From IMG/VR virus record IMGVR_UViG_3300049846_000848, positions 17,384 to 81,383 of that record: DNA of 64,000 bases; one strand, 5' to 3'. Shown here one piece after another: positions 1 through 64,000 of this stretch (positions within the stretch are counted from its first letter, which is position 1; each line of letters opens with the position of its first letter). Both the position numbers and the translations under genes were made by a program. The notes below the pieces were generated by a model. The model was given only the letters and a program-made list of their open reading frames with translations. It made no database searches and was not told the origin of the DNA. This DNA comes from a virus.

Positions 1-1
1 G

Positions 2-652
2 TATAAGCATCCAGATGCTGAACTAGATGTAGCAGATCAAGATAAGATCTTCCAACTTTACTGCATGGATAGGAAGTCAGTGACATCTATATCTAGGGAG
101 TTAAAGATATCTAGAGAATTGATATCTAACCTAATTAGAAGTAAACAACTCACCAAGCTTCGAGATGATATAATACTTAGTGAACGTAAGGAATTAATTA
201 AAAGTGCTCGTCATAAAATAGCCACCGGATTTAGCGATAACATAACTGTAGCGTCAGAGATAGCCGGGTTCTATAAGCGTAAGTTATTGAAATCAAAGAA
301 AGCCCATGGAGATATATCTCATTTTATCTCTACATTATCGGAAAAAGATTTCTCTATAATGAAATACACCATGGATATTCTACACCGATATGTGCATACA
401 GGATTAAATTCGGAGTTAGCTAAAGGTGATGCCGAAACTAATGCCGCTACAGCCCCGGTAGTAGTGGAGTTCTCCGAGGGGTATAAGCCTGAGTTATTAG
501 AGGATTCTAGATTTAAAGCCGCAGATATCATAAAAAGCGTAGAGGCTAGGACTGCAGCAGAAGAGAAAGAATCAATTGAATTAATTGAAGTAATTGATAC
601 CGATCACGTAAAGGAAATGGATGTCGAAGACGACTCTAAAGATAAATTATAA
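2..652 (+). CDS. terS: Probable terminase small subunit, 5' end outside window
   Basis: The reading frame is open from base 2, and the residues before the first in-window ATG at 65 look like normal coding sequence, so the true start lies upstream of the window. A helix-turn-helix-like stretch (SISRELKISRELISNLI) follows, then a charged helical region and an acidic C-terminus. Its place immediately before the large terminase, with a 32-bp overlap, is the usual one for the small subunit, which binds phage DNA at the packaging start and regulates the motor. The assignment rests on position and the HTH; no family signature is certain. Confidence 0.65.
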   Translation, partial: YKHPDAELDVADQDKIFQLYCMDRKSVTSISRELKISRELISNLIRSKQLTKLRDDIILSERKELIKSARHKIATGFSDNITVASEIAGFYKRKLLKSKKAHGDISHFISTLSEKDFSIMKYTMDILHRYVHTGLNSELAKGDAETNAATAPVVVEFSEGYKPELLEDSRFKAADIIKSVEARTAAEEKESIELIEVIDTDHVKEMDVEDDSKDKL

Positions 653-1979
653 GCCCCATGATGGGCAGCGAGAAGCCTTATCTCAGATTAAAGCTTGTCG
701 CTCTCAATTCATAACCCTCTCCTGTGGTAGAGGCTGGGGTAAGACTACCTTCGTAGCCGGAGATCTAGTATTACCGTTCATGTTAGCTAACCCAGGCTGC
801 CAAGTAATGTGGGTAGCCCCAGTGCTATCTACCGCACGTACCCCAATAGATGAATTCTTTGTACCTAACCTACCTAAGTTTGATGAGCATGGCCGTAAAG
901 TATGGGAATACTTCTGGCAGAAGAACGAGCTCCACCTATACGTAGGGGATAAGGTATCTAAAATATTCTTTAAATCAGCAGATGCACCTGATTCCATAGT
1001 GTCTAAAGGCTACCATCTAATCGTAGTGGATGAGGCTGCTTTAATTAAACGTGAAGTCTTTGAACAACAAATCATAGGATGCGCCCGTAAAGGTAATCCA
1101 TTAGTAGTATTGATATCCACTCCTAGGGGAAAGAATTGGTTCTGGGAGTATTGGCAAAGAGGGCTAAACCCACTAGCTCCTCTATTCGCATCAATACACC
1201 AGCCTTATTTTAAGCGACCTGATTATCCTAACTTCTTAGTAGAGATGATGAAGGTACTACCCGCAGATGTAGTTAGACAAGAGTACTTTGCGGAGTTTGT
1301 TGATAGTGGTGGCCTAGTATTTAAAGGTTTAACCGAGGTATTATTTGGATCAGCAGTCAACTTTAATACCCCTATTCAATACTGGGTAGATCCAGAATCA
1401 GTTATAGACGGCATGGATAGTTATATCTTGGGATGGGATTTGGCTAAGCAACAAGACTATAACGTATTCATGGTGATGAATTGTCGCACTAGGAAGGTAG
1501 TAGAATACCACCGAGAGAATCAGACTGATTATAAGATTCTAGTAGCCAAGGCTAAGGAGCTATCCGAGAAGTACAATAATTGCCCTATCATATATGACCA
1601 TACCGGCGTGGGATCGGGTGTATCTGACTTCCTATCTGATAGTTTAGAGACTATCCCATACCAGTTTACTAATGAATCTAAGAATGAGCTGATCAATACC
1701 CTAATATTATCTATAGGTAATAAGGAAGTAGGCATACCTAATATAAATACTATACGATCAGAGTTAGAAAGTTTTGAATTCATCTTTACTAGAACAGGTA
1801 AACTAAGCTATAATGCTCCTGCAGGCCAACACGATGATACCGTGATAGCCCTAGCCTTATGTAACCTTTATGCCCGTGAACACTTTGGAAGTGACGTGAT
1901 ACAGCAGATAGAGGATAGTATTGGATTAAATAAGACAGCTAATAATTTCTATGATTTTATAGAACAGGACGATGATTAG
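621..1979 (+). CDS. terL: Terminase large subunit
   Basis: This is the ATP-driven packaging motor that also cuts the DNA. The N-terminal ATPase shows Walker A CGRGWGKTT (residues 35-43), Walker B LIVVDEA (133-139) and the coupling motif STPRG (166-170). The C-terminal RNase H-like nuclease shows its three acidic positions in GWDLAKQQDY (D273), YDHTGVG (D326) and HDDTVIAL (D405/D406). The length of 452 aa is normal. The start at 621 overlaps the small-subunit gene, and AAGGA lies about seven bases upstream. It acts at the portal vertex of the procapsid. Confidence 0.96.
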   Translation: MSKTTLKINYKPHDGQREALSQIKACRSQFITLSCGRGWGKTTFVAGDLVLPFMLANPGCQVMWVAPVLSTARTPIDEFFVPNLPKFDEHGRKVWEYFWQKNELHLYVGDKVSKIFFKSADAPDSIVSKGYHLIVVDEAALIKREVFEQQIIGCARKGNPLVVLISTPRGKNWFWEYWQRGLNPLAPLFASIHQPYFKRPDYPNFLVEMMKVLPADVVRQEYFAEFVDSGGLVFKGLTEVLFGSAVNFNTPIQYWVDPESVIDGMDSYILGWDLAKQQDYNVFMVMNCRTRKVVEYHRENQTDYKILVAKAKELSEKYNNCPIIYDHTGVGSGVSDFLSDSLETIPYQFTNESKNELINTLILSIGNKEVGIPNINTIRSELESFEFIFTRTGKLSYNAPAGQHDDTVIALALCNLYAREHFGSDVIQQIEDSIGLNKTANNFYDFIEQDDD

Positions 1980-1987
1980 CCTAATAT

Positions 1988-2003
1988 CGTATAATTACTA
2001 GAG
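1988..2003 (+). promoter_or_regulatory. Putative late promoter, copy A
   Basis: CGTATAATTACTAGAG lies between terL and the portal gene, 22 bases from the -10-like TATAAT to the portal ATG. The same 10-mer recurs at nine other places. No -35 hexamer is visible. The GAGAGG that serves as the portal ribosome binding site partly overlaps the motif. Confidence 0.65.
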
Positions 2004-2016
2004 AGGTTCTATCCCT

Positions 2017-4908
2017 ATGGGTTTATTCGACTTTTTCAAATCTCGCAAGAATATAGAACCTACTATCAAGGACTTAGCTCAAGAGGTAATCGACCAACTA
2101 GAGGTCGACGACGTTAAATCTCTGACTGCTTTTGATCCTATAGTAGGGGGTGCTAATAGCATATCATCTGAAAATATATCACTCACTAAGCAGGACGCTC
2201 AGCGCCTGTACATATCTGATATCTGGATCTACTCAGCCATAAACGCCATAGCATCTACTGTATCCTCTATCCCGTTAGTCACTAAAGTTAAGAAAGTTAC
2301 TCAAGGAAAGGTCAGCTACGAGATTAATACCGAGACTGAATTACAAGCCCTAATATCATACCCTAACCCATACTGCAGCATTACTGAGCTCCTAGCTTTA
2401 ATAGCCATAGATCTAAACTCTACGGGAGAAGCATTCCTATACCTTGATGGTATCGGTCGAGGATCTATGTATAAGATGCCTAAGGCTATCTATAGATTGA
2501 ACCCTGCCATGATAGAGACTGTAGAATCAGACAAGGGACCTTTCGTAGACCATTATAAACTGGTTAGCGAATATGGTGAGGTTAGATATAGCCCTAAAGA
2601 GATATGTCACATTAGATTACCTAATCCATTCTCTAACCTACAAGGGTTATCGCCCCTAGTAGCGGCTTTCCAGAATATCAAGTTAGATAGAATGATAACC
2701 GAGCATGAGGTTAACTTTTATCAAAAAGGGGCTAGACTAGGTGGAGTTCTAACTCATACTAAAGCCCTAACTAAGCAACAACTATCAGCTATCCAGCGAT
2801 CATTCGAGTCTAACTATACCGGGCATAGGAATACCCACCGTACCTTAGTACTTCCGTCAGGGATGGAATATAAAGTAATCTCTGGTAGTTCTAGTGATTC
2901 TCAGACCTTAGAGAAGGCTAAGTACAACCGTGATGCCATAATCTCTGCGTTAAAAGTACCGCCAATTAAGTTAGGTTTTTTAGAGCAAGCATCCTACTCT
3001 AATGCTGAGGTTCAAGAGAAATTCTATTACTCAGATACTATCCTACCTTTGTTGACTTTAATCCAGAACTCATTGAATTTACACGGGTTTATCACTCCAC
3101 CTGACTATTCAATCTTATTAGAATTTGATACCTCCAACATAACTGCTCTACGTGAAGACTACAATATGCTAGCTGAGACAGCTGAGCGTATGATTAAAGC
3201 TGGCTTAACTATAGACGAAGTCAGAGAAATGATCTGGAAAAAGGAAGCCCTCAATCTTCCTACTACCATGGTACCCTATACTGCTGCTGAAATAGCTGCA
3301 CTAGAAGCTAAGCGTAATCCCCAGCCACCTACTCCATCAGAGGACGTACAACACGAAGTAGATATGCAGCCGGAGGAGAAGTCCCTGGCTACTAAAGAAC
3401 TACCCTCAGGCGACATGCCTCACATATCCCAAGATGTAATAGACTCACAGGCTACCTTCCAAGATAGAGTGGCTCAACTAACTTCAGCCTTTATAACTCA
3501 GGGCGTACCTCCAGCGGATGCTGCTAGGGGGGCCGTAGAACAAGCTATGCAAGAGTATGGCTTACCTGGGGCTACTACTCAACCTCAAACAGAACCTACT
3601 CCGGCTCCAGAGAATATAGGTGGAACTACTCCTGCACTAACTAAAGAAGAAGTAAAGAAGCCAGAGACTCCAAAGCAAGAACATTGCCATAAGGTAACTA
3701 TCGGTGAGTTAGTATGTACCACCAGCATGTCTGAGCCAGGCCCAGAGCATACTCATATCTTGTTTTATAAAGACCGCAATATAGAATCAAGCAAGCCTAT
3801 AGCTACCCCAGATGGCCATAAGCATACTTACGACCTACCAGATACAGAGTCAGATGCATCTACACAAGAGCACATGAACAATGAAGGTAAGGACGTAAAG
3901 GTAGAGCGTCAGCCGGGGGAGTCTCTAGATGATTGCGTCTCTAGGGCTATTCCTAAGCTATTAGACGAGGGTTATAGCCGTGACCAAGCTGTAGCTATGG
4001 CTTATTCAATGTGTGAGCTACCAAAGAATCAAGACGAGAGTAAAGATATAACTCCTGAGGTCAGTGATCCCTGGACTAACATAGCTCAATCTAAGAAAGA
4101 AGCTATGCTAACTGTCTACAAGAATTTCCAGGATAAGACCGAGAAACTAGTAACCGAGCGAGAGAAAGAGTTAGGAGAGTTCTTTGCGGGGTATAAAGAG
4201 ATTATAGTTAAAGGCGTTAAGCGAGAAGCTAAGCGCCTAGATAAGGCTTGGAAGACCAAAGCCAACGATGATGATGTTCGTAAAATCTTAAATCTAAAAG
4301 AACTAGATGCCTATGTCGCTGCTTGGATAGCTAAGCATCATCCCTCCCTAGCTGAATCAATTAAACAAGGCTATGACAATACTCTTCCAGGTATTACTAT
4401 AGATTTTACTTTAACTGATCCTATAGTCGAAGCCTTGATGAAAGAGATAGAACTAGATCAAGTTAAATTATACGATGAGACTACCCGCAAGCAACTAGCC
4501 ACTGTACTATCGGAGCAGTTCGCTAATGGTGCTACAATAACTGAAATAGGTAGGGCTATTAGTAGGAAGTTTGATCAAATCTCTGCAGGCAGAGCCCAGA
4601 CCATAGCGCGTACAGAGGTGCTATCCGCCTATAGTGAAGCCGAAGAATTACGTCAAGACGAGATAGAGAAATCATTCCCAGATCAAAAGATTAAGCGTAC
4701 TTGGATCACCATGCTAGATGAATTCGTACGCGATGGGAGCTCTCATCCAGCTAACCACGTAAAATTACATGGAGTGGAGAAACTTAGAGGTAAAGCCTTC
4801 GACGATGGATTGTCAAAACTAGAATATCCCCGCGATCCATCAGGTGCTGCCGGCTCAGTCATTAACTGTCGCTGCACCCTTCTAAAAGAACTCGTAGGTA
4901 AGGAGTAA
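2017..4908 (+). CDS. Portal protein fused to MuF-like head morphogenesis domain
   Basis: Residues about 50-430 match HK97-type portal proteins, which form the dodecameric DNA channel at one capsid vertex. After a Pro-rich linker come a His-rich stretch (EHCHKV, EHTH, GHKHTYD, 555-605) and a module with CVSRAIPKLL and AMAYSMC (640-666) that I recall from other phage head proteins. Residues about 820-957 form a Mu gpF-like domain with ARTE (864-867), spaced His residues (910, 914, 918) and the closing INCRC (949-953). At 963 aa it is far longer than a normal portal of 400-550 aa. The fusion is continuous, with no frameshift. Confidence 0.9.
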   Translation: MGLFDFFKSRKNIEPTIKDLAQEVIDQLEVDDVKSLTAFDPIVGGANSISSENISLTKQDAQRLYISDIWIYSAINAIASTVSSIPLVTKVKKVTQGKVSYEINTETELQALISYPNPYCSITELLALIAIDLNSTGEAFLYLDGIGRGSMYKMPKAIYRLNPAMIETVESDKGPFVDHYKLVSEYGEVRYSPKEICHIRLPNPFSNLQGLSPLVAAFQNIKLDRMITEHEVNFYQKGARLGGVLTHTKALTKQQLSAIQRSFESNYTGHRNTHRTLVLPSGMEYKVISGSSSDSQTLEKAKYNRDAIISALKVPPIKLGFLEQASYSNAEVQEKFYYSDTILPLLTLIQNSLNLHGFITPPDYSILLEFDTSNITALREDYNMLAETAERMIKAGLTIDEVREMIWKKEALNLPTTMVPYTAAEIAALEAKRNPQPPTPSEDVQHEVDMQPEEKSLATKELPSGDMPHISQDVIDSQATFQDRVAQLTSAFITQGVPPADAARGAVEQAMQEYGLPGATTQPQTEPTPAPENIGGTTPALTKEEVKKPETPKQEHCHKVTIGELVCTTSMSEPGPEHTHILFYKDRNIESSKPIATPDGHKHTYDLPDTESDASTQEHMNNEGKDVKVERQPGESLDDCVSRAIPKLLDEGYSRDQAVAMAYSMCELPKNQDESKDITPEVSDPWTNIAQSKKEAMLTVYKNFQDKTEKLVTEREKELGEFFAGYKEIIVKGVKREAKRLDKAWKTKANDDDVRKILNLKELDAYVAAWIAKHHPSLAESIKQGYDNTLPGITIDFTLTDPIVEALMKEIELDQVKLYDETTRKQLATVLSEQFANGATITEIGRAISRKFDQISAGRAQTIARTEVLSAYSEAEELRQDEIEKSFPDQKIKRTWITMLDEFVRDGSSHPANHVKLHGVEKLRGKAFDDGLSKLEYPRDPSGAAGSVINCRCTLLKELVGKE

Positions 4909-4913
4909 CACAA

Positions 4914-6044
4914 ATGCAGAAATTAGAATTTAAATGGGCTATTAAAGCCTTAGACTATGAGAAGAAAGCTGCCGGAGGTTCCGGTAAATTAACTATAGAG
5001 GGATTCGCATCCACCCCAGACCGCGACCGTGTAAAAGATATAGTAATCCCACAAGCCTTCCAAAATTACTTGGCTAAATTTTTAGAAACTGGTACAATGT
5101 TATTAAATCATGACCCTTCAACTCCAGTCGGAAGATGGACTGAGGCGAAGGTAACTGATGCTGGCTTATACGTTAAAGGCTTTATATCGGAGACAGAGAA
5201 AGATCTCCAAACTAAGATCAAGGAAGGTATCTATTCTACATTATCTATTGGTTTTAATACCCTAGAACAAGAATGGAATGCAGCCCTAGAATCTAATGTT
5301 ATCAAGGAGTTAGAGCTTCTTGAGGTATCAGTAGTAACTATTCCAGCTAACCCAGAAGCACGATTTCAAGTAGCTGAAGTACAAGCTGGCAAGAGTTTAG
5401 AAGTAGATGCAGCTAAAGCTTTATCTACCGAAGCAGTACTAGGAGCCTTTATTATTGATGAGTTAGCCGATGGTACTACGTATAATTATAAGTACGTACG
5501 CGGCTTAGTAGCTAAGTCCCTAGCAGTAGATGAGAACGAATTAGACCAAGCGTATGTTGCAGTTATCCTAAACGAAGAAGAGGATGCTATGAATATAAAG
5601 CAATCAATAAAAGAAATTCAAGCACAGCTAGAGACGGAGAAGAAATCCACTACAGTAGAGACTACTGAAGTTAAGGAAACTCCAGTAGCTGAAACTAAGT
5701 CAGCTCCCTCACTAGAGGAATTAGCTGGAATAGTAGCTGGATTAGCTGAACAAATTAAATCTATCGAAGCCTCTATAACTGAGGTTAAATCTCTTGTTAC
5801 TCAAAAATCTGAAGTCGTTGAGGAAGCTAAGGCTGCTAAGCCTAAGCAAGGCGAAGACGGATCTATGTGTGAGGAAGAAGAGGATATGATGGACGAGGAA
5901 AAAAAGCCTTGTGAAGATAAGAAAAAAGAAGAAGTAGCACAAGAGACTAAGTCGCTAGACGAAGAGGAGCAAGCTATCTCTGCGTTAGAGGCAGAATGTC
6001 TAGCTCTTGAAAATGAAATATTAGAAATTGAATTAGGTAAGTAA
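4914..6044 (+). CDS. Prohead protease with scaffold-like C-terminus
   Basis: This HK97-family serine protease would mature the capsid. The N-terminal domain has the expected catalytic positions: His66 in LLNHD, Ser111 in TLSIGF and Glu137 in LLEVSVVTIPANP. From about residue 225 onward the protein is a charged, coiled-coil-like region rich in Glu and Lys, ending in a very acidic stretch (about 315-350). That is typical of a fused scaffolding segment. Residues 165-225 form an extra small domain of unknown role. A good ribosome site (AAGGAG) precedes the ATG. It lies directly between portal and capsid genes. Confidence 0.9.
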   Translation: MQKLEFKWAIKALDYEKKAAGGSGKLTIEGFASTPDRDRVKDIVIPQAFQNYLAKFLETGTMLLNHDPSTPVGRWTEAKVTDAGLYVKGFISETEKDLQTKIKEGIYSTLSIGFNTLEQEWNAALESNVIKELELLEVSVVTIPANPEARFQVAEVQAGKSLEVDAAKALSTEAVLGAFIIDELADGTTYNYKYVRGLVAKSLAVDENELDQAYVAVILNEEEDAMNIKQSIKEIQAQLETEKKSTTVETTEVKETPVAETKSAPSLEELAGIVAGLAEQIKSIEASITEVKSLVTQKSEVVEEAKAAKPKQGEDGSMCEEEEDMMDEEKKPCEDKKKEEVAQETKSLDEEEQAISALEAECLALENEILEIELGK

Positions 6045-6054
6045 TATAGAACTA

Positions 6055-6069
6055 ACCTGGGACCCAGGT
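6055..6069. promoter_or_regulatory. Perfect inverted repeat in the capsid gene leader
   Basis: ACCTGGG-A-CCCAGGT is a 7-bp perfect inverted repeat with a one-base centre, 28 bases before the capsid ATG. It could be a protein-binding site or an RNA processing or stability element. No late-promoter motif lies in this gap, so capsid expression may start from this leader or from upstream. The role is unproven. Confidence 0.35.
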
Positions 6070-6096
6070 AGTATTAACCACCATAGGAGTATATTT

Positions 6097-7446
6097 ATGG
6101 AAAACAAGAAAGAGGCGCTGGTAGCTCGGCAAGAAGAGCTGATGAAACAAAAGGCAGCCCTCCAGTCGAACACCAAGAGCGAAGTGACTGTTAAATCTGC
6201 TCTTAGTGGCTGGGGAGTAAAGAGCTTTGACGAACTAGTCGGAGTTGCATCACACAAGGAAGACGGTCTATTCGGTGTTAACGTAGCCGACAAGAGATTC
6301 GCTTACCTTTCAGCTGAGAAGCGGGAAGCAGTAAAGAATCTTAAAGAAGCTACTGATATCGCCATTATGGAATCAGTTCTTTTTAAGAGATCAGTAAAAG
6401 AAACTCAAGCTTACAATACAATGATTATACCAATCGTTGAAAAAGCTTTCGGTATCTCTTCTGGTAGCGACGGTTTTGAGTGGATTCCTACAGGAGTTTC
6501 TACTTCATATATCGATGAATTTAATTTGGAAAGAAAGGTATCATCTCTTTTTCAAGAGATCCGTATGCCAACTAACCCATTTAAGTTCCCAGTTCTTACT
6601 AACGGTGCAGTAGCTCGTCTTCTTGCCCCAGTAAGCGCTGTATCTCCAAAGCAAAGCTTCGACACTGATTCTACAATCACTTTCGACGCAGTTAAATTGT
6701 CTAGCCAGTATCTTCTTCCAGAAGAACTTAGCGAAGATTCAGCTGTAGCCATCCTCCAAGTTATTCGTCAAGAACTAGTTGAAGGAATGGAAAAGTCAAT
6801 TGAAATCGCTATCCTTAACGGAGATACAACTGGTCCTCACATGGATGCATTCTCTGTACTTGGTACAGGAGCTGCTCCTGCTGCTGATTCTCCTGAAAAA
6901 GCTTGGATGGGACTTCGTAAGAGAGCTTTCGCTGCTGGCGCTGCTGCTCAACACGATGCTGGTGGAGATCGTTTGATTTCTCAAGATATCGTTACTGTTC
7001 GTGAGAAGATGGGAAAATTCGGAGTTAATCCTCGTGATCTTGCTTTAATCGCTGGTCCTCGTGGATATAATCAACTTATCGACCTAGACGAAGTTACTAC
7101 TCTTGAGAAGTATGGCCAATCAGCTACTATCCTCTCTGGAGAATTAGCTCGCGTTTATGGTATCCCAGTCATCGTATCTGAATATATGAGAGAAGATCTT
7201 GACGCCACTGGTGTTAATATCCTTCTTGCAGACAATAAGATAGCTATGCTTCTTGTTAACCGCCGAAGATTTATGGTAGGCTTACGCCGCGCCCTTCAAA
7301 TCAGAGTCGAGAAGAACAAGACCGACTATGATGCTACTGACCTAGTATCATACGCTCGATACGCTTTCCAAGGTGTATTGAAGGCTGATGGATCTAACTA
7401 CTCTAGCGAGAGCTCAGTAGCTATGATTCGTAACATCGGAGCATAA
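6097..7446 (+). CDS. Major capsid protein, HK97 fold
   Basis: This is the main shell protein. Residues 1-30 form a charged helix of the kind removed or used as a delta-like scaffold. The body has the HK97 pattern, including a C-terminal LLVNRRRFMVGLRRALQIRVE region typical of the A-domain and P-domain end. Position after the protease and before a strong terminator agrees. Codon use differs from the neighbours: leucine is mostly CTT here, against TTA and CTA in the portal and terminase, as expected for the most highly translated gene. RBS TAGGAG precedes the ATG. Confidence 0.9.
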   Translation: MENKKEALVARQEELMKQKAALQSNTKSEVTVKSALSGWGVKSFDELVGVASHKEDGLFGVNVADKRFAYLSAEKREAVKNLKEATDIAIMESVLFKRSVKETQAYNTMIIPIVEKAFGISSGSDGFEWIPTGVSTSYIDEFNLERKVSSLFQEIRMPTNPFKFPVLTNGAVARLLAPVSAVSPKQSFDTDSTITFDAVKLSSQYLLPEELSEDSAVAILQVIRQELVEGMEKSIEIAILNGDTTGPHMDAFSVLGTGAAPAADSPEKAWMGLRKRAFAAGAAAQHDAGGDRLISQDIVTVREKMGKFGVNPRDLALIAGPRGYNQLIDLDEVTTLEKYGQSATILSGELARVYGIPVIVSEYMREDLDATGVNILLADNKIAMLLVNRRRFMVGLRRALQIRVEKNKTDYDATDLVSYARYAFQGVLKADGSNYSSESSVAMIRNIGA

Positions 7447-7471
7447 TACTTCGAGGTTAAATTAAATCCCT

Positions 7472-7506
7472 AAGGGGCGGGGCTCATGCCTCGCCCTTTT
7501 TATTTT
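7472..7506 (+). terminator. Strong intrinsic terminator after the capsid gene
   Basis: The stem GGGCGGGGC (7475-7483) pairs with GCCTCGCCC (7488-7496) around a TCAT loop, with one G-U pair. It is followed by a T-rich tail (7497-7506). This should end or attenuate transcription after the capsid gene. The next gene's ribosome site begins just past the T tract. Confidence 0.9.
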
Positions 7507-7516
7507 GGAGGGTGAC

Positions 7517-7753
7517 ATGAAGTTAAAATCTAAGGTTAAGTGTAAAGGAAAGTATAAAGGTAACATCGATGGCCAGGTAAAGGAAGTATCTGCCGGGGAT
7601 GAATTCCTTTGTGACCCATGGTTAGCTTATAAGCTAATAGCTCACTACCCAGCTATCTTTGAGATCATAGGATCAGAGAGTGTAGGGGAGCTACCTAAAA
7701 AGAAGTTTGAAGTAGAACAAAACAAGATCTTAGCTGACTACGAGAGTAAATAA
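7517..7753 (+). CDS. Small head-region protein, unknown
   Basis: A 78-aa protein with a Lys-rich N-terminus (KLKSKVKCKGKYKG) followed by a compact region with DPWLAYKLIAHYP. I chose the ATG at 7517 because GGAGGGTG sits just before it; the in-frame TTG at 7505 lies inside the terminator tail. It follows the capsid gene and overlaps the next start by one base. Small proteins in this position are often head-decoration or head-completion factors, but I recognise no family. Confidence 0.75.
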   Translation: MKLKSKVKCKGKYKGNIDGQVKEVSAGDEFLCDPWLAYKLIAHYPAIFEIIGSESVGELPKKKFEVEQNKILADYESK

Positions 7754-8580
7754 TGGCTATAGCAGTAAACCGCCCTAGCTTAAAGTTATTCGAGACTAGA
7801 CAGATCGTAGACTTTAAAGCTGGCAGCGGAGCAGGATTCCAAGACTTTACTATCCAAGAAGGTTCTAGGATCATCGTTTCATTGATCGTCCGTAACTTGA
7901 GTGGCGGTGGTAGCGTAGATCTATCTATCGAAAACTCCGGTGACGGAGATAACTGGCTAGAAGTATTAAGCTTTAGCGCCGGAGTTAATGGTATAAGTCA
8001 GAAGATCTATTCAGACTTCCACGGTATATTCCGTATTAACTACATAGTATCTGGATTAGCCGACGTTAAAGTCATAATCACTGTAAGAGATAACTCAGCC
8101 TCTACCTTTATTGAGAACGCTAATCTATTAGTCGATATAGATCATACTAAAGGCGATTCAGTCCAAGTAGGTGATGGCGAGGATGTATTAGCGGTTAACG
8201 ACGACGGTTCCATCAACGTACAACTAGTAGAGAATGCCAACTCTCGTCATTATATGTTTGCAGATAATACCATCAATCCTAACGTAGACGGTTATGGGTA
8301 TAAGCAGATAGCCTCTTATACCGCAATAGACAGCCTAGACCGCATACGTAAAATGTATGTCCATAGTCAAGGCTCTGCCCAGATTAGAATGCTTATAGAC
8401 GGGCAAGAGGTACGAGTAAAGGACGTAGATCCAATGACTTCAGTAGCTGAGATAGTATTTGAAGTACCTAAGCCATTGATAGTAGGAAACGTATTGACGA
8501 TTCAGGCACGTATAGCACCAGAAATAAAGAAGCCTATATTATTTAGGACTATAGCTATCGAAGCTTATAAAGCATCCTAA
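7753..8580 (+). CDS. Beta-rich virion protein, unknown
   Basis: A 275-aa protein without membrane segments, rich in beta-strand pattern, Gly, Asp and Asn. It has the segment VNDDGSINVQL, a motif type also seen in the 267-aa protein three genes on. The start overlaps the previous stop (TAATG), so translation is probably coupled. It lies among head genes, so a capsid decoration or vertex-appendage role is likely but inferred from context only. Confidence 0.7.
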   Translation: MAIAVNRPSLKLFETRQIVDFKAGSGAGFQDFTIQEGSRIIVSLIVRNLSGGGSVDLSIENSGDGDNWLEVLSFSAGVNGISQKIYSDFHGIFRINYIVSGLADVKVIITVRDNSASTFIENANLLVDIDHTKGDSVQVGDGEDVLAVNDDGSINVQLVENANSRHYMFADNTINPNVDGYGYKQIASYTAIDSLDRIRKMYVHSQGSAQIRMLIDGQEVRVKDVDPMTSVAEIVFEVPKPLIVGNVLTIQARIAPEIKKPILFRTIAIEAYKAS

Positions 8581-8581
8581 C

Positions 8582-8591
8582 CGTATAATTA
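8582..8591 (+). promoter_or_regulatory. Putative late promoter, copy B
   Basis: CGTATAATTA starts two bases after the previous stop and lies 19 bases (from TATAAT) before the ATG at 8608. The flanking CTAGAG extension seen in other copies is absent. There is no recognisable -35. Confidence 0.55.
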
Positions 8592-8607
8592 AATAAAGGA
8601 ATATAGC

Positions 8608-8865
8608 ATGGAAATTATAGTAAGCCAAGATGGTACGTCTTTAAAGGTAGTTAAGTCTCTACAAGAAGAGATTGATACCACCAAAGACCCGGAGCTTAAG
8701 GCCAAGCTCGAAGCTTTCCAGCGTGAATTTGTATCGATAAAGGCGCAGGAGCAGGCGTATCGTGAGCTATTAGAGCCAGGTCTTAAACGACTAGGCGATA
8801 AGCTCAAGGACTTTAACAAAAGCGACTCACCCCCACCTGTACCACCAGAAGCAGTAAAGCCCTAA
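8608..8865 (+). CDS. Small coiled-coil protein, unknown
   Basis: An 85-aa protein whose residues 15-70 are strongly helical and charged with heptad-like spacing, ending in a Pro-rich tail (SPPPVPPEAVKP). RBS AAAGGA precedes the ATG. It directly follows late-promoter copy B and lies among head genes. A scaffold, chaperone or fibre-trimerising role would fit, but none can be shown. Confidence 0.7.
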   Translation: MEIIVSQDGTSLKVVKSLQEEIDTTKDPELKAKLEAFQREFVSIKAQEQAYRELLEPGLKRLGDKLKDFNKSDSPPPVPPEAVKP

Positions 8866-8889
8866 TAGGTAGGGCAGTGGGAGGATAAT

Positions 8890-9693
8890 ATGTTTAGTAA
8901 CACTTCATTTCTAAGGTTAGCGCAGTACAATTCAGCGCTACCTACTATCACTGACGGAGAGTTTGCACCATTGCAAGTAGACTCTACTGGTAGATTGATA
9001 GTATCGCAAGACGTTAATGTAACTATCGATGCCTTAGGATTGAACGGAGCCGGTGACGATTCTAACATCCTAATGGTAGGCAGTGAGGATGGTACTGGAC
9101 TGGGCACTCGTCACGCCCTAGTAGTTGATACTCTCGGTCGTTTGATCATAAAGATGACCGATGGTACCGATGAACTAGCTATCGTTAAAGAAGGTGACTC
9201 ACTAGCTGTAGCAGCTGATGGAGCCGGAGTAGTTGTTTATGGCGTAGATCCTAGCGGCAACGCTAAGATGATGTCATTCGATGACAACGATAACTTAAAA
9301 GTAGTTATTGGGGCTAGCGGAGCAGCCTCTAACGCCTACAGTGATGTAGCTGTAGACGGTGTAGTAGAATCTATCGGTCAGACTTTCCTAGCCGTAGCTT
9401 CTGCTATTACAGTACCTGCTGGACAAGCTCTTGAGATCTACGGAGCTCACGGAGAAGGCGATAAAGATGCTTACTTTAGAGTAGTACGCAAGACTGCTGG
9501 TACAGCTGATGCATTCTACTGGGTAGGTCATGCTAAAGATTCTAAAGACTATGAAGTTATGGCCCCAGCTAATTGCCCTCTAGTTATCACTGGTGGAGCT
9601 ACTATAACAGTAGAACTACAAGCTCGTAAGATGCAAGGTGGTACTGACTTGGCTGCTTCTGGTACCTTGTTCGCTCGTTTGATTACGCTTTAA
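8890..9693 (+). CDS. Beta-rich virion surface protein
   Basis: A 267-aa protein with repeated short beta motifs, such as PLQVDSTGRLIVS, VVDTLGRLIIK and AVAADGAGVVV, spaced as in beta-structured virion appendage proteins. The opening LPTITDGEFAPLQ pattern is one I associate with phage structural proteins. RBS GGGAGG precedes the ATG, and an intrinsic terminator follows. Together with the four genes downstream it looks like a head-decoration or head-fibre set, inferred from position and composition. Confidence 0.7.
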   Translation: MFSNTSFLRLAQYNSALPTITDGEFAPLQVDSTGRLIVSQDVNVTIDALGLNGAGDDSNILMVGSEDGTGLGTRHALVVDTLGRLIIKMTDGTDELAIVKEGDSLAVAADGAGVVVYGVDPSGNAKMMSFDDNDNLKVVIGASGAASNAYSDVAVDGVVESIGQTFLAVASAITVPAGQALEIYGAHGEGDKDAYFRVVRKTAGTADAFYWVGHAKDSKDYEVMAPANCPLVITGGATITVELQARKMQGGTDLAASGTLFARLITL

Positions 9694-9698
9694 TTATA

Positions 9699-9721
9699 GG
9701 GGGCCTAGTGCCCCCTTCTTT
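9699..9721 (+). terminator. Intrinsic terminator
   Basis: GGGGGC (9699-9704) and GCCCCC (9710-9715) form a perfect 6-bp GC stem around a five-base loop, followed by TTCTTT. It sits between two virion protein genes and probably attenuates transcription into the downstream set. Confidence 0.85.
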
Positions 9722-9736
9722 ACCTAAAGAGTAGGT

Positions 9737-10045
9737 ATGTTTAATGATGTTCAAAATGATCTAGATGTTCAATTTTTAGGAGTACCTGAGGCTAAGACCG
9801 TAGGAGTCACCGCAGTACGACTAGACACAACCGTATTAGATGCCCGTGAGGGTATCACTCTATTCGCTAATAAGCGAGTCTATATCGGCGTAAGCAACGC
9901 CGTCACTACTTCAAATTATTACTGGGTACGCTTAGAGAAAGGTACCTTTATAGCATTAGGTCTTAAGGCTGGCGTCCAGGTATGGGCCATCTCTGATTCA
10001 GCTTCAGCTGGGGCGGACGATGTTATGATAGGACAATTCAAATAA
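9737..10045 (+). CDS. Small beta-rich virion protein, unknown
   Basis: A 102-aa protein with a beta pattern (KRVYIGVSNAV, YYWVRLEKGTFIALGL, GVQVWAISD) and no membrane segment. Its stop overlaps the next start (TAATGA), so the two are probably translated together. It resembles small phage structural proteins of the head-appendage type; no named family is assigned. Confidence 0.7.
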   Translation: MFNDVQNDLDVQFLGVPEAKTVGVTAVRLDTTVLDAREGITLFANKRVYIGVSNAVTTSNYYWVRLEKGTFIALGLKAGVQVWAISDSASAGADDVMIGQFK

Positions 10046-10527
10046 TGATACGATGGATTATTCAAGTAGCTAGATCTATCTTCTATGATAAGCTACTTAT
10101 CCCCACTAACTTAGGCGATACGATCCAAGAAGCGATCGACAACCTGTATTTGTTGCAACAAGGTACTGCTACCCCTAACCCATCCTTCGGTAGATCCGGT
10201 AACGTGACTCCAAATACCTGGTTATACCGTGTAGGATTGATACCTAGTAATAAGACTGGAGTACCCGTAGTATTAACTAATGCTAAGATAACTAAAATAC
10301 AGATAGGTACTGAAGACGTAGCCAATTATAGTTTAGAGATATATGAGCATGAAGGTAACGAAGTAAACCTAACTTATATAACTACTGTCAACGTATCTGG
10401 GGTCAGAACCTACGGGTTATCTACCTCACTAAATGTAACCACAGGAAGACAACTAGCTGTAATGGTTAAAACAGGTAGCCCTAAGAATATTGGAGTAGAT
10501 CTAGTCTTAAAGGGTGGAGTAGTTTAA
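10045..10527 (+). CDS. Virion-associated protein with C-terminal beta domain
   Basis: A 160-aa protein. The N-terminus (about 40 aa) is helical and contains LGDTIQEAIDNLY. The rest is a beta-sandwich-like domain (TWLYRVGLIP, SLEIYEHEG, TYITTVNVSG). Such a helical anchor plus beta head is common in trimeric head or tail appendages. The start overlaps the upstream stop by one base. Function is inferred from context. Confidence 0.65.
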   Translation: MIRWIIQVARSIFYDKLLIPTNLGDTIQEAIDNLYLLQQGTATPNPSFGRSGNVTPNTWLYRVGLIPSNKTGVPVVLTNAKITKIQIGTEDVANYSLEIYEHEGNEVNLTYITTVNVSGVRTYGLSTSLNVTTGRQLAVMVKTGSPKNIGVDLVLKGGVV

Positions 10528-10537
10528 GGATGATTAT

Positions 10538-11314
10538 ATGTCTAAAATACTAAAGAATACAACTGCAAGCCCTATAATTATATCAGATACTGGTATAACT
10601 TTACCAGCTTCTCCTGCTACCTATACTATACCCTATCAGGATTATCTTATATGGGGAGCTTCAAGTAATATAGTAGCTCACGTAGGCACTGGGGCAGTCA
10701 TAGTTAACGATGGTAGTCAAAACTTAAGCGCATCCGATGGGATGTCATTATTAAAAGGATTCTACCCTCACCAGATAATAGGAGCTACGACAGGTACTCC
10801 TATAGGTAATATTGCAGATCGTTTAAAAGTAGATACGATTATTACTCCTACTGCAGGGTCCATACCTAGCACGGATAATAAGCTTAGGTATGATGACATG
10901 AACGCATCTACTGGAGGTGTTGCTAGAGGTACTATAGTGCCTATTACTGGATGGACTCAAGTCTATTCATATACGGGTACTGGAATATTGTTCTCTTTTT
11001 TATTGAATATTGAAGAAAAATCATCATGGAGAGTAAGATTAGTAGTAGATGGTAATGAAATCTTTGGGTCTAACGGTATGTTAATGGGCGATCTGGTGTC
11101 AGATACTGCTTATGATTTAGACGATGCAGGTTCTCCTCTTTCATCTAATGAAGGTAACTTCGGATTAAGTTTGGAAGAGCATGATCGATTCGTGTGGAAC
11201 TGCCCAAACTCTTTCCCTATAAGATTCGATACCTCAGTACAGCTACTCGTCCAGCGTATAGCCACTACTAAGAAATTCCAAGCTGGTTTAATTATCTTAA
11301 CTAAAGAGACTTAA
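10538..11314 (+). CDS. Virion appendage protein, unknown
   Basis: A 258-aa protein with an N-terminal small domain ending in GAVIVNDGSQNLSASDG, a pattern I associate with phage particle proteins. After a short linker comes a beta-rich C-terminal domain (residues about 125-258) with SSWRVRLVVDGNEIFGS. The RBS AGGA lies upstream. It sits in a run of four similar-looking genes and probably contributes to the same structure. Confidence 0.65.
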   Translation: MSKILKNTTASPIIISDTGITLPASPATYTIPYQDYLIWGASSNIVAHVGTGAVIVNDGSQNLSASDGMSLLKGFYPHQIIGATTGTPIGNIADRLKVDTIITPTAGSIPSTDNKLRYDDMNASTGGVARGTIVPITGWTQVYSYTGTGILFSFLLNIEEKSSWRVRLVVDGNEIFGSNGMLMGDLVSDTAYDLDDAGSPLSSNEGNFGLSLEEHDRFVWNCPNSFPIRFDTSVQLLVQRIATTKKFQAGLIILTKET

Positions 11315-11315
11315 T

Positions 11316-11942
11316 ATGTTTAAAGTTACTTGGCCAGAAATTAAATCATTAGTCACCAGTAAACGATTGAATTTACAATATCTAGAGAATGATACTACTT
11401 ATAAGTTATGGATATTAGAAGGAAGTATGCCTATAATATGCGAACTATCTAAGAATCCTTCAGATACTACTCATTTAGATGATTTCGTAAATAACTACAA
11501 AGCCTCATGCAATAAGCCGTCGGTGACTAATACCTTAAACGTAGGAATAAGAGAGGCCCACAATCACCGAGCTAGATTGAAGGGTATAATTAATAATGCA
11601 TCTGCTCCAGTAAATACCACTACTTATTTCTATTGGACTATACCTCAATTAACTTGGCTGGGAGTTAATAAGCAATCCTATTTCGACGGGGTACAGTTCT
11701 TTACGGTGGACTCCTCTGCAGGAGATACCATATCACTATCAGTTACCGATGCCAGTGACAATGTATTAGAAACATTCTGCGAGGACTGGAATGTATTCCC
11801 TAATACTTTAGAGGAAGTAAAACTATATAAAGCTAGATTATATCCAGGTTATAAACTTAGGATAGCCTATACTAATTCATCGGCTACTAACGTAGCCAAG
11901 ATATCAGTAAACATATTTAGGCATTTAGATGAACTCACCTAA
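11316..11942 (+). CDS. Virion appendage protein, unknown
   Basis: A 208-aa protein with a mixed N-terminal domain (residues 1-85) and a beta-rich C-terminal domain containing TTYFYWTIPQL, FFTVDSSAGDTISLSV and YPGYKLRIAYT. The C-terminal half has the feel of the preceding protein's C-terminal domain. It starts two bases after the previous stop and overlaps the next gene by 14 bases. No family recognised. Confidence 0.65.
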   Translation: MFKVTWPEIKSLVTSKRLNLQYLENDTTYKLWILEGSMPIICELSKNPSDTTHLDDFVNNYKASCNKPSVTNTLNVGIREAHNHRARLKGIINNASAPVNTTTYFYWTIPQLTWLGVNKQSYFDGVQFFTVDSSAGDTISLSVTDASDNVLETFCEDWNVFPNTLEEVKLYKARLYPGYKLRIAYTNSSATNVAKISVNIFRHLDELT

Positions 11943-12471
11943 TAAGATATTCTTTGGTTATTCCAGACCAAAAAAGAAACTTCCTCTGCCTTTATTTAGC
12001 TGGGCTATACGCCTATTCTATGGGTGGATACCCTTCTCTCACGTAATGGTATTCTGGTATTCAGAGACAGCTAAAAGCCCTGTATATTATGAGGCTAGCG
12101 GGCATGAGCTAAAGTTCCTAGGGTTTAGAGCATTCCATCAACGATCGGAGCTAGTGGAAGTATGGTCCAGGGAAGTAACCCCTCTACAGCAGGCTCAATT
12201 AACCGACTACTGTATGCGTAAAGCCGGTACCAAGTATGGTACCTTGCAGATAATTGGGATCATCCTAGCCCGTCTATTAAGACTTAAATATAATCCTATA
12301 GATAGGGGTAGTTCAGCCCAGGTGTGCTCAGAAATAGCGGGGCGTATTATAGAAGATATCTTCAATGAATCCACGCACTTAGACTTAGATCTAGCTGGAC
12401 CCCCGGAATTACGGGAGTTTATGTTTCATTCTCCTAACTTCAAACTAGAGTGGTCGCGTATAATTAAATAG
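11929..12471 (+). CDS. YiiX/NlpC-P60-like permuted papain-fold peptidase
   Basis: A 180-aa protein with the order expected for circularly permuted papain-fold enzymes: His38 in FSHVMVFW, an acidic residue in YYEASGHEL (Glu55) and the nucleophile Cys133 in QVCSEIAGRI, plus the TKYG segment (101-104) seen before the helical insert. These enzymes cut amide bonds in cell-wall peptides or lipids. The next gene encodes a coiled-coil membrane protein, so a lysis or entry role is possible. Substrate is unknown. There is no signal peptide. Confidence 0.7.
   Translation: MNSPNKIFFGYSRPKKKLPLPLFSWAIRLFYGWIPFSHVMVFWYSETAKSPVYYEASGHELKFLGFRAFHQRSELVEVWSREVTPLQQAQLTDYCMRKAGTKYGTLQIIGIILARLLRLKYNPIDRGSSAQVCSEIAGRIIEDIFNESTHLDLDLAGPPELREFMFHSPNFKLEWSRIIK
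12457..12466 (+). promoter_or_regulatory. Putative late promoter, copy C
   Basis: CGTATAATTA overlaps the last codons of the peptidase gene and lies 32 bases (from TATAAT) before the ATG at 12496. It is coding and could be chance, but its distance to the next start matches the other copies. Confidence 0.45.
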
Positions 12472-12495
12472 ATAGGCGTGGGGCAGGATGTTATT

Positions 12496-12801
12496 ATGAA
12501 TAATGATAAGTTGTTAGAGTTGATTATCGCTAAGCAAGACCGAATGGACGACCACTTATCTGACATTAAAACTACACTAGCTCAGAACACCTCCGTTCTA
12601 GAAGAGCACCAAAGACGCTCCCTGGCCAATGAAGAAGCTGTATCCCTAATGCGATCTGAGTTTAAGCCTATCCGAGAACACGTTATTAAAGTCCAGACGT
12701 TCGCCCACATATTCAAGCTTATATGTGCCTGGACTGCCGGTATAACCGCCTTTCTACTGTCAGCCTTAGGGATATACGAGCTTATCCTAAAGCTATTCTA
12801 A
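12496..12801 (+). CDS. Coiled-coil protein with C-terminal membrane anchor (XhlA-like)
   Basis: A 101-aa protein: an N-terminal charged coiled coil (about residues 1-65) and one C-terminal membrane helix (LICAWTAGITAFLLSALGIYELILKL). This layout resembles XhlA-type lysis-associated proteins. The ATG at 12496 is preferred because GGGGCAGG lies just upstream; an in-frame GTG at 12478 would add six residues. Adjacent to a papain-like peptidase, it may belong to a lysis or membrane-associated pair. Confidence 0.65.
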   Translation: MNNDKLLELIIAKQDRMDDHLSDIKTTLAQNTSVLEEHQRRSLANEEAVSLMRSEFKPIREHVIKVQTFAHIFKLICAWTAGITAFLLSALGIYELILKLF

Positions 12802-12814
12802 TACCCCTTAAACC

Positions 12815-12830
12815 CGTATAATTACTAGAG
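12815..12830 (+). promoter_or_regulatory. Putative late promoter, copy D
   Basis: CGTATAATTACTAGAG is identical over 16 bases to copies A and F. It lies in the short gap before the connector gene, 28 bases from TATAAT to ATG. No -35 is seen. Confidence 0.65.
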
Positions 12831-12849
12831 ACACCTTAAAGGAGCCCCC

Positions 12850-13563
12850 ATGGCTACTAATCAGACTCTTAATTCATTCGGGGTAAGACAACCAGCCCGC
12901 CCCATCGTAAGCCTATCCGATATTAAGGCATGGCTTAACATCCCAGAATCAGAGACTAAGTACGACCTAACCCTAAACATAATCAATGCGTCGGTAGCCC
13001 AAGAGTTCGAGCAATATATCGACAGCCCTATCCTAACTATCACCGTAGACGAGATATTTGATGCCGATAACTCCGACTCCATTGTACCTAGCCAGCGCCC
13101 AGTAAGACAGATCGACTACGTGTTTATGGATGACTCCGGTCAGTTTGATGGATTAACTACCCCAGCAGATCGGGAGGCTTCTAACATGAAGCTAGACCCT
13201 AGTTCATACTTCCTTAGGGATGATGGCACTATCGTAAGTAATAACTCTGCAGCTGGTATTGATCTATGGAACTATGTCTTCGGTTATGGTAAAGGTTCTA
13301 TCATGGTCCAGTATAAAGCGGGCTATGCTGATACTTTAGGTGAAGTGCCCTCAGATCTTAAGCATGCTGCGTTAATGCGCATTAACCAGCAATATCATCT
13401 AAAGCAAAACAATGCTATCAATGTTAAATCAAAATCAGCTAATGAGTCTTCCGTAACTTATGAGCTAGGTATGCCTAAAGAAGTTAAAGATATCCTAGAT
13501 CGCTATGTAGACTATTCGTTCCATAAAGCTAATACTAGAATCAAAAAGTATTACGAGTTATAA
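12850..13563 (+). CDS. Head-tail connector (HK97 gp6-like)
   Basis: A 237-aa protein. Its N-terminal half has the connector pattern: VSLSDIKAWLNIPES, then a helix with IINASVAQEFEQYI, then PVRQIDYVF. A long loop and helical C-terminus follow. These proteins form a ring under the portal to which neck proteins attach. A late-promoter copy and the RBS AAGGAG precede it, and a gp10-like gene follows four bases later, the usual order. Confidence 0.8.
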   Translation: MATNQTLNSFGVRQPARPIVSLSDIKAWLNIPESETKYDLTLNIINASVAQEFEQYIDSPILTITVDEIFDADNSDSIVPSQRPVRQIDYVFMDDSGQFDGLTTPADREASNMKLDPSSYFLRDDGTIVSNNSAAGIDLWNYVFGYGKGSIMVQYKAGYADTLGEVPSDLKHAALMRINQQYHLKQNNAINVKSKSANESSVTYELGMPKEVKDILDRYVDYSFHKANTRIKKYYEL

Positions 13564-13566
13564 TCT

Positions 13567-14103
13567 ATGTTAGGCATAGAAGTACAATCCGCCCTTAAAG
13601 AGTTCGGCTTAGCTATGCGTAACCTAGATCGCAAGCTAGATGCCGTTACTAAGTTATGGATTGTTCAAGCTGCCTTCATGATAGAGAATTCAGCTAAGAA
13701 AAAGGTATCGGAGACAGTCAATAAGAGGGTTAAGATACCTGGATTAATGCGTAGCGGATTATTATTAAACTCTATATCTAGTTCATTCGATTATAAGAAT
13801 GGACGAGCAGAAGCATTAATAGGCCCTAGAAACGTAATCTACGCTCGTATGAGAGAATATGGTGGAGTAGTCAGACCAAAGAAAGCTAAACGCTTATTCA
13901 TCCCTATATCACGTAAAGGTCAGCGTATTGGTCCTCAAAGAGATAAGTCTAAACGAGGAGACTTAAAGATGGGGGTAGACTTCGTCCTAGCTAAGCAAGC
14001 TGTAATACCAGCTAGACCATATATGCGGCCAGCTTACTTTAACAATCAAGACAAGATGATAGAGCTATTATTAGATATGATAGCTAAACGTCTATTAGGA
14101 TAA
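13567..14103 (+). CDS. HK97 gp10-like neck/tail completion protein
   Basis: A 178-aa protein with gp10-family signs: a helical N-terminus, RSGLLLNSISSSF, the YARMREYGGVV segment, and the C-terminal IPARPYMRPA before the last helix. These proteins join the head-tail interface. The start lacks a strong ribosome site, so coupling to the upstream connector gene is likely. Confidence 0.85.
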   Translation: MLGIEVQSALKEFGLAMRNLDRKLDAVTKLWIVQAAFMIENSAKKKVSETVNKRVKIPGLMRSGLLLNSISSSFDYKNGRAEALIGPRNVIYARMREYGGVVRPKKAKRLFIPISRKGQRIGPQRDKSKRGDLKMGVDFVLAKQAVIPARPYMRPAYFNNQDKMIELLLDMIAKRLLG

Positions 14104-14106
14104 TAT

Positions 14107-14577
14107 ATGGCTTGCGGTAATGGATCACGACGAGAGATACTAGACTCGCTAATACTTAGAGTAAAAAGTGTCACCAAAGCTAACGGTTATAGATTTAACG
14201 TAGTCGACTGTAATCTAGACTTAAAGAATCCAGAGCAACTAATGGAGCACGAGACTCCAATGGTTTACGTTATACCTACATCTGAGCGCAGGACTGGTGG
14301 AGTAGGCGGATTATACAAGGCTACATGGTCTATTGATCTCTATATCGTAGCTAAGCAAGTATCAATCCTAGAGATGTATGACCTAGTAGATGATATCGAA
14401 GATGCTTTATATGGGATTAAAGGACAACTACCTAAGCTACAGGGATGCTCTATTAATATGCTACGGGTAGTAGACGTAGCTATAGACGGTCAGATGCTAA
14501 CCCAAGAACAAAACTATAGCCAAGCCTTAATAGCAATAGAATTAGACTGGAGCCATCAAGCTCATCGCCAGCCTTAG
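14107..14577 (+). CDS. Probable tail terminator protein
   Basis: A 156-aa protein with the layout of gpU or DUF3168-type tail terminators: an N-terminal helix (EILDSLILRVKSV), ETPMVYVIPTSE, a beta segment TWSIDLYIVAK, then a helix and a final strand (ALIAIELDW). It would cap the tail tube at the neck. It directly follows the gp10-like gene, as expected. It is the last gene of the head module before the accessory region and overlaps the 3' end of the minus-strand gene by four bases. Confidence 0.75.
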   Translation: MACGNGSRREILDSLILRVKSVTKANGYRFNVVDCNLDLKNPEQLMEHETPMVYVIPTSERRTGGVGGLYKATWSIDLYIVAKQVSILEMYDLVDDIEDALYGIKGQLPKLQGCSINMLRVVDVAIDGQMLTQEQNYSQALIAIELDWSHQAHRQP

Positions 14578-15008
14578 ATCTTATCTATCTCACTAAATAT
14601 ATAATTATTACATTCAGTTAACTTCTGCTCTAGCATGGCTTTGTCGTTGTTCTTACGACATAACCCGCTGGGATGGGGCAGCTCGAAATAATCTATACCC
14701 CACTTATCTAAAGTCTTAACCGCCTCTTTACCTAAAGCCACCACCTTACAATTAGAGATATATTCAGTATTAGTAGAATCTAATCCAGTCTTATAATGCA
14801 CTGTAATAAAATCAACTACTTGTCGTATAGATATTATATGACATTGATTAATCATGTTGATCTGACTGTGATGGACATACATTCGACGACACCAATCCAT
14901 CAAGGTATCGTAGCTTTTAGTCCCCCAAAAAGCTAGGTAAGGGTGGACATTCTTAGGGCTAGGTTTATCTCCTACGAATAGAATCTGAGGGTAGTTAGCT
15001 GGCTTCAT
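14574..15008 (-). CDS. Uracil-DNA glycosylase superfamily protein
   Basis: A 144-aa protein with UDG-fold landmarks: an N-terminal strand and loop ILFVGDKPSPKN (10-20), the strand VVALGKEA (89-96), and the C-terminal loop LPHPSGLCRK (110-119) with the HPSG motif. The family excises uracil or acts on related bases, but it also has non-enzymatic members. I chose the ATG at 15008 because AGGAGG lies just upstream and family members start close to the first strand; a TTG at 15056 is in frame. It is convergent with the tail terminator gene, a moron-like arrangement. Confidence 0.65.
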   Translation of the reverse strand: MKPANYPQILFVGDKPSPKNVHPYLAFWGTKSYDTLMDWCRRMYVHHSQINMINQCHIISIRQVVDFITVHYKTGLDSTNTEYISNCKVVALGKEAVKTLDKWGIDYFELPHPSGLCRKNNDKAMLEQKLTECNNYIFSEIDKI

Positions 15009-15069
15009 CCCACCTCCTGTATCAATAAAGGTACTTGACATTAAGATCATAGTCAACTAAACTAATTTT

Positions 15070-15342
15070 ATGGATGAAAAGAAATATCCCGACATGATTA
15101 AAGACATAGCCAAGACTGACCCTTCGATCTATGCCAGCTATGATATATTAATAATCAAGTACTTACGATCATTAGAGTTATTAAATAAGCTGCATAAGGA
15201 TATGACTACCTTAATGGATACGGCTAATGAGATAGCCTTTCACGTCCCCGAGCAGTATATCCTTAAGTTCTCGCAACATTACGCTACTATTAAGGGTATG
15301 AAGTATGAGATCGAAGACAATATTAAAGAGATTAATCAATAA
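15070..15342 (+). CDS. Small helical protein, unknown
   Basis: A 90-aa protein, almost entirely helical by composition (YLRSLELLNKLHKDM, KFSQHYATIKGMKYEIEDNIKEI). No convincing ribosome site precedes the ATG, so it may be weakly expressed. It faces away from the UDG-like gene, with only 61 bases between starts. No function can be assigned. Confidence 0.6.
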   Translation: MDEKKYPDMIKDIAKTDPSIYASYDILIIKYLRSLELLNKLHKDMTTLMDTANEIAFHVPEQYILKFSQHYATIKGMKYEIEDNIKEINQ

Positions 15343-15351
15343 GGAGTATAG

Positions 15352-15660
15352 ATGGGAGCAGCATTAGCTATCTTAAATGAGACTGAAGTACTTGAGCCTA
15401 AGTTTAAAGATGGAGATGACGGAGGGGAAGCATTACCTCCAGATAAGATTACGGTACATAATACGGTTAATGGATGGTCTATTAAGCTATCTTTTACCCA
15501 AGAAGATGGGACTATTCTAGAAGAGCGGTTCTCATTCGTAGCCGGAGCTGAGCCAGCAGAACAAGCTGGATTTAACGCGGCTATTAAATTGATAGCAGCT
15601 GCCATGGGAACCGATCCAGCGAAGGTTAATATAACTAGTGATGAGGCTGTGGTTGAATAA
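15352..15660 (+). CDS. Small acidic protein, unknown
   Basis: A 102-aa protein with an acidic N-terminal segment (KFKDGDDGGEALPPDK), a beta pattern (GWSIKLSFTQEDG) and a C-terminal helix rich in Ala. RBS AAGGAG is good. Its end overlaps the next gene by 20 bases. No family recognised. Confidence 0.7.
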   Translation: MGAALAILNETEVLEPKFKDGDDGGEALPPDKITVHNTVNGWSIKLSFTQEDGTILEERFSFVAGAEPAEQAGFNAAIKLIAAAMGTDPAKVNITSDEAVVE

Positions 15661-15940
15661 CGCACAATCATTCAAAGATGCGGTACTGGCACTACGTCAC
15701 TGTACCAGTGAATATATTATAATTAAGAATAAAAAGGTAGCTGATCCAGAATTAGTAAACATAAGAAGGGAATTATTAGTATCTGCTCTATTCAGATATA
15801 GAAGAGTTAAAGCCGATGTACTCAGGGAGATAGCTAATAGGATCTTCACCCCAGATCAGACAAAGATACTAGACGCGGCTATGCGAACGGGGGATGCCGC
15901 TTATTCCAGAGCTAGACTAGCCATAAAGATAGGAGCATAA
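15641..15940 (+). CDS. Small basic helical protein, unknown
   Basis: A 99-aa basic helical protein (NIRRELLVSALFRYRRVKADVLREI) ending in RARLAIKIGA. The start is uncertain: GTG at 15638, ATG at 15641 and TTG at 15653 are in frame. The last has GAGG at good spacing but the ATG is the conservative choice. It could bind nucleic acid, judged only by its charge. Confidence 0.55.
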   Translation: MRLWLNNAQSFKDAVLALRHCTSEYIIIKNKKVADPELVNIRRELLVSALFRYRRVKADVLREIANRIFTPDQTKILDAAMRTGDAAYSRARLAIKIGA

Positions 15941-15942
15941 CT

Positions 15943-16131
15943 ATGGCATGTAAACGATGCAAAAAGACCGTGTACGGAGTATTCGTTACTTATACTGAGA
16001 GCGGAGTCATAGCTTTACTTAAACTATTTCATAGACAAGAACAAGCACAAGCATTCGCTGACTTACAGTCCAATACTTTAGATACTAATATATTCACTAT
16101 AGCGGTACAAGAACTGCCAGTAGAGGCTTAG
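15943..16131 (+). CDS. Small CxxC protein, unknown
   Basis: A 62-aa protein beginning MACKRCKKTVYG, with one CxxC pair near the N-terminus and a helical middle. RBS GGAG lies upstream, and its stop abuts the next ATG, so it is co-translated with the exonuclease gene. Function unknown. Confidence 0.65.
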   Translation: MACKRCKKTVYGVFVTYTESGVIALLKLFHRQEQAQAFADLQSNTLDTNIFTIAVQELPVEA

Positions 16132-16725
16132 ATGATTAAGATAGCTATAGACCTAGAATTAGAAAGAAATAATGACGGAATACAGGTCACTGATTCCACC
16201 GTAGATAAGCCAGAAATCATTCAGCTAGGTATATGCGTATTCAATTCAGTTACTGGAGAGATATTACAGACTACCTCATTGGATATTCATAAGCCTTATA
16301 GACTATCCACCTATATACAAAAGCTAACTAAGATTAAGCCAGAAGATTTAAATAATTCTAGTTTAACCATCCATGACGCCTATAACTACCTAGTAGCTAT
16401 CAGGGATCAGTATGATGCTTCAAGGAATATTATTGAGTGGGGTGCCGGAGACATGGCTGCTCTTCTAGCTGAAGTTCAACCAGAACAGTCTAGCTTCGGC
16501 TCAGCTATAAACGCCAAGCACCTATACCAGATGATTATGCAGGCTAAGGGACTAAACGATAAAGGCGGATTAGCCAAATCCTTAGGTAAGCTAGGGATGC
16601 AATTTAAACCCTGGAATAACCACGGTAAGCACCAAGCCGGAGCTGACTCGTTTAATACTGCCAGGTTATACCTTAAGTTATTAGAATTATGTAAGACTAT
16701 TGACTTAACTATCATTAAGGTTTAA
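16132..16725 (+). CDS. DEDDh 3'-5' exonuclease (DnaQ/RNase T-like)
   Basis: A 197-aa protein with the three exonuclease motifs: ExoI AIDLELE (Asp7, Glu9), ExoII EWGAGDMAALL (Asp107) and ExoIII KHQAGADSFNTARL (His167, Asp172), the DEDDh subclass. Such enzymes trim 3' ends of DNA or RNA using two metal ions. Length fits a stand-alone domain. It may proofread phage replication or process RNA; the substrate cannot be read from the sequence. Confidence 0.85.
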   Translation: MIKIAIDLELERNNDGIQVTDSTVDKPEIIQLGICVFNSVTGEILQTTSLDIHKPYRLSTYIQKLTKIKPEDLNNSSLTIHDAYNYLVAIRDQYDASRNIIEWGAGDMAALLAEVQPEQSSFGSAINAKHLYQMIMQAKGLNDKGGLAKSLGKLGMQFKPWNNHGKHQAGADSFNTARLYLKLLELCKTIDLTIIKV

Positions 16726-16746
16726 CCTCTAGTAATGGAGGTACGT

Positions 16747-16971
16747 ATGAATACAGCTACTAACTACGCAGAAGAACATCGTAAGGAAGAAGAGTATCAA
16801 GCCAGGATAGCTAAGATACGTCAGATTCAACAATCTGGTGTATTTATGGATAGACTATACCCAGGTCCAGGTAAAGTTATTTATGTAGACTTTAAGTCTA
16901 AGCGCAAGATTAAAGAAGAAGTGTATGAATACGTCGGTAGCAGTCACTATTATGCCGGCAATCTTGAATAG
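16747..16971 (+). CDS. Small protein, unknown
   Basis: A 74-aa protein: an N-terminal charged helix (EEHRKEEEYQARIAKIRQIQQ) and a short C-terminal part ending in SSHYYAGNLE. The ATG at 16747 follows GGAGGT directly; the earlier in-frame ATG at 16735 overlaps that ribosome site and was rejected. Function unknown. Confidence 0.65.
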   Translation: MNTATNYAEEHRKEEEYQARIAKIRQIQQSGVFMDRLYPGPGKVIYVDFKSKRKIKEEVYEYVGSSHYYAGNLE

Positions 16972-16980
16972 GAGTTATTT

Positions 16981-17313
16981 ATGTCTAAAGTAATTTTCAT
17001 CTCATTACCTGTAGCGGACTATAAAGATCAGGTTATAGGCGATAAGGTTAGGGTAGAAAATGATAGTGGAGGTATCGAAAGTCTAGTAGAATCCTTTGGT
17101 AACTTCCTTAAAGCCATTGGATACAGTGAACAGACGGTAGACGCTTATCTAAATCCAGAACGAATAGAGCTAGATGAACGTGAACAAGAGGCTAAGATAG
17201 AAGCAGAGGTAGCTAGGAGAGTATCAGAAGCTCTGGAGGAGAAGCCAACTAAAAGAAAGTTACCTAAGTCTATGCCCTCATTCCTAATCAATGACGAGGA
17301 AGAGCATGCATAA
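16981..17313 (+). CDS. Small acidic protein, unknown
   Basis: A 110-aa protein with an N-terminal mixed region and a C-terminal coiled coil (DEREQEAKIEAEVARRVSEAL) followed by a basic linker. RBS AGGAG is good. It overlaps the next gene by eight bases. No family recognised. Confidence 0.65.
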   Translation: MSKVIFISLPVADYKDQVIGDKVRVENDSGGIESLVESFGNFLKAIGYSEQTVDAYLNPERIELDEREQEAKIEAEVARRVSEALEEKPTKRKLPKSMPSFLINDEEEHA

Positions 17314-17491
17314 CGACACGCTAACTATCCAATGTCCAACATGCGGCGAGACTGACGAGATAACTGAATTAGCCTATCGCAATGCCGATAGACTGTGCTG
17401 TAGACACTGTAATAAAGCTACTGATAAGTCAAGATTTAAGGCCTATATAACGGACACTAATTCTAGTGAACCTGACTGGGAAATGGATTAG
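17306..17491 (+). CDS. Small zinc-ribbon-like protein
   Basis: A 61-aa protein with two cysteine pairs, CPTCGETD and CCRHC, spaced as a zinc ribbon. AGGAAG precedes the ATG at 17306. Zinc ribbons in small phage proteins often bind nucleic acid or host transcription or repair proteins; the target here is unknown. It ends against a hairpin shared with the convergent lipoprotein gene. Confidence 0.65.
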   Translation: MHNDTLTIQCPTCGETDEITELAYRNADRLCCRHCNKATDKSRFKAYITDTNSSEPDWEMD

Positions 17492-17512
17492 CGGCCTACT
17501 CCGGTAGGTCCG
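17491..17512. terminator. Hairpin between convergent genes
   Basis: GCGG-CCTAC pairs with GTAGG-T-CCGC around a TCCG loop, a 9-bp GC-rich stem with one bulge. It overlaps the stop codons of both flanking convergent genes. There is no long T tract on either side, so it may be a weak bidirectional terminator or a transcript-protecting structure. Confidence 0.55.
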
Positions 17513-17819
17513 CTTCTCCTTCTGGTGCCCTTAGATTCTCTGGGGCAATTAAATCAAAATTATAGTAACAATCGTCGATTTCAAATTGTCTATCTTCTTC
17601 CGACATAACGAAGTCAGGATTCTCCCTAGTCTCTAACGCTATAGCATGATCTACTCGACCAGTACAGTACTCTAGTATCTGATCAAAATCTACCCCAGTC
17701 TCAACGTCATTATCTGAGTCTATAGTAAATGACTTAGGTACCGCCCCGTCTAGACCCTTATGCTTGACCTGGATGTTACACCCAACTACCACTAAACCTA
17801 TCAACCAACTGTATTTCAT
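17496..17819 (-). CDS. Phage-encoded lipoprotein
   Basis: A 107-aa protein starting MKYSWLIGLVVVGCN: a short hydrophobic signal and a lipobox-like VVGC with Cys14 as the lipidation site. The mature part is acidic with a few Cys. The ATG at 17819 follows GGAGGTAAGT; four extra codons upstream are possible. It is a single-gene minus-strand unit with its own sigma70-like promoter and a hairpin at its end. Phage lipoproteins of this kind often block superinfection, as Llp does in T5, but that role is inference. Confidence 0.7.
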   Translation of the reverse strand: MKYSWLIGLVVVGCNIQVKHKGLDGAVPKSFTIDSDNDVETGVDFDQILEYCTGRVDHAIALETRENPDFVMSEEDRQFEIDDCYYNFDLIAPENLRAPEGEADLPE

Positions 17820-17836
17820 ACTTACCTCCATAATTA

Positions 17837-17865
17837 ATATTACTACACTTGCAAACTAAAATCAA
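17837..17865 (-). promoter_or_regulatory. Sigma70-like promoter for the lipoprotein gene
   Basis: Read on the minus strand, TTGATT (-35) and TAATAT (-10) are separated by 17 bases, about 18 bases upstream of the lipoprotein ATG. The geometry is close to ideal. No late motif is present. Confidence 0.65.
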
Positions 17866-17877
17866 TTGATATAAACT
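17849..17877 (+). promoter_or_regulatory. Possible divergent promoter, plus strand
   Basis: TTGCAA is followed after 17 bases by TAAACT, or after 15 by TATAAA, ahead of the gene starting at 17912. It overlaps the minus-strand lipoprotein promoter. The match is weak. Confidence 0.35.
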
Positions 17878-17911
17878 AATCTAGACCGCCACCCAAACAT
17901 AGGAGTACCCA

Positions 17912-18166
17912 ATGTCTAAAGGTAAACGAGTAGCAGCTGGATTAGTAGGATCATTACTAGTCCTAAGTATTGGATTTAACGTAAAGCAAAGCCAAGATCT
18001 TAAATCAACTAAGGAAGAGCTAGCTCAGACCCAGACTCAATTAACCGAGCTAGAGCAAGCTAGTACCCAAGTTTTCAATAACTTAATGGGATGCGCTAGT
18101 GTGATTCAGATGGCTGCGCCTCAATGTCCGATCATTAAACAAATCATAGAATCAATGAGTAAGTAA
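17912..18166 (+). CDS. Membrane-anchored coiled-coil protein, possible i-spanin-like
   Basis: An 84-aa protein with one N-terminal membrane helix (residues about 7-24) and a following coiled coil (KSTKEELAQTQTQLTELEQA), then two Cys residues. This topology, inner-membrane anchor with periplasmic coil, resembles inner-membrane spanins, though it is short and not beside the endolysin gene. RBS AGGAG is good. It may pair with the next protein, which also has an N-terminal anchor. Confidence 0.5.
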   Translation: MSKGKRVAAGLVGSLLVLSIGFNVKQSQDLKSTKEELAQTQTQLTELEQASTQVFNNLMGCASVIQMAAPQCPIIKQIIESMSK

Positions 18167-18167
18167 T

Positions 18168-18500
18168 ATGAAACGTACATTGACATGGGCTATAGCCTCA
18201 GTAGCTATAGCCGGTTTACTATATAGCGTAAATGATTATAAAAAGGTAGCTGACTTTAGGATTAAGCTAGATCACCTTAAATTTAGGCAAGGTGCTATCG
18301 TAAAGTTTAAAGTACCTAAGTTCTTCTCAGCTGTATGCCAGCCTATAGGAACAGTGGTAGCTTATGATATTGAGCTAGACGCCTATATTATAGGGGTAGG
18401 GTCAATACCAGAATTTAGTAACAATTGTCCTAATCCTCATTATATAAATGAGAGTGAGTTAACCTTAGTAAGAGATTCTATTTTGAAATTTTCAATTTAA
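18168..18500 (+). CDS. N-terminally anchored membrane protein, unknown
   Basis: A 110-aa protein with an N-terminal hydrophobic helix (LTWAIASVAIAGLLYSV), positive residues before it, and a small, probably periplasmic, domain of beta character with two Cys (AVCQPIG, NNCPNPH). It starts two bases after the previous stop without a good ribosome site, so it is likely translationally coupled. Function unknown. Confidence 0.6.
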   Translation: MKRTLTWAIASVAIAGLLYSVNDYKKVADFRIKLDHLKFRQGAIVKFKVPKFFSAVCQPIGTVVAYDIELDAYIIGVGSIPEFSNNCPNPHYINESELTLVRDSILKFSI

Positions 18501-18516
18501 CTAAACAAGGAGAAGT

Positions 18517-20568
18517 ATGTCAACCAAGTACGATGTATTCAGTAATAAGTTTTCAGAAGATATCTTTCGTCAAAAGTATTCATTGAATGGTCAGGAGACT
18601 TGGGCTGATATGTGCCGACGAGTAGTATCGGCGGTATGCGGTCAACTGCTATCTCAGAAAGATCAAGATGAAATCTATAAGCTTATGCTGGCTAGGAAGT
18701 TTATTCCAGGCGGGCGGTATCTATATGCCTCTGGTCGAGCTAAGCATCAAGTTAATAATTGTTTCTTGTTTAGAGCTGAAGATTCGAGAGAGGGGTGGGC
18801 TGATTTAATGTCTAAGATTACCTCTAGCCTAATGTTAGGAGGAGGTATAGGCGCTGATTACTCTAAACTTAGATATGAGGGTGCTCCTATTGCAGGTACT
18901 GGTGGAGTATCCACTGGCCCAATAAGCCTTATGAATATGGTAAATGAAGCTGGTAGACATATAATGCAAGGTGGCCAGAGAAGGTCCGCAATCTGGGGGG
19001 GTCTAAACTGGAAACATAATGATATACCTGAATTTCTAGCATTAAAGAATTGGTCGGATGAACTAAAAGCTTTAAAAGAAAAAGACTTTAACTTCCCACT
19101 TCCTATGGAAGGAACTAACATAAGTGTTATTTATGACACTGAGTTCTTTATAGCCATAGAGGATGAGAATCATCCACTGCATTCTAAGGCGAAAGAAGTA
19201 TGGCTAGCCAACTGTAGGCAAGCATTTACTACTGCTGAGCCAGGATTCTCAATGAATTTCTTACGTGATAATGAATCACTTAGGAATGCACCAGTCTCGG
19301 CTAGGACTAGGGTACTAACAGACAAAGGCTATGTAACAGTAGGCTCCATCGTAGGTAAAGAAGTTAGATTGTGGACTGGGGATAGATGGGCTCTAACTAC
19401 GTTCAAACTTACTAAAAAGAACTCTGACCTAGTAGAAGTACACATGTCTAATGCGCTATCAATAGTATGTGACCCCGAACATCCTTTCATCATAAAGCCA
19501 CATAGCGATTGCACTAAGTCTGATTTAAAGAGAATAGCAGCTGGGCAGTTAGTACCAGGAATGCTAATTAGATCCGATGCCCCCGGTAGAAATGAGTTTG
19601 ATCCTGACGTAGAAGTAGTTTCAGTAGAAACTCTTGACTATAAAGAAGATGTTTACTGCTGCGATGTTGGAGTAGAGGAGCATTCCTTCATGGCTGAGGG
19701 CGTAATCATTTCAAACTGCACGGAAGTAGTATCAGAAGATGACTCCGATAAGTGTAACCTAGGTACTGCTTGGATCAATAGATTCAAGACTAAAGAAGAA
19801 TTCAAGAAAGCCATACCATTCATGGTAAAGTTTTTACTATGTGGCGGCATCTACTCAGATGTACCTACCGACAAGATAAAGGAAGTAGGTACCAAGAATA
19901 ATCGTATTGGACTAGGCATAGGCGGTATACATGAGTGGCTTATCACTAGGGGTATGGATTACGAGGTTACTCCAGAGCTACATAAGTGGCTTAAAGTGTA
20001 TGAAGATGAGTCTACTGCTAGCGCCTACATATTTGCTAAGGAACTGGGAGTATCTATCCCTAAAGGAGTTAGAGCTATCGCACCTACTGGCACCATAGGG
20101 ATTATGGCTGAGACTACCACTGGAATCGAACCACTATTCTGCAAGGCATACAAGCGACGCTATTTAGAAGGATCTAGTTGGAAACATCAATACGTAGTAG
20201 ACGGTATGGTTAAGCGCTTATTAGATCAAGGCGTAGCATTATGCGATATTAAAGATAGCTATGATCTTACATTCAAGCAGCGCGTTAAGTTTCAAGCTGA
20301 CGTACAGAGTTACGTAGACATGGCCATATCATCCACATGTAATATGCCAGCATGGGGTTCTGAGACTAATAATGAGAAGACACTTGAATCTAATGCTAAA
20401 ATACTGCTAAAGTATGCTAAGCGACTCCGAGGCTTTACTGTCTATCCTGATGGGTGTCGAGGCGGTCAACCCCTAACTAGAGTATCCTTAGAGGAAGCAT
20501 TAGAGTATGAGGGTACAGTATTTGAAGAGACTGAAAATAAATGCCTTAATGGCGTATGCGGATTATAG
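18517..20568 (+). CDS. nrdJ: Adenosylcobalamin-dependent (class II) ribonucleotide reductase with intein
   Basis: A 683-aa protein, about 541 aa without the intein. It would reduce ribonucleotides to deoxyribonucleotides using B12. Landmarks: FIPGGRYLYASGR (62-74), redox Cys82 in NNCFLF, GGGIGADYSKLR (108-119), the catalytic C-T-E with Cys401 and Glu403, the second redox Cys413 in DKCNLG, the APTGTIGIMAE phosphate loop, and a C-terminal redox pair Cys676/Cys681. The mini-intein (residues 259-400) splits the segment between Asn-Ala258 and Cys401, so splicing is needed to form the active site. It leads a nucleotide-metabolism group with dut and dcd. Confidence 0.9.
   Translation: MSTKYDVFSNKFSEDIFRQKYSLNGQETWADMCRRVVSAVCGQLLSQKDQDEIYKLMLARKFIPGGRYLYASGRAKHQVNNCFLFRAEDSREGWADLMSKITSSLMLGGGIGADYSKLRYEGAPIAGTGGVSTGPISLMNMVNEAGRHIMQGGQRRSAIWGGLNWKHNDIPEFLALKNWSDELKALKEKDFNFPLPMEGTNISVIYDTEFFIAIEDENHPLHSKAKEVWLANCRQAFTTAEPGFSMNFLRDNESLRNAPVSARTRVLTDKGYVTVGSIVGKEVRLWTGDRWALTTFKLTKKNSDLVEVHMSNALSIVCDPEHPFIIKPHSDCTKSDLKRIAAGQLVPGMLIRSDAPGRNEFDPDVEVVSVETLDYKEDVYCCDVGVEEHSFMAEGVIISNCTEVVSEDDSDKCNLGTAWINRFKTKEEFKKAIPFMVKFLLCGGIYSDVPTDKIKEVGTKNNRIGLGIGGIHEWLITRGMDYEVTPELHKWLKVYEDESTASAYIFAKELGVSIPKGVRAIAPTGTIGIMAETTTGIEPLFCKAYKRRYLEGSSWKHQYVVDGMVKRLLDQGVALCDIKDSYDLTFKQRVKFQADVQSYVDMAISSTCNMPAWGSETNNEKTLESNAKILLKYAKRLRGFTVYPDGCRGGQPLTRVSLEEALEYEGTVFEETENKCLNGVCGL
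19291..19716 (+). other. Mini-intein within the ribonucleotide reductase
   Basis: Residues 259-400 (142 aa) interrupt the RNR active-site motif, leaving Asn-Ala before and Cys-Thr-Glu after. Block A-like TRVLTDKGYVTVGSI, block B-like CDPEHPF, block F-like DVYCCDVGVEEHSF and block G-like EGVIISN followed by Cys are visible. There is no homing endonuclease domain. Residue 1 is Pro rather than Cys, Ser or Ala, and a Cys occupies position F:4, as in class 3 inteins. The penultimate residue is Ser, not His. Its splicing mechanism is therefore uncertain. Confidence 0.8.
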
Positions 20569-20577
20569 GAGGACAAT

Positions 20578-21102
20578 ATGGCTAAGAAGTTTAAAACCAA
20601 AGAAGGTCAAGATGTACCGATGGACCAAGAAGGTAGACCTCTAATTCCTAGCGGACTCTTTATATCTAGAGGTCAGTTACCAGTCAAAGCATTAGTAGCT
20701 AACGCTAAGCTACCAACCAGAGCGCACCCAAATGATGCAGGCTTAGACCTATACGCTCACTCCGAGACTAAAGACCCACAAGGTCGCTTCGTTGAATACG
20801 ATACCGGCATAGCTGTAGCCATCCCAGAAGGATATGTCGGATTACTCTGCCCTAGGTCATCTATATCTAACACTTCACTAATGCTGCGTAACCATGTAGG
20901 CATACTCGATTCAGGTTATCAAGGTCCGATAACCTTTCGATTCAAGCGCCTACCTGATTGTAAAGGATTACACTTCTATAACATAGGTGATCGCATTGGC
21001 CAGCTAGTCATAGTTCCTATCCTACTATTAGATCCGGTATTCGTGGATGAGCTACCTCAATCAGATAGAGGTAAGGGTGGCTACGGATCTACCGGGGTGT
21101 AG
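20578..21102 (+). CDS. dut: dUTPase (trimeric type)
   Basis: A 174-aa protein with all five dUTPase motifs in order: DAGLDLYA (53-60), PRSSISNT (92-99), GILDSGYQGP (108-117), GDRIGQLV (137-144) and RGKGGYGSTG (164-173). It hydrolyses dUTP to dUMP, keeping uracil out of DNA and supplying thymidylate synthesis. A 40-aa N-terminal extension precedes the core. RBS AGGAGG. It follows nrdJ by nine bases, so the two are probably one transcript. Confidence 0.95.
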   Translation: MAKKFKTKEGQDVPMDQEGRPLIPSGLFISRGQLPVKALVANAKLPTRAHPNDAGLDLYAHSETKDPQGRFVEYDTGIAVAIPEGYVGLLCPRSSISNTSLMLRNHVGILDSGYQGPITFRFKRLPDCKGLHFYNIGDRIGQLVIVPILLLDPVFVDELPQSDRGKGGYGSTGV

Positions 21103-21103
21103 C

Positions 21104-21538
21104 ATGCGAGCACCAGGATATCAAGGTATGCGCAGCTCCCATAGCGGTCCGGTCTATGATTTTTATGGGGATTTACAAAACGTACCATCATGGCGTATCA
21201 ATGCCAAAGGCCTAATCTCAATAGCTGTAATGGACGCGGATGATAAGATACAGCTGGATGAGGTTACGTTAGATGAACTTAAGATGGTAGACGCTGTCCT
21301 ACCCTGGTGGTTCCAAGATGAAATCCCAGGATCAACCGACCCTAATGACCACGATCGTTTCAAGCATAACGTATGCTCTAATCCGGTATGGCATGATATG
21401 AAGAAGATCGTATATTTCAACATCCCTTATTTAGAATGTGATAGATGTGGATTTTGTCCTGATTTAGATCAGCATAAACCTAGATACAAGAAAGCTTATT
21501 TAGACTGGGTGGAGTATTATGGCCATAAAAAAACCTAA
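21104..21538 (+). CDS. Small protein with CxxC pair, unknown
   Basis: A 144-aa protein. The C-terminal half has LECDRCGFCPDLDQH, a compact Cys cluster, and the central part contains PWWFQDEIPGS. The ATG at 21104 follows GGGGTG and sits just after the dut stop; an upstream in-frame ATG lies inside dut and was rejected. No family recognised. It is co-transcribed with dut by position. Confidence 0.65.
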   Translation: MRAPGYQGMRSSHSGPVYDFYGDLQNVPSWRINAKGLISIAVMDADDKIQLDEVTLDELKMVDAVLPWWFQDEIPGSTDPNDHDRFKHNVCSNPVWHDMKKIVYFNIPYLECDRCGFCPDLDQHKPRYKKAYLDWVEYYGHKKT

Positions 21539-21911
21539 GAAGCCTATATTTCCTAAGCGCATACCTCCGGTAATACGCTACTATCCTGGACGTAGTCAAG
21601 GAATCTATACGCTTAAGTCCACGTTCATCAACATGTCTACCGCTACCGCAATAGTTTTAGCTGACCCTACCGCCCGTATCATAAACACTAAGACCAAGAA
21701 AGAAGTTACCTGGGACGTAATCAATCGCACCTTACCACGTATTATCGGATCGTTATCTAATAAACGAAGTTTGTTACGTGAAATTATTGCTTTACTTGTA
21801 ACAAAAGGACGCTATACTAATGGAAGGATGGTTAGCGAGGTGTTAACCGAACTAGCCAAGACACTAGAGGATATCAATGACCGCACAAGAACTAAAAGAC
21901 CTACTAACTAA
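21519..21911 (+). CDS. Small basic protein, unknown
   Basis: A 130-aa, strongly basic protein (AIKKPKKPIFPKRIPPVIRYYPGR at the start). The middle and end are helical (NRTLPRIIGSLSNKRSLLREI). RBS GGAG. It overlaps genes on both sides (20 and 35 bases). Charge suggests nucleic-acid contact, but nothing more can be said. Confidence 0.65.
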   Translation: MAIKKPKKPIFPKRIPPVIRYYPGRSQGIYTLKSTFINMSTATAIVLADPTARIINTKTKKEVTWDVINRTLPRIIGSLSNKRSLLREIIALLVTKGRYTNGRMVSEVLTELAKTLEDINDRTRTKRPTN

Positions 21912-22062
21912 ATATATGCTCTACTTATTGATACTCTCTACTATCAGCGTAGCATTAACTTCAATCTTATACGTACATAGGAAGACTGCTTATATAGACT
22001 TCATATCAAACGAGCTACTAAGAGACTATCCATGCAGTCCAGTCACTAAGGAGTCTAAATGA
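21877..22062 (+). CDS. Small single-pass membrane protein
   Basis: A 61-aa protein with one membrane helix (YLLILSTISVALTSILYV) after a short amphipathic N-terminus. RBS GAGG. It overlaps the genes on either side. Function unknown. Confidence 0.6.
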   Translation: MTAQELKDLLTKYMLYLLILSTISVALTSILYVHRKTAYIDFISNELLRDYPCSPVTKESK

Positions 22063-22295
22063 GCGCCGATACTCTAATCAAACTATGTGTAGCTAAAGGT
22101 TATTCTATAACTATAAAGAACTACGTGACCGAAGCTCCATTTAAGATTGACCCATTCGTAGGTGTCTTTATAGACACTAAAGGCCAGCTAAAGCAGCCTA
22201 CCGCAGGCTTTCAGATCTACGCCGGTACATTGGATGAGGCTATATCGGATGCCTCTAGGGTACTATTTGAAGCATCCAGAGGGGAGGTAGTTTAA
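22059..22295 (+). CDS. Small protein, unknown
   Basis: A 78-aa soluble-looking protein (TLIKLCVAKGYSITIKNYV; YAGTLDEAISDASRVLFEA). RBS AAGGAG. It overlaps the previous gene by four bases (ATGA) and its stop abuts the dcd start, so it is translated with them. No family recognised. Confidence 0.65.
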   Translation: MSADTLIKLCVAKGYSITIKNYVTEAPFKIDPFVGVFIDTKGQLKQPTAGFQIYAGTLDEAISDASRVLFEASRGEVV

Positions 22296-22784
22296 ATGAA
22301 TCTAGACGCCCAGATCAAATGGCATACCTTAGCTAGATGTTACGCTGATATGTTCTCCCAGGACCCAGACACCAGGGTAGGATGCGCTATTATAAGCCCA
22401 TCTAACCGCCTTATATCACTCGGAACTAATAACCCAGTATCCACCCTAGGGAGACGTGAGGACTGCCGCCATAAGCCATTAAAATATGGAGTCACGACCC
22501 ATGCAGAAGCAGCTGCCATCCTAGAAGCCAAGCGAGACTTAACTGGATGCTCCGCCGTTATGACCGACGCACCCTGCTCTAACTGCCTAAGATTACTATT
22601 AGAATCAAACATCTATCGCATCTACTACGGTACAGCTGAGATCATGCTAACTAGATCTACCACCGATGACCGGATAGCCTGCCGTCACATGCTCACCAAT
22701 ACTTACGAAGACATCACTTGTACCAACATATTCACCCAACATCACTATGCTGCCGAGTTACATCAGTCCCTAAACCAAGGATAG
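22296..22784 (+). CDS. dcd: dCMP deaminase
   Basis: A 162-aa zinc-dependent deaminase with the family zinc site: HAEAAAI (69-75), with His69 and catalytic Glu71, and PCSNC (93-97). An extra N-terminal Cys30 in DTRVGCAII fits the second structural zinc site of dCMP deaminases. It converts dCMP to dUMP for dTMP synthesis, complementing dut and nrdJ. RBS GGGGAGGT. The symbol is given for the activity; a homologous cytidine-type substrate is not fully excluded. Confidence 0.88.
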   Translation: MNLDAQIKWHTLARCYADMFSQDPDTRVGCAIISPSNRLISLGTNNPVSTLGRREDCRHKPLKYGVTTHAEAAAILEAKRDLTGCSAVMTDAPCSNCLRLLLESNIYRIYYGTAEIMLTRSTTDDRIACRHMLTNTYEDITCTNIFTQHHYAAELHQSLNQG

Positions 22785-22786
22785 CT

Positions 22787-23176
22787 ATGGGCAAGACCCG
22801 CCGCTCCTCTCGTGATCTAGATGACCTAAAAGCTTTAAAAGAGAAGAACTCGCGTCTCAACCAAGAGAACCGCCAACTTAGACGTGAAATCAGTAACTTA
22901 CGAAAACAACTATCCCAACTAGACATAGACCGCCGATATGATGTACAAGATCTAATCCTAGCTCATGACCAAGAACTATCTGAGCGTCAGTCACATAAGG
23001 CCCTAATAGCTAAATGGTCATGTCACCAATGCGGTAGAGGAACTTTAATCCTACATATACTAAACATACCTGGAGGCTCCCGCTACTACCGTCACTGTAA
23101 CCTATGTCCGCATCGAACACCCCTACAACCATATACAAAAGATGTTGAAGGAGTGTTAGAGTCTGATCTAAGATAA
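22787..23176 (+). CDS. Coiled-coil zinc-finger protein, unknown
   Basis: A 129-aa protein: a basic N-terminus, a long coiled coil (about residues 15-55, rich in Leu, Arg, Asn and Gln) and a C-terminal zinc-finger-like region with CHQCGRGTL and HCNLCPH. AAGGA precedes the ATG at 22787. Such coil-plus-zinc proteins often act as DNA-binding or recombination accessory factors, but the role is unknown. The operator-like region begins four bases after its stop. Confidence 0.65.
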   Translation: MGKTRRSSRDLDDLKALKEKNSRLNQENRQLRREISNLRKQLSQLDIDRRYDVQDLILAHDQELSERQSHKALIAKWSCHQCGRGTLILHILNIPGGSRYYRHCNLCPHRTPLQPYTKDVEGVLESDLR

Positions 23177-23179
23177 TAA

Positions 23180-23229
23180 ACTTTACTAATCAGTAAAGAA
23201 GTTAAGGCCTTAAAATTTACTATTAGTAA
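23180..23229. promoter_or_regulatory. Operator-like cluster of three palindromes
   Basis: Three palindromes lie within 50 bases: CTTTACT-AATC-AGTAAAG (23180-23197), TTAAGGCCTTAA (23201-23212) and TTTACT-ATT-AGTAAA (23215-23229). The first and third share the same half-site. They lie about 55-100 bases upstream of a sigma70-like promoter. This is how a repressor or activator binding region looks; an origin function is an alternative. Confidence 0.6.
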
Positions 23230-23283
23230 AGAATGACTCTAACTACTTGAAATCACATTCATTATTTAGACTTAACTTTTAGC

Positions 23284-23311
23284 TTGTCTTATGGATATTT
23301 TCTGATAATAT
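23284..23311 (+). promoter_or_regulatory. Sigma70-like promoter with extended -10
   Basis: TTGTCT and TAATAT are 16 bases apart, with TGA directly before the -10 forming an extended -10. The ATG of the next gene lies 23 bases further on, after GGGAGGTG. It is downstream of the palindrome cluster. Confidence 0.65.
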
Positions 23312-23333
23312 GATCTATATCAGGGAGGTGCCA

Positions 23334-23822
23334 ATGAGAAATTTAATAAATAAATTACTTAAAGTTATAGGCGCTACTCTAGTAGATAACTCTTATTCTA
23401 AAGAGAAAGAAAAATACAATATAGTAAAGTCACTATCTCTGACTTTAGATACAGCGGACCTTGATCTTATCTCTATAGCTAATAGAGAGCTTGAACTAGA
23501 GAAGCAACTACTTGAATTAGCTAAAGATAGACAAAGATTAAATGAACTAAAACTAAAGATAGAACGTCATATAACTAGACTAGCTAAAGAACATGGACTT
23601 ATATCAGATACTGACGTACTTAAAGTAAAGGGCTCTAGAGAAGCGTACAACACTGTATCACGAGTACCCTTAGACTGTACTTATAAATTTAATGCTAAAG
23701 TAATCTCTCGCAGTCAAGAGACTGAAGCTAGACTACAGGAGCAAGCCGATAGACACGACCAAGCTACTAAGGCTAAGGTAGTTGCTCCGACGGATAACTT
23801 TTACGTTAAGGCTAAAGCATAA
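23334..23822 (+). CDS. Coiled-coil protein, unknown
   Basis: A 162-aa protein with a long coiled coil (about residues 48-85, RELELEKQLLELAKDRQRL onward) and a charged C-terminal tail. The ATG at 23334 follows a strong GGGAGGTG; an in-frame ATG 24 bases upstream lies in the promoter region and was rejected. As the first gene after the palindrome cluster it may be a regulated early protein. No family recognised. Confidence 0.7.
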   Translation: MRNLINKLLKVIGATLVDNSYSKEKEKYNIVKSLSLTLDTADLDLISIANRELELEKQLLELAKDRQRLNELKLKIERHITRLAKEHGLISDTDVLKVKGSREAYNTVSRVPLDCTYKFNAKVISRSQETEARLQEQADRHDQATKAKVVAPTDNFYVKAKA

Positions 23823-23834
23823 TAGGAGGACTAT

Positions 23835-24137
23835 ATGGAACGACGATCAGACTTCGCCTTAAGACAAGCCAGATTCATGCATGAGCTTATGGTAGCAGAA
23901 CCTATAGATCCTATTTACAACAAGAGATTAGCCGAGGAAGGACGTAGACTGGTAGAGCTACATGCCATCTTAAAGGTCAAAGAAGACCGTAACGAAGATA
24001 CTACCGCAGTATTGAATCTAAATGATATAGGTGATATAGTAACTAAGGAGCATCCTTTAGCTATAGAGGAGGCTAAACATAACCCTAGATACGCTAAACC
24101 AGTAAGTTATGGGCGTATCAAATTAGGATGGAGGTAG
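23835..24137 (+). CDS. Small helical protein, unknown
   Basis: A 100-aa charged, helical protein (RRSDFALRQARFMHELMVAE; YNKRLAEEGRRLVELHAIL). RBS AGGAGG. It leads a run of very small membrane protein genes. Function unknown. Confidence 0.65.
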   Translation: MERRSDFALRQARFMHELMVAEPIDPIYNKRLAEEGRRLVELHAILKVKEDRNEDTTAVLNLNDIGDIVTKEHPLAIEEAKHNPRYAKPVSYGRIKLGWR

Positions 24138-24139
24138 TT

Positions 24140-24247
24140 ATGAACGAGTTAATTGAGTATGCCACTTTGATAGTAATATTCTTTATATTACCAGCGGCTA
24201 TAGGCTATGCCATAGAATACCGCGAAGAACCACCTAAGGACATATAA
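24140..24247 (+). CDS. Micro membrane protein, 35 aa
   Basis: A 35-aa reading frame with one hydrophobic helix (ATLIVIFFILPAAIGYA) and a charged C-terminal tail (EYREEPPKDI). GGAGG lies seven bases before the ATG, which is strong support for so short a gene. First of four consecutive micro membrane genes. Confidence 0.6.
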   Translation: MNELIEYATLIVIFFILPAAIGYAIEYREEPPKDI

Positions 24248-24250
24248 CTT

Positions 24251-24358
24251 ATGACTCTAACTGATTTCACGATATTGTATTTTGCACTGACTATGGCTAT
24301 AGGATTCGTCTTATGGTCTATAGTCCAGTCGGGAGATAGCCCGGATGATTGGGATTAA
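24251..24358 (+). CDS. Micro membrane protein, 35 aa
   Basis: A 35-aa frame with one hydrophobic helix (LYFALTMAIGFVLWSIV) and an acidic tail (GDSPDDWD). It starts three bases after the previous stop with no clear ribosome site, so coupling is assumed. The layout of one helix and a charged tail repeats that of its neighbour. Confidence 0.5.
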   Translation: MTLTDFTILYFALTMAIGFVLWSIVQSGDSPDDWD

Positions 24359-24361
24359 GGC

Positions 24362-24511
24362 ATGAACCAGTTAGAAGCTTTAACCATAGGAATCACCGCA
24401 TTAGGGGCTATCGCTTGTGGTATGGGGTTGACTATGGCTGAGCCTATGGTTATGCTAGGGTTAGCGATGGTATCGTTATGGGTCATTATAGAGGTTATAA
24501 TAGCGTTATAA
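24362..24511 (+). CDS. Micro membrane protein, 49 aa
   Basis: A 49-aa frame with two hydrophobic stretches (LTIGITALGAIACGMGL and MLGLAMVSLWVIIEVIIAL) and almost no charge. AAGG precedes the ATG. It could be a two-helix hairpin in the inner membrane. Function unknown; a holin-like action is possible but not supported by position. Confidence 0.55.
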   Translation: MNQLEALTIGITALGAIACGMGLTMAEPMVMLGLAMVSLWVIIEVIIAL

Positions 24512-24524
24512 AGGAAGATGCCAC

Positions 24525-24668
24525 ATGAAAGCTAAACTACTAAGAACCACCAAAGACATAGCCCTATTGACTGGATCAGCTATAGCTATGGTAGGGCTAC
24601 TATACGTAGCATTTGAACATCCAGTAGAGGCTATCTTAGCCATAGCTTTAATAGCGGGGGGATTATGA
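24525..24668 (+). CDS. Micro membrane protein, 47 aa
   Basis: A 47-aa frame with a basic N-terminus (KAKLLRTTKD) and two hydrophobic stretches (LTGSAIAMVGLLYVAF and VEAILAIALIAGGL). AAAGGAAG lies upstream, and the stop overlaps the next start (ATGA). Fourth in the micro membrane gene row. Confidence 0.55.
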   Translation: MKAKLLRTTKDIALLTGSAIAMVGLLYVAFEHPVEAILAIALIAGGL

Positions 24669-24856
24669 CCCTAAAACTACTAAAGCCTAAACCAGGATAC
24701 TACTATAGCCCAGTATCAGATCAACTAGCTATCATATACCCCGATAATAGGGTAGAATTGATATGGCGTAGCGAAGGGTCACAGCATACCCGCATGACTA
24801 CTTACTGGTTTATGCGGTCTATAGTAGCTGGATGGGAATATATAGGTGGATTATGA
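24665..24856 (+). CDS. Small protein, unknown
   Basis: A 63-aa soluble-looking protein with many aromatic residues (KPGYYYSPVSDQLAIIYPDN; TTYWFMRSIVAGWEYIG). It overlaps genes on both sides by four bases (ATGA), so it is translationally coupled. No family recognised. Confidence 0.6.
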   Translation: MTLKLLKPKPGYYYSPVSDQLAIIYPDNRVELIWRSEGSQHTRMTTYWFMRSIVAGWEYIGGL

Positions 24857-25209
24857 CCTCACCTACTACCCCAGAACTCTCCATACGCATCATACCAGGC
24901 CACAAGAACCCTAATAAGCACTCGGCTCTACCGTGGCGATGGACTCTCCTAGGTATCCATGACGAGGTAGTAGCTGAGTCACCCGAGTATCCTAGCCTAT
25001 TTGAATGCACGGTATATGCTAAGACATTCATCTTTAATATGAATAATCCTATACTTATCAAGAACTTAGACCCTAAACTAGAGAAGCGATATGGCTCACC
25101 TATGAACCGAGTTGACGACTACTTCAACCACCTATATGATGAAGTAGTAAGAGAGCGAGGGGTGCCTACAGTTAGACCTAAGCTAGGAGTAGTACGTAAT
25201 GAAGATTAG
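24853..25209 (+). CDS. Small protein, unknown
   Basis: A 118-aa protein. The ATG at 24853 overlaps the previous stop (ATGA) and follows TAGGTGG; an earlier in-frame ATG lies inside the upstream gene. It contains WRWTLLGIHDEVVAESPEY and a C-terminal region rich in Val and Arg. No family recognised. Confidence 0.6.
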   Translation: MTSPTTPELSIRIIPGHKNPNKHSALPWRWTLLGIHDEVVAESPEYPSLFECTVYAKTFIFNMNNPILIKNLDPKLEKRYGSPMNRVDDYFNHLYDEVVRERGVPTVRPKLGVVRNED

Positions 25210-25408
25210 TATATGGCCTTATAAGTCTATGATAACACAAGGACGCCTTAGAGGCTGGATGATTCAGTACGTCTGGATCAATGGGATAATCCTAGGTAGA
25301 TACTTTAGCTACCGCATCCCACTGTACCCTACCTCTAAGCTCAGTAAAGAAGTAATGTTAAGACTCGATGAGACCATAGAGCGTATCAACGCATTAGGAA
25401 AGGACTAA
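25199..25408 (+). CDS. Small protein, unknown
   Basis: A 69-aa protein with an aromatic, basic N-terminal half and a C-terminal helix (SKEVMLRLDETIERINAL). It overlaps the previous gene by 11 bases and lacks a good ribosome site. Function unknown. Confidence 0.55.
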   Translation: MKISIWPYKSMITQGRLRGWMIQYVWINGIILGRYFSYRIPLYPTSKLSKEVMLRLDETIERINALGKD

Positions 25409-25411
25409 TAT

Positions 25412-25624
25412 ATGGCTAAGAAGACTAAAACCAAGAAGAAGACTAAGACCCTAAAGAAGGTAGGCTACTCCGAGGTATGGTACTTTACCACCTCTGACCG
25501 CCTAGTCATGGTTAACATAGGCTTTGGCATCTATAGGTCTAAGACTAATCCAGACTTAGTAGAGGTCAGTGCTATGGATGGTGACCGTAGGATGGGCTAT
25601 CTACGTGTTTATAGAGGTCATTAA
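25412..25624 (+). CDS. Small lysine-rich protein, unknown
   Basis: A 70-aa protein with a very basic N-terminus (AKKTKTKKKTKTLKKVG) and a short beta-like remainder (VWYFTTSDRLVMVNIGFGIY). AAAGGA precedes the ATG. The basic tail suggests nucleic-acid or ribosome contact; that is inference. Confidence 0.6.
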   Translation: MAKKTKTKKKTKTLKKVGYSEVWYFTTSDRLVMVNIGFGIYRSKTNPDLVEVSAMDGDRRMGYLRVYRGH

Positions 25625-25631
25625 GGGGCTA

Positions 25632-25660
25632 TAGACTATTGATTGGTGGTATGCTACGAT
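25632..25660 (+). promoter_or_regulatory. Putative early promoter with extended -10
   Basis: TAGACT and TACGAT are 17 bases apart, with TGC just before the -10. The block TATGCTACGATA closely matches TATGCTACTATA upstream of the gene at 34283, and both lead to genes starting GGAGGTAAGTATGAG. Confidence 0.5.
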
Positions 25661-25690
25661 AGCTATATGAACTTAAACGGGGAGGTAAGT

Positions 25691-25903
25691 ATGAGTTCTA
25701 AAGAGTTCTTAGAGAAGTTAGTGTCAATGAAGCAAGCTATATATGAGACAAGGGGAGATCCTGAAGTAGCTCATGGTAGGGAAGACTCTATGATGGAATT
25801 CTATATAGACCATAGTTTAGAATTCGATAGAGATACCCTAGCCCAGGCTGTTAAGATTATATTAGAAGTTAGGGCTATGGAGTTCTCTAGATGGGGTGCT
25901 TAA
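25691..25903 (+). CDS. Small helical protein, unknown
   Basis: A 70-aa helical protein (SKEFLEKLVSMKQAIYE; DTLAQAVKIILEVRAMEF). The ATG at 25691 follows GGGGAGGTAAGT, a very strong site; an in-frame start 48 bases upstream lies in the promoter. It heads a new transcription unit. No family recognised. Confidence 0.65.
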   Translation: MSSKEFLEKLVSMKQAIYETRGDPEVAHGREDSMMEFYIDHSLEFDRDTLAQAVKIILEVRAMEFSRWGA

Positions 25904-25937
25904 CCTAATATATGAATCAAAACCTGGGGAGGTTTAT

Positions 25938-26558
25938 ATGATACGTAAAGTCGTTGGTGTGGAAAGATTCCACGTAACCTATGATCAGCAGTACGATCTA
26001 ACCTTAGAATACTGGGTTAGTATTGCCGATGAAACTAGCACTACCTATGCTATCGATAGCTTCCACGCTACTATCTACTATAAAGGAGCTTACCTCTCTA
26101 GCGCCTCCTACTGTAGCCGTAAGCCTACAAAGCTTAACAAAGATCTAGTCAGAGCATTCATAGATACCGAGGATCTACCTAAGAAAGCTATGGCTTATGC
26201 TAATACCAGACTAGTAACTAGGGGCCAGAAGTGGACTCTCAAGGTACTAAGCTGGGATACTAATAGAGGCCAAGGTTACGGTATAGTCGAAGAGCTAGGC
26301 TATTTCACTGATATCCATGGCTGCAACGCTACCAATGCTTTGACCTGCTACGATGAGACAGCTTGTATCAACCTAACTAAAGGTGACCTAATAGAGATAG
26401 AACTAGCGGACATGGGATCGCATCTAACTCCTACTAAGTTTATGGGTCAATTTGATGAAGCCAAGTCTAAAGGACTAGACCATAGTAAGCTTGCGTTCCT
26501 TAGAAGAGATGATAAGATAGTGTCAGGTATGTTACCTGAGGGTGAGTCGTTGTTTTAG
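25938..26558 (+). CDS. Conserved-looking soluble protein, unknown
   Basis: A 206-aa protein. It is mostly beta-like in the first half (FHVTYDQQYDLTLEYWVSIAD) and contains QKWTLKVLSWDTNRGQGYGIVEEL, which recalls small OB-fold or cold-shock-like segments, though the match is loose. The ATG at 25938 follows GGGGAGG; an earlier in-frame start lies in the previous gene. Function unknown. Confidence 0.65.
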   Translation: MIRKVVGVERFHVTYDQQYDLTLEYWVSIADETSTTYAIDSFHATIYYKGAYLSSASYCSRKPTKLNKDLVRAFIDTEDLPKKAMAYANTRLVTRGQKWTLKVLSWDTNRGQGYGIVEELGYFTDIHGCNATNALTCYDETACINLTKGDLIEIELADMGSHLTPTKFMGQFDEAKSKGLDHSKLAFLRRDDKIVSGMLPEGESLF

Positions 26559-26569
26559 GGAGGTAAATT

Positions 26570-27490
26570 ATGAATTATGGTATTCCTTATATGGGTAGTA
26601 AGTCTAAGATCTTAAAGGATATATGTCCTCTATTCCCTAAGGCTACTCACTTTTATGATCTATTCGGAGGGGGCTTCTCGGTAACTGATTATATGCTTAG
26701 ACATAGAGGTAACGACTTTAAGCACTTTCACTTTAATGAGATTAAGCCCGGAATATGTGAACTAGTGCAGGATGCTATTAAAGGTAAATATAACTATGAT
26801 AACTTTAAGCCTGAATGGATCTCAAAGGAGAAGTTCTTTGCTAGCGGGGATGTCTACGTAAAGACTGTGTGGTCATTTGGGAATGATGGTAGAACCTACA
26901 TGTTTGGAAAGAATATAGAGGAGTATAAACGATCATTGCATCAAGCAGTAGTATTTAATGAGTTCGATCAATTCTCTAAAGATTTCCTAGGTATAGGTAG
27001 ATTCGAGAATTCTATGCCTATTAAGGATAGAAGACTCTTAATTAAGAAACTTACTAAAAATACCACCATGTCACCTAACCCTGCTATACGACTCCAGCAA
27101 CTCCAGCAACTCCAGCAACTCCAGCAACTCGAGCGACTCCAGCAACTCGAGCGACTCCAGCAACTCCAGCAACTCGAGTCAAGGCTATCATTTTATAATC
27201 TTGATTATAGGGAGGTTCCTATAAAAGAGGACAGTATCGTATACTGCGACATTCCCTATAAAGGGACTAAGGACTATAGCGTTAGCAGATTCAACCACTC
27301 AGACTTTATAGAATGGGCTGCTAATAACCCTAACCCAGTGTTTATCTCAGAGTACGAGATTCCAGATACTAGATTTTCCATAGTACATGAGGTGAGGAAG
27401 AGAGTACTTTTAGACTCAGCTCAAGCAAATAAATATAAGATAGAAAGGCTATATGCTAACGAAGCTGCTATGCGTAAGTTAAATAAGTAA
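26570..27490 (+). CDS. D12-class N6-adenine DNA methyltransferase
   Basis: A 306-aa protein with the SAM-binding opening PYMGSKSKI (6-14), DLFGGGFS (30-37) and the catalytic DIPY (227-230), a variant of DPPY. These place it in the Dam/D12 class, which methylates adenine in a short DNA site. Residues 175-204 are an Leu-Gln-Gln repeat coded by ten 9-bp units in the target-recognition region. The recognition site cannot be read from the sequence. RBS GGGAGG. It probably shields phage DNA from host restriction. Confidence 0.85.
   Translation: MNYGIPYMGSKSKILKDICPLFPKATHFYDLFGGGFSVTDYMLRHRGNDFKHFHFNEIKPGICELVQDAIKGKYNYDNFKPEWISKEKFFASGDVYVKTVWSFGNDGRTYMFGKNIEEYKRSLHQAVVFNEFDQFSKDFLGIGRFENSMPIKDRRLLIKKLTKNTTMSPNPAIRLQQLQQLQQLQQLERLQQLERLQQLQQLESRLSFYNLDYREVPIKEDSIVYCDIPYKGTKDYSVSRFNHSDFIEWAANNPNPVFISEYEIPDTRFSIVHEVRKRVLLDSAQANKYKIERLYANEAAMRKLNK
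27092..27181 (+). repeat. Ten 9-bp tandem units in the methyltransferase gene
   Basis: Units are CTCCAGCAA (seven), CTCGAGCGA (two) and CTCGAGTCA (last), giving LQQ, LER and LES. The unit length is a multiple of three, so copy-number change would lengthen or shorten the protein without a frameshift. It lies between the SAM-binding and catalytic motifs. Confidence 0.9.
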
Positions 27491-27504
27491 CAAGAGGAGA
27501 CCGA

Positions 27505-27771
27505 ATGAAAGTATTAGAATCAGCTAAAGTATTGAAAACACTAGACATATCTCTATTACCAGAAGTTAGAGTGGTACTAGGTTACAAGAATTGTAGTGAA
27601 TCCCAAAGAGACGGTGACCTATGGCTGTTCTTTGATCGCGACCAAGTTACCAAAGAGCCTATCTCTATGCGCAAACTACATAAAGCCACCGTAATTCTAC
27701 AAGTCAAGGACGATAAGATCCTAGTCTATAAAGACCAACAAAATCTATTGGCTCAATTTAAAGGGGAGTAA
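27505..27771 (+). CDS. Small protein, unknown
   Basis: An 88-aa protein with a mixed fold (LPEVRVVLGYKNCSES; DLWLFFDRDQVTK; ATVILQVKDDKILVYKD). RBS GAGGAG. No family recognised. It follows the methyltransferase by 14 bases and is probably in the same transcript. Confidence 0.65.
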   Translation: MKVLESAKVLKTLDISLLPEVRVVLGYKNCSESQRDGDLWLFFDRDQVTKEPISMRKLHKATVILQVKDDKILVYKDQQNLLAQFKGE

Positions 27772-27774
27772 CGC

Positions 27775-28026
27775 ATGGACTCCCCCTCATTCCCTAAGTT
27801 TCGTAACTTAGAGGTAGGCACTATCGTCTACTGCCTTGATATAGGATACGCTACCGTCATCACAGTCAATAAGGAGGATGACTACATCTGTCTCAAAGCT
27901 CAATACAAGAGGGATGCTTCTGGCTTAGAGCTCTTCCGTGACTGTAAGTTCGACGGTAGATATTGCTCCGAGGATGAGAATCCTATGGTGTATTGGGTTA
28001 ATCCTGGGCTCATCCATAACAACTAA
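27775..28026 (+). CDS. Small protein, unknown
   Basis: An 83-aa protein with an N-terminal strand-rich part (LEVGTIVYCLDIGYATVITV) that reads like a small SH3-type barrel, and a C-terminal acidic part. RBS GGGGAG. A promoter follows it, so it probably ends a transcription unit. Function unknown. Confidence 0.65.
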   Translation: MDSPSFPKFRNLEVGTIVYCLDIGYATVITVNKEDDYICLKAQYKRDASGLELFRDCKFDGRYCSEDENPMVYWVNPGLIHNN

Positions 28027-28076
28027 ACCTACCTTATTTAGCCTATAACTACTTAGAATCATTAATCTTTTACCTA

Positions 28077-28105
28077 TTGACTTTAAACCTCCCACAGAGT
28101 AAGAT
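28077..28105 (+). promoter_or_regulatory. Strong sigma70-like promoter
   Basis: TTGACT and TAAGAT are 17 bases apart, close to the ideal sigma70 layout. It stands in a 117-base gap, 38 bases from the -10 to the next ATG. This would drive the block of small genes from 28144. Confidence 0.7.
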
Positions 28106-28143
28106 ACCAGAATAGAAACAAACATATACCTGGGGAGGTACTT

Positions 28144-28353
28144 ATGCTAGTTTTCATTCAATCAGTTCGCTACCTTAAGTCACTCGGTTACACTAAGCCA
28201 GCGATCCTATCTACCGTACAGTCACCTAAAGACTTACAAGAGATCGGTATCGAGCTAACCCTAACTCAAAAGCTACAGCTAACTAATCTTATCATTAAGG
28301 CTGATCCTAAGCGCCTCAATGACCTATACGACCTAGCTGTAGGGGCGTTCTAA
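28144..28353 (+). CDS. Small helical protein, unknown
   Basis: A 69-aa helical protein (FIQSVRYLKSLGYTKPAIL; LTQKLQLTNLIIKADPKRL). RBS GGGGAGG. It is the first gene after a strong promoter. The layout resembles a small helix-turn-helix or adaptor protein, but no motif is clear. Confidence 0.65.
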   Translation: MLVFIQSVRYLKSLGYTKPAILSTVQSPKDLQEIGIELTLTQKLQLTNLIIKADPKRLNDLYDLAVGAF

Positions 28354-28445
28354 TGTACTGGGGTAACATTCACTGGGGGTGGATACTACGGTGCCACCTC
28401 CTAGTAGGGTTCATGTTATTAATCGCAGAAACAATGGGAGGATAA
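28353..28445 (+). CDS. Possible 30-aa membrane peptide
   Basis: A 30-aa frame rich in Trp and hydrophobic residues (YWGNIHWGWILRCHLLVG, then FMLLIAETMGG). It shares one base with the previous stop (TAATG), and its end carries the next gene's ribosome site. It may be a coupled small membrane peptide or a chance frame. Confidence 0.4.
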   Translation: MYWGNIHWGWILRCHLLVGFMLLIAETMGG

Positions 28446-28446
28446 T

Positions 28447-28743
28447 ATGTCTAATATTAAACTAACTAAAGAACAAGAGATCATGATGGATGCCTTTGAG
28501 AAACATATCCAAGCCAACCCTACGCCTAAGGCAGTTACTCAGGCTACAGTCGAAGAGATAGTAGCTGAGATGACCATAGAGGCTCTCTTATTCGAGCTAG
28601 ACGTGGCCAAGAAAGAAGCCAACACCTACCGTGGCAGCCAAGACGGTAGCATGAGAGCTTGTTATGTTAGCTACTGTGGCCCAGAGATCGAAGCAGAGTT
28701 AGAGCGTCGAGGAGTACCCTTTACTAAGCAGTCATTCAACTAG
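28447..28743 (+). CDS. Small helical protein, unknown
   Basis: A 98-aa protein (SNIKLTKEQEIMMDAFEKHI, then EIVAEMTIEALLFELDVAKKE). It contains two Cys near the end (RACYVSYCGPEIE). RBS GGGAGGA is strong. No family recognised. Confidence 0.65.
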   Translation: MSNIKLTKEQEIMMDAFEKHIQANPTPKAVTQATVEEIVAEMTIEALLFELDVAKKEANTYRGSQDGSMRACYVSYCGPEIEAELERRGVPFTKQSFN

Positions 28744-28752
28744 GAGTAAACC

Positions 28753-28998
28753 ATGTGTAATAACAGACACTTACAGTACGAACCTAATATCACGTACTTA
28801 TGCAACTGTGACGGCCCCGATAGAGTTAAGTCTACCTTCCGTCCAGTAGAAACATACCGCGACGGTATATGCCTAGAGTGTCATTACATGGCGGTAGCTC
28901 AGCTAACCCCAGCCACTGTACAGGCACCTAGACGTAAGGCTAAGAGCCATAGTAACCTTAAAGGCGGAGGTAGCCATGCTAACTTGCACTTGTCTTAA
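28753..28998 (+). CDS. Small Cys/His-rich protein
   Basis: An 81-aa protein with CNCDG and CLECHYM cysteine groups and a His-rich basic C-terminus (KAKSHSNLKGGGSHANLH). Zinc binding is likely. RBS TAGGAG. It overlaps the next Cys-rich gene by 23 bases. Confidence 0.6.
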   Translation: MCNNRHLQYEPNITYLCNCDGPDRVKSTFRPVETYRDGICLECHYMAVAQLTPATVQAPRRKAKSHSNLKGGGSHANLHLS

Positions 28999-29344
28999 GT
29001 CTCATCCAGATAAGCCCTATGCCTTCTGTGAGGTAGAGACTGTAGACGGATACTGCGTCCATTGTGGTCATGCAGCCGTAGAGTTTCCCGATGGCGCTAG
29101 CTTGGTTAGACCCAATCACTACCTATTAGGAGAGGCTGGCCATAAGTTCTGGCGTCACTGTAGTCAGTGTAACGCGGCTACTAGGATAGAAGATCTAGTG
29201 GCTGTCACCCCGAGAGAGATACGATGTAAGCTATGCCGGTGTAGGGTGTATAATAAGTGGCGAGCAGCTACGGGTAGAACGGCTAAGAGCCAGTGTAATG
29301 ACCTAGGGGATTGGGTAGCTAAGTCGGAACGGAGACGGGAGTAA
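28976..29344 (+). CDS. Multi-CxxC zinc-binding protein
   Basis: A 122-aa protein with several Cys pairs: CTCLKSH, YCVHCGHA, HCSQCNAA and CKLCRCRV, consistent with two zinc ribbons. GGAGGTAGCC precedes the ATG. The role is unknown. With the neighbour upstream it may have arisen by duplication of zinc modules. Confidence 0.65.
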   Translation: MLTCTCLKSHPDKPYAFCEVETVDGYCVHCGHAAVEFPDGASLVRPNHYLLGEAGHKFWRHCSQCNAATRIEDLVAVTPREIRCKLCRCRVYNKWRAATGRTAKSQCNDLGDWVAKSERRRE

Positions 29345-29347
29345 GGT

Positions 29348-29605
29348 ATGATATATAAGTTATTGATAAGGCTACATAGATTTTATTCCTATACCTTTAA
29401 CGACATGGTGCCAACTAGATGGCTGGTCCGACAAGGTATGCCTTATGGGGCAGCTTTGTTGCCTGGTAACGTAGGTAAGAATACTAAGTATATAGCTCTT
29501 AGATACTACCATAGTGGTATGTCTATTGACGCCATAGCCAAGAGGTGTAATATGACTAGAGAACGAGTAAGGCTGTACTTAGCTAAAGCAGCTAGAGGAG
29601 GATGA
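29348..29605 (+). CDS. Sigma region 4.2-like helix-turn-helix protein
   Basis: An 85-aa protein. The C-terminal 25 residues, MSIDAIAKRCNMTRERVRLY and on, match the -35-recognising region 4.2 of sigma70, including the signature TRERVR and the following KAAR. The N-terminal 55 residues are unrelated to sigma factors, so there is no region 2 to bind a -10. It may be a phage transcription factor or an appropriator that binds RNA polymerase and alters promoter choice. Spacing to the next gene is one base. Confidence 0.65.
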   Translation: MIYKLLIRLHRFYSYTFNDMVPTRWLVRQGMPYGAALLPGNVGKNTKYIALRYYHSGMSIDAIAKRCNMTRERVRLYLAKAARGG

Positions 29606-29606
29606 T

Positions 29607-30455
29607 ATGCGATTTAAACTTAGATTAGATTTAAAATTAGAGTTAGTGGGTAGAACTCTCTATAGGATAGAGGCTACTGAGGATCAGAAGTATGCTAAGA
29701 AAGGTGATTTGGGCGGGTATATTGAGAAGGTAGAAAATCTCCAAGATAACGCCTGGGTCTCTGGTAATGCCCAAGTCTATGGTAATGCCCAAGTCTATGG
29801 TGATGCCCAAGTCTATGGTGATGCCCGAGTCTCTGGTGATGCCCAAGTCTATGGTGATGCCCGAGTCTATGGTAATACCCTAGTCTCTGGTAATGCCTGG
29901 GTCTCTGGTAATGCCCGAGTCTATGGTAATACCCTAGTCTATGGTGATGCCCGAGTCTATGGTAATACCCTAGTCTCTGGTAATGCCTGGGTCTCTGGTA
30001 ATGCCCGAGTCTATGGTAATACCCTAGTCTATGGTAATACCCTAGTCTCTGGTAATGCCCAAGTCTATGGTAATGCCCAAGTCTATGGTGATGCCCGAGT
30101 CTATGGTGATGCCCGAGTCTCTGGTGATGCCCGAGTCTCTGGTGATGCCCAAGTCTATGGTGATGCCCAAGTCTATGGTGATGCCCGAGTCTATGGTAAT
30201 ACCCAAGTCTATGGTAATGCTGAAGTCCGTACCAGATTCTCGGTGCAAAATATAATAGGTTTATCGTTTAATATGACACTAACTAACGAAGGAGTCTCAA
30301 TAGGATGCAAGTTCTTTAAGCATCATGAGATTGATCGTGTTACTTATCAAGACTTAAAGACAGAAGTATTAGATGAAGAAGAGTTTAATCTCTTAAAGAA
30401 TATATACTTGATTCATTATGAGTATATGCTTAAAATGGAAGACAGTGTTAAATAG
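29607..30455 (+). CDS. Hexapeptide-repeat beta-helix-like protein
   Basis: A 282-aa protein. After an N-terminal 45 aa with YRIEATEDQKYAKKGDLGGY, residues 48-204 consist of a six-residue repeat of the form A-x-V-x-G-N/D, 26 copies, then an AEV-type end. About 18 residues per turn would give roughly nine turns of a left-handed beta helix. The last 75 aa form a separate domain ending in a helix. I have seen this type in gut and other phages, without a known function. RBS GAGGAGG. Confidence 0.7.
   Translation: MRFKLRLDLKLELVGRTLYRIEATEDQKYAKKGDLGGYIEKVENLQDNAWVSGNAQVYGNAQVYGDAQVYGDARVSGDAQVYGDARVYGNTLVSGNAWVSGNARVYGNTLVYGDARVYGNTLVSGNAWVSGNARVYGNTLVYGNTLVSGNAQVYGNAQVYGDARVYGDARVSGDARVSGDAQVYGDAQVYGDARVYGNTQVYGNAEVRTRFSVQNIIGLSFNMTLTNEGVSIGCKFFKHHEIDRVTYQDLKTEVLDEEEFNLLKNIYLIHYEYMLKMEDSVK
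29751..30218 (+). repeat. 26 tandem 18-bp units
   Basis: The consensus unit is GCCCRAGTCTMTGGTRAT, 26 copies. The block 29851-29940 is identical to 29941-30030, an exact 90-bp (five-unit) duplication, so the array has grown recently by unequal recombination or slippage. Every unit stays in frame. Confidence 0.92.
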
Positions 30456-30466
30456 AGGAGTTTAGT

Positions 30467-30670
30467 ATGAAAGATATATTAGAACTATTGGGATACCTAA
30501 CAATACCAACACTATGCATGGCGATGCTAGCCTACCTAATGCTTACTGCGCCACCTATACTCTCATCATTCGAGCAGCACATCCAAGACCGCATTAAAGC
30601 CGCGGACTCTATGGCTATTACAGCGCAGGAGAAGGCAGTGAGGGCTAGGACTGAGGGAGGTGGGAAGTGA
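30467..30670 (+). CDS. Small membrane protein with coiled-coil tail
   Basis: A 67-aa protein with one membrane helix (LTIPTLCMAMLAYLMLTA) and a charged helical tail (SFEQHIQDRIKAADSMA). RBS GAGGAG. It overlaps the HNH gene start by four bases (GTGA). Function unknown. Confidence 0.6.
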   Translation: MKDILELLGYLTIPTLCMAMLAYLMLTAPPILSSFEQHIQDRIKAADSMAITAQEKAVRARTEGGGK

Positions 30671-31242
30671 GGACAGGGTATGGTCTGAATGAAGTCGTGG
30701 ATATAGAATGGAGACCAATAAAAGACTACGAAGGGCTCTATGAAGTCTCTAACTATGGTGACATAAAACGACTAGGGAGAACAATAACGTATCCATGCGG
30801 AAGAAAGGTAGTACTAAAAGATATGATACGAGCGAGGTGTCAAAATTCATCGGGCTATACCATAGTGGATTTAACAAAGAACAGAAAGGGCAAAAGTTAT
30901 AGAGTTCATATTTTAGTGGCACAAGCTTTTATTCCTAACCCAGATAATAAAAGTCAGGTTAATCATAAGGATTTTAATAAAACTAATAATCACATTGATA
31001 ACCTAGAATGGGTGCATCCGATAGAAAACACCAGGCATGCTATTAATTCCAAAAAACATAACCATGGAGAGATTCACTACGAAGCAAAAATCACCAATAA
31101 TGATGCAAAAGAAATCTATAGGTTATATGCCCTAGAGGGAGTGAGTGCTAAGTTGGTTGCTAAAAAGTTTAATATTACTACCAATATAGTCTATAATATA
31201 AAAACAAAGAGAACATGGAAACATATACACGAGGAGAACTAG
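30667..31242 (+). CDS. NUMOD4/HNH homing endonuclease
   Basis: A 191-aa protein with an N-terminal NUMOD4 segment (EWRPIKDYEGLYEVSNYGD), then an HNH nuclease core (VNHKDFNKTNNHIDNLEWV) and a helical C-terminal part with a repeat-like KLVAKKFNITTNIVYNI, which resembles a DNA-binding HTH. It is a mobile selfish gene, probably inserted between small genes. It starts GTG overlapping the upstream stop, with GGAGGTGGG before it. Confidence 0.88.
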   Translation: MRTGYGLNEVVDIEWRPIKDYEGLYEVSNYGDIKRLGRTITYPCGRKVVLKDMIRARCQNSSGYTIVDLTKNRKGKSYRVHILVAQAFIPNPDNKSQVNHKDFNKTNNHIDNLEWVHPIENTRHAINSKKHNHGEIHYEAKITNNDAKEIYRLYALEGVSAKLVAKKFNITTNIVYNIKTKRTWKHIHEEN

Positions 31243-31301
31243 CCAAGTTATACCTCTTGGGGTATAGTTATATAGGCAATAGAGTTATTTATACCCGATA
31301 G
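31215..31301 (+). CDS. Possible 28-aa frame, remnant or chance
   Basis: A 28-aa frame overlapping the HNH end. Its start (METYTRGELAKLYLLGYSYI) resembles a small phage protein, and its first bases, ATGGAAACAT, equal the first bases of the next gene at 31317. It may be what is left of a gene broken by the HNH insertion. There is little ribosome-site support. Confidence 0.25.
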   Translation: METYTRGELAKLYLLGYSYIGNRVIYTR

Positions 31302-31316
31302 GGATTGGAGGAATGA

Positions 31317-31544
31317 ATGGAAACATCTTACTATAGGGATCTAGTGGCGCGATTAGATTCTGCTATGAGTGCTTGGGACAATTACAACGCATCGCATGAA
31401 ATTGATGAAGCCTACGAACAGTACTTACTTAGTAGTAGAGAAGCACTTTTATCAGAAGTAACTGATTACTTATATCCTATTCAAGGTAATCTCGTCCCAT
31501 TAGAGCGAATCAAATGGAAGGCAGAACTTCGGAGAAGTAAATGA
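31317..31544 (+). CDS. Small acidic helical protein, unknown
   Basis: A 75-aa helical protein (YYRDLVARLDSAMSAWDNYN; QYLLSSREALLSEVTDYLY). RBS GGAGG is well placed. It overlaps the next gene by four bases. No family recognised. Confidence 0.65.
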   Translation: METSYYRDLVARLDSAMSAWDNYNASHEIDEAYEQYLLSSREALLSEVTDYLYPIQGNLVPLERIKWKAELRRSK

Positions 31545-31906
31545 ATAACACAAACTTAGACTGCCGTATAGCTACTGAATTTATGGGCTGGGAGTTAAGC
31601 CATAACAGTGAGATATGGTGTCAGGATGGTGAATGTTTGAGGGACGTAGAGGACTTCTCCCCAACTACCGACATGAACGCGGCGTATGTTGTGCTGGAGA
31701 AGATTGCGAGTAAAACAGACGTTATTATGGGGACTTTACTAAATAAAAAGTGGACAATAGATGCCATGGATTTAAAAGGACCTTACGGAATAAGTATCTA
31801 CGATCACTTACATATTGAAAGTAGTTCACTACCACTCGCAGTTAGTTTATTAGCCGAGAAGATCATGGACACGCCGGAGTATATGGCGTTATTTAAGGGG
31901 GAATAG
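31541..31906 (+). CDS. Phage ABA-sandwich-like protein
   Basis: A 121-aa protein with the pattern CRIATEFMGW, FSPTTDMNAAYVVLEKI and AVSLLAEKIM, which is typical of the small phage 'ABA sandwich' domain. Its function is not established; members are common in accessory regions. RBS GGAG. Assignment is by pattern recall. Confidence 0.6.
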   Translation: MNNTNLDCRIATEFMGWELSHNSEIWCQDGECLRDVEDFSPTTDMNAAYVVLEKIASKTDVIMGTLLNKKWTIDAMDLKGPYGISIYDHLHIESSSLPLAVSLLAEKIMDTPEYMALFKGE

Positions 31907-31907
31907 G

Positions 31908-32192
31908 ATGTTTGGATATACCATTGTCAGAAAGGATTATTTAGAAAGACTAGAACGCAATCACACTAAACTGCGGAAATTGGTGTATGTCACATCTTGG
32001 TTCTCCGGATGGAGAGATCTTAAGATTATATGGGATTACGTATTTACTGAGACATATTATGGAGGAATAGAGTCCTGCCGCAGGGAGTACGCTAAATCTA
32101 GGGGTACAGACGAGTATGGAAGTCCTAGGAAGTGTGAGATCAATATACCTAAAGTCATTCCAGCCGAACTAGACGGACTACCGGAGGATTAA
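31908..32192 (+). CDS. Small protein, unknown
   Basis: A 94-aa protein with an N-terminal helix (VRKDYLERLERNHTKLRKL) and a Tyr/Trp-rich centre (FSGWRDLKIIWDYVF). RBS AGGGGG lies six bases before the ATG. No family recognised. Confidence 0.65.
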   Translation: MFGYTIVRKDYLERLERNHTKLRKLVYVTSWFSGWRDLKIIWDYVFTETYYGGIESCRREYAKSRGTDEYGSPRKCEINIPKVIPAELDGLPED

Positions 32193-32193
32193 T

Positions 32194-32397
32194 ATGGACG
32201 CTAAAGCAAGATTAGAAGTATTAAAGGAAAGATTCGATCTATTGCAATCTTACTACAACTCCTATACTGAGGACGCATTAGCCGCACTATCATTGGCTTC
32301 AGCAGAGATATCTAGGTTAGAGGCAGAGATAGCGGAAAAGAGCGCTCCAATGAAGCCTAAACCTGGCATAAGGAGCTCTGAATGGCACCCATACTAA
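32194..32397 (+). CDS. Small coiled-coil protein, unknown
   Basis: A 67-aa protein, coiled coil in the first 50 residues (RLEVLKERFDLLQSYYNSY; LSLASAEISRLEAEIAEK), then a basic tail. RBS GGAGG. It overlaps the next gene by 16 bases. Function unknown. Confidence 0.6.
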   Translation: MDAKARLEVLKERFDLLQSYYNSYTEDALAALSLASAEISRLEAEIAEKSAPMKPKPGIRSSEWHPY

Positions 32398-32585
32398 TCA
32401 CCTGTATCGTATCCACCCTAGGACTCTCCCATACCTTTAGTTATAATAATACTAAGGTGCATAAAGAGACTATAGATTCTACCTTTAATTTCGAGGGGTT
32501 AGAGTCTATTGACAATTATTGGGCTATAAAAGACAATGAGGGTAGGGAAGTTACGTTCTTTCCTGAGTGCAAGGAGACTAAATGA
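32382..32585 (+). CDS. Small protein with signal-like N-terminus
   Basis: A 67-aa protein with a hydrophobic start (PILITCIVSTLGLSHTFSY) that may be a signal sequence, though the positive charge usual before it is missing. The rest is acidic and polar. AAGGAG precedes the ATG. Function unknown. Confidence 0.5.
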   Translation: MAPILITCIVSTLGLSHTFSYNNTKVHKETIDSTFNFEGLESIDNYWAIKDNEGREVTFFPECKETK

Positions 32586-32989
32586 AAATAGTTAATATTA
32601 AAGAACTAAGAGACTATAAAAGAGATAATGAAAGCTACGCGAATTTTGATGGTTATGAGATCGAGACTGAGACCGATATTATTAGATTATTAATATCTAA
32701 CTATCAAGCCTGCTGTGAGACTTGGGGGCAGATAACCTCTGCCGACGACTTAAAAGAGTTTATAGGAGCTGAGATCCTACGTTTAGAGACGGTATCTTCT
32801 GGTGATTGGACTAAGTCTGAGATCATTAAAAATAAGATAGATGAGTACTACGACGAAGTGGAAGCAGCCTTTATCAACATAGAGACTGACCGTGGACTAC
32901 TACAGCTAGCCGTGTATAATCACCATAACGGGTACTATGGGCATGATATACTTATAGAGAGCACCGCTAAGGTAGGAGAGACTAAGTGA
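32582..32989 (+). CDS. Small acidic protein, unknown
   Basis: A 135-aa acidic protein (ESYANFDGYEIETETDIIRL; IKNKIDEYYDEVEAAFINIE; LLQLAVYNHHNGYYGHDILI). RBS AAGGAG. The start overlaps the previous stop and its own stop overlaps the MTase start, so the three are coupled. The C-terminal His-Tyr segment recurs in small phage proteins I have seen. Function unknown. Confidence 0.65.
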   Translation: MKIVNIKELRDYKRDNESYANFDGYEIETETDIIRLLISNYQACCETWGQITSADDLKEFIGAEILRLETVSSGDWTKSEIIKNKIDEYYDEVEAAFINIETDRGLLQLAVYNHHNGYYGHDILIESTAKVGETK

Positions 32990-33888
32990 CCAAGAAGCTT
33001 AAGGTACTCGATTTATTTAGCGGCTGCGGAGGTTTTAGCCTAGGTTTGCATCGTACCGGTGGCTATTCTACCGTAGGCTTCTGTGAGATCGATGCTACCT
33101 GCCAGAAGGTGCTAGCTAAGAACTTCCCTGGAGTACCTATACTAAAAGACATTAGAGATTTAAAGTACTTAAAACCCTCCAAGGAACTATGCGAACATAG
33201 CCTTAACTATGACTTGTACTCTGGAGATATAGACGTTATAACCGCGGGGTGGCCTTGCCAAGGGTACTCGGTCGCAGGTAAGAAGAGAGGATTTAAAGAT
33301 GAACGAAGTGGACTTTGGACAGAGGTTAAGAGAGTCATTAAAGAAGTTGGACCTAGATGGGTCATCCTTGAGAACAGTCCCAATCTGCGAAATCTCGGAC
33401 TTGCAAGAGTCCTTCAAGATCTCTGGGAGATCGGGTATCATAACATCCGATGGGACATTCTCTCTGCAGAAGCCTACGGTGCCATTCACAAACGAGAACG
33501 CATCTATATCATTGCCAACCGTGACGGTTATGGACTCGATAGCCAAGCCCATGCCCCCGCGGAAGAAGCACAACGGAGGCGGACAGAAGCCTGGGCTGAT
33601 TTCAGTCGCGGGAGATGCCCTGAACCCCGCTTTTACCGAATGGATGATGTCGCTACCAATGGACTGGACCCTTCCTGCGGGATTAGTTCAAACGCAGGAA
33701 GACGTAGAGGAGATCCAGAAGTGGAACGAATCAGAAAGCAACGAGTAAAGCAGTGCGGTAACGGCGTTTATCTACCCATAATCACTGAGATAGGTCGTTA
33801 TATTCAACACATAGAGCTGGCTAACAACATTAATAGGCAGTCTATCCCAACTCAATCTAAAGAAGCTAACCAAACATCAACTACTTAG
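32986..33888 (+). CDS. C5-cytosine DNA methyltransferase
   Basis: A 300-aa protein with the family motifs in order: I DLFSGCGG (9-16), II around CEID (33-36), IV GWPCQGYS with Cys91, VI LEN (128-130), VIII KRERIYIIA (169-177) and X QCGNGVYLP (257-264). It would methylate cytosine in a specific site using SAM. The recognition region between VIII and X is short and lies where a second frame is overprinted. The start is GTG, overlapping the previous stop, with GGAGAG before it. Confidence 0.85.
   Translation: MTKKLKVLDLFSGCGGFSLGLHRTGGYSTVGFCEIDATCQKVLAKNFPGVPILKDIRDLKYLKPSKELCEHSLNYDLYSGDIDVITAGWPCQGYSVAGKKRGFKDERSGLWTEVKRVIKEVGPRWVILENSPNLRNLGLARVLQDLWEIGYHNIRWDILSAEAYGAIHKRERIYIIANRDGYGLDSQAHAPAEEAQRRRTEAWADFSRGRCPEPRFYRMDDVATNGLDPSCGISSNAGRRRGDPEVERIRKQRVKQCGNGVYLPIITEIGRYIQHIELANNINRQSIPTQSKEANQTSTT
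33299..33748 (+). CDS. Overprinted second frame in the methyltransferase gene
   Basis: A 149-aa reading frame in the +1 frame relative to the methyltransferase, wholly inside it. It reads like real protein: SGIITSDGT (45-53), SLPTVTVMD (71-79) and LNPAFTEWMMSLPMDWT (108-124). I associate the last with a conserved LNPxWVEWLMGFPxGWT block of phage cytosine methyltransferases and related proteins. Its ATG has AGAGGA eight bases upstream. It may be a true overlapping gene, or the fossil of a frame swap in the MTase C-terminus. Confidence 0.5.
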   Translation: MNEVDFGQRLRESLKKLDLDGSSLRTVPICEISDLQESFKISGRSGIITSDGTFSLQKPTVPFTNENASISLPTVTVMDSIAKPMPPRKKHNGGGQKPGLISVAGDALNPAFTEWMMSLPMDWTLPAGLVQTQEDVEEIQKWNESESNE

Positions 33889-33896
33889 GCTACTCC

Positions 33897-33926
33897 TTGA
33901 CTCATCCCTCATTCCGTCTGTAATAT
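33897..33926 (+). promoter_or_regulatory. Sigma70-like promoter
   Basis: TTGACT and TAATAT are 18 bases apart, with TG before the -10. It lies in the gap after the methyltransferase gene, 30 bases from the -10 to the ATG at 33956. Confidence 0.65.
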
Positions 33927-33955
33927 CCTCCTATAACCACTACTTAGGAGGCATC

Positions 33956-34195
33956 ATGACTTTAAAGCAATATAAGACACTTACCGGAACTTACCTTTAT
34001 AGCCACAATGAAGGTCGCCACGGCGAAGACTTCCGTGAAGTCCAGATACATACTAGATCTAACGATGCTGATCCCAACAATAGAATCTATCTAGTCATCA
34101 TAACTGACGGATTCAGATACTTAGATCAATGCCACGTAAAGGGATCTAATAACGCCAAAGAAGCCGCTTTAAAGCTACTTAAGTCGATATCCTAA
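33956..34195 (+). CDS. Small protein, unknown
   Basis: A 79-aa protein with a mixed fold (LTGTYLYSHNEGRHGEDF; NRIYLVIITDGFRYLDQ; NAKEAALKLLKSI). RBS TAGGAGG. It appears to be a single-gene unit, with its own promoter and another promoter right after it. Function unknown. Confidence 0.65.
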   Translation: MTLKQYKTLTGTYLYSHNEGRHGEDFREVQIHTRSNDADPNNRIYLVIITDGFRYLDQCHVKGSNNAKEAALKLLKSIS

Positions 34196-34235
34196 ACAAC
34201 ATCTATCGGAATCGTATCAATGCTTTAAAAAGGTA

Positions 34236-34263
34236 TTGATCGAGGCTATAGATATGCTACTAT
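34236..34263 (+). promoter_or_regulatory. Sigma70-like promoter with extended -10
   Basis: TTGATC and TACTAT are 16 bases apart, with TGC before the -10 (TATGCTACTATA). It closely matches the promoter before 25691. The ATG at 34283 follows 20 bases later. Confidence 0.65.
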
Positions 34264-34282
34264 ACTTGAAAAGGAGGTAAGT

Positions 34283-34363
34283 ATGAGACATGTTTCAAAC
34301 TCAGACTCGGTACTGTTAATAGCAGTAGTGATCTGGTTAGTAGCCATACTAAACCAGATCTAG
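34283..34363 (+). CDS. 26-aa membrane peptide
   Basis: A 26-aa frame with a single hydrophobic helix (VLLIAVVIWLVAIL). It has one of the strongest ribosome sites in the window (AAAGGAGGTAAGT) and a clear promoter, so it is very likely made. It ends two bases before a multi-helix membrane gene. Function unknown; a small membrane toxin or modulator is possible. Confidence 0.6.
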   Translation: MRHVSNSDSVLLIAVVIWLVAILNQI

Positions 34364-34364
34364 T

Positions 34365-34676
34365 ATGTGGCCCTATCTATTAGTATTAATAGCAGCTGCT
34401 TCAACTAATGCGGCGCTGCCATTCACTCGATTCGCCCAATCAAACTACCTATATCTAATAGGCTTAAGCTCTGCATTAGTATCCAACGTAGCGTGGCTAT
34501 CATTAGCCCGTATCACGCCTAAACTAGAACTAGCTAGAGTAGGATTAATATGGGATGCTACCCTAACTATATGTTATTTAGTAGTGCCTATAATGCTAGG
34601 GGCTAGATTTAATATGCAAATGGGATTAGGATTGACTTTAATTATAACAGGCGTCTTAATAGTTAAAGGCGCATAG
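34365..34676 (+). CDS. Four-helix membrane protein, SMR-like
   Basis: A 103-aa protein with about four membrane helices and little soluble sequence. The last helix (GLGLTLIITGVLIVKG) recalls the C-terminal helix of small multidrug resistance (EmrE-like) transporters, and the size fits. The family link is a guess from topology. It lies two bases after the 26-aa peptide and is probably translated with it. Confidence 0.55.
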   Translation: MWPYLLVLIAAASTNAALPFTRFAQSNYLYLIGLSSALVSNVAWLSLARITPKLELARVGLIWDATLTICYLVVPIMLGARFNMQMGLGLTLIITGVLIVKGA

Positions 34677-34688
34677 AGGAGGATATAG

Positions 34689-35420
34689 GTGAGATTAAAA
34701 CCATTTTTTACTTATTATGGAGGAAAATATAGGATTGCTCCTAAATATCCCTCCCCTAAATACGATAAGATAATAGAACCGTTCTGCGGTAGTGCTGGAT
34801 ATTCTCTAACTTATTCTCAAAAAAGAATTCATTTATATGATGTTAATGAGCGAATAGTAGGGTTATGGAATTATCTAATAAAAGTAGACGAGAAGGAGAT
34901 CTTAAATTTACCAGAGATATTTAATCATATTAGTGAATTAACCAATATTCCCCAGGAAGCTAAATGGTTGATAGGCTTCTGGTGTAATAAGGGATCGTGT
35001 GAGCCTAGGAATATGCCTTCTAGTTGGATGAGATCAGGAGTTAGACCCAATTCTTATTGGGGAGAGGCTATAAAGAATAGAATAGCATCTCAACTTAAAC
35101 ACATAAGGCACTGGAGTTGTGAGCTTAAAAGTTATAACCAATTAGTAGATAATTCACCCGCTACTTGGTTTATTGACCCTCCTTATTCATCTACTGCGGG
35201 AAGGCTATACACTTACGATAGTATAGATTACACGCAACTCTCTGAGTTTTGTATGAATAGAAACGGACAGACTATAGTATGTGAATCAGAGGGAGCCTCA
35301 TGGCTACCGTTCACCCCCTTATGTGTAGCTAAGGGGTCAGAAAGTCCTAGGGGCGGGAAGAAAATAATAGAATCGATATGGTATAATGACATTAAGATCA
35401 TCATAGAGGAGGACAAATGA
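34689..35420 (+). CDS. D12-class N6-adenine DNA methyltransferase (second)
   Basis: A 243-aa protein with the SAM-binding opening FTYYGGKYRIA (7-17), EPFCGSAGYS (30-39) and the catalytic DPPY (163-166) followed by SSTAGRLY. It is the second adenine methyltransferase in the window and lacks the Leu-Gln repeat of the first, so it probably recognises a different site. The start is GTG with GGAGGATATAG before it. Its stop overlaps the lipoprotein start. Confidence 0.85.
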   Translation: MRLKPFFTYYGGKYRIAPKYPSPKYDKIIEPFCGSAGYSLTYSQKRIHLYDVNERIVGLWNYLIKVDEKEILNLPEIFNHISELTNIPQEAKWLIGFWCNKGSCEPRNMPSSWMRSGVRPNSYWGEAIKNRIASQLKHIRHWSCELKSYNQLVDNSPATWFIDPPYSSTAGRLYTYDSIDYTQLSEFCMNRNGQTIVCESEGASWLPFTPLCVAKGSESPRGGKKIIESIWYNDIKIIIEEDK

Positions 35421-36196
35421 ATAAGTTATTGATTTTACTATTAGTATTCACAGTATCATGCGGTAAAAAGCGCCATGGCGTATCAGATGGAGGCGGTGGT
35501 AGCTCTAACCCAGCTCAACCAGCCCCAGTAGGCACCGTATCGGATCAATATGTCTCAGTACAGCAGGCAGTTATATGCCTATCCACTGACACCAGCTGTA
35601 CCGCCGAGGAGGATGAGGTAGTCGAACATGGTCATTCATATTCTAAAGGGCATAGACGCTATAAAAGACTCTTATTGGAGTTCATGAATCCAATGAAGCT
35701 AGCCTTAGCTGCCAGCACTAGTCTATCTACCGTGATATATACGGCTACCAATAGCGGTAGTATCGTGCTGGGACCATTAACTACGTCTACCTCGACTGGC
35801 TTTGAGATAGCACCTAGCTTCGGTACCGTCAGTGTAGCCTCATTCGACAGTAACGACCTAAAGAAATGTGGCATTAGTGGCACCGATCGCTGTACTACTA
35901 CCATAGTTAGGGCCTATATTTCTAGTCGCTCACCTAACTTTGTTGAGGATGGTGCTAAAGTGATGATCGGTGGCGTAGTCTTGAGCGATATAGACGGCGT
36001 AGGTGAGGCTGTGACGCTCATATCTGGGCCTATTGGGTCGAATCAGAACCGTATCCGTAACTCTCCGATAGGACAGAATCCATTTGGAGGAGCTGAGACA
36101 GATCTAGGCGAGTTAGTATTAGATCTAAGCAACGCTAATCTAGGTAGTTACAGCGTGACGGTGGTTATAGAGTTAGCAATTGGGCCGCTACCATAG
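35417..36196 (+). CDS. Lipoprotein with Gly/Ser-rich linker
   Basis: A 259-aa protein starting MNKLLILLLVFTVSCGKK: a signal peptide with lipobox and lipidation at Cys15. A linker (SDGGGGSSNPAQPAP) leads to a beta-rich domain of about 200 aa with four Cys. It would be anchored in a membrane, facing the periplasm or the surface. Phages seldom encode lipoproteins this large. A superinfection-exclusion or cell-surface-changing role would fit, but no family is recognised. Confidence 0.75.
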   Translation: MNKLLILLLVFTVSCGKKRHGVSDGGGGSSNPAQPAPVGTVSDQYVSVQQAVICLSTDTSCTAEEDEVVEHGHSYSKGHRRYKRLLLEFMNPMKLALAASTSLSTVIYTATNSGSIVLGPLTTSTSTGFEIAPSFGTVSVASFDSNDLKKCGISGTDRCTTTIVRAYISSRSPNFVEDGAKVMIGGVVLSDIDGVGEAVTLISGPIGSNQNRIRNSPIGQNPFGGAETDLGELVLDLSNANLGSYSVTVVIELAIGPLP

Positions 36197-36206
36197 GAGG
36201 TATAAC

Positions 36207-36557
36207 ATGTTGATATTAGGTGTAATGTTAGCCGGAGCTTTAAGTGGATGTATTATTGGTTATTTCATTGGCCAATCTATTGGATTCGATAGAGGCGTAG
36301 CGTTAGCTGAAGTAGCAGAGAACAATATGGATTACTATAGGGAGTATCTTTTAGAGGAGGTATGGGAGATTAGAAAGACCTTATTATTCAAGACCTCCTA
36401 TTACGAAGGGATAGTAGCGGCTCATCTGTTAGCCTTATTACACTGCCTCATAGATGAGAATGATGATACTATTAAGAACTCAGATGAGGTGGTGACTGCC
36501 TTCTTAAAGGCATTCCCTATATTAGGTCAAGGAGAATCTAATGATACTATCAAATAG
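36207..36557 (+). CDS. Small membrane protein, unknown
   Basis: A 116-aa protein with an N-terminal Gly-rich membrane helix (MLAGALSGCIIGYFIGQSIGF), a glycine-zipper-like pattern, followed by a helical soluble part. AGGAGGT precedes the ATG at 36207. A lipid attachment at the LSGC is possible but the sequence before it is short for a lipoprotein signal. Function unknown. Confidence 0.65.
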   Translation: MLILGVMLAGALSGCIIGYFIGQSIGFDRGVALAEVAENNMDYYREYLLEEVWEIRKTLLFKTSYYEGIVAAHLLALLHCLIDENDDTIKNSDEVVTAFLKAFPILGQGESNDTIK

Positions 36558-36813
36558 GACTGGTCGATACCGTAGCGCTAATGAACCTACTAACTACAAC
36601 TGCGACGACTGTAATAAGCCTATATGGACTAGGATTGGAGTGTTTACTCAGTATCATGGCCAATGCTATTACAATAACGATTGTAGTAAGACTGAGCCTG
36701 AATCAGTGCTTGTATGGGATGATAAACTATGGCAAGATACACCTAGACAAAAGATTGTATGCTACGAGTGTAGCAATAAGTATCTAGAATCACGTAAGGG
36801 TACAGAACTATAA
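36541..36813 (+). CDS. Small zinc-finger-like protein
   Basis: A 90-aa protein with CDDCNKP, an internal Cys region (GQCYYNNDC) and CYECSNKY, spaced as a zinc-binding pair. RBS AAGGAG. It overlaps the upstream gene by 17 bases. Function unknown. Confidence 0.65.
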   Translation: MILSNRTGRYRSANEPTNYNCDDCNKPIWTRIGVFTQYHGQCYYNNDCSKTEPESVLVWDDKLWQDTPRQKIVCYECSNKYLESRKGTEL

Positions 36814-36823
36814 GGAGGACCAA

Positions 36824-37081
36824 ATGAATCGAGCACAACAATTGAAAGCATTAGTAGCCAAGGCCCACACGTTCGCTAAGGACGCTAACCTAACTTATAA
36901 CGATAAGAACCTATCGCTATTCGTTAATGATGGGGGAAGTATTACCATTCAACGTCACTACAACCAGGATACCTCAGTGATAACATTGAGCGAGGAAGAG
37001 GCTAAGATTCTAGCTGGTTTTATTAACAACGCTTATAAACCAATTGATTCTAATGAGTCAGATATGACTATTAATAACTAG
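36824..37081 (+). CDS. Small helical protein, unknown
   Basis: An 85-aa protein (RAQQLKALVAKAHTFAKD; SEEEAKILAGFINNAY). RBS AAGGAGG. No family recognised. It is followed after 11 bases by a coiled-coil gene. Confidence 0.65.
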   Translation: MNRAQQLKALVAKAHTFAKDANLTYNDKNLSLFVNDGGSITIQRHYNQDTSVITLSEEEAKILAGFINNAYKPIDSNESDMTINN

Positions 37082-37092
37082 AGGAGCATACC

Positions 37093-37398
37093 ATGTCAAT
37101 CCATGACCAAGCACCGATCGTTAAACTAGAGAAGAAAGTAGCTAAGAAGTTCTCAGAAGCCTTAGTATCTGAGATGCGAGGCTTGACTCAGTCCCAACTA
37201 GAGGACGAAGTCTTCCGCTTATCTAAGAACGTAGAAGAAGTAGTTAAAGCCAAGGAAGACGACGAGAAGCTAAAGCAGCTACAGTCCGAGATTAATGAAG
37301 CTAGAGGCGTTTATGATGACGCTAAGCGCGGGTTGAATCTTAAGATTAAGTTCCTTCTGGCGTTGTATCTAGACAAGTACGGTACTGACTTAAAATAA
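37093..37398 (+). CDS. Coiled-coil protein, unknown
   Basis: A 101-aa, strongly helical, charged protein (KLEKKVAKKFSEALVSEM; QLEDEVFRLSKNVEEVVK; KQLQSEINEARGVYDD). RBS AGGAG. A coiled-coil dimer is likely; function unknown. Confidence 0.65.
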   Translation: MSIHDQAPIVKLEKKVAKKFSEALVSEMRGLTQSQLEDEVFRLSKNVEEVVKAKEDDEKLKQLQSEINEARGVYDDAKRGLNLKIKFLLALYLDKYGTDLK

Positions 37399-37408
37399 GG
37401 AATTAGCT

Positions 37409-38167
37409 ATGAGTGAATTAGAGTGGTTCGATTCATACAATCTCATACATGATAAGCCGCAGCCTAGGGCGTCAGAAAATGCTGCAGTTTATACGGTTCT
37501 ATATCATACGTTATGGGAGTTATGCATGTTTAATCATGTCATGGCTAACGTATCGACAGCCCTATTTTCAGACCATGCCTTAATCAACCCCTCTAACTCT
37601 CTGAGCTATCGTCAAGCCCCGTGGCTTAATATTCGTGCTAGTCACGATAATGCTACGGGGCTTATTTCTATAGCCAGCGCATACCATGACCTAGTTGATA
37701 AAGGTAGCCAATGGCATAAGATCCGTATCTTACCAGACTACTTACACCCCCGCGATATCATCTATTACGGCTACGTCCAGCGTAAATGGTGGTCATACCC
37801 ACTACTACCTGTATTGTTTTGTATTCTTTTGATTACAGTTATGACTAGATATAAGACTAGGCCCGGTCTAATTGACTGGATTAAGTCTGGATTTAAGGCT
37901 GAGCGACGTAAGATGTTGAAATCAGATACAGAGATACTAATGTGGATGAGATTCCGGCTACTTAGCCATCGTAAATGCATCTCTCTAATGGCTAAGGTGC
38001 TAGAACCTATGATGAATAGACGCTTTCACCTACAGTCCAAGCATCCGGTCTATATCATGGACTTAGTCGATATATATTTTAAGCAGGATGATCCTTCTAC
38101 CCTACACCCGCTGCAAGAACTAGCCCGTGAGTATGCCTTCCGATGTAACTATAGGAGAGTATTCTAA
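37409..38167 (+). CDS. Membrane-associated protein of phage family, unknown
   Basis: A 252-aa protein. The first 125 aa look soluble and begin with WFDSYNLIHDKPQPRASEN, a phrase I recall from phage proteins of unknown role. One membrane segment lies near residues 130-147 (YPLLPVLFCILLITVMTR). The rest is basic and helical. The HPRDIIYYGYVQ segment also recalls that family. RBS AAGGA. I make no functional assignment. Confidence 0.6.
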   Translation: MSELEWFDSYNLIHDKPQPRASENAAVYTVLYHTLWELCMFNHVMANVSTALFSDHALINPSNSLSYRQAPWLNIRASHDNATGLISIASAYHDLVDKGSQWHKIRILPDYLHPRDIIYYGYVQRKWWSYPLLPVLFCILLITVMTRYKTRPGLIDWIKSGFKAERRKMLKSDTEILMWMRFRLLSHRKCISLMAKVLEPMMNRRFHLQSKHPVYIMDLVDIYFKQDDPSTLHPLQELAREYAFRCNYRRVF

Positions 38168-38397
38168 TGCCATATACCACTACCCCAGTTCTACTATATC
38201 TAGTAAAGCTAACCAAGGCTCAATGGGTTATAACTGCTGGGGTGGATAAGCCTCTATCCGGCGAGATGATATTTACCAGTGATTTTGAGGCATTGGAATG
38301 GGCTACAGCTTATGTATCCACTTGGACCGACCGAATCAATCTAATCCCGGTAGATTCTACCTATAAATCCATAAGATTAGAGATAGACCAGCGTTAA
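38167..38397 (+). CDS. Small protein, unknown
   Basis: A 76-aa protein (VLLYLVKLTKAQWVITAGVD; FEALEWATAYVSTW). The start overlaps the previous stop by one base (TAATG). Last gene of the accessory block before the tail promoter. No family recognised. Confidence 0.65.
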   Translation: MPYTTTPVLLYLVKLTKAQWVITAGVDKPLSGEMIFTSDFEALEWATAYVSTWTDRINLIPVDSTYKSIRLEIDQR

Positions 38398-38416
38398 GCG
38401 TAACTCCTTATTTATT

Positions 38417-38432
38417 CGTATAATTACTAAGA
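38417..38432 (+). promoter_or_regulatory. Putative late promoter, copy E
   Basis: CGTATAATTACTAAGA lies before the tail tube gene, 58 bases from TATAAT to ATG, the longest leader of all copies. The leader contains two hairpin-forming stretches. No -35 is seen. Confidence 0.6.
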
Positions 38433-38481
38433 TAGGTGGGACGCCACTTAAGTTACAATACCTTACGTAAGGAGTATTATT

Positions 38482-39729
38482 ATGGCAACTAGAAACTGGC
38501 TTGAAAATTGCGGATCAGGGCGAGAAATCGGCCTAACGCAAGATTTATGGATTTCTACAGAGGTAGGCGGATTCGGAGACGCAGCTACCGGAGGATTATT
38601 CCCCGTAGCAGCTGACGCATTAGAACATTTAGGCTTTACTCTTACTTTTAACCAAGCAAGAGAAGACTCTGAGGCTAGATCTGGACGTTCTGTAGCTACT
38701 CGTTTGAGCGGCAAGAAAGAAGTAACCTGGGAAGGAAACTTCTATATCGTTCCAGCTGACCCTACTGGATCTAACCCTAACCTACCTAATATTCATAAAC
38801 TATTGAATGGATTGTTTGGATCATTCGATAACACTAACCCACTAGAAATAGTCTACAGCTTCACCGCATGTACTGACGTATCTCTAAGAGCTTATATCTT
38901 AGGCATGCAATACGGTCAATTAGGTATCGGCTTATATGTCGATACAGCTACTTTCAGCTTACCTGGAGATGGTACAGCTCAAGCTACTTTCGGTGGTGGA
39001 GCTCAAGACGTAATCGACTCTTATAAAGCTTCTCTATCAGCAGCTACGGTAGCTGCTAACGACGTTGTGTTACAGACAGGTGAAGGCAAGCTATACGACG
39101 TAGGCGCAGTAGTAGACGTAGTAAATGGTATTACTGGTGCTACAATCGCTACTGGACGTACTATCACCGCTATCGTAGGTGATACTGCTACTCTAAGTGG
39201 CGCTCCTTTTAGTGCTATCATCGGCGACTTAGTTACCCCAGCTGTACTAGCTTCTACTGGAATGCTTACTAGCGATAACGCTATGGTCGGTATCTCAGGT
39301 GAAGTATTGATCGATGGGTCAGCTTTAGATTGTTCTGTATTGTCAGCTGAGATATCTGTTAGCAATAACTTCACACCTAAGAATAACATCTTTGGAACAG
39401 ATAAGATCTGTGGATTCAATAGCGACCAACGCCGTGAGGTTATGGTAACTATGGAGATCGAGATGGATTCTAATACTTACGAGTTATACCGTAAGTCTAA
39501 GAGATTTGAATCAGCCGACGTTAAACTACGCCTATTCCCTAACAACGGAGATAGCGCTGTAGGTCGTACCTTTACATTTCACATGCCTAAAGTAGAGTTT
39601 AATATACCTGCAGTAGAGTTTCCTGCTGACGGTGTAGTAGCTCTTAGCTTTGAAGGTAAGGCATTATCTAGCGGTGTTCAATCACCTAACGACGAGATGA
39701 CTCTTAAAGTTGGCCCAGTAGCTGGATAA
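38482..39729 (+). CDS. Tail tube protein
   Basis: A 415-aa beta-rich protein that I read as the major tail subunit. It has the long N-terminal arm, a two-part beta core with EVTWEGNFYIVPADP, and a C-terminal region ending in ALSSGVQSPNDEMTLKVGP. It is long for a tail tube; residues about 180-260 (rich in Ala, Val, Gly and Thr) look like an extra domain. Leucine codons lean to CTT, as in the capsid gene. It has a late promoter, a structured leader and a terminator after it, all fitting a major structural gene. Confidence 0.75.
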   Translation: MATRNWLENCGSGREIGLTQDLWISTEVGGFGDAATGGLFPVAADALEHLGFTLTFNQAREDSEARSGRSVATRLSGKKEVTWEGNFYIVPADPTGSNPNLPNIHKLLNGLFGSFDNTNPLEIVYSFTACTDVSLRAYILGMQYGQLGIGLYVDTATFSLPGDGTAQATFGGGAQDVIDSYKASLSAATVAANDVVLQTGEGKLYDVGAVVDVVNGITGATIATGRTITAIVGDTATLSGAPFSAIIGDLVTPAVLASTGMLTSDNAMVGISGEVLIDGSALDCSVLSAEISVSNNFTPKNNIFGTDKICGFNSDQRREVMVTMEIEMDSNTYELYRKSKRFESADVKLRLFPNNGDSAVGRTFTFHMPKVEFNIPAVEFPADGVVALSFEGKALSSGVQSPNDEMTLKVGPVAG

Positions 39730-39764
39730 TCTCAACTAGGACTAGATCCTATAGTAGGATTCAT

Positions 39765-39791
39765 AGGGGCTGGGTAACTGGCCCCTTTTTT
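39765..39791 (+). terminator. Intrinsic terminator after the tail tube gene
   Basis: AGGGGC (39765-39770) and GCCCCT (39781-39786) pair around a ten-base loop, followed by five more T. It should stop or attenuate transcription after the tail tube gene. A second terminator lies 95 bases on. Confidence 0.85.
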
Positions 39792-39886
39792 ATGTTGCAT
39801 CCTAGCACTTCTGATGAAGGCTAGTTTACCGGGGAGTGAACGGGCTCGCTGGTTGATACCTCGACTGACTACGGTTAGCGGGAATT

Positions 39887-39916
39887 AGGGGCGGGTAATC
39901 CTGCCCCTTTACTTTT
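39887..39916 (+). terminator. Second terminator in the same gap
   Basis: GGGGCGGG (39888-39895) and CCTGCCCC (39900-39907) pair around TAAT with one G-U pair, then TTT and, after AC, TTTT. With the one before it, this frames about 95 bases of non-coding sequence, just upstream of late-promoter copy F. Confidence 0.75.
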
Positions 39917-39934
39917 AAGCTATTACCTCATCCT

Positions 39935-39950
39935 CGTATAATTACTAGAG
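39935..39950 (+). promoter_or_regulatory. Putative late promoter, copy F
   Basis: CGTATAATTACTAGAG, identical over 16 bases to copies A and D, 36 bases (from TATAAT) before the ATG at 39978. It restarts transcription after the two terminators. Confidence 0.65.
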
Positions 39951-39977
39951 ATACCTCAATCCCCTTTCGGAGACATT

Positions 39978-40358
39978 ATGGCTCTACAACTAAAGCAATC
40001 CCTACAGCTTATCCTAAGCCAAGATAGCGGCACTGTGCCTAGGCTTAAGATAGCTGATTTTGATGAGGCTTTTACTGACGCTACTTCAGTCAACGAAGGT
40101 GGAGCATTAGTCCATCGTATCAATACCGGGGTAACTGACGCAGTTGTCTCTCTAGGTTCTGTAGCTGCCGCTAAAGGGCTAGCTATTATAGCTGATAAAG
40201 CTGTATCAATTAAGTTTAATGATATAGATGGTACTAATAGAAGTCTAACTCTAGTCCCAAATAAGACTAGTGTTATTCATGCTAACTTCACTGCTCTATA
40301 TCTATCTAATGCTACCGGCGACACTTCTTACGTGAGATACGTAGTATGGGGCGACTAA
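39978..40358 (+). CDS. Small virion-type protein, unknown
   Basis: A 126-aa, beta-rich protein (QSLQLILSQDSGTVPRLKI; SLTLVPNKTSVIHANF; YVRYVVWGD). The style resembles the small structural proteins of the head module. It lies between tail tube and tail chaperone genes and overlaps the next gene by 13 bases. No family recognised. Confidence 0.65.
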   Translation: MALQLKQSLQLILSQDSGTVPRLKIADFDEAFTDATSVNEGGALVHRINTGVTDAVVSLGSVAAAKGLAIIADKAVSIKFNDIDGTNRSLTLVPNKTSVIHANFTALYLSNATGDTSYVRYVVWGD

Positions 40359-40615
40359 TTAAGCTATTCTACGACTGGATGGCCGCTAGGATATCTAACC
40401 TAGAAGGCTATCGCAAGTGGTCTGTAATGGCCTCTATTGTCGTATTAGCTGCAGTATTTCGCCACCTAAGTTATATCAGTGGTGCTGAGTGGGTGCATGT
40501 TATGGAAGTAACAGTCGTAGCATTCTTCGGTACCAACTTAAGTGAACACGCTATTAAAGCCTACAAAGACATAAAGTCGACCGTAGGATCTATATCTAAA
40601 GGATTAGGAGATTAA
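40346..40615 (+). CDS. Holin-like membrane protein
   Basis: An 89-aa protein with a basic, amphipathic start (MGRLIKLFYDWMAARISNL) and two membrane helices (WSVMASIVVLAAVFRHLSY and WVHVMEVTVVAFFGTNLSEH), then a charged tail. Size and topology fit a class II or III holin, which would form lesions in the inner membrane at lysis. The endolysin gene is 21 kb downstream. The position inside the tail module is unusual, so the call is tentative. Confidence 0.55.
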   Translation: MGRLIKLFYDWMAARISNLEGYRKWSVMASIVVLAAVFRHLSYISGAEWVHVMEVTVVAFFGTNLSEHAIKAYKDIKSTVGSISKGLGD

Positions 40616-40616
40616 C

Positions 40617-41039
40617 ATGGCTATCAAGAAGATTGACATCAATGCAGAGCATAAGTACGTATCATTGGCTGACGATGCCATAGATAGAGAGAAGTCTAAC
40701 TTAGAAGAATACGCTAAAGACTTTAATATCAAGCACTTAGTATTCGATCCTACTAAGCAGCCTACATTCTTCATCTTAAAGAATCTATCAGCCGATCAAT
40801 ACTCTAAGTTGATCTCTACTTTTATGCGCTTTGACTTTAAGACTGGTGGATTAGTAGGTAAAGAAGACGGTGACATCATGGCTATGTCATTCAGTGCCTT
40901 TGAGATGGGATGTAAAGAGCTAGAGGATGGAGGTAAACGATCTCCAGCTAACTTTAAAGAGCTCCCTATGAGCGTAGTACAGGAAGTGTCTAACGCGGTG
41001 ATGGGGTTAGCTCAGTTAAATGAGTCTGAAAAAAAGTAA
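40617..41039 (+). CDS. Tail assembly chaperone, short form (G)
   Basis: A 140-aa helical protein between the tail tube and tape measure genes, the usual place of the lambda G-like chaperone. The last in-frame codons are GAA AAA AAG, then the stop. This A_AAA_AAG heptamer is a strong slippery site. The -1 frame continues without stop to 41461, giving the longer GT form. The short form is made when no slip occurs. Confidence 0.85.
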   Translation: MAIKKIDINAEHKYVSLADDAIDREKSNLEEYAKDFNIKHLVFDPTKQPTFFILKNLSADQYSKLISTFMRFDFKTGGLVGKEDGDIMAMSFSAFEMGCKELEDGGKRSPANFKELPMSVVQEVSNAVMGLAQLNESEKK

Positions 41040-41461
41040 TAGGGGCGCTGCTAGACGTATCGCTAGACGAGAAGGCATCCCAAACATATAGCTGCAGTGA
41101 ATGTCCAGCGTCCCTAAGGAAGATACGTAATTGTAATGGAGAGTATAAGGACGTATCGCTATACATTAACGGCAATAGATACACCCAATGCCCTGTATCT
41201 ATCTATATGGCTAATCTGGACTTAAAGTTATTAGTCTCAATGTACCTACAAGGTAAATCAACTAAGACTAAGTTCACGGATGCCCCCATCATGTACCAGA
41301 CTAATTGGTATTATGAGTTTAGCGGCTATATCGAGGGCAAGATAAGAGACTCGGAGCATAAAGCATTAGATAAGATGCAGTCTAAACAAGAACCTAATAA
41401 GGCTGAATCTAAGTTAAAGTCCACCCCTAAGCCTAAAACGGCACCAAAGAAGCGTAAATAA
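40617..41461 (+). CDS. Tail assembly chaperone, -1 frameshift product (GT)
   Basis: Read in zero frame to base 41035, then in the -1 frame (next codon GTA at 41036) to the stop at 41461. The product is about 281 aa. The T part carries CSECPASLRK and other Cys, then VSMYLQGKSTKTKF and a Lys/Pro-rich tail. In other long-tailed phages the G and GT forms together hold the tape measure during tail assembly. The T part contains an internal ATG at 41207, but the open frame begins before it, which favours frameshifting. Confidence 0.8.
41030..41036 (+). other. Slippery heptamer A_AAA_AAG
   Basis: Zero-frame codons AAA (41031-41033) and AAG (41034-41036) follow an A, the best known -1 slip site. The stop TAA comes directly after. 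A short GC-rich segment, GGGGCGCTGC, begins six bases on and may form part of a stimulating structure, but I could not fold it by hand. Confidence 0.85.
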
Positions 41462-41463
41462 CT

Positions 41464-44400
41464 ATGGCTATTAATCGTGATGTCAATGTAAGCGTAAATG
41501 TAATAGTTAACTCTAAGACAGTTAGCGCCGGCATTAAAGCTACTGAGTCTCAATTCAAATCATTCTTTAATAATGTAAGTAAACTAGCTTTAGGCTTCTC
41601 GATAGGTAATATAGTATCTGATAGCTTAATGAAAGTACGACAGTCTATAGCAGCTACTATAGCTGAAGTAGTTAAGTACGATCAGACCCTTAAGTCAGTG
41701 CAGAAAACTACTGACATGAGTGATGCTGAGATTCAGAAGTTATCTGATACCTTCCTAGAACTATCTACTAGACTACCTATATCAGCACAGCAGTTAGCCG
41801 AAGTAGCTACCCAAGCTGGTCGATTAGGTATTAAGGGTACCAAGGCTTTAGAGGGATTCGCTGAGAACGTCTCTAAAACTGCAGTAGCCTTAGAGATATC
41901 CGCCGGAGAAGCCGCTGAATCACTAGCCCAAGTCGCCAACTCCGTAGGGATAAACTTAAGTAAGACTCCGGGAGTACTACTCAATATAGCGTCAGCAGTT
42001 AACTCATTGGACGATAGTTCTGCTACTAGCTCACCTAGAATTATTGATGCGCTGGTTCGTATCGGAGGAGCTGCTAAAGGATTCGGAAAAACCTCCGTAG
42101 ATAACTTAGCTGCCTTATCTACCGCGATGTTGGAACAAGGGGTATCGGCGGAGGAGACTGGTACCGCTATAAAGAACGCCTTTATATTCGCATCAACCCA
42201 TATAGAAGATTTTGCTAAGGTAATGGGAGTAAGCGTATCTGAAGCCTCACAGATGCTGCAGCAGGACGGTGTAGGGGCGTTACAGCGATTCGCCCAGGCC
42301 GCTCAAAAAGCCGGTGACTCAGCTGGTTCATTGAATGCTATAGCTGAGGTATTCGGATCTAGATCATCTAAAGCCTTATTTATTATGGCTGGTAGTTCTG
42401 AGCGAGTAGCTCAGTTACAGAAGTTAGCTAACGACGAGTTCATTAAAGGCACCTCTGTACTTACCGAGTATGAGCGTCAATCTAAGGGTGCAGAACAGAT
42501 ATTAAATCTACTTAAGAATCAATTCACTACTGCTGCTATTGAGATAGGTCTTAAGTTTATACCTGCTCTTAAAACTGGGGCTACGGCTCTTATAGAGTTA
42601 TTCGGAGCTGCTAGACAAGGGCATTTATTGGATGCCTTAGCTGCTTCTATAAGTAGCATAAATCCAGCAGTAAAGACTCTAGCATCTACTATAACCAGCT
42701 TAGGTACTAGTTTCTTAATAGTAAAGAATTTCGATGCTATTAAGGCGACAATATCCAATTTTGTAACATCTACATCTACCTCTATATTAAGCTTACAGTC
42801 ATCTGTCTTGAAAGCTCGCACATCTCTATCTGATTTATTCAAGCCGATTACAGTAAAGGGGGTAGTAGACTCCTTAAAAGCATTTAAAACTAATCTAACC
42901 TGGGCTTTCGCGGCTAATCCAGGAAGATCTTTCTCTACGTCCATGAAGACGGCGATGCTACAATTTAAGTTATTATTACGCCAAGGTATAATTGGCTTTG
43001 ATATGTTCAAGATAAATCTAATAGCTGGATTCAAGTCGTTGCAGATAGGTGCTAAGTTATGGGCTTTCTCTATGAAAGCTGCCATGGCAGGAGCTACCTT
43101 AGGCTTAAGTATCATAATAGACGTACTAATAAACTATGCCCTAGAATTCGTAGAGACTGTCGGAGGATGGAGTAAAGCCTTCGATATAGTCATGGGCAAG
43201 ATGAAGGAATTCGGTAAGGTCATAGCTACTTATGTAATAGACCATTTAACTATGGTGTTAGGATTATTAGCTAAATTACCATTTATAGGCTCTAAGATCC
43301 AATCTATGATAGATGGATTAAATGGAATTAAAGGGGCTATGAACGATACAGCGGAGGAGGACTTTACTGATAGTCTAAGCCGCAGAGCTGCAGCTCACGC
43401 ATCTTCCGTAAAAACTATGACGGCGGAGGAGAAGGCTGCGTACGATGAACGTACGGCGCAGACTAAAGATTATTTAAAGGGTACTGAAAACTTAACTAAC
43501 GAGAATAATAAGAAGGTAACTGCACTTACCGCCGAGGAACAAGATAAGCGAGATAAAGAGGCTTTAGCTGCATTCGAGAAGCAGCAGCGTAAGATACTGG
43601 GCCTCACCATGTCTCTAGAGGAACAGAAGAATAAGATGCAAGAAGATTTAGGCGTAGAGTCATTGACTAAACGCTTAGAAACTGAGATGGGATTGCGTCA
43701 GACTTACGGTGAAAGACTAGCCGAAGTAGTGATGCAGAAGTCTGAGGAGCAATTAACTAAGCAGTTAGATACTGAATACGGGTTAAAGCTTACTTTAGAA
43801 GAAAGATTACAAGATATACGCCTCAAGAAGATGGAAGAAGCTCGTACCAGAGCCCTAAAAGACGCCAAAGAAGTAGCCGACGTAGTTAGCTCTAACTTCG
43901 TATCTATCTTCGAGGGCGGTCAATTTTCTAAGTTTAATCAACTTAAAGCTAGCCAAGGTACTGGAGCAGCAGTAGCTGGAGCAGTAGGGTCAGGCTTAAC
44001 TGCTATGGGTAAAGGAGCCCAAGGCGGAGCTGACCTAGCTAAAGATGTGCTTAAGACTGCGGCTAGTGCCATTCCAGTAATAGGCCCTATAATGGCTCCA
44101 TTAATAGACATGATGTCTATGTCAGGTGAGCAGCTAAGGGAGACTATCCGCGGCTTTATTGATGCCAGCGTACAGATACCTTTACAGATAATCGAGAATA
44201 TCCCGGTTATTATAGAGGAATTATTGAATGGGGTACCACGTGTTATCGAGGGGTTACTAGAAGGTTTACCCCGTGTAATAGATGGGCTAGTAGAAGGCTT
44301 ACCTAGAGTTATAGAAGGATTCGTAAATAACCTACCTACTTTAATAGATCGTCTAGTAGGGATGCTACCTCGATTCATTGAATCGATGATAACTAATTTT

Positions 44401-44952
44401 ACCCTAGGCTTTCCTATGATGGCCACTAGGATGGTTACTGCCCTAGCCGGTAAGATGCCTATGGTAGCAGTTAGCTTCGCCACTAGCATGGTACAACAAG
44501 CCCCTCGCATCGTGACTGAAGTAATAAAAGGCTTAGGAGACGGAATTAAGAACATCTTCAAGAACTTCAACCCATTTGGTGGTGGAGGCGGAGGTGGCGG
44601 TATATTCGGATCTATCGGCAAGATATTTAAGTTTGCCGAGGGTGGGGTAGTCCCAGGCAACTCCTATGTAGGTGATCAGATTAACGCTAGAGTTAACTCA
44701 GGCGAGCGTATCTTAACCGCTAGACAAAATAACTTGTTTGAACAACTCATAGACTCGTCTACTGATAGAGGTCAAGCCGGTGGTACTATGGGTACCGCTC
44801 AAGTAGGGCCTGCTATAGGTACCGTAAACATCGTTATAAACGGTTCCGGTGTAACCGACGAGAAGAAGTTAACTGACATGATCATAGAGCGCTTACGTAC
44901 TGAATCTCAGCGCGGTAGAAAGATCATACAAGCCTCAGGTATAGGAGCATAA
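41464..44952 (+). CDS. Tape measure protein, TP901 type
   Basis: An 1162-aa protein that sets tail length. Residues about 60-280 match the TP901 tape measure core (QKLSDTFLELSTRLPISAQQ; SLAQVANSVGINLSK; AMLEQGVSAEETGTAI). A hydrophobic stretch lies near residue 540, then coiled-coil repeats (about 700-810). Near residues 905-975 is a Val/Ile/Leu/Gly-rich repeat (GLPRVIDGLVEGLPRVI). The C-terminus has GGVVPGNSYVGDQ and NSGERILTARQ. At 0.15 nm per residue the tail would be about 170 nm long. Order after the chaperone genes is standard. Confidence 0.95.
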   Translation: MAINRDVNVSVNVIVNSKTVSAGIKATESQFKSFFNNVSKLALGFSIGNIVSDSLMKVRQSIAATIAEVVKYDQTLKSVQKTTDMSDAEIQKLSDTFLELSTRLPISAQQLAEVATQAGRLGIKGTKALEGFAENVSKTAVALEISAGEAAESLAQVANSVGINLSKTPGVLLNIASAVNSLDDSSATSSPRIIDALVRIGGAAKGFGKTSVDNLAALSTAMLEQGVSAEETGTAIKNAFIFASTHIEDFAKVMGVSVSEASQMLQQDGVGALQRFAQAAQKAGDSAGSLNAIAEVFGSRSSKALFIMAGSSERVAQLQKLANDEFIKGTSVLTEYERQSKGAEQILNLLKNQFTTAAIEIGLKFIPALKTGATALIELFGAARQGHLLDALAASISSINPAVKTLASTITSLGTSFLIVKNFDAIKATISNFVTSTSTSILSLQSSVLKARTSLSDLFKPITVKGVVDSLKAFKTNLTWAFAANPGRSFSTSMKTAMLQFKLLLRQGIIGFDMFKINLIAGFKSLQIGAKLWAFSMKAAMAGATLGLSIIIDVLINYALEFVETVGGWSKAFDIVMGKMKEFGKVIATYVIDHLTMVLGLLAKLPFIGSKIQSMIDGLNGIKGAMNDTAEEDFTDSLSRRAAAHASSVKTMTAEEKAAYDERTAQTKDYLKGTENLTNENNKKVTALTAEEQDKRDKEALAAFEKQQRKILGLTMSLEEQKNKMQEDLGVESLTKRLETEMGLRQTYGERLAEVVMQKSEEQLTKQLDTEYGLKLTLEERLQDIRLKKMEEARTRALKDAKEVADVVSSNFVSIFEGGQFSKFNQLKASQGTGAAVAGAVGSGLTAMGKGAQGGADLAKDVLKTAASAIPVIGPIMAPLIDMMSMSGEQLRETIRGFIDASVQIPLQIIENIPVIIEELLNGVPRVIEGLLEGLPRVIDGLVEGLPRVIEGFVNNLPTLIDRLVGMLPRFIESMITNFTLGFPMMATRMVTALAGKMPMVAVSFATSMVQQAPRIVTEVIKGLGDGIKNIFKNFNPFGGGGGGGGIFGSIGKIFKFAEGGVVPGNSYVGDQINARVNSGERILTARQNNLFEQLIDSSTDRGQAGGTMGTAQVGPAIGTVNIVINGSGVTDEKKLTDMIIERLRTESQRGRKIIQASGIGA

Positions 44953-44953
44953 T

Positions 44954-45763
44954 ATGGCTAACGCTACTGGTATAGCCTTCTTACATCAAATAGAACTAGG
45001 TACTATATCTGACCCTAACGATCCTAACGCTAACCTACTATCGGTAACATCTACGGCAGCTGGTGACTTCGAGGGCTGGTATATGTTTACTGATACTATC
45101 CGTCAAGTATGGCGCTCAGTAGATACTAACCTGCAAGAGATCGTATTTAAGTCAGATATTCCAGTGAGAATAGATACCTTAGCTATCTTAGGACATAATT
45201 TCAGTAACTTAGCTGTAGTCACATTAGAAGCTAACTCAATCAATGACTTTACTGCTCCTCCAATTCAAGTCAATCTAACTGTAAGTGCCCGTAATATGGT
45301 AATGTTAAATGATCTAGGCTTCGATTTACAATATTATAAATTAAAGATTTTAGATCCACTAAATGAGTGTGGCTACATAGAGATAGGTCGTATATGTGGC
45401 GGGACTAGATTTCAATTCATAGAATGTGAAGATATTAAAGATGATTTTTCAATTAGTTACGTAGACTATGGACAAAAGCTCACGAATGAGGGCTTCAGTC
45501 GTCCAGCGAATAAGAAGATCTTGGCTCGGCGATTGGATGCGTCTTTCGCTAAGATGTCTACTTTGGCAGGCCAGGATGACAACTACCAAGGTCTTCTTTC
45601 TCTTATAGACAATGTTAGAACTACTTTACCCTTTTTAACTATCCTAGATCCAGGTAATCCCACGTTATTCCTAGCGTGGACTGAATTCGAGGACTTACCT
45701 AGCTTTGAGTTCACTATAAACGGTTACGTCGAGGCTAAGTTACGAGTAGAAGAAGTGTTCTAA
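44954..45763 (+). CDS. Distal tail region protein
   Basis: A 269-aa beta-rich protein (VRIDTLAILGHNFSNLAVV; YYKLKILDPLNECGYIEIG). Placed right after the tape measure, it takes the position of Dit-like or other tail-tip proteins. It has no strong motif, so the role is by context. RBS GGAG. A late promoter copy follows its stop. Confidence 0.65.
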   Translation: MANATGIAFLHQIELGTISDPNDPNANLLSVTSTAAGDFEGWYMFTDTIRQVWRSVDTNLQEIVFKSDIPVRIDTLAILGHNFSNLAVVTLEANSINDFTAPPIQVNLTVSARNMVMLNDLGFDLQYYKLKILDPLNECGYIEIGRICGGTRFQFIECEDIKDDFSISYVDYGQKLTNEGFSRPANKKILARRLDASFAKMSTLAGQDDNYQGLLSLIDNVRTTLPFLTILDPGNPTLFLAWTEFEDLPSFEFTINGYVEAKLRVEEVF

Positions 45764-45776
45764 GTACCTATAAACT

Positions 45777-45792
45777 CGTATAATTATTATAT
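45777..45792 (+). promoter_or_regulatory. Putative late promoter, copy G
   Basis: CGTATAATTATTATAT lies between the tail-tip gene and the 696-aa protein gene, 24 bases from TATAAT to ATG. The ten-base core is unchanged. Confidence 0.6.
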
Positions 45793-45807
45793 CGGAATAT
45801 ACCCCCT

Positions 45808-47898
45808 ATGGCACAACCTATATTTTTCGATCCCGAAGTAGTATCGATAGTACCCGACCTCGGTAACGTAGGCGACGGCGTACTAACGGTCACACTACTT
45901 ACTCACTTTACTATTAGTCAAGTCTATACCATAACCTGCATCCAGCTTGTACCTAACCCCACATTCGCGGTAGTAGGTAGCTTAGATGGATCGGTAGGAT
46001 TAGCTACTCAAGGTATTCAGTTTACCGATCAAGACATTAAGATAAGATTCATCATAACTGGCGGAGCTACTCCTTTCAATATCGGCGATAAGTTTACTGT
46101 TACCGTCCAACAAGGTACTGATTTAAACGAAGCTAATATCAATCTATATGATGAACTACCGCAAAAGAACTTCTCATTAGATAATGACGATAACTTAAGA
46201 TACGATAATACGACTAAGAAGTTCTCATTTAACGCCGATGAAGTAACTGATCCATTAAACTTCTTTGAGGGTAATGCCTTAGTACAGGCTAGGGACTTTG
46301 TTACTCACGGCGACTCAGCTTATCCGCATATAGTCCAGTCTAGTCAGAAAGAGACTAGCGACGAGACTCTATTTCGTAAGATTCTTAAGATCACGCCCAA
46401 TACTGTAGCAGATACCGCAGTCAATGTATCGGGAGCTACTGTAACTAGGGCTGATGGTACTGTGATGTCTATTGTAGACACCTCAGGCGCTAGGATTAAG
46501 TTTACGGGCGGTACCATTGATTTAGCTACCGGCACTGGTACGCTATGTAGGCCATTTACCCCAGCTACTCTTACTGCCGGACAGTATGTCATATATGGCA
46601 TAGGCTTAAATAACGATGCGCCTAATAAGCGATTAGAGGTGTCATCTGGTACCCCCGACGTGGTATTAGCTAATGCTACCTATCCAGCTATACCTAAAGA
46701 GTTTATATCTATTGGTTACGTTATAGTTCAGGATAATGGATTAGGCGGGACTGGTAACGTAAATACTATCACAGCGGATGAGATAGAGCAGCTTATTATC
46801 TCTAACGGCGGGGCTACGAATGAAGCCGGCTTAATACAAGAGATTTTAACGCTGCGCTATGCCGCTGGTATCTTAGATGAGATCGGCGATAGCACTGCCT
46901 TCGAGCCACTAGAGACTACCGCTAGCTTTGCTAATAAAGGCTTTACGATATCTTATGATAATAAGACTATCGTGGTAGTAGGTAACAACGTGACTATAGG
47001 GTCTGGTTGTGCCTTTACTGTAGCTATAGGGGACGTAGTAGTCCAAAACGGTAAAGCCGTTAAAATCACTACAGTAACTAGCCAGACCGACTTCGACGTA
47101 AGTGATGGTTCAGTCTTAACCTCCGGCAATAATGCCACCATATCTCAATGTGCTGAAACAATAGATTTAACTGATTATGGTGACGCTGAATATAAGACCA
47201 GCGACTATTTCAATACTACTATCGAGCATACCTTATTATGGTATGAAGATGAAACATTTCAAGATACTGCAGTAGCCGTCCCGGTAGCTGCTAGCGTTTC
47301 TAGTAACGGTACATTTTGGACCGACATCTATACTAGACCCAATGACTTTGCTTCGCAGCATACCGCTATAGACATACTATTCCCTGGCGCCCTCATGTAC
47401 GTGCGATTCTTCGCTAACGTATCGGTGGGCTCAGGTACAGTTCGATTAGATAACTATAGAATCTATTTTCATGAGCGTAATCAGTTAGGTGAACTAGTAG
47501 GCCAAAGCTTAGTAGCAGTACAGACTGCTCAGACTATACCAGTCACCATGCTTAATAGCACTGGATCTACCATTCAACCCTTTAAGGTTGTTAGGCCCGA
47601 CTATACCAACGCTGGATTGATGGTATTGGCCGATAAAGGTGGCTTCGCTACTGGTCGAGGTATCGGCATATCAGTCGAGACTATTAATCCAGGCTCAACC
47701 AGCTTGATCTGTACCGCTGGAGTCATAGCCGGGGCTAATCTAATCCTAGGCTTTAACGAAGGAGAAGAGTTATTCCTAGGTACTAATGGAGATATAACCA
47801 ACGTAGCTCCCAGCGTAGTAGGCGAATACGTCCTACGTATAGGTGAGATATCAGGTAATGATTTAATCGTCGCAATGGAGCGACGCGGAGTTCTATAA
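45808..47898 (+). CDS. Tail-tip or fibre protein with shared C-terminal module
   Basis: A 696-aa protein, beta-rich throughout. The region about 376-556 (SYDNKTIVVVGNNVTIG; ATISQCAETIDLTDYG; FANVSVGSGTVRL) is clearly related to most of the 228-aa protein encoded at 49831. The last 130 aa are Gly-rich with VAVQTAQTIPVTMLNS. It resembles baseplate or upper-fibre proteins; no named family. The ribosome site is weak. Confidence 0.65.
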   Translation: MAQPIFFDPEVVSIVPDLGNVGDGVLTVTLLTHFTISQVYTITCIQLVPNPTFAVVGSLDGSVGLATQGIQFTDQDIKIRFIITGGATPFNIGDKFTVTVQQGTDLNEANINLYDELPQKNFSLDNDDNLRYDNTTKKFSFNADEVTDPLNFFEGNALVQARDFVTHGDSAYPHIVQSSQKETSDETLFRKILKITPNTVADTAVNVSGATVTRADGTVMSIVDTSGARIKFTGGTIDLATGTGTLCRPFTPATLTAGQYVIYGIGLNNDAPNKRLEVSSGTPDVVLANATYPAIPKEFISIGYVIVQDNGLGGTGNVNTITADEIEQLIISNGGATNEAGLIQEILTLRYAAGILDEIGDSTAFEPLETTASFANKGFTISYDNKTIVVVGNNVTIGSGCAFTVAIGDVVVQNGKAVKITTVTSQTDFDVSDGSVLTSGNNATISQCAETIDLTDYGDAEYKTSDYFNTTIEHTLLWYEDETFQDTAVAVPVAASVSSNGTFWTDIYTRPNDFASQHTAIDILFPGALMYVRFFANVSVGSGTVRLDNYRIYFHERNQLGELVGQSLVAVQTAQTIPVTMLNSTGSTIQPFKVVRPDYTNAGLMVLADKGGFATGRGIGISVETINPGSTSLICTAGVIAGANLILGFNEGEELFLGTNGDITNVAPSVVGEYVLRIGEISGNDLIVAMERRGVL

Positions 47899-47911
47899 CA
47901 AGGAGTTAGTT

Positions 47912-48184
47912 ATGGCAGTTAAGAAGAAAGTAGTAGCTAAGAAATCAGTTAAGCCTAGCGAGAATCTAGTTAAAGCCTCAACTAAGCGTAAGAAATTAGA
48001 AGAGCAAACTATTCCAGCAGGACAAGTAACTGAAGAATCAGCTCAGAAGTTGACTCTAATATGTGAGGCAGCTGCTAACAAGCTAGAAGAGATCGTAAAG
48101 GAAGCCGCTAAAGGATTAGGGCTAGAAGTAGAATTACATGTGTTTTTAGATATTAAGAACTTTAGCCGCAAGAAGGCTAACTAA
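47912..48184 (+). CDS. Lys-rich small protein, unknown
   Basis: A 90-aa protein with a very basic N-terminus (AVKKKVVAKKSVKPSEN) that resembles histone H1-like tails, then a helical part (LTLICEAAANKLEEIVKEA). RBS AAGGAG. It sits between tail genes, so a tail chaperone or virion role is as likely as DNA binding. Confidence 0.6.
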   Translation: MAVKKKVVAKKSVKPSENLVKASTKRKKLEEQTIPAGQVTEESAQKLTLICEAAANKLEEIVKEAAKGLGLEVELHVFLDIKNFSRKKAN

Positions 48185-48199
48185 CCCTAAGGAGAATAT

Positions 48200-49771
48200 A
48201 TGGCAGTAATTAAGGTACGGGGGCTGAATAGCTTAGGCATCAGCGCGCCCATCGAAGGAGCGGACGAAGGTTTAATCTCGTCGCTACGCATTGGAACGTC
48301 CGGGAGTAACACGCTTTTAACTAAAGCAATCCTAGACACGTTAACTAGCGGAGGAGACGCTTCATCTCTCCATCACCACGACGGACGCTACTATACTGAG
48401 ACTGAATTGTTCTCTAGCACTAGTGGATCTTCTGGTGCTACATTAATTAAAGGTGATAACAAAGCTTATTCTAACATCAGTGGCTTAACTAGCTATACGA
48501 TGCAAGACTTCTTAGATCGTATTAACGCTGCTTTAGGATCAGCTGGATCATCTGACTTCAGTGATGCTACCTTTAGAATCAGCGACGACGGCGATGCTAC
48601 TAAGAAGATTGCTTTCGAGGCTAGTGCTATTACTACTAGTACCGTTCGTACTATTAGTATGCCTGACGCCAACGTAAACTTGGCTGACGCTAATAATGCT
48701 ATCCTTAAAGATGGATCTAGGACCTTTACTGCAGCTCAATCTATGGGCGGCTTTAAGCTTACTTCAGTAGCCAATGGTACTGCATCTGGCGACGCTGTAA
48801 ACTACAGCCAGTTACAGGCTATCCAGTCAATGATTCAAAACTTTGAGTGGCAAGCATCTGTATTAGACAGAGCTATTACCCCTCCAGGATCTCCATCTGA
48901 AGGCGATCGTTACTTGATTGATGGATCTTTAGGTACTGCTACTGGCGCATGGGCCGGGCAAGAGAATAAGATAGCTCAGTACGTAAGTGCTGCGTGGGTA
49001 TTTACTTCTCCTACCGTAGGTATGTTTACTGCCGCAGATGATGAGCCTACTGCTCTTTATCTATATGGTGGAGCTTCTTGGTCTGCTAAGTATTTTGAAT
49101 CTACTACTGCATCTACTGGTCTTACTAAAGTAGGATTCGATATCCGCTTAGATTCTAGTGCTGCTGGAGACGGCTTAGGCTTCTCTTCTGGGGTATTAAG
49201 CGTAAACGTCGATAATACTACTATAGAGCTTAATACAGACGCTTTGAGACTTAAGGCTGGTGGTATTCAGGATAGTCACGTTAATGCTGGAAGTACCTTA
49301 TATGAGGCTATAACCTTCTTTAGCAATACTAACATGACTGGAGCTGAGGCTGAGACTCTTAGCGACGGTTCTAACGCTGACTCACTCCACAAGCACCGTG
49401 ATCTATTCGCTACTTTTACTAACAATACTGGCTCAACTATCGCAGCTGGATCAGTAGTTATGTTAAGTCAATCAGTAGCTGGAGAGATCGCCTTAGCTGA
49501 CGCTAGTGCTATCGCTTCATGTGAAGCTATTGCAGGGGTAGTACCTTCTTCTATAGCTAACGGAGCAAGTGGTCTAGTACAGATTGCCGGCGTATGCGCG
49601 CCTGTGCAGGATGCTGCTTTTGACCTAGGTAAGCGGGTATATGTGTCAGAAACTGCTGGATCGTCTACTAAGACTGCTCCTAGTACTTCTGGCTCAGTTA
49701 TCTTCCTAGTCGGAGAGGCTGTATCTACTACTCAGATTTTGCTTAATAAGCAATTGGTAGCCTTGAACTAA
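48200..49771 (+). CDS. Tail fibre protein with phage tail repeat and DUF2793 domain
   Basis: A 523-aa protein. ASSLHHHDGRYYTETEL (residues about 55-71) is the classical phage tail fibre repeat. Residues about 230-300 (PPGSPSEGDRYLIDG; GAWAGQENKIAQYV; YLYGGASW) match DUF2793, found in fibre proteins. The C-terminal part is Ala/Ser/Thr-rich beta with IAAGSVVMLSQ. It probably forms a trimeric side or tip fibre. RBS AAGGAG. A late promoter follows the gene. Confidence 0.8.
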   Translation: MAVIKVRGLNSLGISAPIEGADEGLISSLRIGTSGSNTLLTKAILDTLTSGGDASSLHHHDGRYYTETELFSSTSGSSGATLIKGDNKAYSNISGLTSYTMQDFLDRINAALGSAGSSDFSDATFRISDDGDATKKIAFEASAITTSTVRTISMPDANVNLADANNAILKDGSRTFTAAQSMGGFKLTSVANGTASGDAVNYSQLQAIQSMIQNFEWQASVLDRAITPPGSPSEGDRYLIDGSLGTATGAWAGQENKIAQYVSAAWVFTSPTVGMFTAADDEPTALYLYGGASWSAKYFESTTASTGLTKVGFDIRLDSSAAGDGLGFSSGVLSVNVDNTTIELNTDALRLKAGGIQDSHVNAGSTLYEAITFFSNTNMTGAEAETLSDGSNADSLHKHRDLFATFTNNTGSTIAAGSVVMLSQSVAGEIALADASAIASCEAIAGVVPSSIANGASGLVQIAGVCAPVQDAAFDLGKRVYVSETAGSSTKTAPSTSGSVIFLVGEAVSTTQILLNKQLVALN

Positions 49772-49772
49772 T

Positions 49773-49782
49773 CGTATAATTA
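49773..49782 (+). promoter_or_regulatory. Putative late promoter, copy H
   Basis: CGTATAATTA begins two bases after the fibre stop, 51 bases (from TATAAT) before the ATG at 49831. It is followed directly by an RNA hairpin in the leader. Confidence 0.6.
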
Positions 49783-49783
49783 A

Positions 49784-49809
49784 GGGTATAGGCTTAACGG
49801 TCTATACCC
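49784..49809 (+). promoter_or_regulatory. Leader hairpin after promoter copy H
   Basis: GGGTATAG (49784-49791) and CTATACCC (49802-49809) are an 8-bp perfect stem with a ten-base loop. No T tract follows, so it is probably not a terminator. It would lie at the 5' end of the transcript and may stabilise it. Confidence 0.5.
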
Positions 49810-49830
49810 TCCTTACTTAAGACTTTTATT

Positions 49831-50517
49831 ATGTTGAAAATAGTTAACGGAATCCCGACTCGGGTTGAAGAATTACCCTACGATGCAGGGTTCTTGACCT
49901 ATGACGTCCAACATAAAGAGCAATTCGAGGATCTATCCGCCATAGATACCGCGAAGACTAAAGCCACTAGAAGTGGCGTTACTATGATATTATCTTATGA
50001 TAATGAGAATATAACGGTAGTAGGTACTGCAGTGACTATAGCCTCTACACCTAACTTCACAGTGCAAGTAGGTGATATCATTAGACAAGGTACCACCATT
50101 AGAGAAATAACTGGCATAACTACTCAAACTCAGGTAACAGTAGACTCAGCTGGGTTGAGTACCGGAGCCGCCACTATATCCCAAGCGGTTCATACGGTCG
50201 ATATAAACCGCTACGGCAGTGCCGGGGATAAGACTAGACCTATCGACTTTAACGCAGCTAACATTAGCACCATGCTTTTACAATACTTTGATAATACTCC
50301 CGAGGCTACTGGGACGGATGCTTATGTGGCATTCGTAGCTAGTTCTAACGGGTTTACTAATCAAACGAATGTTACCATTAAGCCTCAATTATCTACGTCT
50401 ACAGTAAGTTCTGTGACGTTTGGTACTGCCGGCGATAACCTTAAGATCAAATTCTTCTCAAATATAACTGTAGGACAAGGCACTGTAAGGCTTAGCGGCT
50501 TTAAGTGCGCTTTTTAA
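49831..50517 (+). CDS. Fibre-associated protein, paralogue of a domain in the 696-aa protein
   Basis: A 228-aa beta-rich protein. Residues about 50-228 match the domain at residues 376-556 of the 696-aa protein: SYDNENITVVGTAVTI, VQVGDIIRQG, ATISQAVHTVDINRYG and FSNITVGQGTVRLSG. It has no clear ribosome site. The duplication suggests both bind the same partner, perhaps a fibre stem. Confidence 0.65.
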   Translation: MLKIVNGIPTRVEELPYDAGFLTYDVQHKEQFEDLSAIDTAKTKATRSGVTMILSYDNENITVVGTAVTIASTPNFTVQVGDIIRQGTTIREITGITTQTQVTVDSAGLSTGAATISQAVHTVDINRYGSAGDKTRPIDFNAANISTMLLQYFDNTPEATGTDAYVAFVASSNGFTNQTNVTIKPQLSTSTVSSVTFGTAGDNLKIKFFSNITVGQGTVRLSGFKCAF

Positions 50518-50529
50518 AAGGTACTAAAT

Positions 50530-53500
50530 ATGCCTATTTTACGTAAATTAAACTCTAAAGCCGTCATCGTAGCTCCTAGTGATTCGGAATCATCGTCATC
50601 GGCTCACGTTATTAGATATAACGGGTCAGATATGACTCAGCGCCTCCGCCTTAACTTTAGCGGTCCAGGTGTAATAGTTAGCGATGATGCTGGTAATAAT
50701 GAAACAGACGTAGTTATCACAGGTGGGGGCGGGGGTAGCGGAGGTACTTTAACTGGATGCGTCTTAGGCGAGACTATGGCGGCTAACGTAGCCGTATATC
50801 CTAAGCTTAAGAAGAAGATCGTAATTGATGCAAGTAATAATAAGCTATCATTCGCTGAAGGATCAGGGAGTTACACCACGGTGACTATCACTAATGGAAC
50901 TTATTATTACCCATACACTAGCTTGGCTGCTGATATTAAGACTCAACTAGAGGCTATAGGCGCGCTAGACTATACAATCATATCGGATCAGCAGAAATGG
51001 AAGATATCAGCTACTGGTAACTTTAAGATTGACAAGACGGTAGCTAACTCTATTACTACTACTCTTGGATTCGTATCAGTAGTAACTACAACTGGATCTA
51101 CCTATTATAGAGCTGATTCTATTCATCTATACACTCATGCGGTGGTGTTGTTACGCACTAATACTACCAGCGACGGAGCTCCCCCTTATATAGACGATGG
51201 ATTATTCACTACCTTAGTAGGTGCTACCCATAGAAGCCGCAGCTTTAGCGGATTCATTATAGCTGGCGGTAACGCCGGGGATGCTAGAGATCTATATTTC
51301 TCGGCGTCTATGAGCGGTTTTAGTGGTCTAGTTACTGGAAGTCATTATTATACTAATGGTACCGCCGGTCAAATCAGCACCAGTACCGTAGCCAATTCTT
51401 TGTCGGCAGGCTATGCTCTTAATTCAAGCACCTTAGTTATAGATCCAGGGCCTAAAGACTTTGAATTCCAAATCGAACCAGATACTGACGTATTACCTAA
51501 TACCGTAGATGACTTACCAGCTTGGTTAGCCGAGCCGGAGATAGTAAGTGCTAGTAATGCCGATGCCGCATATCATGGGTTCTGTGCCGAGGGCGACTAT
51601 GTAGTAGTAGCTAAAGCTGACACGGGATCAACATCTGGATTTAAGATATCTTGGTCAGTAGACGGCGGGGAAACTTTTAAAGAATATGGTACCTTTTATG
51701 CCATAGGTGAATCTTGGGGCGCTCCTCCTACTGGGTCTGGATATTGGTACGCTAAGCCTATGGTGTGGTGTGATTCTACTGGTAGGGTGTTTATTGCTTA
51801 TTGCTATTATGATGGACTTTATTACGAAGTAAAAGGCTTATATGGAACTATTGACTCTAATGGAGAGCTAACTCTAGCTGTAACAAATGCAGGGGCTGCT
51901 TCTCCTTATACTGACTCAATTTCGCTAATGAACGGTACGTCCCACATGATGTTAGTCGACATGGCATACCTAAATGGATATTTATACGTAGCATATATCA
52001 CTACTAATAGAGCCGTATCCGTTCTATATTCTTCTGATTATGGTGCTACTTTTTATCAGCCCACTACTAGTGGATTCATTACCATAGGGGGGTCCAATTT
52101 AATTCCATTCATTATGAATGGCGCAGATATGACACCTATTCACTTAGTAGTTACCCCTAGTCCTAGCAATCCTACTATTAATAGAGTAGGGATAGTCTAT
52201 TCTGCTGATAATACTAATGGTGATCCTATCGTTACCGCCGACTATCACCTAGCCTTAGCTTATTACGACTCAAATACTCCTCCCTTAAACCTTACTAGCT
52301 GGTCTGGTATTGATTTAGGCGAGCAGTTCGGGACTGGACATTGGAATATAGCTATAGGTAAATGCTGGGCTAATACCGCTAAAACTAAGGTAGCATTTAA
52401 TGTTATAGCAGGACATGGTTCTGGTATTGCAGCCGGATCTACTGCTGCGGGAAGCATCCCTCGCGGGTTTATTAAGCTAATAGATTTGAGTGTATCTACT
52501 CCTACACAATCTAACTCACGCATCAACTACTATGATGCAGCTGGTACCGTAACTTTAGGTAAGGCTGCCTTTCATGATGGTTATACTTCTGAGAATACCA
52601 ACGGCTATTATCACATAAAACATCCTAACAACATCATGTGGCTAGGCTCTAATGCCTTCGTAACAGCTGTAGGTGATACTTATCAAAACAACTCTAAGGT
52701 AATGCACTATTCTCCAGATGTGGTTAGCCAGAATAACGTATCCTACCCTATCACTAACCCAGCTAGAAGAATTGCGTCTGCTTTAGAGGCTGACCATCTA
52801 AAGGCAGAGTGTCAGTTTGTTCAGACTGCTACTAAGAACTTTGCAATCTTTAAGGCTACAGAGTCTATCGCCAATAACCTAGTAGGCGGTAGAATTCTAG
52901 CCCATGAGCTTACTTTAGATACCTCTACCAAAACAGAACTTATCACTAACGGTACATTTGACTCCACTACTACTGGTTGGACAAACGCATACCCCTCAAC
53001 TGGATCTATTTCTTCCACAAGCGGTAGACTGAGACTTACTCAAAATACTGGTAACGCAGGTGCTTATCAGGATATCACTACCGTACCAGGGAAGACCTAT
53101 ATCTTAAAATTTGATATGGTTGCAGGTACTGCAGCAGCTGATCATCAATTCAGAGTTTATTCTTACCCTGAGACAAATCTAGCCTCAATTGCGGGAGATC
53201 TGGCACAATCACTTAACTTTCCTACCACGACTACTACTTTAGGATTTCAAATAGCATTTGTCGCTAAGTCTACAGTTAGTAGGGTCGCCCTTAATCATGG
53301 CGGCGGCGCTTTAGGTACTTATATGGACTATGATAACGTATCAGTAAAAGAATCAGACGTCCAAGTAGGCGCAGAAGTAAACGGTGTATTCATCCCAGGA
53401 CAAGTTGCCGATATCGCCGCTAAGCCAAACGTAGACGACGAGGATACTGCTCTAAAGATTCAAACCCATGAATCAGCAGACGGCAACGCCCACGTATTGT

Positions 53501-56500
53501 TTAAGAAAGGATATGATCTTAACCTTAACGGTACCTTCTATGAACAACCGGCTTATCAGAACTTTAAGATCCGCACAGAAGAAGTGGCTACGCTTTGGGA
53601 AGATATTCCACACGAGGTGAGGGACTTTGGACACACAGCTTCTGAAGCCCTGTATGACGTTAAGTTTGACCCCACCAATCCTAACTACGGTGTGTCCGTA
53701 AGTTTGCAGAACGGAGCTAGTCAGACCTACGTGTTTAGGCTAACTATAGACGGCGGGCAGACTTGGAAGAAAATCAGTACTCCGGCAGTATATACAGATT
53801 CAGTCTCTATGTCAATGCTTCAGTGGTACTATCGCTATCCAGTTATCTGGATTAATAACTCAAGGGTATTTATATGCTTTGAGACTTCTTCTACGGCTCA
53901 GCTAGGGATGTACGGTACCATTACTAATGGGGAGCTGGCTCTGTCGGTATCAAACTCCGGGGCACCAGGAAACGGAACTAACATTCTAGCAACCGGTACG
54001 GCTTTGTTCTTCCGCCAAATAGTTGAAAACAACGGTAAGCTATACTTTGCAGCGGCTCAATCCGGAGGGGCGACTTTCAGGATTGCAGTCTCTTCTAACT
54101 ACGGGCAGAGCTGGTCTGACGGTGTCACAACCGGGAGCGATAGTACCGTAAAGAACGTAGGAAGTAACTGGTCTGTAGCCACCGACTGGTCTTACTCCCT
54201 ACAAGTTTGTAACAGACCTGGAGCGCCTACAAGTAACCGGGTTATGGTTGTAGCAAGCAACGGAGCTTTAACTCTAGCCCTGCTATATACTGACAACGAC
54301 AACCTGGGATCTAACTGGGCTACTGCAGTCAACGTATCGACCGCAGGCTCCGGGACTATCGGCTTCTCTGCTGTTAAGCTGTCAGACAATAAGCAATACA
54401 TGGCAGTCGGTGTTCTTAAATCAGCCTTCGCCAATAAGACCGACCTAGTAGTGGTAGACGTAAGTTTAGCCACCCCTGCTACTACCACCGGTTCTGGAAC
54501 TGATATCGTAAGTACCTATGGACTGGCGGTCGATACTGTTAACGGATATAGCTCAGCCTTAGGAAGCTTGGGGCTTAACTACGTAAGGCATCAGCATAGC
54601 AAGATCTTATGGACATCTGCCACATCGCTTATGATGATCAACACTCTGGGGGTAGATACTGCCACTCCAAGGTTGATCTTAAGCAAGTGCTCTGATATCA
54701 ACAATATTGCGTCTACCATTACTTATGCCAACATAGTAACCAGCTCTTCTAGTAGCGCGCAAGCTACCGAAGGACAATTGGCTAAGTTAAACGGTCAGAT
54801 CTGGGCTACATTTGTAACAAAGACTACGACCTCAGCCAACTGGCAAACTCAGGGTCGGGCTAGAGCCGTCCTTATCGCAGACCCGACTCCGACCACTAAC
54901 GTAGCTCCTACAGTTCAGTCAACCACCAGTGGGTTGGACGAATCTACTGGATTGTTGGGCGGGCAGCTGCAGGGTCAAGATAGCGCTTGGGCAGATTTGT
55001 CTAATAAACTAAACCATACCGGGGCTGTTATTGGGCTACTACTGCAGCAGTTATCTACTAAGATAGTGTCCACATTCTTTAAAGTAAACGTGGACAGCTA
55101 TCAATCTGTCTTTGTAAACACCCTAGCTGAAAGAGAGATCAATCCGTTAGCTGATGAATTCGCTAAGGTGCCGGTTAAGATCACGTATCACGGTACTGAC
55201 CTAGCTTCCTATGCATACGATAGAGTAGGCGATAAGATAGTAGCAGTTACCCAGCCTATTACTAGCAATAATGGTAACTTGTGGTATTCAAATGATGGCG
55301 GAGCCACATGGTTCGCGCCTACCGGCATAAGTCTTGGGAGAACGAGTAATAATACCGTAGACTTCTTAGGGAAGAGACTTGCAGTTAAAATAAACTCGGA
55401 TGGCACGAAGTTTGTAGTACTCTATATCTTTCAAAGTGGTGGAATCGACTACTCCAGGACTATTTACGGGGAATTTGATTCTAATGGTACAATGAAGAAT
55501 TTAGATACTACTCCCTTGAATCCATTCACAGATGCTAACCTCGTATATGAGGGATTTGATTTAGCTGAAAGAAGTGGAAAACTTTATGCTATAGGAAACA
55601 AATCATCTACTAATAATAGGTTTCTAGTTACTAGCTCAAATTTCGGAGATACTTCCTACGGAACGCCTGTAACAGTTAAGAATGGTGGTTCTACGGTAGC
55701 CATAGTGCAAGAATCTCCGTCCAAACTAGACGTAGTATCAAATGGTTCGGGTGGAGATAGAGCTATCTTCATAGGTAAACAAGTGTCCGGCGGACTGAAG
55801 ATGTGGTATACTAATGATGACGGTGCTAATTGGGCTACTGAGATAGACTTCGGTATAGCTGACTCACAAATGTTCGGGTACGGTAGAGAAGGAAATCAAG
55901 CGGTAGTATTACTTGCAGGAAATGACGGAGCCGCATCTCCAAACCCTATATATGTAGCTTATTGTGCTAATATAACTGCCACTACTCCAAGCTGGACAGT
56001 TCAAGCTATTACTAATATAGCTGGTATTATAGGTATAGGACAGGCTGGACAAGAAGGTCCTAACCTATCTGTAGGTCAAACTGATAAGGCTTATGGTCAT
56101 GTTAGGTGTTTAAATAGGGTTATCTTCACTTCTGCTACTTCGTTTATTTGTGCGTTTGATAGTCTTCATTCAGGTGGCATCGAAGTACCGTATTTAATGA
56201 AGTTTCATGACGTTACTAACTTGGCAAACTATCAGCAACAATTACTTGAGAACGCCTCTTCAGTTCATAAGATAGAGACTCAACTTATTAAGTCTAGCTC
56301 CGGTAGAATGTTCGTAGTTTACAAAGTTACTGATTCAGCTTCATTCGCCAATAACTTAACCTCTGGTCGTCTAGTAGCTAGAGAGATCTATGATCCTACT
56401 CCTACCTCTAACGTACAGTTGGGATTTGATGGGATTCCAGGGGATACTAACTATCAGGATATCGCTTATAAGCCATCAGCTACTACTGGTGGATTTGCAG

Positions 56501-56613
56501 GTCGTATGCAGATCGTAGGTGATACTATCATGTTTGAGAAAGAAGATGGGTCAGGATTTGAGCAGATCTATATCCAATCACTAAGTCCTAAGAATAATGC
56601 TAGATTCCAATAA
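50530..56613 (+). CDS. Giant tail fibre with Asp-box propeller repeats
   Basis: A 2027-aa protein. After a Gly-rich linker (about 75-80), three related modules (about 335-790, 1035-1470 and 1530-1965) each hold BNR/Asp-box-type signatures, such as SVDGGETF, TIDGGQTWKK and SNDGGATWF, plus degenerate ones (SSDYGATF, SSNYGQSW, TNDDGANW). These suggest sialidase-type beta propellers. Between the first two is a jelly-roll-like domain (about 806-945) resembling a carbohydrate-binding module. The likely role is host-surface sugar binding. Catalytic residues of a glycosidase are not evident. Confidence 0.75.
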   Translation: MPILRKLNSKAVIVAPSDSESSSSAHVIRYNGSDMTQRLRLNFSGPGVIVSDDAGNNETDVVITGGGGGSGGTLTGCVLGETMAANVAVYPKLKKKIVIDASNNKLSFAEGSGSYTTVTITNGTYYYPYTSLAADIKTQLEAIGALDYTIISDQQKWKISATGNFKIDKTVANSITTTLGFVSVVTTTGSTYYRADSIHLYTHAVVLLRTNTTSDGAPPYIDDGLFTTLVGATHRSRSFSGFIIAGGNAGDARDLYFSASMSGFSGLVTGSHYYTNGTAGQISTSTVANSLSAGYALNSSTLVIDPGPKDFEFQIEPDTDVLPNTVDDLPAWLAEPEIVSASNADAAYHGFCAEGDYVVVAKADTGSTSGFKISWSVDGGETFKEYGTFYAIGESWGAPPTGSGYWYAKPMVWCDSTGRVFIAYCYYDGLYYEVKGLYGTIDSNGELTLAVTNAGAASPYTDSISLMNGTSHMMLVDMAYLNGYLYVAYITTNRAVSVLYSSDYGATFYQPTTSGFITIGGSNLIPFIMNGADMTPIHLVVTPSPSNPTINRVGIVYSADNTNGDPIVTADYHLALAYYDSNTPPLNLTSWSGIDLGEQFGTGHWNIAIGKCWANTAKTKVAFNVIAGHGSGIAAGSTAAGSIPRGFIKLIDLSVSTPTQSNSRINYYDAAGTVTLGKAAFHDGYTSENTNGYYHIKHPNNIMWLGSNAFVTAVGDTYQNNSKVMHYSPDVVSQNNVSYPITNPARRIASALEADHLKAECQFVQTATKNFAIFKATESIANNLVGGRILAHELTLDTSTKTELITNGTFDSTTTGWTNAYPSTGSISSTSGRLRLTQNTGNAGAYQDITTVPGKTYILKFDMVAGTAAADHQFRVYSYPETNLASIAGDLAQSLNFPTTTTTLGFQIAFVAKSTVSRVALNHGGGALGTYMDYDNVSVKESDVQVGAEVNGVFIPGQVADIAAKPNVDDEDTALKIQTHESADGNAHVLFKKGYDLNLNGTFYEQPAYQNFKIRTEEVATLWEDIPHEVRDFGHTASEALYDVKFDPTNPNYGVSVSLQNGASQTYVFRLTIDGGQTWKKISTPAVYTDSVSMSMLQWYYRYPVIWINNSRVFICFETSSTAQLGMYGTITNGELALSVSNSGAPGNGTNILATGTALFFRQIVENNGKLYFAAAQSGGATFRIAVSSNYGQSWSDGVTTGSDSTVKNVGSNWSVATDWSYSLQVCNRPGAPTSNRVMVVASNGALTLALLYTDNDNLGSNWATAVNVSTAGSGTIGFSAVKLSDNKQYMAVGVLKSAFANKTDLVVVDVSLATPATTTGSGTDIVSTYGLAVDTVNGYSSALGSLGLNYVRHQHSKILWTSATSLMMINTLGVDTATPRLILSKCSDINNIASTITYANIVTSSSSSAQATEGQLAKLNGQIWATFVTKTTTSANWQTQGRARAVLIADPTPTTNVAPTVQSTTSGLDESTGLLGGQLQGQDSAWADLSNKLNHTGAVIGLLLQQLSTKIVSTFFKVNVDSYQSVFVNTLAEREINPLADEFAKVPVKITYHGTDLASYAYDRVGDKIVAVTQPITSNNGNLWYSNDGGATWFAPTGISLGRTSNNTVDFLGKRLAVKINSDGTKFVVLYIFQSGGIDYSRTIYGEFDSNGTMKNLDTTPLNPFTDANLVYEGFDLAERSGKLYAIGNKSSTNNRFLVTSSNFGDTSYGTPVTVKNGGSTVAIVQESPSKLDVVSNGSGGDRAIFIGKQVSGGLKMWYTNDDGANWATEIDFGIADSQMFGYGREGNQAVVLLAGNDGAASPNPIYVAYCANITATTPSWTVQAITNIAGIIGIGQAGQEGPNLSVGQTDKAYGHVRCLNRVIFTSATSFICAFDSLHSGGIEVPYLMKFHDVTNLANYQQQLLENASSVHKIETQLIKSSSGRMFVVYKVTDSASFANNLTSGRLVAREIYDPTPTSNVQLGFDGIPGDTNYQDIAYKPSATTGGFAGRMQIVGDTIMFEKEDGSGFEQIYIQSLSPKNNARFQ

Positions 56614-56622
56614 GGGTAAGTT

Positions 56623-57210
56623 ATGATTAAACAATATTCGATCAACATCAAGATAGAGAAGGAGGTTCATCTTCCTTCTCTCCTTAAATCCTTAGGTCAA
56701 ACCGAGGATAAAACTATCTCAATCTCTGTCCTAAGAGATGGTCAAACTAAGGCTATCAAGTGCTTCTATGCGGAAGAGGCTACGATAGATGCCGTAGTAC
56801 TTACTCAAGAGGAACTAGACCAAGGCTTATCTAAAGAGCTTAAAGCAGCTAGGGCTATCTATGATGCCCACGATCCAGTAGCCCATAAGGCTGCCTTAGA
56901 TGCCATTACCTATACCGAACAAGTCGTAGGGGATGCCATGGACTATGGTATGCAATTAGCTAAAGAGTTTGCAGCAGAGAACGTAAGATTAGGTATATCA
57001 CAAGCTGGAATGACCCGCACTGTACGGCAGAAACTAGCCGACCTCTTCTCGGCTTTACAGACTGGGTCGCTTAAAGATGCCATAGATGTGGCTAAAGAGA
57101 CGCCAGCTCTAGATAAAGACGCTACCTTTATAACTGACGCTAGACTACTATCACTTGTAAACAAACTAGAAGAATATCTAGGGTTACCTAAATCATCTTC
57201 TCTAAGCTAA
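56623..57210 (+). CDS. Fibre-adjacent protein, unknown
   Basis: A 195-aa protein with a beta start (YSINIKIEKEVHLPSLL) and a helical body (LSKELKAARAIYDA; MQLAKEFAAENVRLGI), ending in a helix (VNKLEEYLGL). It lies between the giant fibre and hub genes. Fibre assembly chaperones are common here, but no motif confirms it. Confidence 0.65.
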   Translation: MIKQYSINIKIEKEVHLPSLLKSLGQTEDKTISISVLRDGQTKAIKCFYAEEATIDAVVLTQEELDQGLSKELKAARAIYDAHDPVAHKAALDAITYTEQVVGDAMDYGMQLAKEFAAENVRLGISQAGMTRTVRQKLADLFSALQTGSLKDAIDVAKETPALDKDATFITDARLLSLVNKLEEYLGLPKSSSLS

Positions 57211-57220
57211 GGAATAGCTA

Positions 57221-60200
57221 ATGGGATGCTTCGCTAGTTCGGGATCTACTCGTTACTTTTACACGGGCAACGCCGTGGGAGCATACAACTTTTGCGGTGA
57301 TTATAACTTCGTATCTGGCGGAGGCCCTGAGAACGGCATAACTGCCGGAGAGATTGTACCAGTCTACTTCCCTGATCCTACCGAACGTCGCCTATATCGC
57401 CATCCTAATGCTCAATTAACTCAATCTCTATTAGACGCTTCATTCCCCGAATTCGACTGGGTCTGGGTAGCTGATATCTATCTAAATGATGGTAGTCACT
57501 TTAAAGTATCTGACCGTAATATCTATTTAGAGGATAAGGAAGGCGACCCCAGATTCTATGAAGCTCGCGCTGAAGCCCCTACCTCTATCACTCGTACATT
57601 GGGTGAGTGGTTACAGGAAGGCTACGAGATGGGGGAGATGACCCTAACTGTAGCTAACTACGACGGTATATTCAATTCATATTTACCTAACGGTAATAAG
57701 TTCCAAAACTGGACTAACTCTAAGGTAGAAATCCGCGTAGGCTTTGGCGAGAAATACTCCAATTACTTCACCCTTTACGAAGGCTATATAACCTTTTATA
57801 AAGGCCGTGAAGATAACGATGGTAAGCTTATTTTACGTATATACGATAAGTTTCAGATAGACCAGACCCCTCTACCCGTCCGCTCATTCAATGAGTCAAT
57901 CTATCCCGATATTCCCTCAGACCAAGCCGGTGGCAAGATACCCCTAGTCTACGGTGACTGGACCGATGACGTGACTGATTATGGCGAAATAGTAGCTAAG
58001 TGTACTAATGGAGATAAAGTCAATCCTAGTGAGTATGAGTTTAAGATATGCGATAACCCATTAGAATCTATAGACGAGGTATGGTTAGAGCGAGGCGAGC
58101 ACTCAGAGGATAACGGGTCTAGAAAACCTATCCAGATAGATATGGCTTATGTTACTAAGTATTTGAATGATGGAGAATTTACTATAGCTGCGGGAGCACC
58201 AGTATTCTCTGAATATCTAACTCTATTAGAATCTGACTTCGCCGGAGCTGGATCTACCACCGATCTATTAGTGTCTGCATCCAACACTAACTTCATCGAT
58301 CTGAAGGTACAGGTGGGGGATATCGTAGTTAAGTTGGCTACCGGGGAACGAGCTACCGTAGCCACTGTATCTAGCTATATATTAGTCACTACTGGGGGAG
58401 TTACTTTCAATGAGAATGATGAAATAAGGATACTAACTAAGACATATAAATATGCTTCGGGTGATAAGTTTAGAATCAAGTGTAAGGGTAAACCAGTCCA
58501 AATAACGGACTATATGCGCATCCGTAACGCTACCCCATTAGCCGATGAGCCAGTAGGGTTAGATATAGATTATGAAGGCTATTATTGGCTAGCCGATGAC
58601 ACTACCCAGAAAGTATATAAGATCAACTTTATAACCAAAGAAATCAAGAAAGAAATCACATACGCTACATTCGATCCAGGCATGACTAGCTGCGCGGGTC
58701 TAGCATTAGCTCAACTCCCTAACATGATCTGGATAGCCGACTATACTCAAGCCCAGCTGTACTATTACGACTGGACTACCGACGACTTAGAGGCTACCTT
58801 AGATACCGCTACTATTACTGGATTACCAGGCGCTTTAGATGATATGCAAGATATCTCAGTCGATAACCTAGGTAGATTATGGATTGCCGATGACGGAGAT
58901 CAAAAGATCTATGAGATAGAAGCATTCCCTATAGACGTAGCGTTCGTAGTATCTAGCATCAATTATACGACCATAGATCCAGCTATCCCGTCTATCTCCG
59001 CCCTAGGCTACAACGTGTTTACTGATACTATGGGTATAGCTGACAATTATAATAAAAAAGTCTATGAGATAGATACCGCTGGTTTTAAACTAAAAGAGTT
59101 TAGTTATTCCTATATGTTCTATGATATCCAGGACATACAGTGCTTAGCGGTAGCGCAAGATTCTACGTGGTTCTTTGCCGAGCGTAGGAATGACGTGATC
59201 TATAACTTCCTACCATATAATGGGGTTAATACTAATCCGGGCTTTATGGCACGGGACTTGCTACAAGGGTATTCTAATCGTACTTATGCTGACTTTAAGC
59301 CTGAGTGGACGGGTACTTCGGTAGCTCAATTGAGCTCTTATAAGTGTCGGTTCGTTATACAAGATGAGGATACTTGCGCTACTTATGTATCTAACCTATT
59401 GAAACAATTCAATACTGAGCTATTCGTAGACTCAGGCCAACAATATAACATCTTCCATAACGTGATCACTAATTACCACGTTAACGGTATGTTATTGACT
59501 GAAAAAGATATAATCCTAGGTAGCTTTAATCCTTCCGAGGAACTACGCCAATACTTTAATTCATGCGATGCTTTATATAAATTCTATCCCTCCGCGAACC
59601 GCTCGGACCGTTCGCAAACACTCACATCTACCGAAGGTGTGGAGTTCGCTCGTAAGACTGAATTTCGCACCTTCCCCCTCCGAGCTGTTTATAGAGAGTT
59701 AGATGTAAACAACATATTAGCCGAAAGACTTAGACAGTCAGTCCCTCAACCAGAGATGATAGAGGTAGACCTAGCTTGGCGTTGTATGCTACTTAACCTT
59801 ACAGACATGGTTAAAATCCTATATGCCGACGGAACTGGCGGCTTTTGTCCTTGGAATTCTAGCTCATCTCAACGTCGCTATAACAATATCCCAGCCTATA
59901 TACGAGAACTTAGCTTTAACTTAAAGAATTGGACTATATCAGCTAAGATTAGATCCTTAGGTACTACTGAGCTATGTGATGGTTCTTATATCCCACCAGG
60001 CCCTAGGATAGGTGGATGTAGCGGTATCATAGGTTTAGGGGCAGTAGGTCGTTTCGGCCATGTATCACCTAACGCCGAGATCGTTAGCTCAACTATCAAT
60101 ACCATTACTACCGTAGATGTAGATGGGCAAAACGCTCAGGCTAGATATCAATCCACTACAGGCTTTGCTTGGGTGCCAGGATATAAGGTAGCTTTGTATG

Positions 60201-60529
60201 ATGCTAGTGCTGGGGGCGCTCCAGTAGAGGTAAATGAGATACTATCTGTAGTCGGTAATGTCATCACGTTCGTCAATAATTGGTCTAGCACTATTATACC
60301 GACTGTAGTTTCGGCTACTGGTATTCCTACCGCAGGACACTACTTAGGTTATAGCGAGTACGTGGATGCTAATGCTATTCAAAAAGAGAAATTCGTGTGG
60401 CTAGGTAAGCCGACGGATAGATACGCGGCTTCCATAAGTATGGAACTCGAGGATCTCACTAGCGGAGAGTATAAGTTCATAGAGGATAATGGTGATCCAT
60501 ACGTAATTGGCAGTCGGTTAGATATATAG
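57221..60529 (+). CDS. Tail hub/baseplate protein with NHL-like propeller insert
   Basis: An 1102-aa protein. The N-terminal half resembles tail-hub proteins (EWLQEGYEMGEMTLTVANYDG; VEIRVGFGEKYSNYFTLY). Residues about 445-665 hold five similar blades, including YYWLADDTTQKVYKI, NMIWIADYTQAQLYYYD and RLWIADDGDQKIYEIE, a likely NHL-type beta propeller. The C-terminal part returns to a hub-like region. It would sit at the tail tip and help bind the host or hold fibres. RBS AGGA. Confidence 0.7.
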   Translation: MGCFASSGSTRYFYTGNAVGAYNFCGDYNFVSGGGPENGITAGEIVPVYFPDPTERRLYRHPNAQLTQSLLDASFPEFDWVWVADIYLNDGSHFKVSDRNIYLEDKEGDPRFYEARAEAPTSITRTLGEWLQEGYEMGEMTLTVANYDGIFNSYLPNGNKFQNWTNSKVEIRVGFGEKYSNYFTLYEGYITFYKGREDNDGKLILRIYDKFQIDQTPLPVRSFNESIYPDIPSDQAGGKIPLVYGDWTDDVTDYGEIVAKCTNGDKVNPSEYEFKICDNPLESIDEVWLERGEHSEDNGSRKPIQIDMAYVTKYLNDGEFTIAAGAPVFSEYLTLLESDFAGAGSTTDLLVSASNTNFIDLKVQVGDIVVKLATGERATVATVSSYILVTTGGVTFNENDEIRILTKTYKYASGDKFRIKCKGKPVQITDYMRIRNATPLADEPVGLDIDYEGYYWLADDTTQKVYKINFITKEIKKEITYATFDPGMTSCAGLALAQLPNMIWIADYTQAQLYYYDWTTDDLEATLDTATITGLPGALDDMQDISVDNLGRLWIADDGDQKIYEIEAFPIDVAFVVSSINYTTIDPAIPSISALGYNVFTDTMGIADNYNKKVYEIDTAGFKLKEFSYSYMFYDIQDIQCLAVAQDSTWFFAERRNDVIYNFLPYNGVNTNPGFMARDLLQGYSNRTYADFKPEWTGTSVAQLSSYKCRFVIQDEDTCATYVSNLLKQFNTELFVDSGQQYNIFHNVITNYHVNGMLLTEKDIILGSFNPSEELRQYFNSCDALYKFYPSANRSDRSQTLTSTEGVEFARKTEFRTFPLRAVYRELDVNNILAERLRQSVPQPEMIEVDLAWRCMLLNLTDMVKILYADGTGGFCPWNSSSSQRRYNNIPAYIRELSFNLKNWTISAKIRSLGTTELCDGSYIPPGPRIGGCSGIIGLGAVGRFGHVSPNAEIVSSTINTITTVDVDGQNAQARYQSTTGFAWVPGYKVALYDASAGGAPVEVNEILSVVGNVITFVNNWSSTIIPTVVSATGIPTAGHYLGYSEYVDANAIQKEKFVWLGKPTDRYAASISMELEDLTSGEYKFIEDNGDPYVIGSRLDI

Positions 60530-60531
60530 TA

Positions 60532-61329
60532 TTATTTTTCCTTTAATAATTCTCTTACCCATTTATTATAATAACCCTGCGAGACCCATACGCAATTTGA
60601 GGGAGAGAAGGGTAGATTCCTATCTATTCTATCTAAAACTGGAGTTCTACTATTTGTATTGGTAGATTCTGCCCATTCTATAAATAAACCAACATTATTT
60701 AACCATTCATCGCATATAGTCGCACCCCTACCCCCTAATAAGGGGTAACTAGGATTTGAAGGATTATAACATTTTGCTTTTAATCTACTGAAAGAATAAC
60801 AATACTTACTATCAGCACGACCATGGCTTATTTTATAAGGTCTTCTATTCTTGCTCTGCTGAGATAAAGTAGCCCACCTGCAATTAGAAGGACTGTAGTT
60901 ACCGTTGATATCAATTCTGTCTATTGATAAGTCAGGTGAATAATTAGTAGATTCAGCCCATTTTATAAAATTTACTGGACTATATCTCCACTCTTCACAT
61001 ACTGTGATACCCCTACCACCATAATATTTATATCCAATATTATTAGGAGAATAACACCTATTGTTCATAGCTTTCCAAATATTGTATAGTCTTGTATTAG
61101 ATTTACTGTGCTTTTTGCAGGATTCAACGAGAGATGGCCATCTAGCTTTAGCAGATTCAGATCTAAGACATCCACAGGATTTTATATATCCTAGTTTTAT
61201 ACTAGACTTTTCTGCGTAAGTTATATTACCACAGTCACATACGCATTTATAATGTTTCACGTTCCAGCCTCGTGCTGAAATCTTTATCTTATATTCACTA
61301 AAATCGGTCGTAAGTCGTCCGTATTTCAT
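60532..61329 (-). CDS. Free-standing homing endonuclease-like protein
   Basis: A 265-aa protein with a zinc-binding N-terminus (CVCDCGN, KSCGCL) and two copies of a GGRGxTxCxEW region (YYGGRGITVCEEW; LLGGRGATICDEW), each followed by SIDRIDINGNYSPSNCRW or DRIDRNLPFSPSNCVW. This is the pattern of phage HNH-type or AP2-linked homing proteins. The ATG at 61329 begins MKYGRLTTD, the usual start of this family. It is the only minus-strand gene in the tail module and lies between hub and collar genes. Confidence 0.7.
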   Translation of the reverse strand: MKYGRLTTDFSEYKIKISARGWNVKHYKCVCDCGNITYAEKSSIKLGYIKSCGCLRSESAKARWPSLVESCKKHSKSNTRLYNIWKAMNNRCYSPNNIGYKYYGGRGITVCEEWRYSPVNFIKWAESTNYSPDLSIDRIDINGNYSPSNCRWATLSQQSKNRRPYKISHGRADSKYCYSFSRLKAKCYNPSNPSYPLLGGRGATICDEWLNNVGLFIEWAESTNTNSRTPVLDRIDRNLPFSPSNCVWVSQGYYNKWVRELLKEK

Positions 61330-61344
61330 ATAGTTAAGTCTAAT

Positions 61345-61360
61345 CGTATAATTAATATAA
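61345..61360 (+). promoter_or_regulatory. Putative late promoter, copy I
   Basis: CGTATAATTAATATAA lies 25 bases (from TATAAT) before the ATG at 61377 and only 15 bases upstream of the minus-strand endonuclease start. It restores plus-strand transcription past the inserted endonuclease gene. Confidence 0.6.
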
Positions 61361-61376
61361 GTCAAGCGAGGTTAAT

Positions 61377-61892
61377 ATGGCTATTCAGACCCCTACAATT
61401 GCTCAAAAACTAGACACAATTTCCTTAGATTACGGATCAGCTTTGGCTGAAAGTACCTATAAGCAGATGGGTCAGCAGGTCAACCGCTTAATTGATTGTG
61501 TACCTATCGGCACTATCATGATGTTTGCTATTAATCAGCCAGGGGTATCAGCACCTAACCCTAACTTGTGGCAATTGGCGAATGGAGCAGAGATAACTAA
61601 TCCTGATAGTCCACTTCGTACCATTGGAATTAACGTCCGTTACACACCAAATCTAGTCGATAGATTCATCTATGGATCTACTACTGGAGGAGCCGGGGCA
61701 TACGGAGGGGAGGCTACTACTGACGTTAACTTCGGCGACCCAGGCTCAGCTACCTCCAGTGTACCAGATCCAGTAGTATCATCTGGATCTAACATCGTAG
61801 GACCTTATTCACCCCCACATAACCATAACTTCGGTACTAGATCTAACATACCGCCTTATTATACTGCAGCCTTTTACCTAAAGATTAACTAA
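61377..61892 (+). CDS. Tail collar-like protein
   Basis: A 171-aa protein with the collar pattern: VPIGTIMMFAINQPG, LWQLANGAEI, TPNLVDRFIYGST and the C-terminal PPHNHNF and IPPYYTAAFYLKIN. These domains occur at the tips of short tail fibres and similar receptor-binding proteins. Gly and His residues in the loop may coordinate metal. RBS GAGG. The stop overlaps the next start by one base. Confidence 0.75.
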   Translation: MAIQTPTIAQKLDTISLDYGSALAESTYKQMGQQVNRLIDCVPIGTIMMFAINQPGVSAPNPNLWQLANGAEITNPDSPLRTIGINVRYTPNLVDRFIYGSTTGGAGAYGGEATTDVNFGDPGSATSSVPDPVVSSGSNIVGPYSPPHNHNFGTRSNIPPYYTAAFYLKIN

Positions 61893-62299
61893 TGGGATTA
61901 CTCTACAAAGACAAAGAGACTCAAGACCAGTATAAAGCAGCTATCGCTAAGAAGCTACCTATCACTATGGTAGTGGACTATTTCGTAGAACTATCCCTAG
62001 AATTAGGTATTAATCCGGTAATGACATCATTTATTCGGGATGATGAAGATCAAATCAAGCTATATGGGTTCGCTAAACCTAGCCTACATCAGTATCTTAG
62101 GGCAGCTGACTTTAGATCTTCTATCTATACCGATGAACAAATCAAATACTTAGTCGATAAGATTAATGCTAGATTTGAGTATGACCCTAGTAGGCCCGGT
62201 AAGTTCAAGTGTGCTTTAGCCCATAAGATCCCAGGCGGAGCTTATCACTTTCACCTACAAGTCCACCCATCTACTGTAGTCCAAACAACGAACGAATAA
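61892..62299 (+). CDS. M15-type endolysin (L,D- or D,D-carboxypeptidase-like)
   Basis: A 135-aa protein with the M15 zinc-site order: SLHQYLRAADF (His66, Asp73) and HFHLQVHP (His121, with His119 probably assisting). TSFIRDDEDQIKLYG precedes the site as in this family. It would cut peptide cross-links of the cell wall. There is no signal, so a holin is needed for release. It is the last plus-strand gene and overlaps the convergent subtilase gene by 29 bases. Confidence 0.8.
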   Translation: MGLLYKDKETQDQYKAAIAKKLPITMVVDYFVELSLELGINPVMTSFIRDDEDQIKLYGFAKPSLHQYLRAADFRSSIYTDEQIKYLVDKINARFEYDPSRPGKFKCALAHKIPGGAYHFHLQVHPSTVVQTTNE

Positions 62300-63077
62300 A
62301 CCCGATAAAAGTCTCTTTGTTTTCTACTTCTCTTTTGCCAACAAAACGTGGCATAGAGAACGACGTTCCTTCACTGTCAGCATATTCACCACATTCCCAA
62401 TACTTAACCTTACCGCCATAGTTAGAATATTCAGCTTTAGTTGCCGGCACTTTAGTGCAGTTTAAAGCCCCTACTGCATTCACCCCAGGGTAGCTAGCCG
62501 GGAATGAGTTAAAGCGGCTAAGATTAATCCCAAAGTTACCAGCCGATGCCCATACTACCCCACCTGATTTCGTATAGTTAAGTATAGCTAACTCTTCTTC
62601 CTTATCTCCCGGCTCTTCTGGATCTAAGCTTTGCATCGGTACCATAACCGTCTTAATTCCACATTGCTTAGCAAACATATAAGCGCCTGGTAGAATACCC
62701 GGATCTTCATACTTACCACTATCATGGTACCATACGTAGACATCCTTCTTACCGCCGCCCTCTCTATAAGCTCCTATAACCCTAGTAGAATGGCTTACCG
62801 AACCTTCGGGCCAATATCGCATCGAACACCATGTAGGGTGGACCGCTCTAACCTTACGATTCCACTTAGCCTCTGGACTGGGACATATCTCCACTAATAA
62901 CACGGTATCCTCACCCACCATATCCACCGGACATTCAGGCAAAGGCGACATGCTATCGGTTATAATCTTCTTAGCCCTAGCCGATACACTAGGGGACTTG
63001 CCACTAGCTCGCCCGATCATCTCGGCAAACACTACCATCATTACTAACATGATAAAGAACCCTAAACCTCGCACCAT
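62271..63077 (-). CDS. Exported subtilase-like (S8) protein, unusual active site
   Basis: A 268-aa protein with a signal-like hydrophobic N-terminus (residues 7-20). S8 marks are the His region VSHSTRVIGAY (His96), the oxyanion site ASAGN (Asn181) and GTSFSMP with Ser239. At the place of the usual DTG aspartate the sequence reads LLVEICP, so Glu63 stands where Asp is expected. Whether it is active is therefore unclear. It overlaps the helicase by 16 bases and starts inside it, so the two are coupled. Substrate unknown; it may be a host surface or maturation target. Confidence 0.65.
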   Translation of the reverse strand: MVRGLGFFIMLVMMVVFAEMIGRASGKSPSVSARAKKIITDSMSPLPECPVDMVGEDTVLLVEICPSPEAKWNRKVRAVHPTWCSMRYWPEGSVSHSTRVIGAYREGGGKKDVYVWYHDSGKYEDPGILPGAYMFAKQCGIKTVMVPMQSLDPEEPGDKEEELAILNYTKSGGVVWASAGNFGINLSRFNSFPASYPGVNAVGALNCTKVPATKAEYSNYGGKVKYWECGEYADSEGTSFSMPRFVGKREVENKETFIGFIRSLFGLQ

Positions 63078-64000
63078 TGTATTTCTCCATACTTACCGAA
63101 CTCCTTACAGAATCCGGATCTATTCTTAAAGTGGCTAGCGAATATAGTATGCGCGCTAACCCTAGGAATCCACACGTCACAACTCGTCTTACCTGTACTA
63201 TTCCTTAAGCCACGCCCTACGTTTTGATAGAACTGAGACTTAGCTCGACCAGGGGCAGCCAGTATAAGACATCCTACCGGCTTAGTATTAACACCTTCGC
63301 CAAGGCAGCTAGTCCCAAAGAGTAGCGGTAGATTACCCGCGTTAAACTCTTCTATGGACTTCTGGTTATCATCCGTTAAGCCAGTCACTAGGGTAGGCTC
63401 TACGGAGGTATATGAGGCTAATAAAGCCTTTACCGCGTTTAGATGCTCTAGCTGGTCGAACAGTACGACCGTAGGCTTAGAATCGGCTAGGGCCCGCTGG
63501 ATCACCCGGCATATAGCGCTATTATAGCTTATGGCGTTGTTATAGAGCATTACACGCATATCGTGGTAGGACTTAGCCTCGGATAAGGCTTTTAACTCTG
63601 GAGCCGTATAAACCACGTTAAAGGCTTTAAAATAGGGTCTAACGATATAGCCTCGGTCTATGGCTTGTTCGGAGGTCATCTCGAATAGGATGTTACCACT
63701 ATATGAGCGGAGAAACATATCTTCGGCTGGGTCGGCACGAAAGAACGTGGCAGTCAGAGCCAGGCGATAATAGATGCCGCTGAAGAGTCTGGTGTTAGCT
63801 TCTTGGAACGAACTGGCTACAGAGTGATGCACTTCATCGGTTATTAATAAGTGCTTATCATGGAAGTGGTCGTCGGGCAATGAGCTAAGTGATTGAATAT
63901 TGGCTATGGTTATAAATTTGTTTTTTGAGTTTTTAGCCGCTAGATTAACTTTTTGGCTACCAAAGAGATGCGCTAATTCCCTATATAGTTGATTCTTAAG
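63062..64000 (-). CDS. Superfamily 2 helicase, N-terminus outside window
   Basis: The frame is open to the window edge, so the gene is 5'-partial. Visible motifs: Ib-like FITIANIQSL, II LLITDEVHH, III ALTATFFRAD, the segment VVLFDQLEHLN, V GTSCLGEGVNT and VI QNVGRGLRN. Motif I must lie upstream of the window. This is an SF2 type seen in phage replication or recombination genes, UvsW-like by layout. The first in-window start-like codon (TTG at 63880) is not the true start. Confidence 0.85.
   Translation of the reverse strand, partial: LKNQLYRELAHLFGSQKVNLAAKNSKNKFITIANIQSLSSLPDDHFHDKHLLITDEVHHSVASSFQEANTRLFSGIYYRLALTATFFRADPAEDMFLRSYSGNILFEMTSEQAIDRGYIVRPYFKAFNVVYTAPELKALSEAKSYHDMRVMLYNNAISYNSAICRVIQRALADSKPTVVLFDQLEHLNAVKALLASYTSVEPTLVTGLTDDNQKSIEEFNAGNLPLLFGTSCLGEGVNTKPVGCLILAAPGRAKSQFYQNVGRGLRNSTGKTSCDVWIPRVSAHTIFASHFKNRSGFCKEFGKYGEIQWCEV

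Follow-up and report, generated by a model that had tools for sequence, protein, structure and literature searches.

The window analysed here, a 64,000-nucleotide stretch beginning at position 17,384 of an 81,383-base viral record (G000), contains ten exact copies of the ten-base motif CGTATAATTA, all on the plus strand and each at exactly the coordinate given in the first-pass annotation. Widening the motif search to the full record, as that annotation had proposed, added an eleventh copy at G000:14584 and left the minus strand with none. The motif copies and their associated features are listed below; positions without the prefix G000 refer to the window.

G000:14584-14593, plus strand: eleventh box, outside the window
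G000:14918-14947: host-type promoter match, outside the window
G000:16167-16757: sigma-70-family gene (196 aa, TIGR02937), outside the window, about 0.6 kb to its left and upstream of the terminase gene
1988..1997, plus strand: predicted late promoter box, exact motif, intergenic, before the portal/head-morphogenesis fusion gene at 2017 (portal match)
5479..5488, plus strand: copy within the gene for the head maturation protease, with the major capsid gene about 610 bases further on
8582..8591, plus strand: predicted late promoter box, exact motif, before ORF 8608 in the head region
12457..12466, plus strand: predicted late promoter box, exact motif, before ORF 12478 (GTG)
12815..12824, plus strand: predicted late promoter box, exact motif, before the head-tail adaptor ORF 12850
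38417..38426, plus strand: predicted late promoter box, exact motif, before the minor tail protein ORF 38482
39935..39944, plus strand: predicted late promoter box, exact motif, before ORF 39978, with the tape-measure gene 41464 further on
45777..45786, plus strand: predicted late promoter box, exact motif, before ORF 45808 (696 aa, no family match)
49773..49782, plus strand: predicted late promoter box, exact motif, before ORF 49831 and the 2027-aa ORF 50530
61345..61354, plus strand: predicted late promoter box, exact motif, before the tail-fibre-like ORF 61377

Nine of these copies had been described as preceding structural genes, a description that holds in part: at four of the nine sites the first downstream gene has family support (portal, head-tail adaptor, minor tail and tail-fibre-like), and the other three of the seven such genes searched, ORFs 39978, 45808 and 49831, had no PHROG match. 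The TATAAT-to-ATG spacing of 19-58 bases reported for the same nine copies is close to the 11-55 bases that we measured from motif end to start codon. Over all sites near starts this distance runs from 4 to 55 bases, and the ORF nearest to the eleventh copy, of 59 aa, starts 4 bases past the motif. Two copies overlap neighbouring genes: copy 12457 covers the end of the ORF before it, and the gene that follows may start at GTG 12478, and copy 61345 runs into a minus-strand HNH gene if that gene is taken in its longest (TTG) form, but is clear of the form with the in-frame ATG 61329. The copy at 5479, which includes the rarest Thr codon among the genes counted, is either a chance copy or an internal promoter; the base-frequency and -35 tests were run without it.

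The motif is far more frequent than expected. The earlier chance estimate of 0.06 copies per strand proved about three times too low, dinucleotide shuffles of the window giving a mean of 0.39 copies per 64 kb over both strands (maximum 2), but the excess itself stands: none of 100 shuffles reached ten copies, and among 500 permuted 10-mers none exceeded five copies or had more than one near a start. Across the record, 10 of the 11 exact copies lie at most 70 bases before an ORF start, in zones that make up 5.2% of the sequence, as against none of the 14 one-mismatch copies. Three copies (1988, 12815 and 39935) are indeed identical over 16 bases ending in CTAGAG, and the sequence flanking the ten-base core has weak base preferences only. 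Strand bias alone is weak evidence, because nearly all genes lie on the plus strand. In the one library searched, the string CGTATAATTA occurs in six papers, none of which is, by title, a phage paper.

In architecture, the box before late-block genes is single, strict and ten bases long, in keeping with the one strict box of 8-10 bases that marks a T4 late or phiEco32-type promoter. The lack of a -35 element at the boxes is borne out by a mean best TTGACA match of 3.1 of 6, compared with 2.86 at random positions; the match reaches 4 of 6 at three copies (G000:14584, 49773 and 61345). No shared upstream k-mer or other element exceeded random sets at the ten sites other than copy 5479. A C occupies the G position of the TGn before TATAAT, which rules out a TGn extended -10 element. 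As controls, phiEco32 (whole, in three stretches) has five copies of TAATGTATA, four of them near starts, and T4 at 75-115 kb has 16 copies of TATAAATA, ten near starts; this shared anatomy was counted in favour of a late promoter read by a phage sigma factor. The record itself holds nine copies of TATAAATA, none near a start.

All 11 copies fall in the late block, whose share of the record is 53%; the binomial P of 0.0009 is optimistic, since the borders were drawn from gene content after the motif was known. The replication and accessory blocks, classed as early by gene content rather than expression and with borders likewise set post hoc, hold none of the 11, so the result named beforehand as refuting, a motif equally common in early genes of the whole genome, was not seen; the 15-38 kb accessory region is free of it, as the first-pass annotation had stated. 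When the gaps preceding plus-strand genes were compared at a minimum length of 30 bases, the motif was present in 6 of the 11 late ones and in none of the 10 early ones; for this comparison four small or minus-strand ORFs were removed and, in the left stretch, the primase/helicase ORF was added by hand. Host-type promoter scores do not distinguish early from late gaps, with means of 8.8 and 8.64 respectively and with 2 of 10 early and 1 of 11 late gaps scoring 10 or more out of 12; the early half of the model is therefore without statistical support. Host-type promoter matches did not rise above shuffle level in any of the three stretches.

The sigma-70-family gene just outside the window fits the earlier guess of a phage-supplied activator or sigma-like factor. 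Its product matches NCBIfam TIGR02937 over residues 20-182 (E 2.4e-11; 43.6 bits, just over the cut-off of 42.9), and it is this curated cut-off, passed across regions 2 and 4, that places it in the sigma-70 family (ECF-like superfamily). The phrog_1740 profile was rejected as a basis for the call: it matches all 14 control genomes, archaea included, and because it is so unspecific the assignment rests on TIGR02937. Region 2 scores 23.8 bits against the Pfam cut-off of 24 with the protein and 25.9 in the genome search, and reaches E 1.5e-6 in a half-protein search. Region 4 alone is weak in Pfam (E 0.17; 11.9 bits vs 24.1), and its half-protein has PRK06930 as best match (2.6e-4). A region-4-like C-terminus is present; however, the helix that aligns there as the recognition helix has a net acidic charge by hand count, unlike those of RpoD, RpoE, RpoH, FliA and the 7-11 protein, and may not read DNA. 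The gene lies downstream of both the eleventh box and the host-type promoter match.

Several phage systems offer comparison. In phiEco32, gp36 is established by experiment as a phage sigma factor (PMC8948821), and the accounts of this phage describe an ECF-like protein reading a middle/late box tAATGTAtA with no -35, early genes being left to the host sigma (PMC4331800, PMC8948821). The present phage resembles it in having both an ECF-like sigma and a single box of 9-10 bases that lacks a -35, and differs in box sequence and in the region-4-like end of its sigma, gp36 being described as without region 4 and reading one box (PMC8948821). Moreover, gp36 also drives middle genes, BLASTP found no significant similarity between the two proteins, and gp36 scores 23.3 bits on TIGR02937, below the cut-off. 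T4 gp55 has no NCBIfam match at all, unlike the sigma described here, and the T4 late system also uses the co-activator gp33 and the sliding clamp gp45. The T4 late box TATAAATA, used with gp55 and perfect at 32 of the 50 sites listed in PMC2988020, is similarly a tightly kept box at -10 with no -35. Phage 7-11, according to the late-promoter account in PMC8948821, has a two-part late consensus, GTAAtg-16-aCTA, and a sigma, gp47, with region 4; the motif computed earlier (PMC4331800) differs from this consensus, which was later mapped by experiment (PMC8948821). Phage 7-11 and our phage would share a late-gene sigma with region 4, in ours a region-4-like end, but a second promoter element was not found here. 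Given the region-4-like end that the sigma keeps, one box is not what would most simply be expected: in 7-11 a two-part promoter goes with a region-4 sigma, whereas gp36, reportedly lacking that region, reads one box.

A tblastn search of the phage and plasmid collections, the viral contig scan and a phmmer search of 120 loci besides the record itself found no sigma homologue, and none of four queries against viral contigs (sigma, terminase, portal and DNA polymerase) returned a close relative. The capsid protein yielded five loci in viral contigs and, among genome contigs, two MAG contigs only, and a four-sequence capsid alignment extended the set to 121 relatives, the best 80 of which share 28-45% identity. 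In these best 80 of 121, CGTATAATTA was absent from the stretches examined, mostly parts of contigs; the 74-kb record of one relative (G005) contains one copy elsewhere. Across viral contigs the 16-base form was matched 11 times, each time singly, about the chance level by a rough estimate with an assumed collection size, with no second copy beside them in the stretches examined. Among loci of at least 14 kb, no upstream word of a relative was as frequent or as confined as CGTATAATTA, the strongest being CTTGACACC, upstream of 5 of the 50 ORFs in a Tunturi_4 stretch, and AACTAGGAG, upstream of 4 of the 22 in L055. A search for sigma region 2 in 50 of the 75 new records of relatives (25 were excluded, mostly as short) and in six others found nothing over the cut-off and returned two sub-threshold frames with a stop.

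Taken together, these results make CGTATAATTA very likely a phage late promoter, and the phage sigma encoded at G000:16167-16757 likely reads it. The combined reading, in which the late promoters of an uncultured tailed phage consist of this box read by a phage sigma on host core polymerase, is in our judgement probable. Alternatively, the host primary sigma might read the box, a perfect TATAAT sufficing without a -35 thanks to a phage protein that either displaces region 4 of the sigma or acts as an activator, while the phage sigma serves another purpose. TATAAT is the canonical -10, the terminase relatives listed include Thermus phage P23-45 (29% identity), and gp39 of that phage is reported to favour extended -10 promoters with host sigma A (PMC7403470). 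Both phages would have a middle/late promoter class independent of -35, and their large terminases are related; unlike those of P23-45, however, the boxes here have a C in place of the TGn G and are not extended -10 promoters. In addition, all ten bases are kept, among them the CG and the TA, and one-mismatch copies do not occur before genes, although a host sigma would be expected to accept variants, and the phage has its own sigma gene. We consider this alternative unlikely.

A reading in which the box is the binding site of a MotA-like activator beside a hidden promoter, or an RNA-level processing or leader signal, would account for the position of 10 of 11 copies shortly upstream of starts on the coding strand and for the 16-base extension in three of them. 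It fits poorly with the perfect -10 hexamer within the box, an upstream side devoid of any shared element, a start-codon distance too variable (4 to 55 bases) for a translation signal and the lack of any Rfam family at gathering score over the window, and appears quite improbable. That the box is a chance or mobile repeat, as the 16 bases common to three copies might suggest, is scarcely credible given the 0.39 copies expected from shuffles, the maximum of five reached by permuted 10-mers and the weakness of flank preferences beyond the ten bases.

Under the phage-sigma reading, the late promoters would have CGTATAATTA as their one core element, in the -10 position; the two-domain sigma would bind host core RNA polymerase and direct it to the box, and late transcripts would start 6-8 bases past it. 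Early genes would be read by the host sigma, and the first sigma would come from the host-type promoter at G000:14918, to be amplified afterwards through the box at G000:14584. More tentatively, and with considerable doubt, the sigma could stand between that of phiEco32, with no region 4 and one box, and that of 7-11, with region 4 and two boxes, having kept the region-4 fold for the polymerase flap, lost the basic recognition helix and come to read one strict ten-base box, with the box in the protease gene acting as the capsid gene's own late promoter.

A late switch driven by a phage sigma is itself known from T4 and phiEco32, and this phage would add a new example. Working from metagenome sequence alone, and in a lineage where the searches returned no close relative, our analysis matches a phage sigma to its likely promoter and provides a first early/late map of the phage genome. 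Should sigma and box prove functional in vitro, they would serve as a ready-made orthogonal part for transcription, and what region 4 does at single-box promoters would become testable.

An exact motif count bears out the positions that the first-pass annotation had assigned to the 10-mer CGTATAATTA: ten copies lie in the window, exactly where claimed and every one on the + strand, against a mean of 0.39 and a maximum of 2 in 100 dinucleotide shuffles of the window. When up to one mismatch is allowed, 22 matches are observed versus 9.25 expected, so the excess consists mostly of exact copies. The whole 81,383-base record (G000; window position 1 is G000:17384) carries the 10-mer 11 times, always on the + strand, and among 500 permutations of the 10-mer, counted in the record's two stretches, the commonest reached 5 copies, with at most 1 near a start.

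In ten of the record's copies, 4-55 bases separate the end of this TATAAT-containing box from the next start codon; the shortest, 4 bases, is seen at G000:14584, beyond the window, where the next ORF is just 59 aa and the transglycosylase gene beyond starts at 14955. With the record taken as two stretches and ORFs of at least 40 aa picked by length, 10 of 11 exact copies fall at most 70 bases before an ORF start, as do 0 of 14 one-mismatch copies (background, 5.2%). The commonest upstream 9-mers in the window are pieces of CGTATAATTA, found before 9 of 83 ORFs. The gene order of the record is as follows, with bare coordinates referring to the window:

Left stretch of the record: replication genes (primase/helicase, DNA polymerase, dNMP kinase, UvsX-like recombinase, SbcD, SbcC)
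Next, in order: transglycosylase-like gene, ClpP-like protease, sigma factor, terminase, portal fused to a head-morphogenesis domain
After the portal fusion: second protease, major capsid protein, head-tail adaptor
Accessory block: ribonucleotide reductase, methyltransferases; tail genes after it
60532-61365, minus strand: HNH endonuclease gene, adjoining the box at 61345

All 11 copies lie within the late 53% of the record, where early denotes the replication and accessory blocks and late the remainder, by gene content alone and with borders drawn after the motif was seen. Intervals of 30 bases or more preceding + strand genes contain the box in 6 of 11 cases in the late part and in 0 of 10 in the early part. 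We hold with high confidence that CGTATAATTA is a phage late promoter.

Several other features were recorded. The two protease genes are distinct, one ClpP-like (L009:15594-16151, adjoining the sigma gene) and the other a head maturation protease (4914-6044), and a strong terminator-like hairpin (7472-7499) lies directly 3' of the major capsid gene. The ribonucleotide reductase large subunit (18517-20568) has as its top phage matches, among those listed, Tunturiibacter phage (51% identity) and Roseobacter phage (50%), in pieces. A nine-base tandem repeat (27091-27175) lies within a D12-class adenine methyltransferase ORF, and a YdcK-like 282-aa ORF (29607-30455), built from an 18-base unit (hexapeptide V-Y/S-G-N/D-A/T-x) repeated about 26 times, is probably a left-handed beta-helix. 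The 2027-aa tail-region ORF (50530-56613) has 0 matches in Pfam, PHROGs and NCBIfam. Were the in-frame ATG at 61329 the start of the HNH gene, the box at 61345 would sit between divergent genes.

The eleventh copy (5479), inside the protease gene, may be an internal promoter or may be due to chance. It encodes Thr-Tyr-Asn-Tyr with the Thr codon ACG, which makes up 6% of Thr codons in eleven large genes, and L076, the one relative with an aligned protease that extends over this position, has different residues there. The major capsid gene, without a box of its own, lies about 610 bases further on, and internal transcription is recorded in the annotation of T4 gene 17. Going by the shuffles, chance alone would place roughly one-fifth of a copy on each strand of the window.

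The earlier remark that no -35 is visible also holds. With the copy in the protease gene left aside, the closest approach to TTGACA has a mean of 3.1/6 over the ten remaining sites; random positions score 2.86 (P 0.21) and the 43 other + strand TATAAT sequences 3.07/6. Three of the ten sites reach 4/6, and no 5- to 8-base words are common to the upstream sides of the ten sites beyond random sets. A+T content is 73% in the first six bases after the box, 50% in the following six and 45% in the eight beyond (genome, 59%).

A candidate reader of the box, and the host-type promoter matches, are as follows:

G000:16167-16757: sigma ORF, 196 aa; TIGR02937 sigma70-ECF, E 2.4e-11, residues 20-182
G000:1463 and 1490, facing apart: TTGACA-17-TATGAT and TTGACT-17-TATACT
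G000:14918: TTGACA-18-TATTAT
15035, before the accessory block: TTGACA-17-TAAACT

The sigma exceeds the curated TIGR02937 cut-off by 0.7 bits; searched separately, its first hundred residues give E 1.5e-6, and the remainder shows weak similarity to region 4 (best E 2.6e-4). As yardsticks in the profile search, the phiEco32 sigma scored 23.3 bits and T4 gp55 gave no match. No homologues were found among PDB chains (E up to 1), phage records or plasmids, and its relation to the T4 and phiEco32 sigmas can be traced at the superfamily level only. Alignment with RpoD, RpoH, RpoE, FliA and the sigma of phage 7-11 indicates that region 4 keeps its helix-turn-helix frame. The would-be -35-reading helix, TEQEVIDIMSR (RpoD counterpart, TRERIRQIEAK), has one basic and three acidic residues and is the only net-negative one among the six proteins in a hand count of eleven aligned residues; phiEco32 gp36 was aligned but omitted from this count, being reported to lack region 4. 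Such an acidic helix would fit a box lacking a -35, as judged from one alignment of distant proteins.

The total of host-type matches is not above shuffles, and their scores are near equal in early (mean 8.8) and late (mean 8.64) gaps, so host-type promoters for the early genes are a suggestion. Just two matches, at 14918 and ahead of ORF 33956, exceed shuffles of their own stretch (0/60 each). The sigma gene lies downstream of both the 14918 match and the box at G000:14584, a layout that would permit a host start at the former and a later self-driven boost from the latter. The same scheme was proposed computationally for the 7-11 sigma (PMC4331800); a later experiment describes a 5' end before that gene without a sigma-type consensus (PMC8948821). 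The computed 7-11 motif (PMC4331800) also differs from the mapped one (PMC8948821), which serves as a warning.

T4 late promoters are described as a TATA box of 8 bases in the -10 position, lacking a conserved -35 and perfect in 32 of 50 listed sites (PMC2988020). For phiEco32 gp36 promoters a lone element, tAATGTAtA, is reported, with transcription beginning 6-8 bases further on; for those of 7-11, whose sigma has region 4, two elements are (PMC8948821). In our counts, phiEco32 and 40 kb of T4 have the same box anatomy as this phage, although one-mismatch copies occur near starts there (4/20 and 11/108, respectively; here 0/14). In the capsid relative L055, TTATAATTA occurs three times (7634, 15624, 19415), each before an ORF start, and is perhaps a similar box. 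It is likely that CGTATAATTA is read by this phage's own sigma, and in its mode of action the system would resemble those of T4 late genes and phiEco32, a further case of an already known switch.

Follow-up and report, generated by a model that had tools for sequence, protein, structure and literature searches.

In the C5-cytosine methyltransferase M.EcoHK31I, the gene for the small (beta) polypeptide lies inside the gene for the large (alpha) polypeptide in another reading frame, and M.EaeI is organised likewise. M.EcoHK31I (YGGCCR) is a two-polypeptide enzyme whose large subunit carries motifs I-VIII and X and whose small polypeptide carries motif IX; its recognition domain has been predicted in the large subunit and, to judge from the title of a 1995 paper cited there, both proteins are required for methylation in vitro (PMC3404938). 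In a second split C5-cytosine methyltransferase, M.AquI (CYCGRG), motifs I-VIII are found on the first polypeptide and motif IX on the second (PMC3404938). The locus described here belongs to this known kind of enzyme organisation, yet one that is broader and older than has been described. We found no earlier account in the literature of a nested overlap in phage methyltransferases, and it goes unmentioned in the passages of frameshift surveys and reviews that our searches returned.

The window, by which we mean the whole stretch of 64,000 nt that was analysed, comes from a virus record of 81,383 bases. As the preliminary description had claimed, it holds two open reading frames on one stretch, here called alpha and beta, of which beta lies wholly within alpha in the +1 frame. 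The features of the locus are as follows.

32974-32978, + strand: AGGAG, Shine-Dalgarno-like sequence 7 nt 5' of the alpha GTG
32986-33888, + strand: alpha, proposed large subunit of a C5-cytosine DNA methyltransferase; GTG start, 300 aa, motifs I-VIII and X
33010-33036, + strand: alpha motif I, DLFSGCGGF, SAM binding (by alignment)
33253-33270, + strand: alpha motif IV, PCQGYS, with the catalytic Cys (invariant columns)
33286-33291, + strand: AGAGGA, Shine-Dalgarno-like sequence 7 nt 5' of the beta ATG
33299-33748, + strand: beta, nested +1-frame open reading frame, proposed small subunit; ATG start, 149 aa
33370-33375, + strand: alpha motif VI, EN (invariant columns E129 and N130)
33487-33516, + strand: alpha motif VIII, HKRERIYIIA (invariant columns H168, R170 and R172)
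33512-33535, + strand: LPTVTVMD of beta, corresponding to the (W)PTPxAxD variable-region element of relatives (by alignment)
33517-33750, + strand: alpha linker from motif VIII to X, overprinted on beta; constrained in the beta frame in relatives
33620-33670, + strand: beta motif IX, LNPAFTEWMMSLPMDWT (shuffle test; equivalent segment aligned to M.HhaI)
33751-33780, + strand: alpha motif X, QCGNGVYLPI (invariant columns G258 and N259), 3' of the beta end

Alpha, whose start codon overlaps the stop codon of the upstream open reading frame in the sequence GTGA, matches Pfam PF00145 (E 1.6e-48) and, over nearly its full length (residues 1-282), phrog_363 (E 2.6e-62), and can be aligned with the alphas of other nested loci. 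It contains motifs I, IV, VI, VIII and X in the order that defines C5-methyltransferases of PF00145; motifs VI and VIII had already been read in this frame, and motif IX was not found in it. Compared with the published description of M.EcoHK31I, the window shows the same distribution, with motifs I-VIII and X in alpha and IX on the small polypeptide alone, and the same nesting of beta (33299-33748) inside alpha (32986-33888), here in the +1 frame. M.AquI differs in having X on its second subunit as well: in the window, alpha carries X and beta, which ends at 33748, is nested over its whole length, so the second polypeptide does not carry both IX and X.

The C-terminal half of beta reads LPTVTVMD ... 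LNPAFTEWMMSLPMDWT. The preliminary description had placed SLPTVTVMD (33509-33535) and the latter segment in the +1 frame and had noted the separate ATG with AGAGGA before it, all of which are there. It had further recognised the LNP...W segment as a block conserved in phage methyltransferases; the conservation is borne out, yet the segment is more than a block, being the motif IX that alpha lacks. We base this assignment on position and on alignment to M.HhaI. In relatives, a catalytic-frame LNPDWVEWLMGFP segment directly precedes motif X, and the in-frame segment of one of them (L012) aligned to M.HhaI KLHPRECARVMGYP...GNSVV with a weak score, collinear with X. In PF00145 enzymes motif IX follows the recognition region and precedes X, and beta supplies it at the fitting DNA position, so that the motifs of alpha (I-VIII and X) and beta (IX) are complementary. 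In addition, the single-frame relative L043 has motif VIII, LLPTPAARD, LSPAFTEWMMGLPGGW and GNGVVP in that order in one frame, and this order leads us to equate beta with the recognition region and motif IX of an ordinary enzyme. The best reading of the beta sequence is thus as the probable carrier of a PTP-type variable recognition region together with motif IX. The same relative bears on the earlier suggestion that the enzyme once used the other frame: with PTP, IX and X all in the catalytic frame of L043, such an ancestry also fits the recognition region and motif IX.

Several tests support beta in the window itself. It is stop-free over 149 codons, where synonymous shuffles of alpha average 5.6 stops (P(0 stops)=0.0005). 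Its LNP...W segment (17 residues) scores 30.6 bits against a profile built from other nested loci, and this motif IX score was equalled or exceeded in 2 of 20000 shuffles. The score of the window against the full-length beta HMM (33.2 bits, reached by 54 of 2000 shuffles, P~0.03) is just modestly above that of the shuffles and is less decisive than the motif and stop tests. Tblastn with the window beta returned no match among 50,697 phage records. It did match phrog_1008 (E 1.7e-6), the family to which 56 of 56 beta homologues belong. By alignment, the window beta is approximately 18-29% identical to other betas. No NCBIfam match was obtained for it, no Pfam family was matched by beta, and a beta profile search of PDB sequences gave no match. 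AlphaFold2 models of beta alone (window and L052) had no confident fold (pLDDT 64) and Foldseek matched them to nothing in the PDB, both of which are evidence neither way. Since the window beta has no close relative, it is supported by its freedom from stops, by motif IX and by belonging to the family, and not by substitutions of its own.

We therefore turn to the relatives for selection on the two frames. Scans of IMG/VR and phage records yielded 105 distinct viral loci in which alpha is open from motif IV to X and +1 holds motif IX, sampled by similarity so that locus counts are not a census; one locus (L260) was removed as a false positive of the regex classification. Approximately 20 further nested loci were found on bacterial genome contigs, including Clostridia, Paenibacillus and Rhodobacteraceae. 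The 105 loci together contain a single +1 stop between motifs IV and IX, against the 397.6 that synonymous shuffling of alpha would predict. The +2 control frame has 1469 stops against 1522 expected, and over motifs I-III, used as a further control, stop avoidance in +1 is absent (4.88 against 3.28 expected). These alpha-preserving shuffles and both controls led us to reject chance openness of the +1 frame. A +1 ATG with open reading into motif IV is present at 91 of the 105 loci (43.5 expected), and Shine-Dalgarno-like matches at beta starts are mildly enriched (79% versus 63%).

The strongest result for two-frame selection is the substitution pattern. In the register of this overlap, position 3 of an alpha codon falls on position 2 of a beta codon, and alpha position 1 on beta position 3; we compared differences at alpha position 3 with those at position 1 (a3/a1) in 26 independent pairs. 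The ratio is 2.74 over motifs I-III, 1.64 over IV-VIII, 0.67 over VIII-IX, 0.39 at IX and 2.61 from X to the end, with concordant results from an earlier, looser run. In the beta region, sites that are synonymous in alpha are thus the least variable and beta third positions the most variable. Where the overlap comprises the recognition region alone, a3/a1 is 2.70 over I-III, 0.34 in the beta region, 3.79 at IX and 2.84 after it, and constraint returns to the alpha frame exactly at IX. The frame of constraint switches with the domain layout; between VIII and IX constraint on beta is dominant and alpha is a near-passenger. This differs from the prediction made for M.EcoHK31I, as the VIII-IX region of the window's relatives is constrained mainly in the beta frame, and for this reason we provisionally assign the recognition region to beta. 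Dual coding, which the preliminary description had proposed and for which it had suggested a codon-level comparison of relatives, is supported by stop avoidance, start-codon enrichment and codon-position signature alike across many relatives. The second product would, however, not be a protein unrelated to the enzyme; the two products appear to be complementary parts of one enzyme.

Three layouts of the overlap were found. In the window type, beta comprises the recognition region and IX, and X is in alpha. In the second, seen in most of L008-L038 and also in L041 and L046, beta is the recognition region alone and alpha has both IX and X; an example is L012:1974-3023, in which the +1 open reading frame is a PTP-type recognition region by itself. 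We found no description of this layout (L008-L038) in the literature. Twenty-nine loci from freshwater, in which alpha carries IX and X, were considered as single-frame enzymes and rejected as such, their recognition region being in +1; single-frame controls (L237, L277, L279, L280, L290 and L291) have 5-10 stops in that frame. In the third, split layout (L001, L002, L044 and L049), which is like that of M.AquI, both IX and X are in beta, in +1 past the end of alpha. A methyltransferase split at an earlier point (VI/VIII) was seen in Mycobacterium phage Seabastian (L005:1441-2200), in the overlapping genes 75 and 76.

A tree from motifs I-VIII, obtained by a short search in which the window sits on a long branch and is not firmly placed, separates the overlap layouts from seven single-frame enzymes, except for the long-branched recognition-only row L243, and requires four changes for the nested layout. 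This grouping and the four changes suggest that the nested layout is old and has undergone few transitions.

In L105:2215-3162 and other nested loci, the (W)PTPxAxD element is often present in beta in 3-5 copies. Longer VIII-IX regions go with more TP elements in beta (Spearman 0.81), as would be expected if recognition modules were gained or lost; this trend is suggestive only, and the repeats may be arrays of such modules.

In our view, two polypeptides made from overlapping genes at this locus together form one C5-cytosine methyltransferase, with an internal start for beta and an active pair as the product, and judging from the sequences we put the probability of this reading at roughly 85%. 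Alpha would provide the catalytic large domain with motifs I-VIII and X. On the simplest model, ribosomes would initiate beta internally on the alpha mRNA, in +1, at an ATG of its own that has a Shine-Dalgarno-like site in front of it, and beta would supply the small domain with the variable target-recognition region and motif IX. Pairing of the two would give the active methyltransferase, and the VIII-X stretch of alpha over beta would serve as a linker that need merely stay open. Protection from restriction is the usual role of phage methyltransferases, and methylation would most likely shield the phage DNA from host restriction.

An alternative, which we regard as improbable, is that beta lacks a start of its own and that ribosomes translating alpha enter +1 by programmed frameshifting, giving a fusion. 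This would suit the split relatives, since IX and X there lie in +1 past the alpha end and a frameshift would rebuild the whole enzyme. It is unsuited to nested loci: with X read in the alpha frame, a fusion would either be without X or need two opposite shifts. The excess of +1 ATGs 5' of motif IV in nested loci, the ATG and AGAGGA of the window beta and the internal start chosen by the annotators of Paenibacillus phages likewise argue against it. Still less probable is that alpha is functional alone, the +1 frame being a relic of a single-frame enzyme or kept open by chance or by conservation of alpha amino acids. Similarity in +1 over motifs VI-VIII may indeed be partly forced by alpha, as alpha-preserving shuffles average 17.8 bits against the beta HMM; however, 1 stop against 398 expected across the 105 loci, and alpha-synonymous sites that vary least where beta third positions vary most, would not be kept in a relic, and at the level of the family this explanation is refuted. 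That beta is translated but, as an overprinted protein, has no relation to the enzyme and serves for instance in anti-restriction or regulation, could draw on its lack of a Pfam or NCBIfam family and of a recognisable AlphaFold2 fold, but is very unlikely indeed, given that beta has exactly the motif IX missing from alpha, that in L043 the stretch from VIII to X, PTP region and IX included, is in the catalytic frame, that the sister, recognition-only class has IX itself in alpha, and that M.EcoHK31I has the same organisation.

For the two-polypeptide enzyme, the suspicion that the overlap is widespread and unrecognised was right in its first part, given the 105 viral loci, and only partly so in its second, as M.EcoHK31I has been characterised and some Paenibacillus phages are annotated with both genes. 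Likha (gp51/gp52) and Rani (RANI_50/RANI_51) have two nested open reading frames in the window arrangement; the note on RANI_51 reads 'g50 Internal gene', both Likha frames are annotated as methyltransferases, and the labels of these pairs are hypothetical or plain methyltransferase, without a subunit role. Likewise, phrog_363 and phrog_1008 correspond to the alpha and beta products of nested loci, and the descriptions of PHROG 363 and PHROG 1008 say just 'DNA methyltransferase', with the nesting unmentioned. A beta query matched 97 phage records, and 40 of the 58 annotated records among the matches listed have a single feature under the match; in HB10c2, C72C1 and Lacticaseibacillus phage R23.9 (L004), alpha is the sole annotated feature over the stretch. 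Beta often goes unannotated because gene callers usually retain one open reading frame per stretch. The nested layout appears to be common and old in phages, with the second gene usually missing from annotations.

It is plausible, with somewhat better than even odds, that much of the phage C5-cytosine methyltransferase lineage carries its recognition domain in a second frame, as an ancient overlap system with several stable layouts. If so, the overlap would keep the conserved frame for catalysis apart from the one for specificity, which changes fast, and most specificity subunits would be missed by phage annotation. Were beta to carry specificity, alpha expressed alone as 'the methyltransferase' would fail, and predictions of the sites protected in phages would overlook the relevant protein. 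The family also offers a clear natural example of a long same-strand overlap that persists over large divergence and in which switches of the selected frame track the domain layout.

Elsewhere in the window, positions 18517-20568 encode a ribonucleotide reductase large subunit with an intein-like insertion, for which Intein_splicing was matched under its curated cut-off (E 1.8e-4) and no homing endonuclease domain was matched. An 18-base repeat of 26 copies at 29757-30220 codes for a YdcK-type beta-solenoid protein. A gene for a D12-class adenine methyltransferase (26570-27490) has an internal tandem repeat at 27091-27175, with 9.4 copies of a 9-base unit (protein LQQLQQLERL), and a second D12-class adenine methyltransferase open reading frame lies at 34689-35420, approximately 800 bases 3' of the cytosine enzyme.
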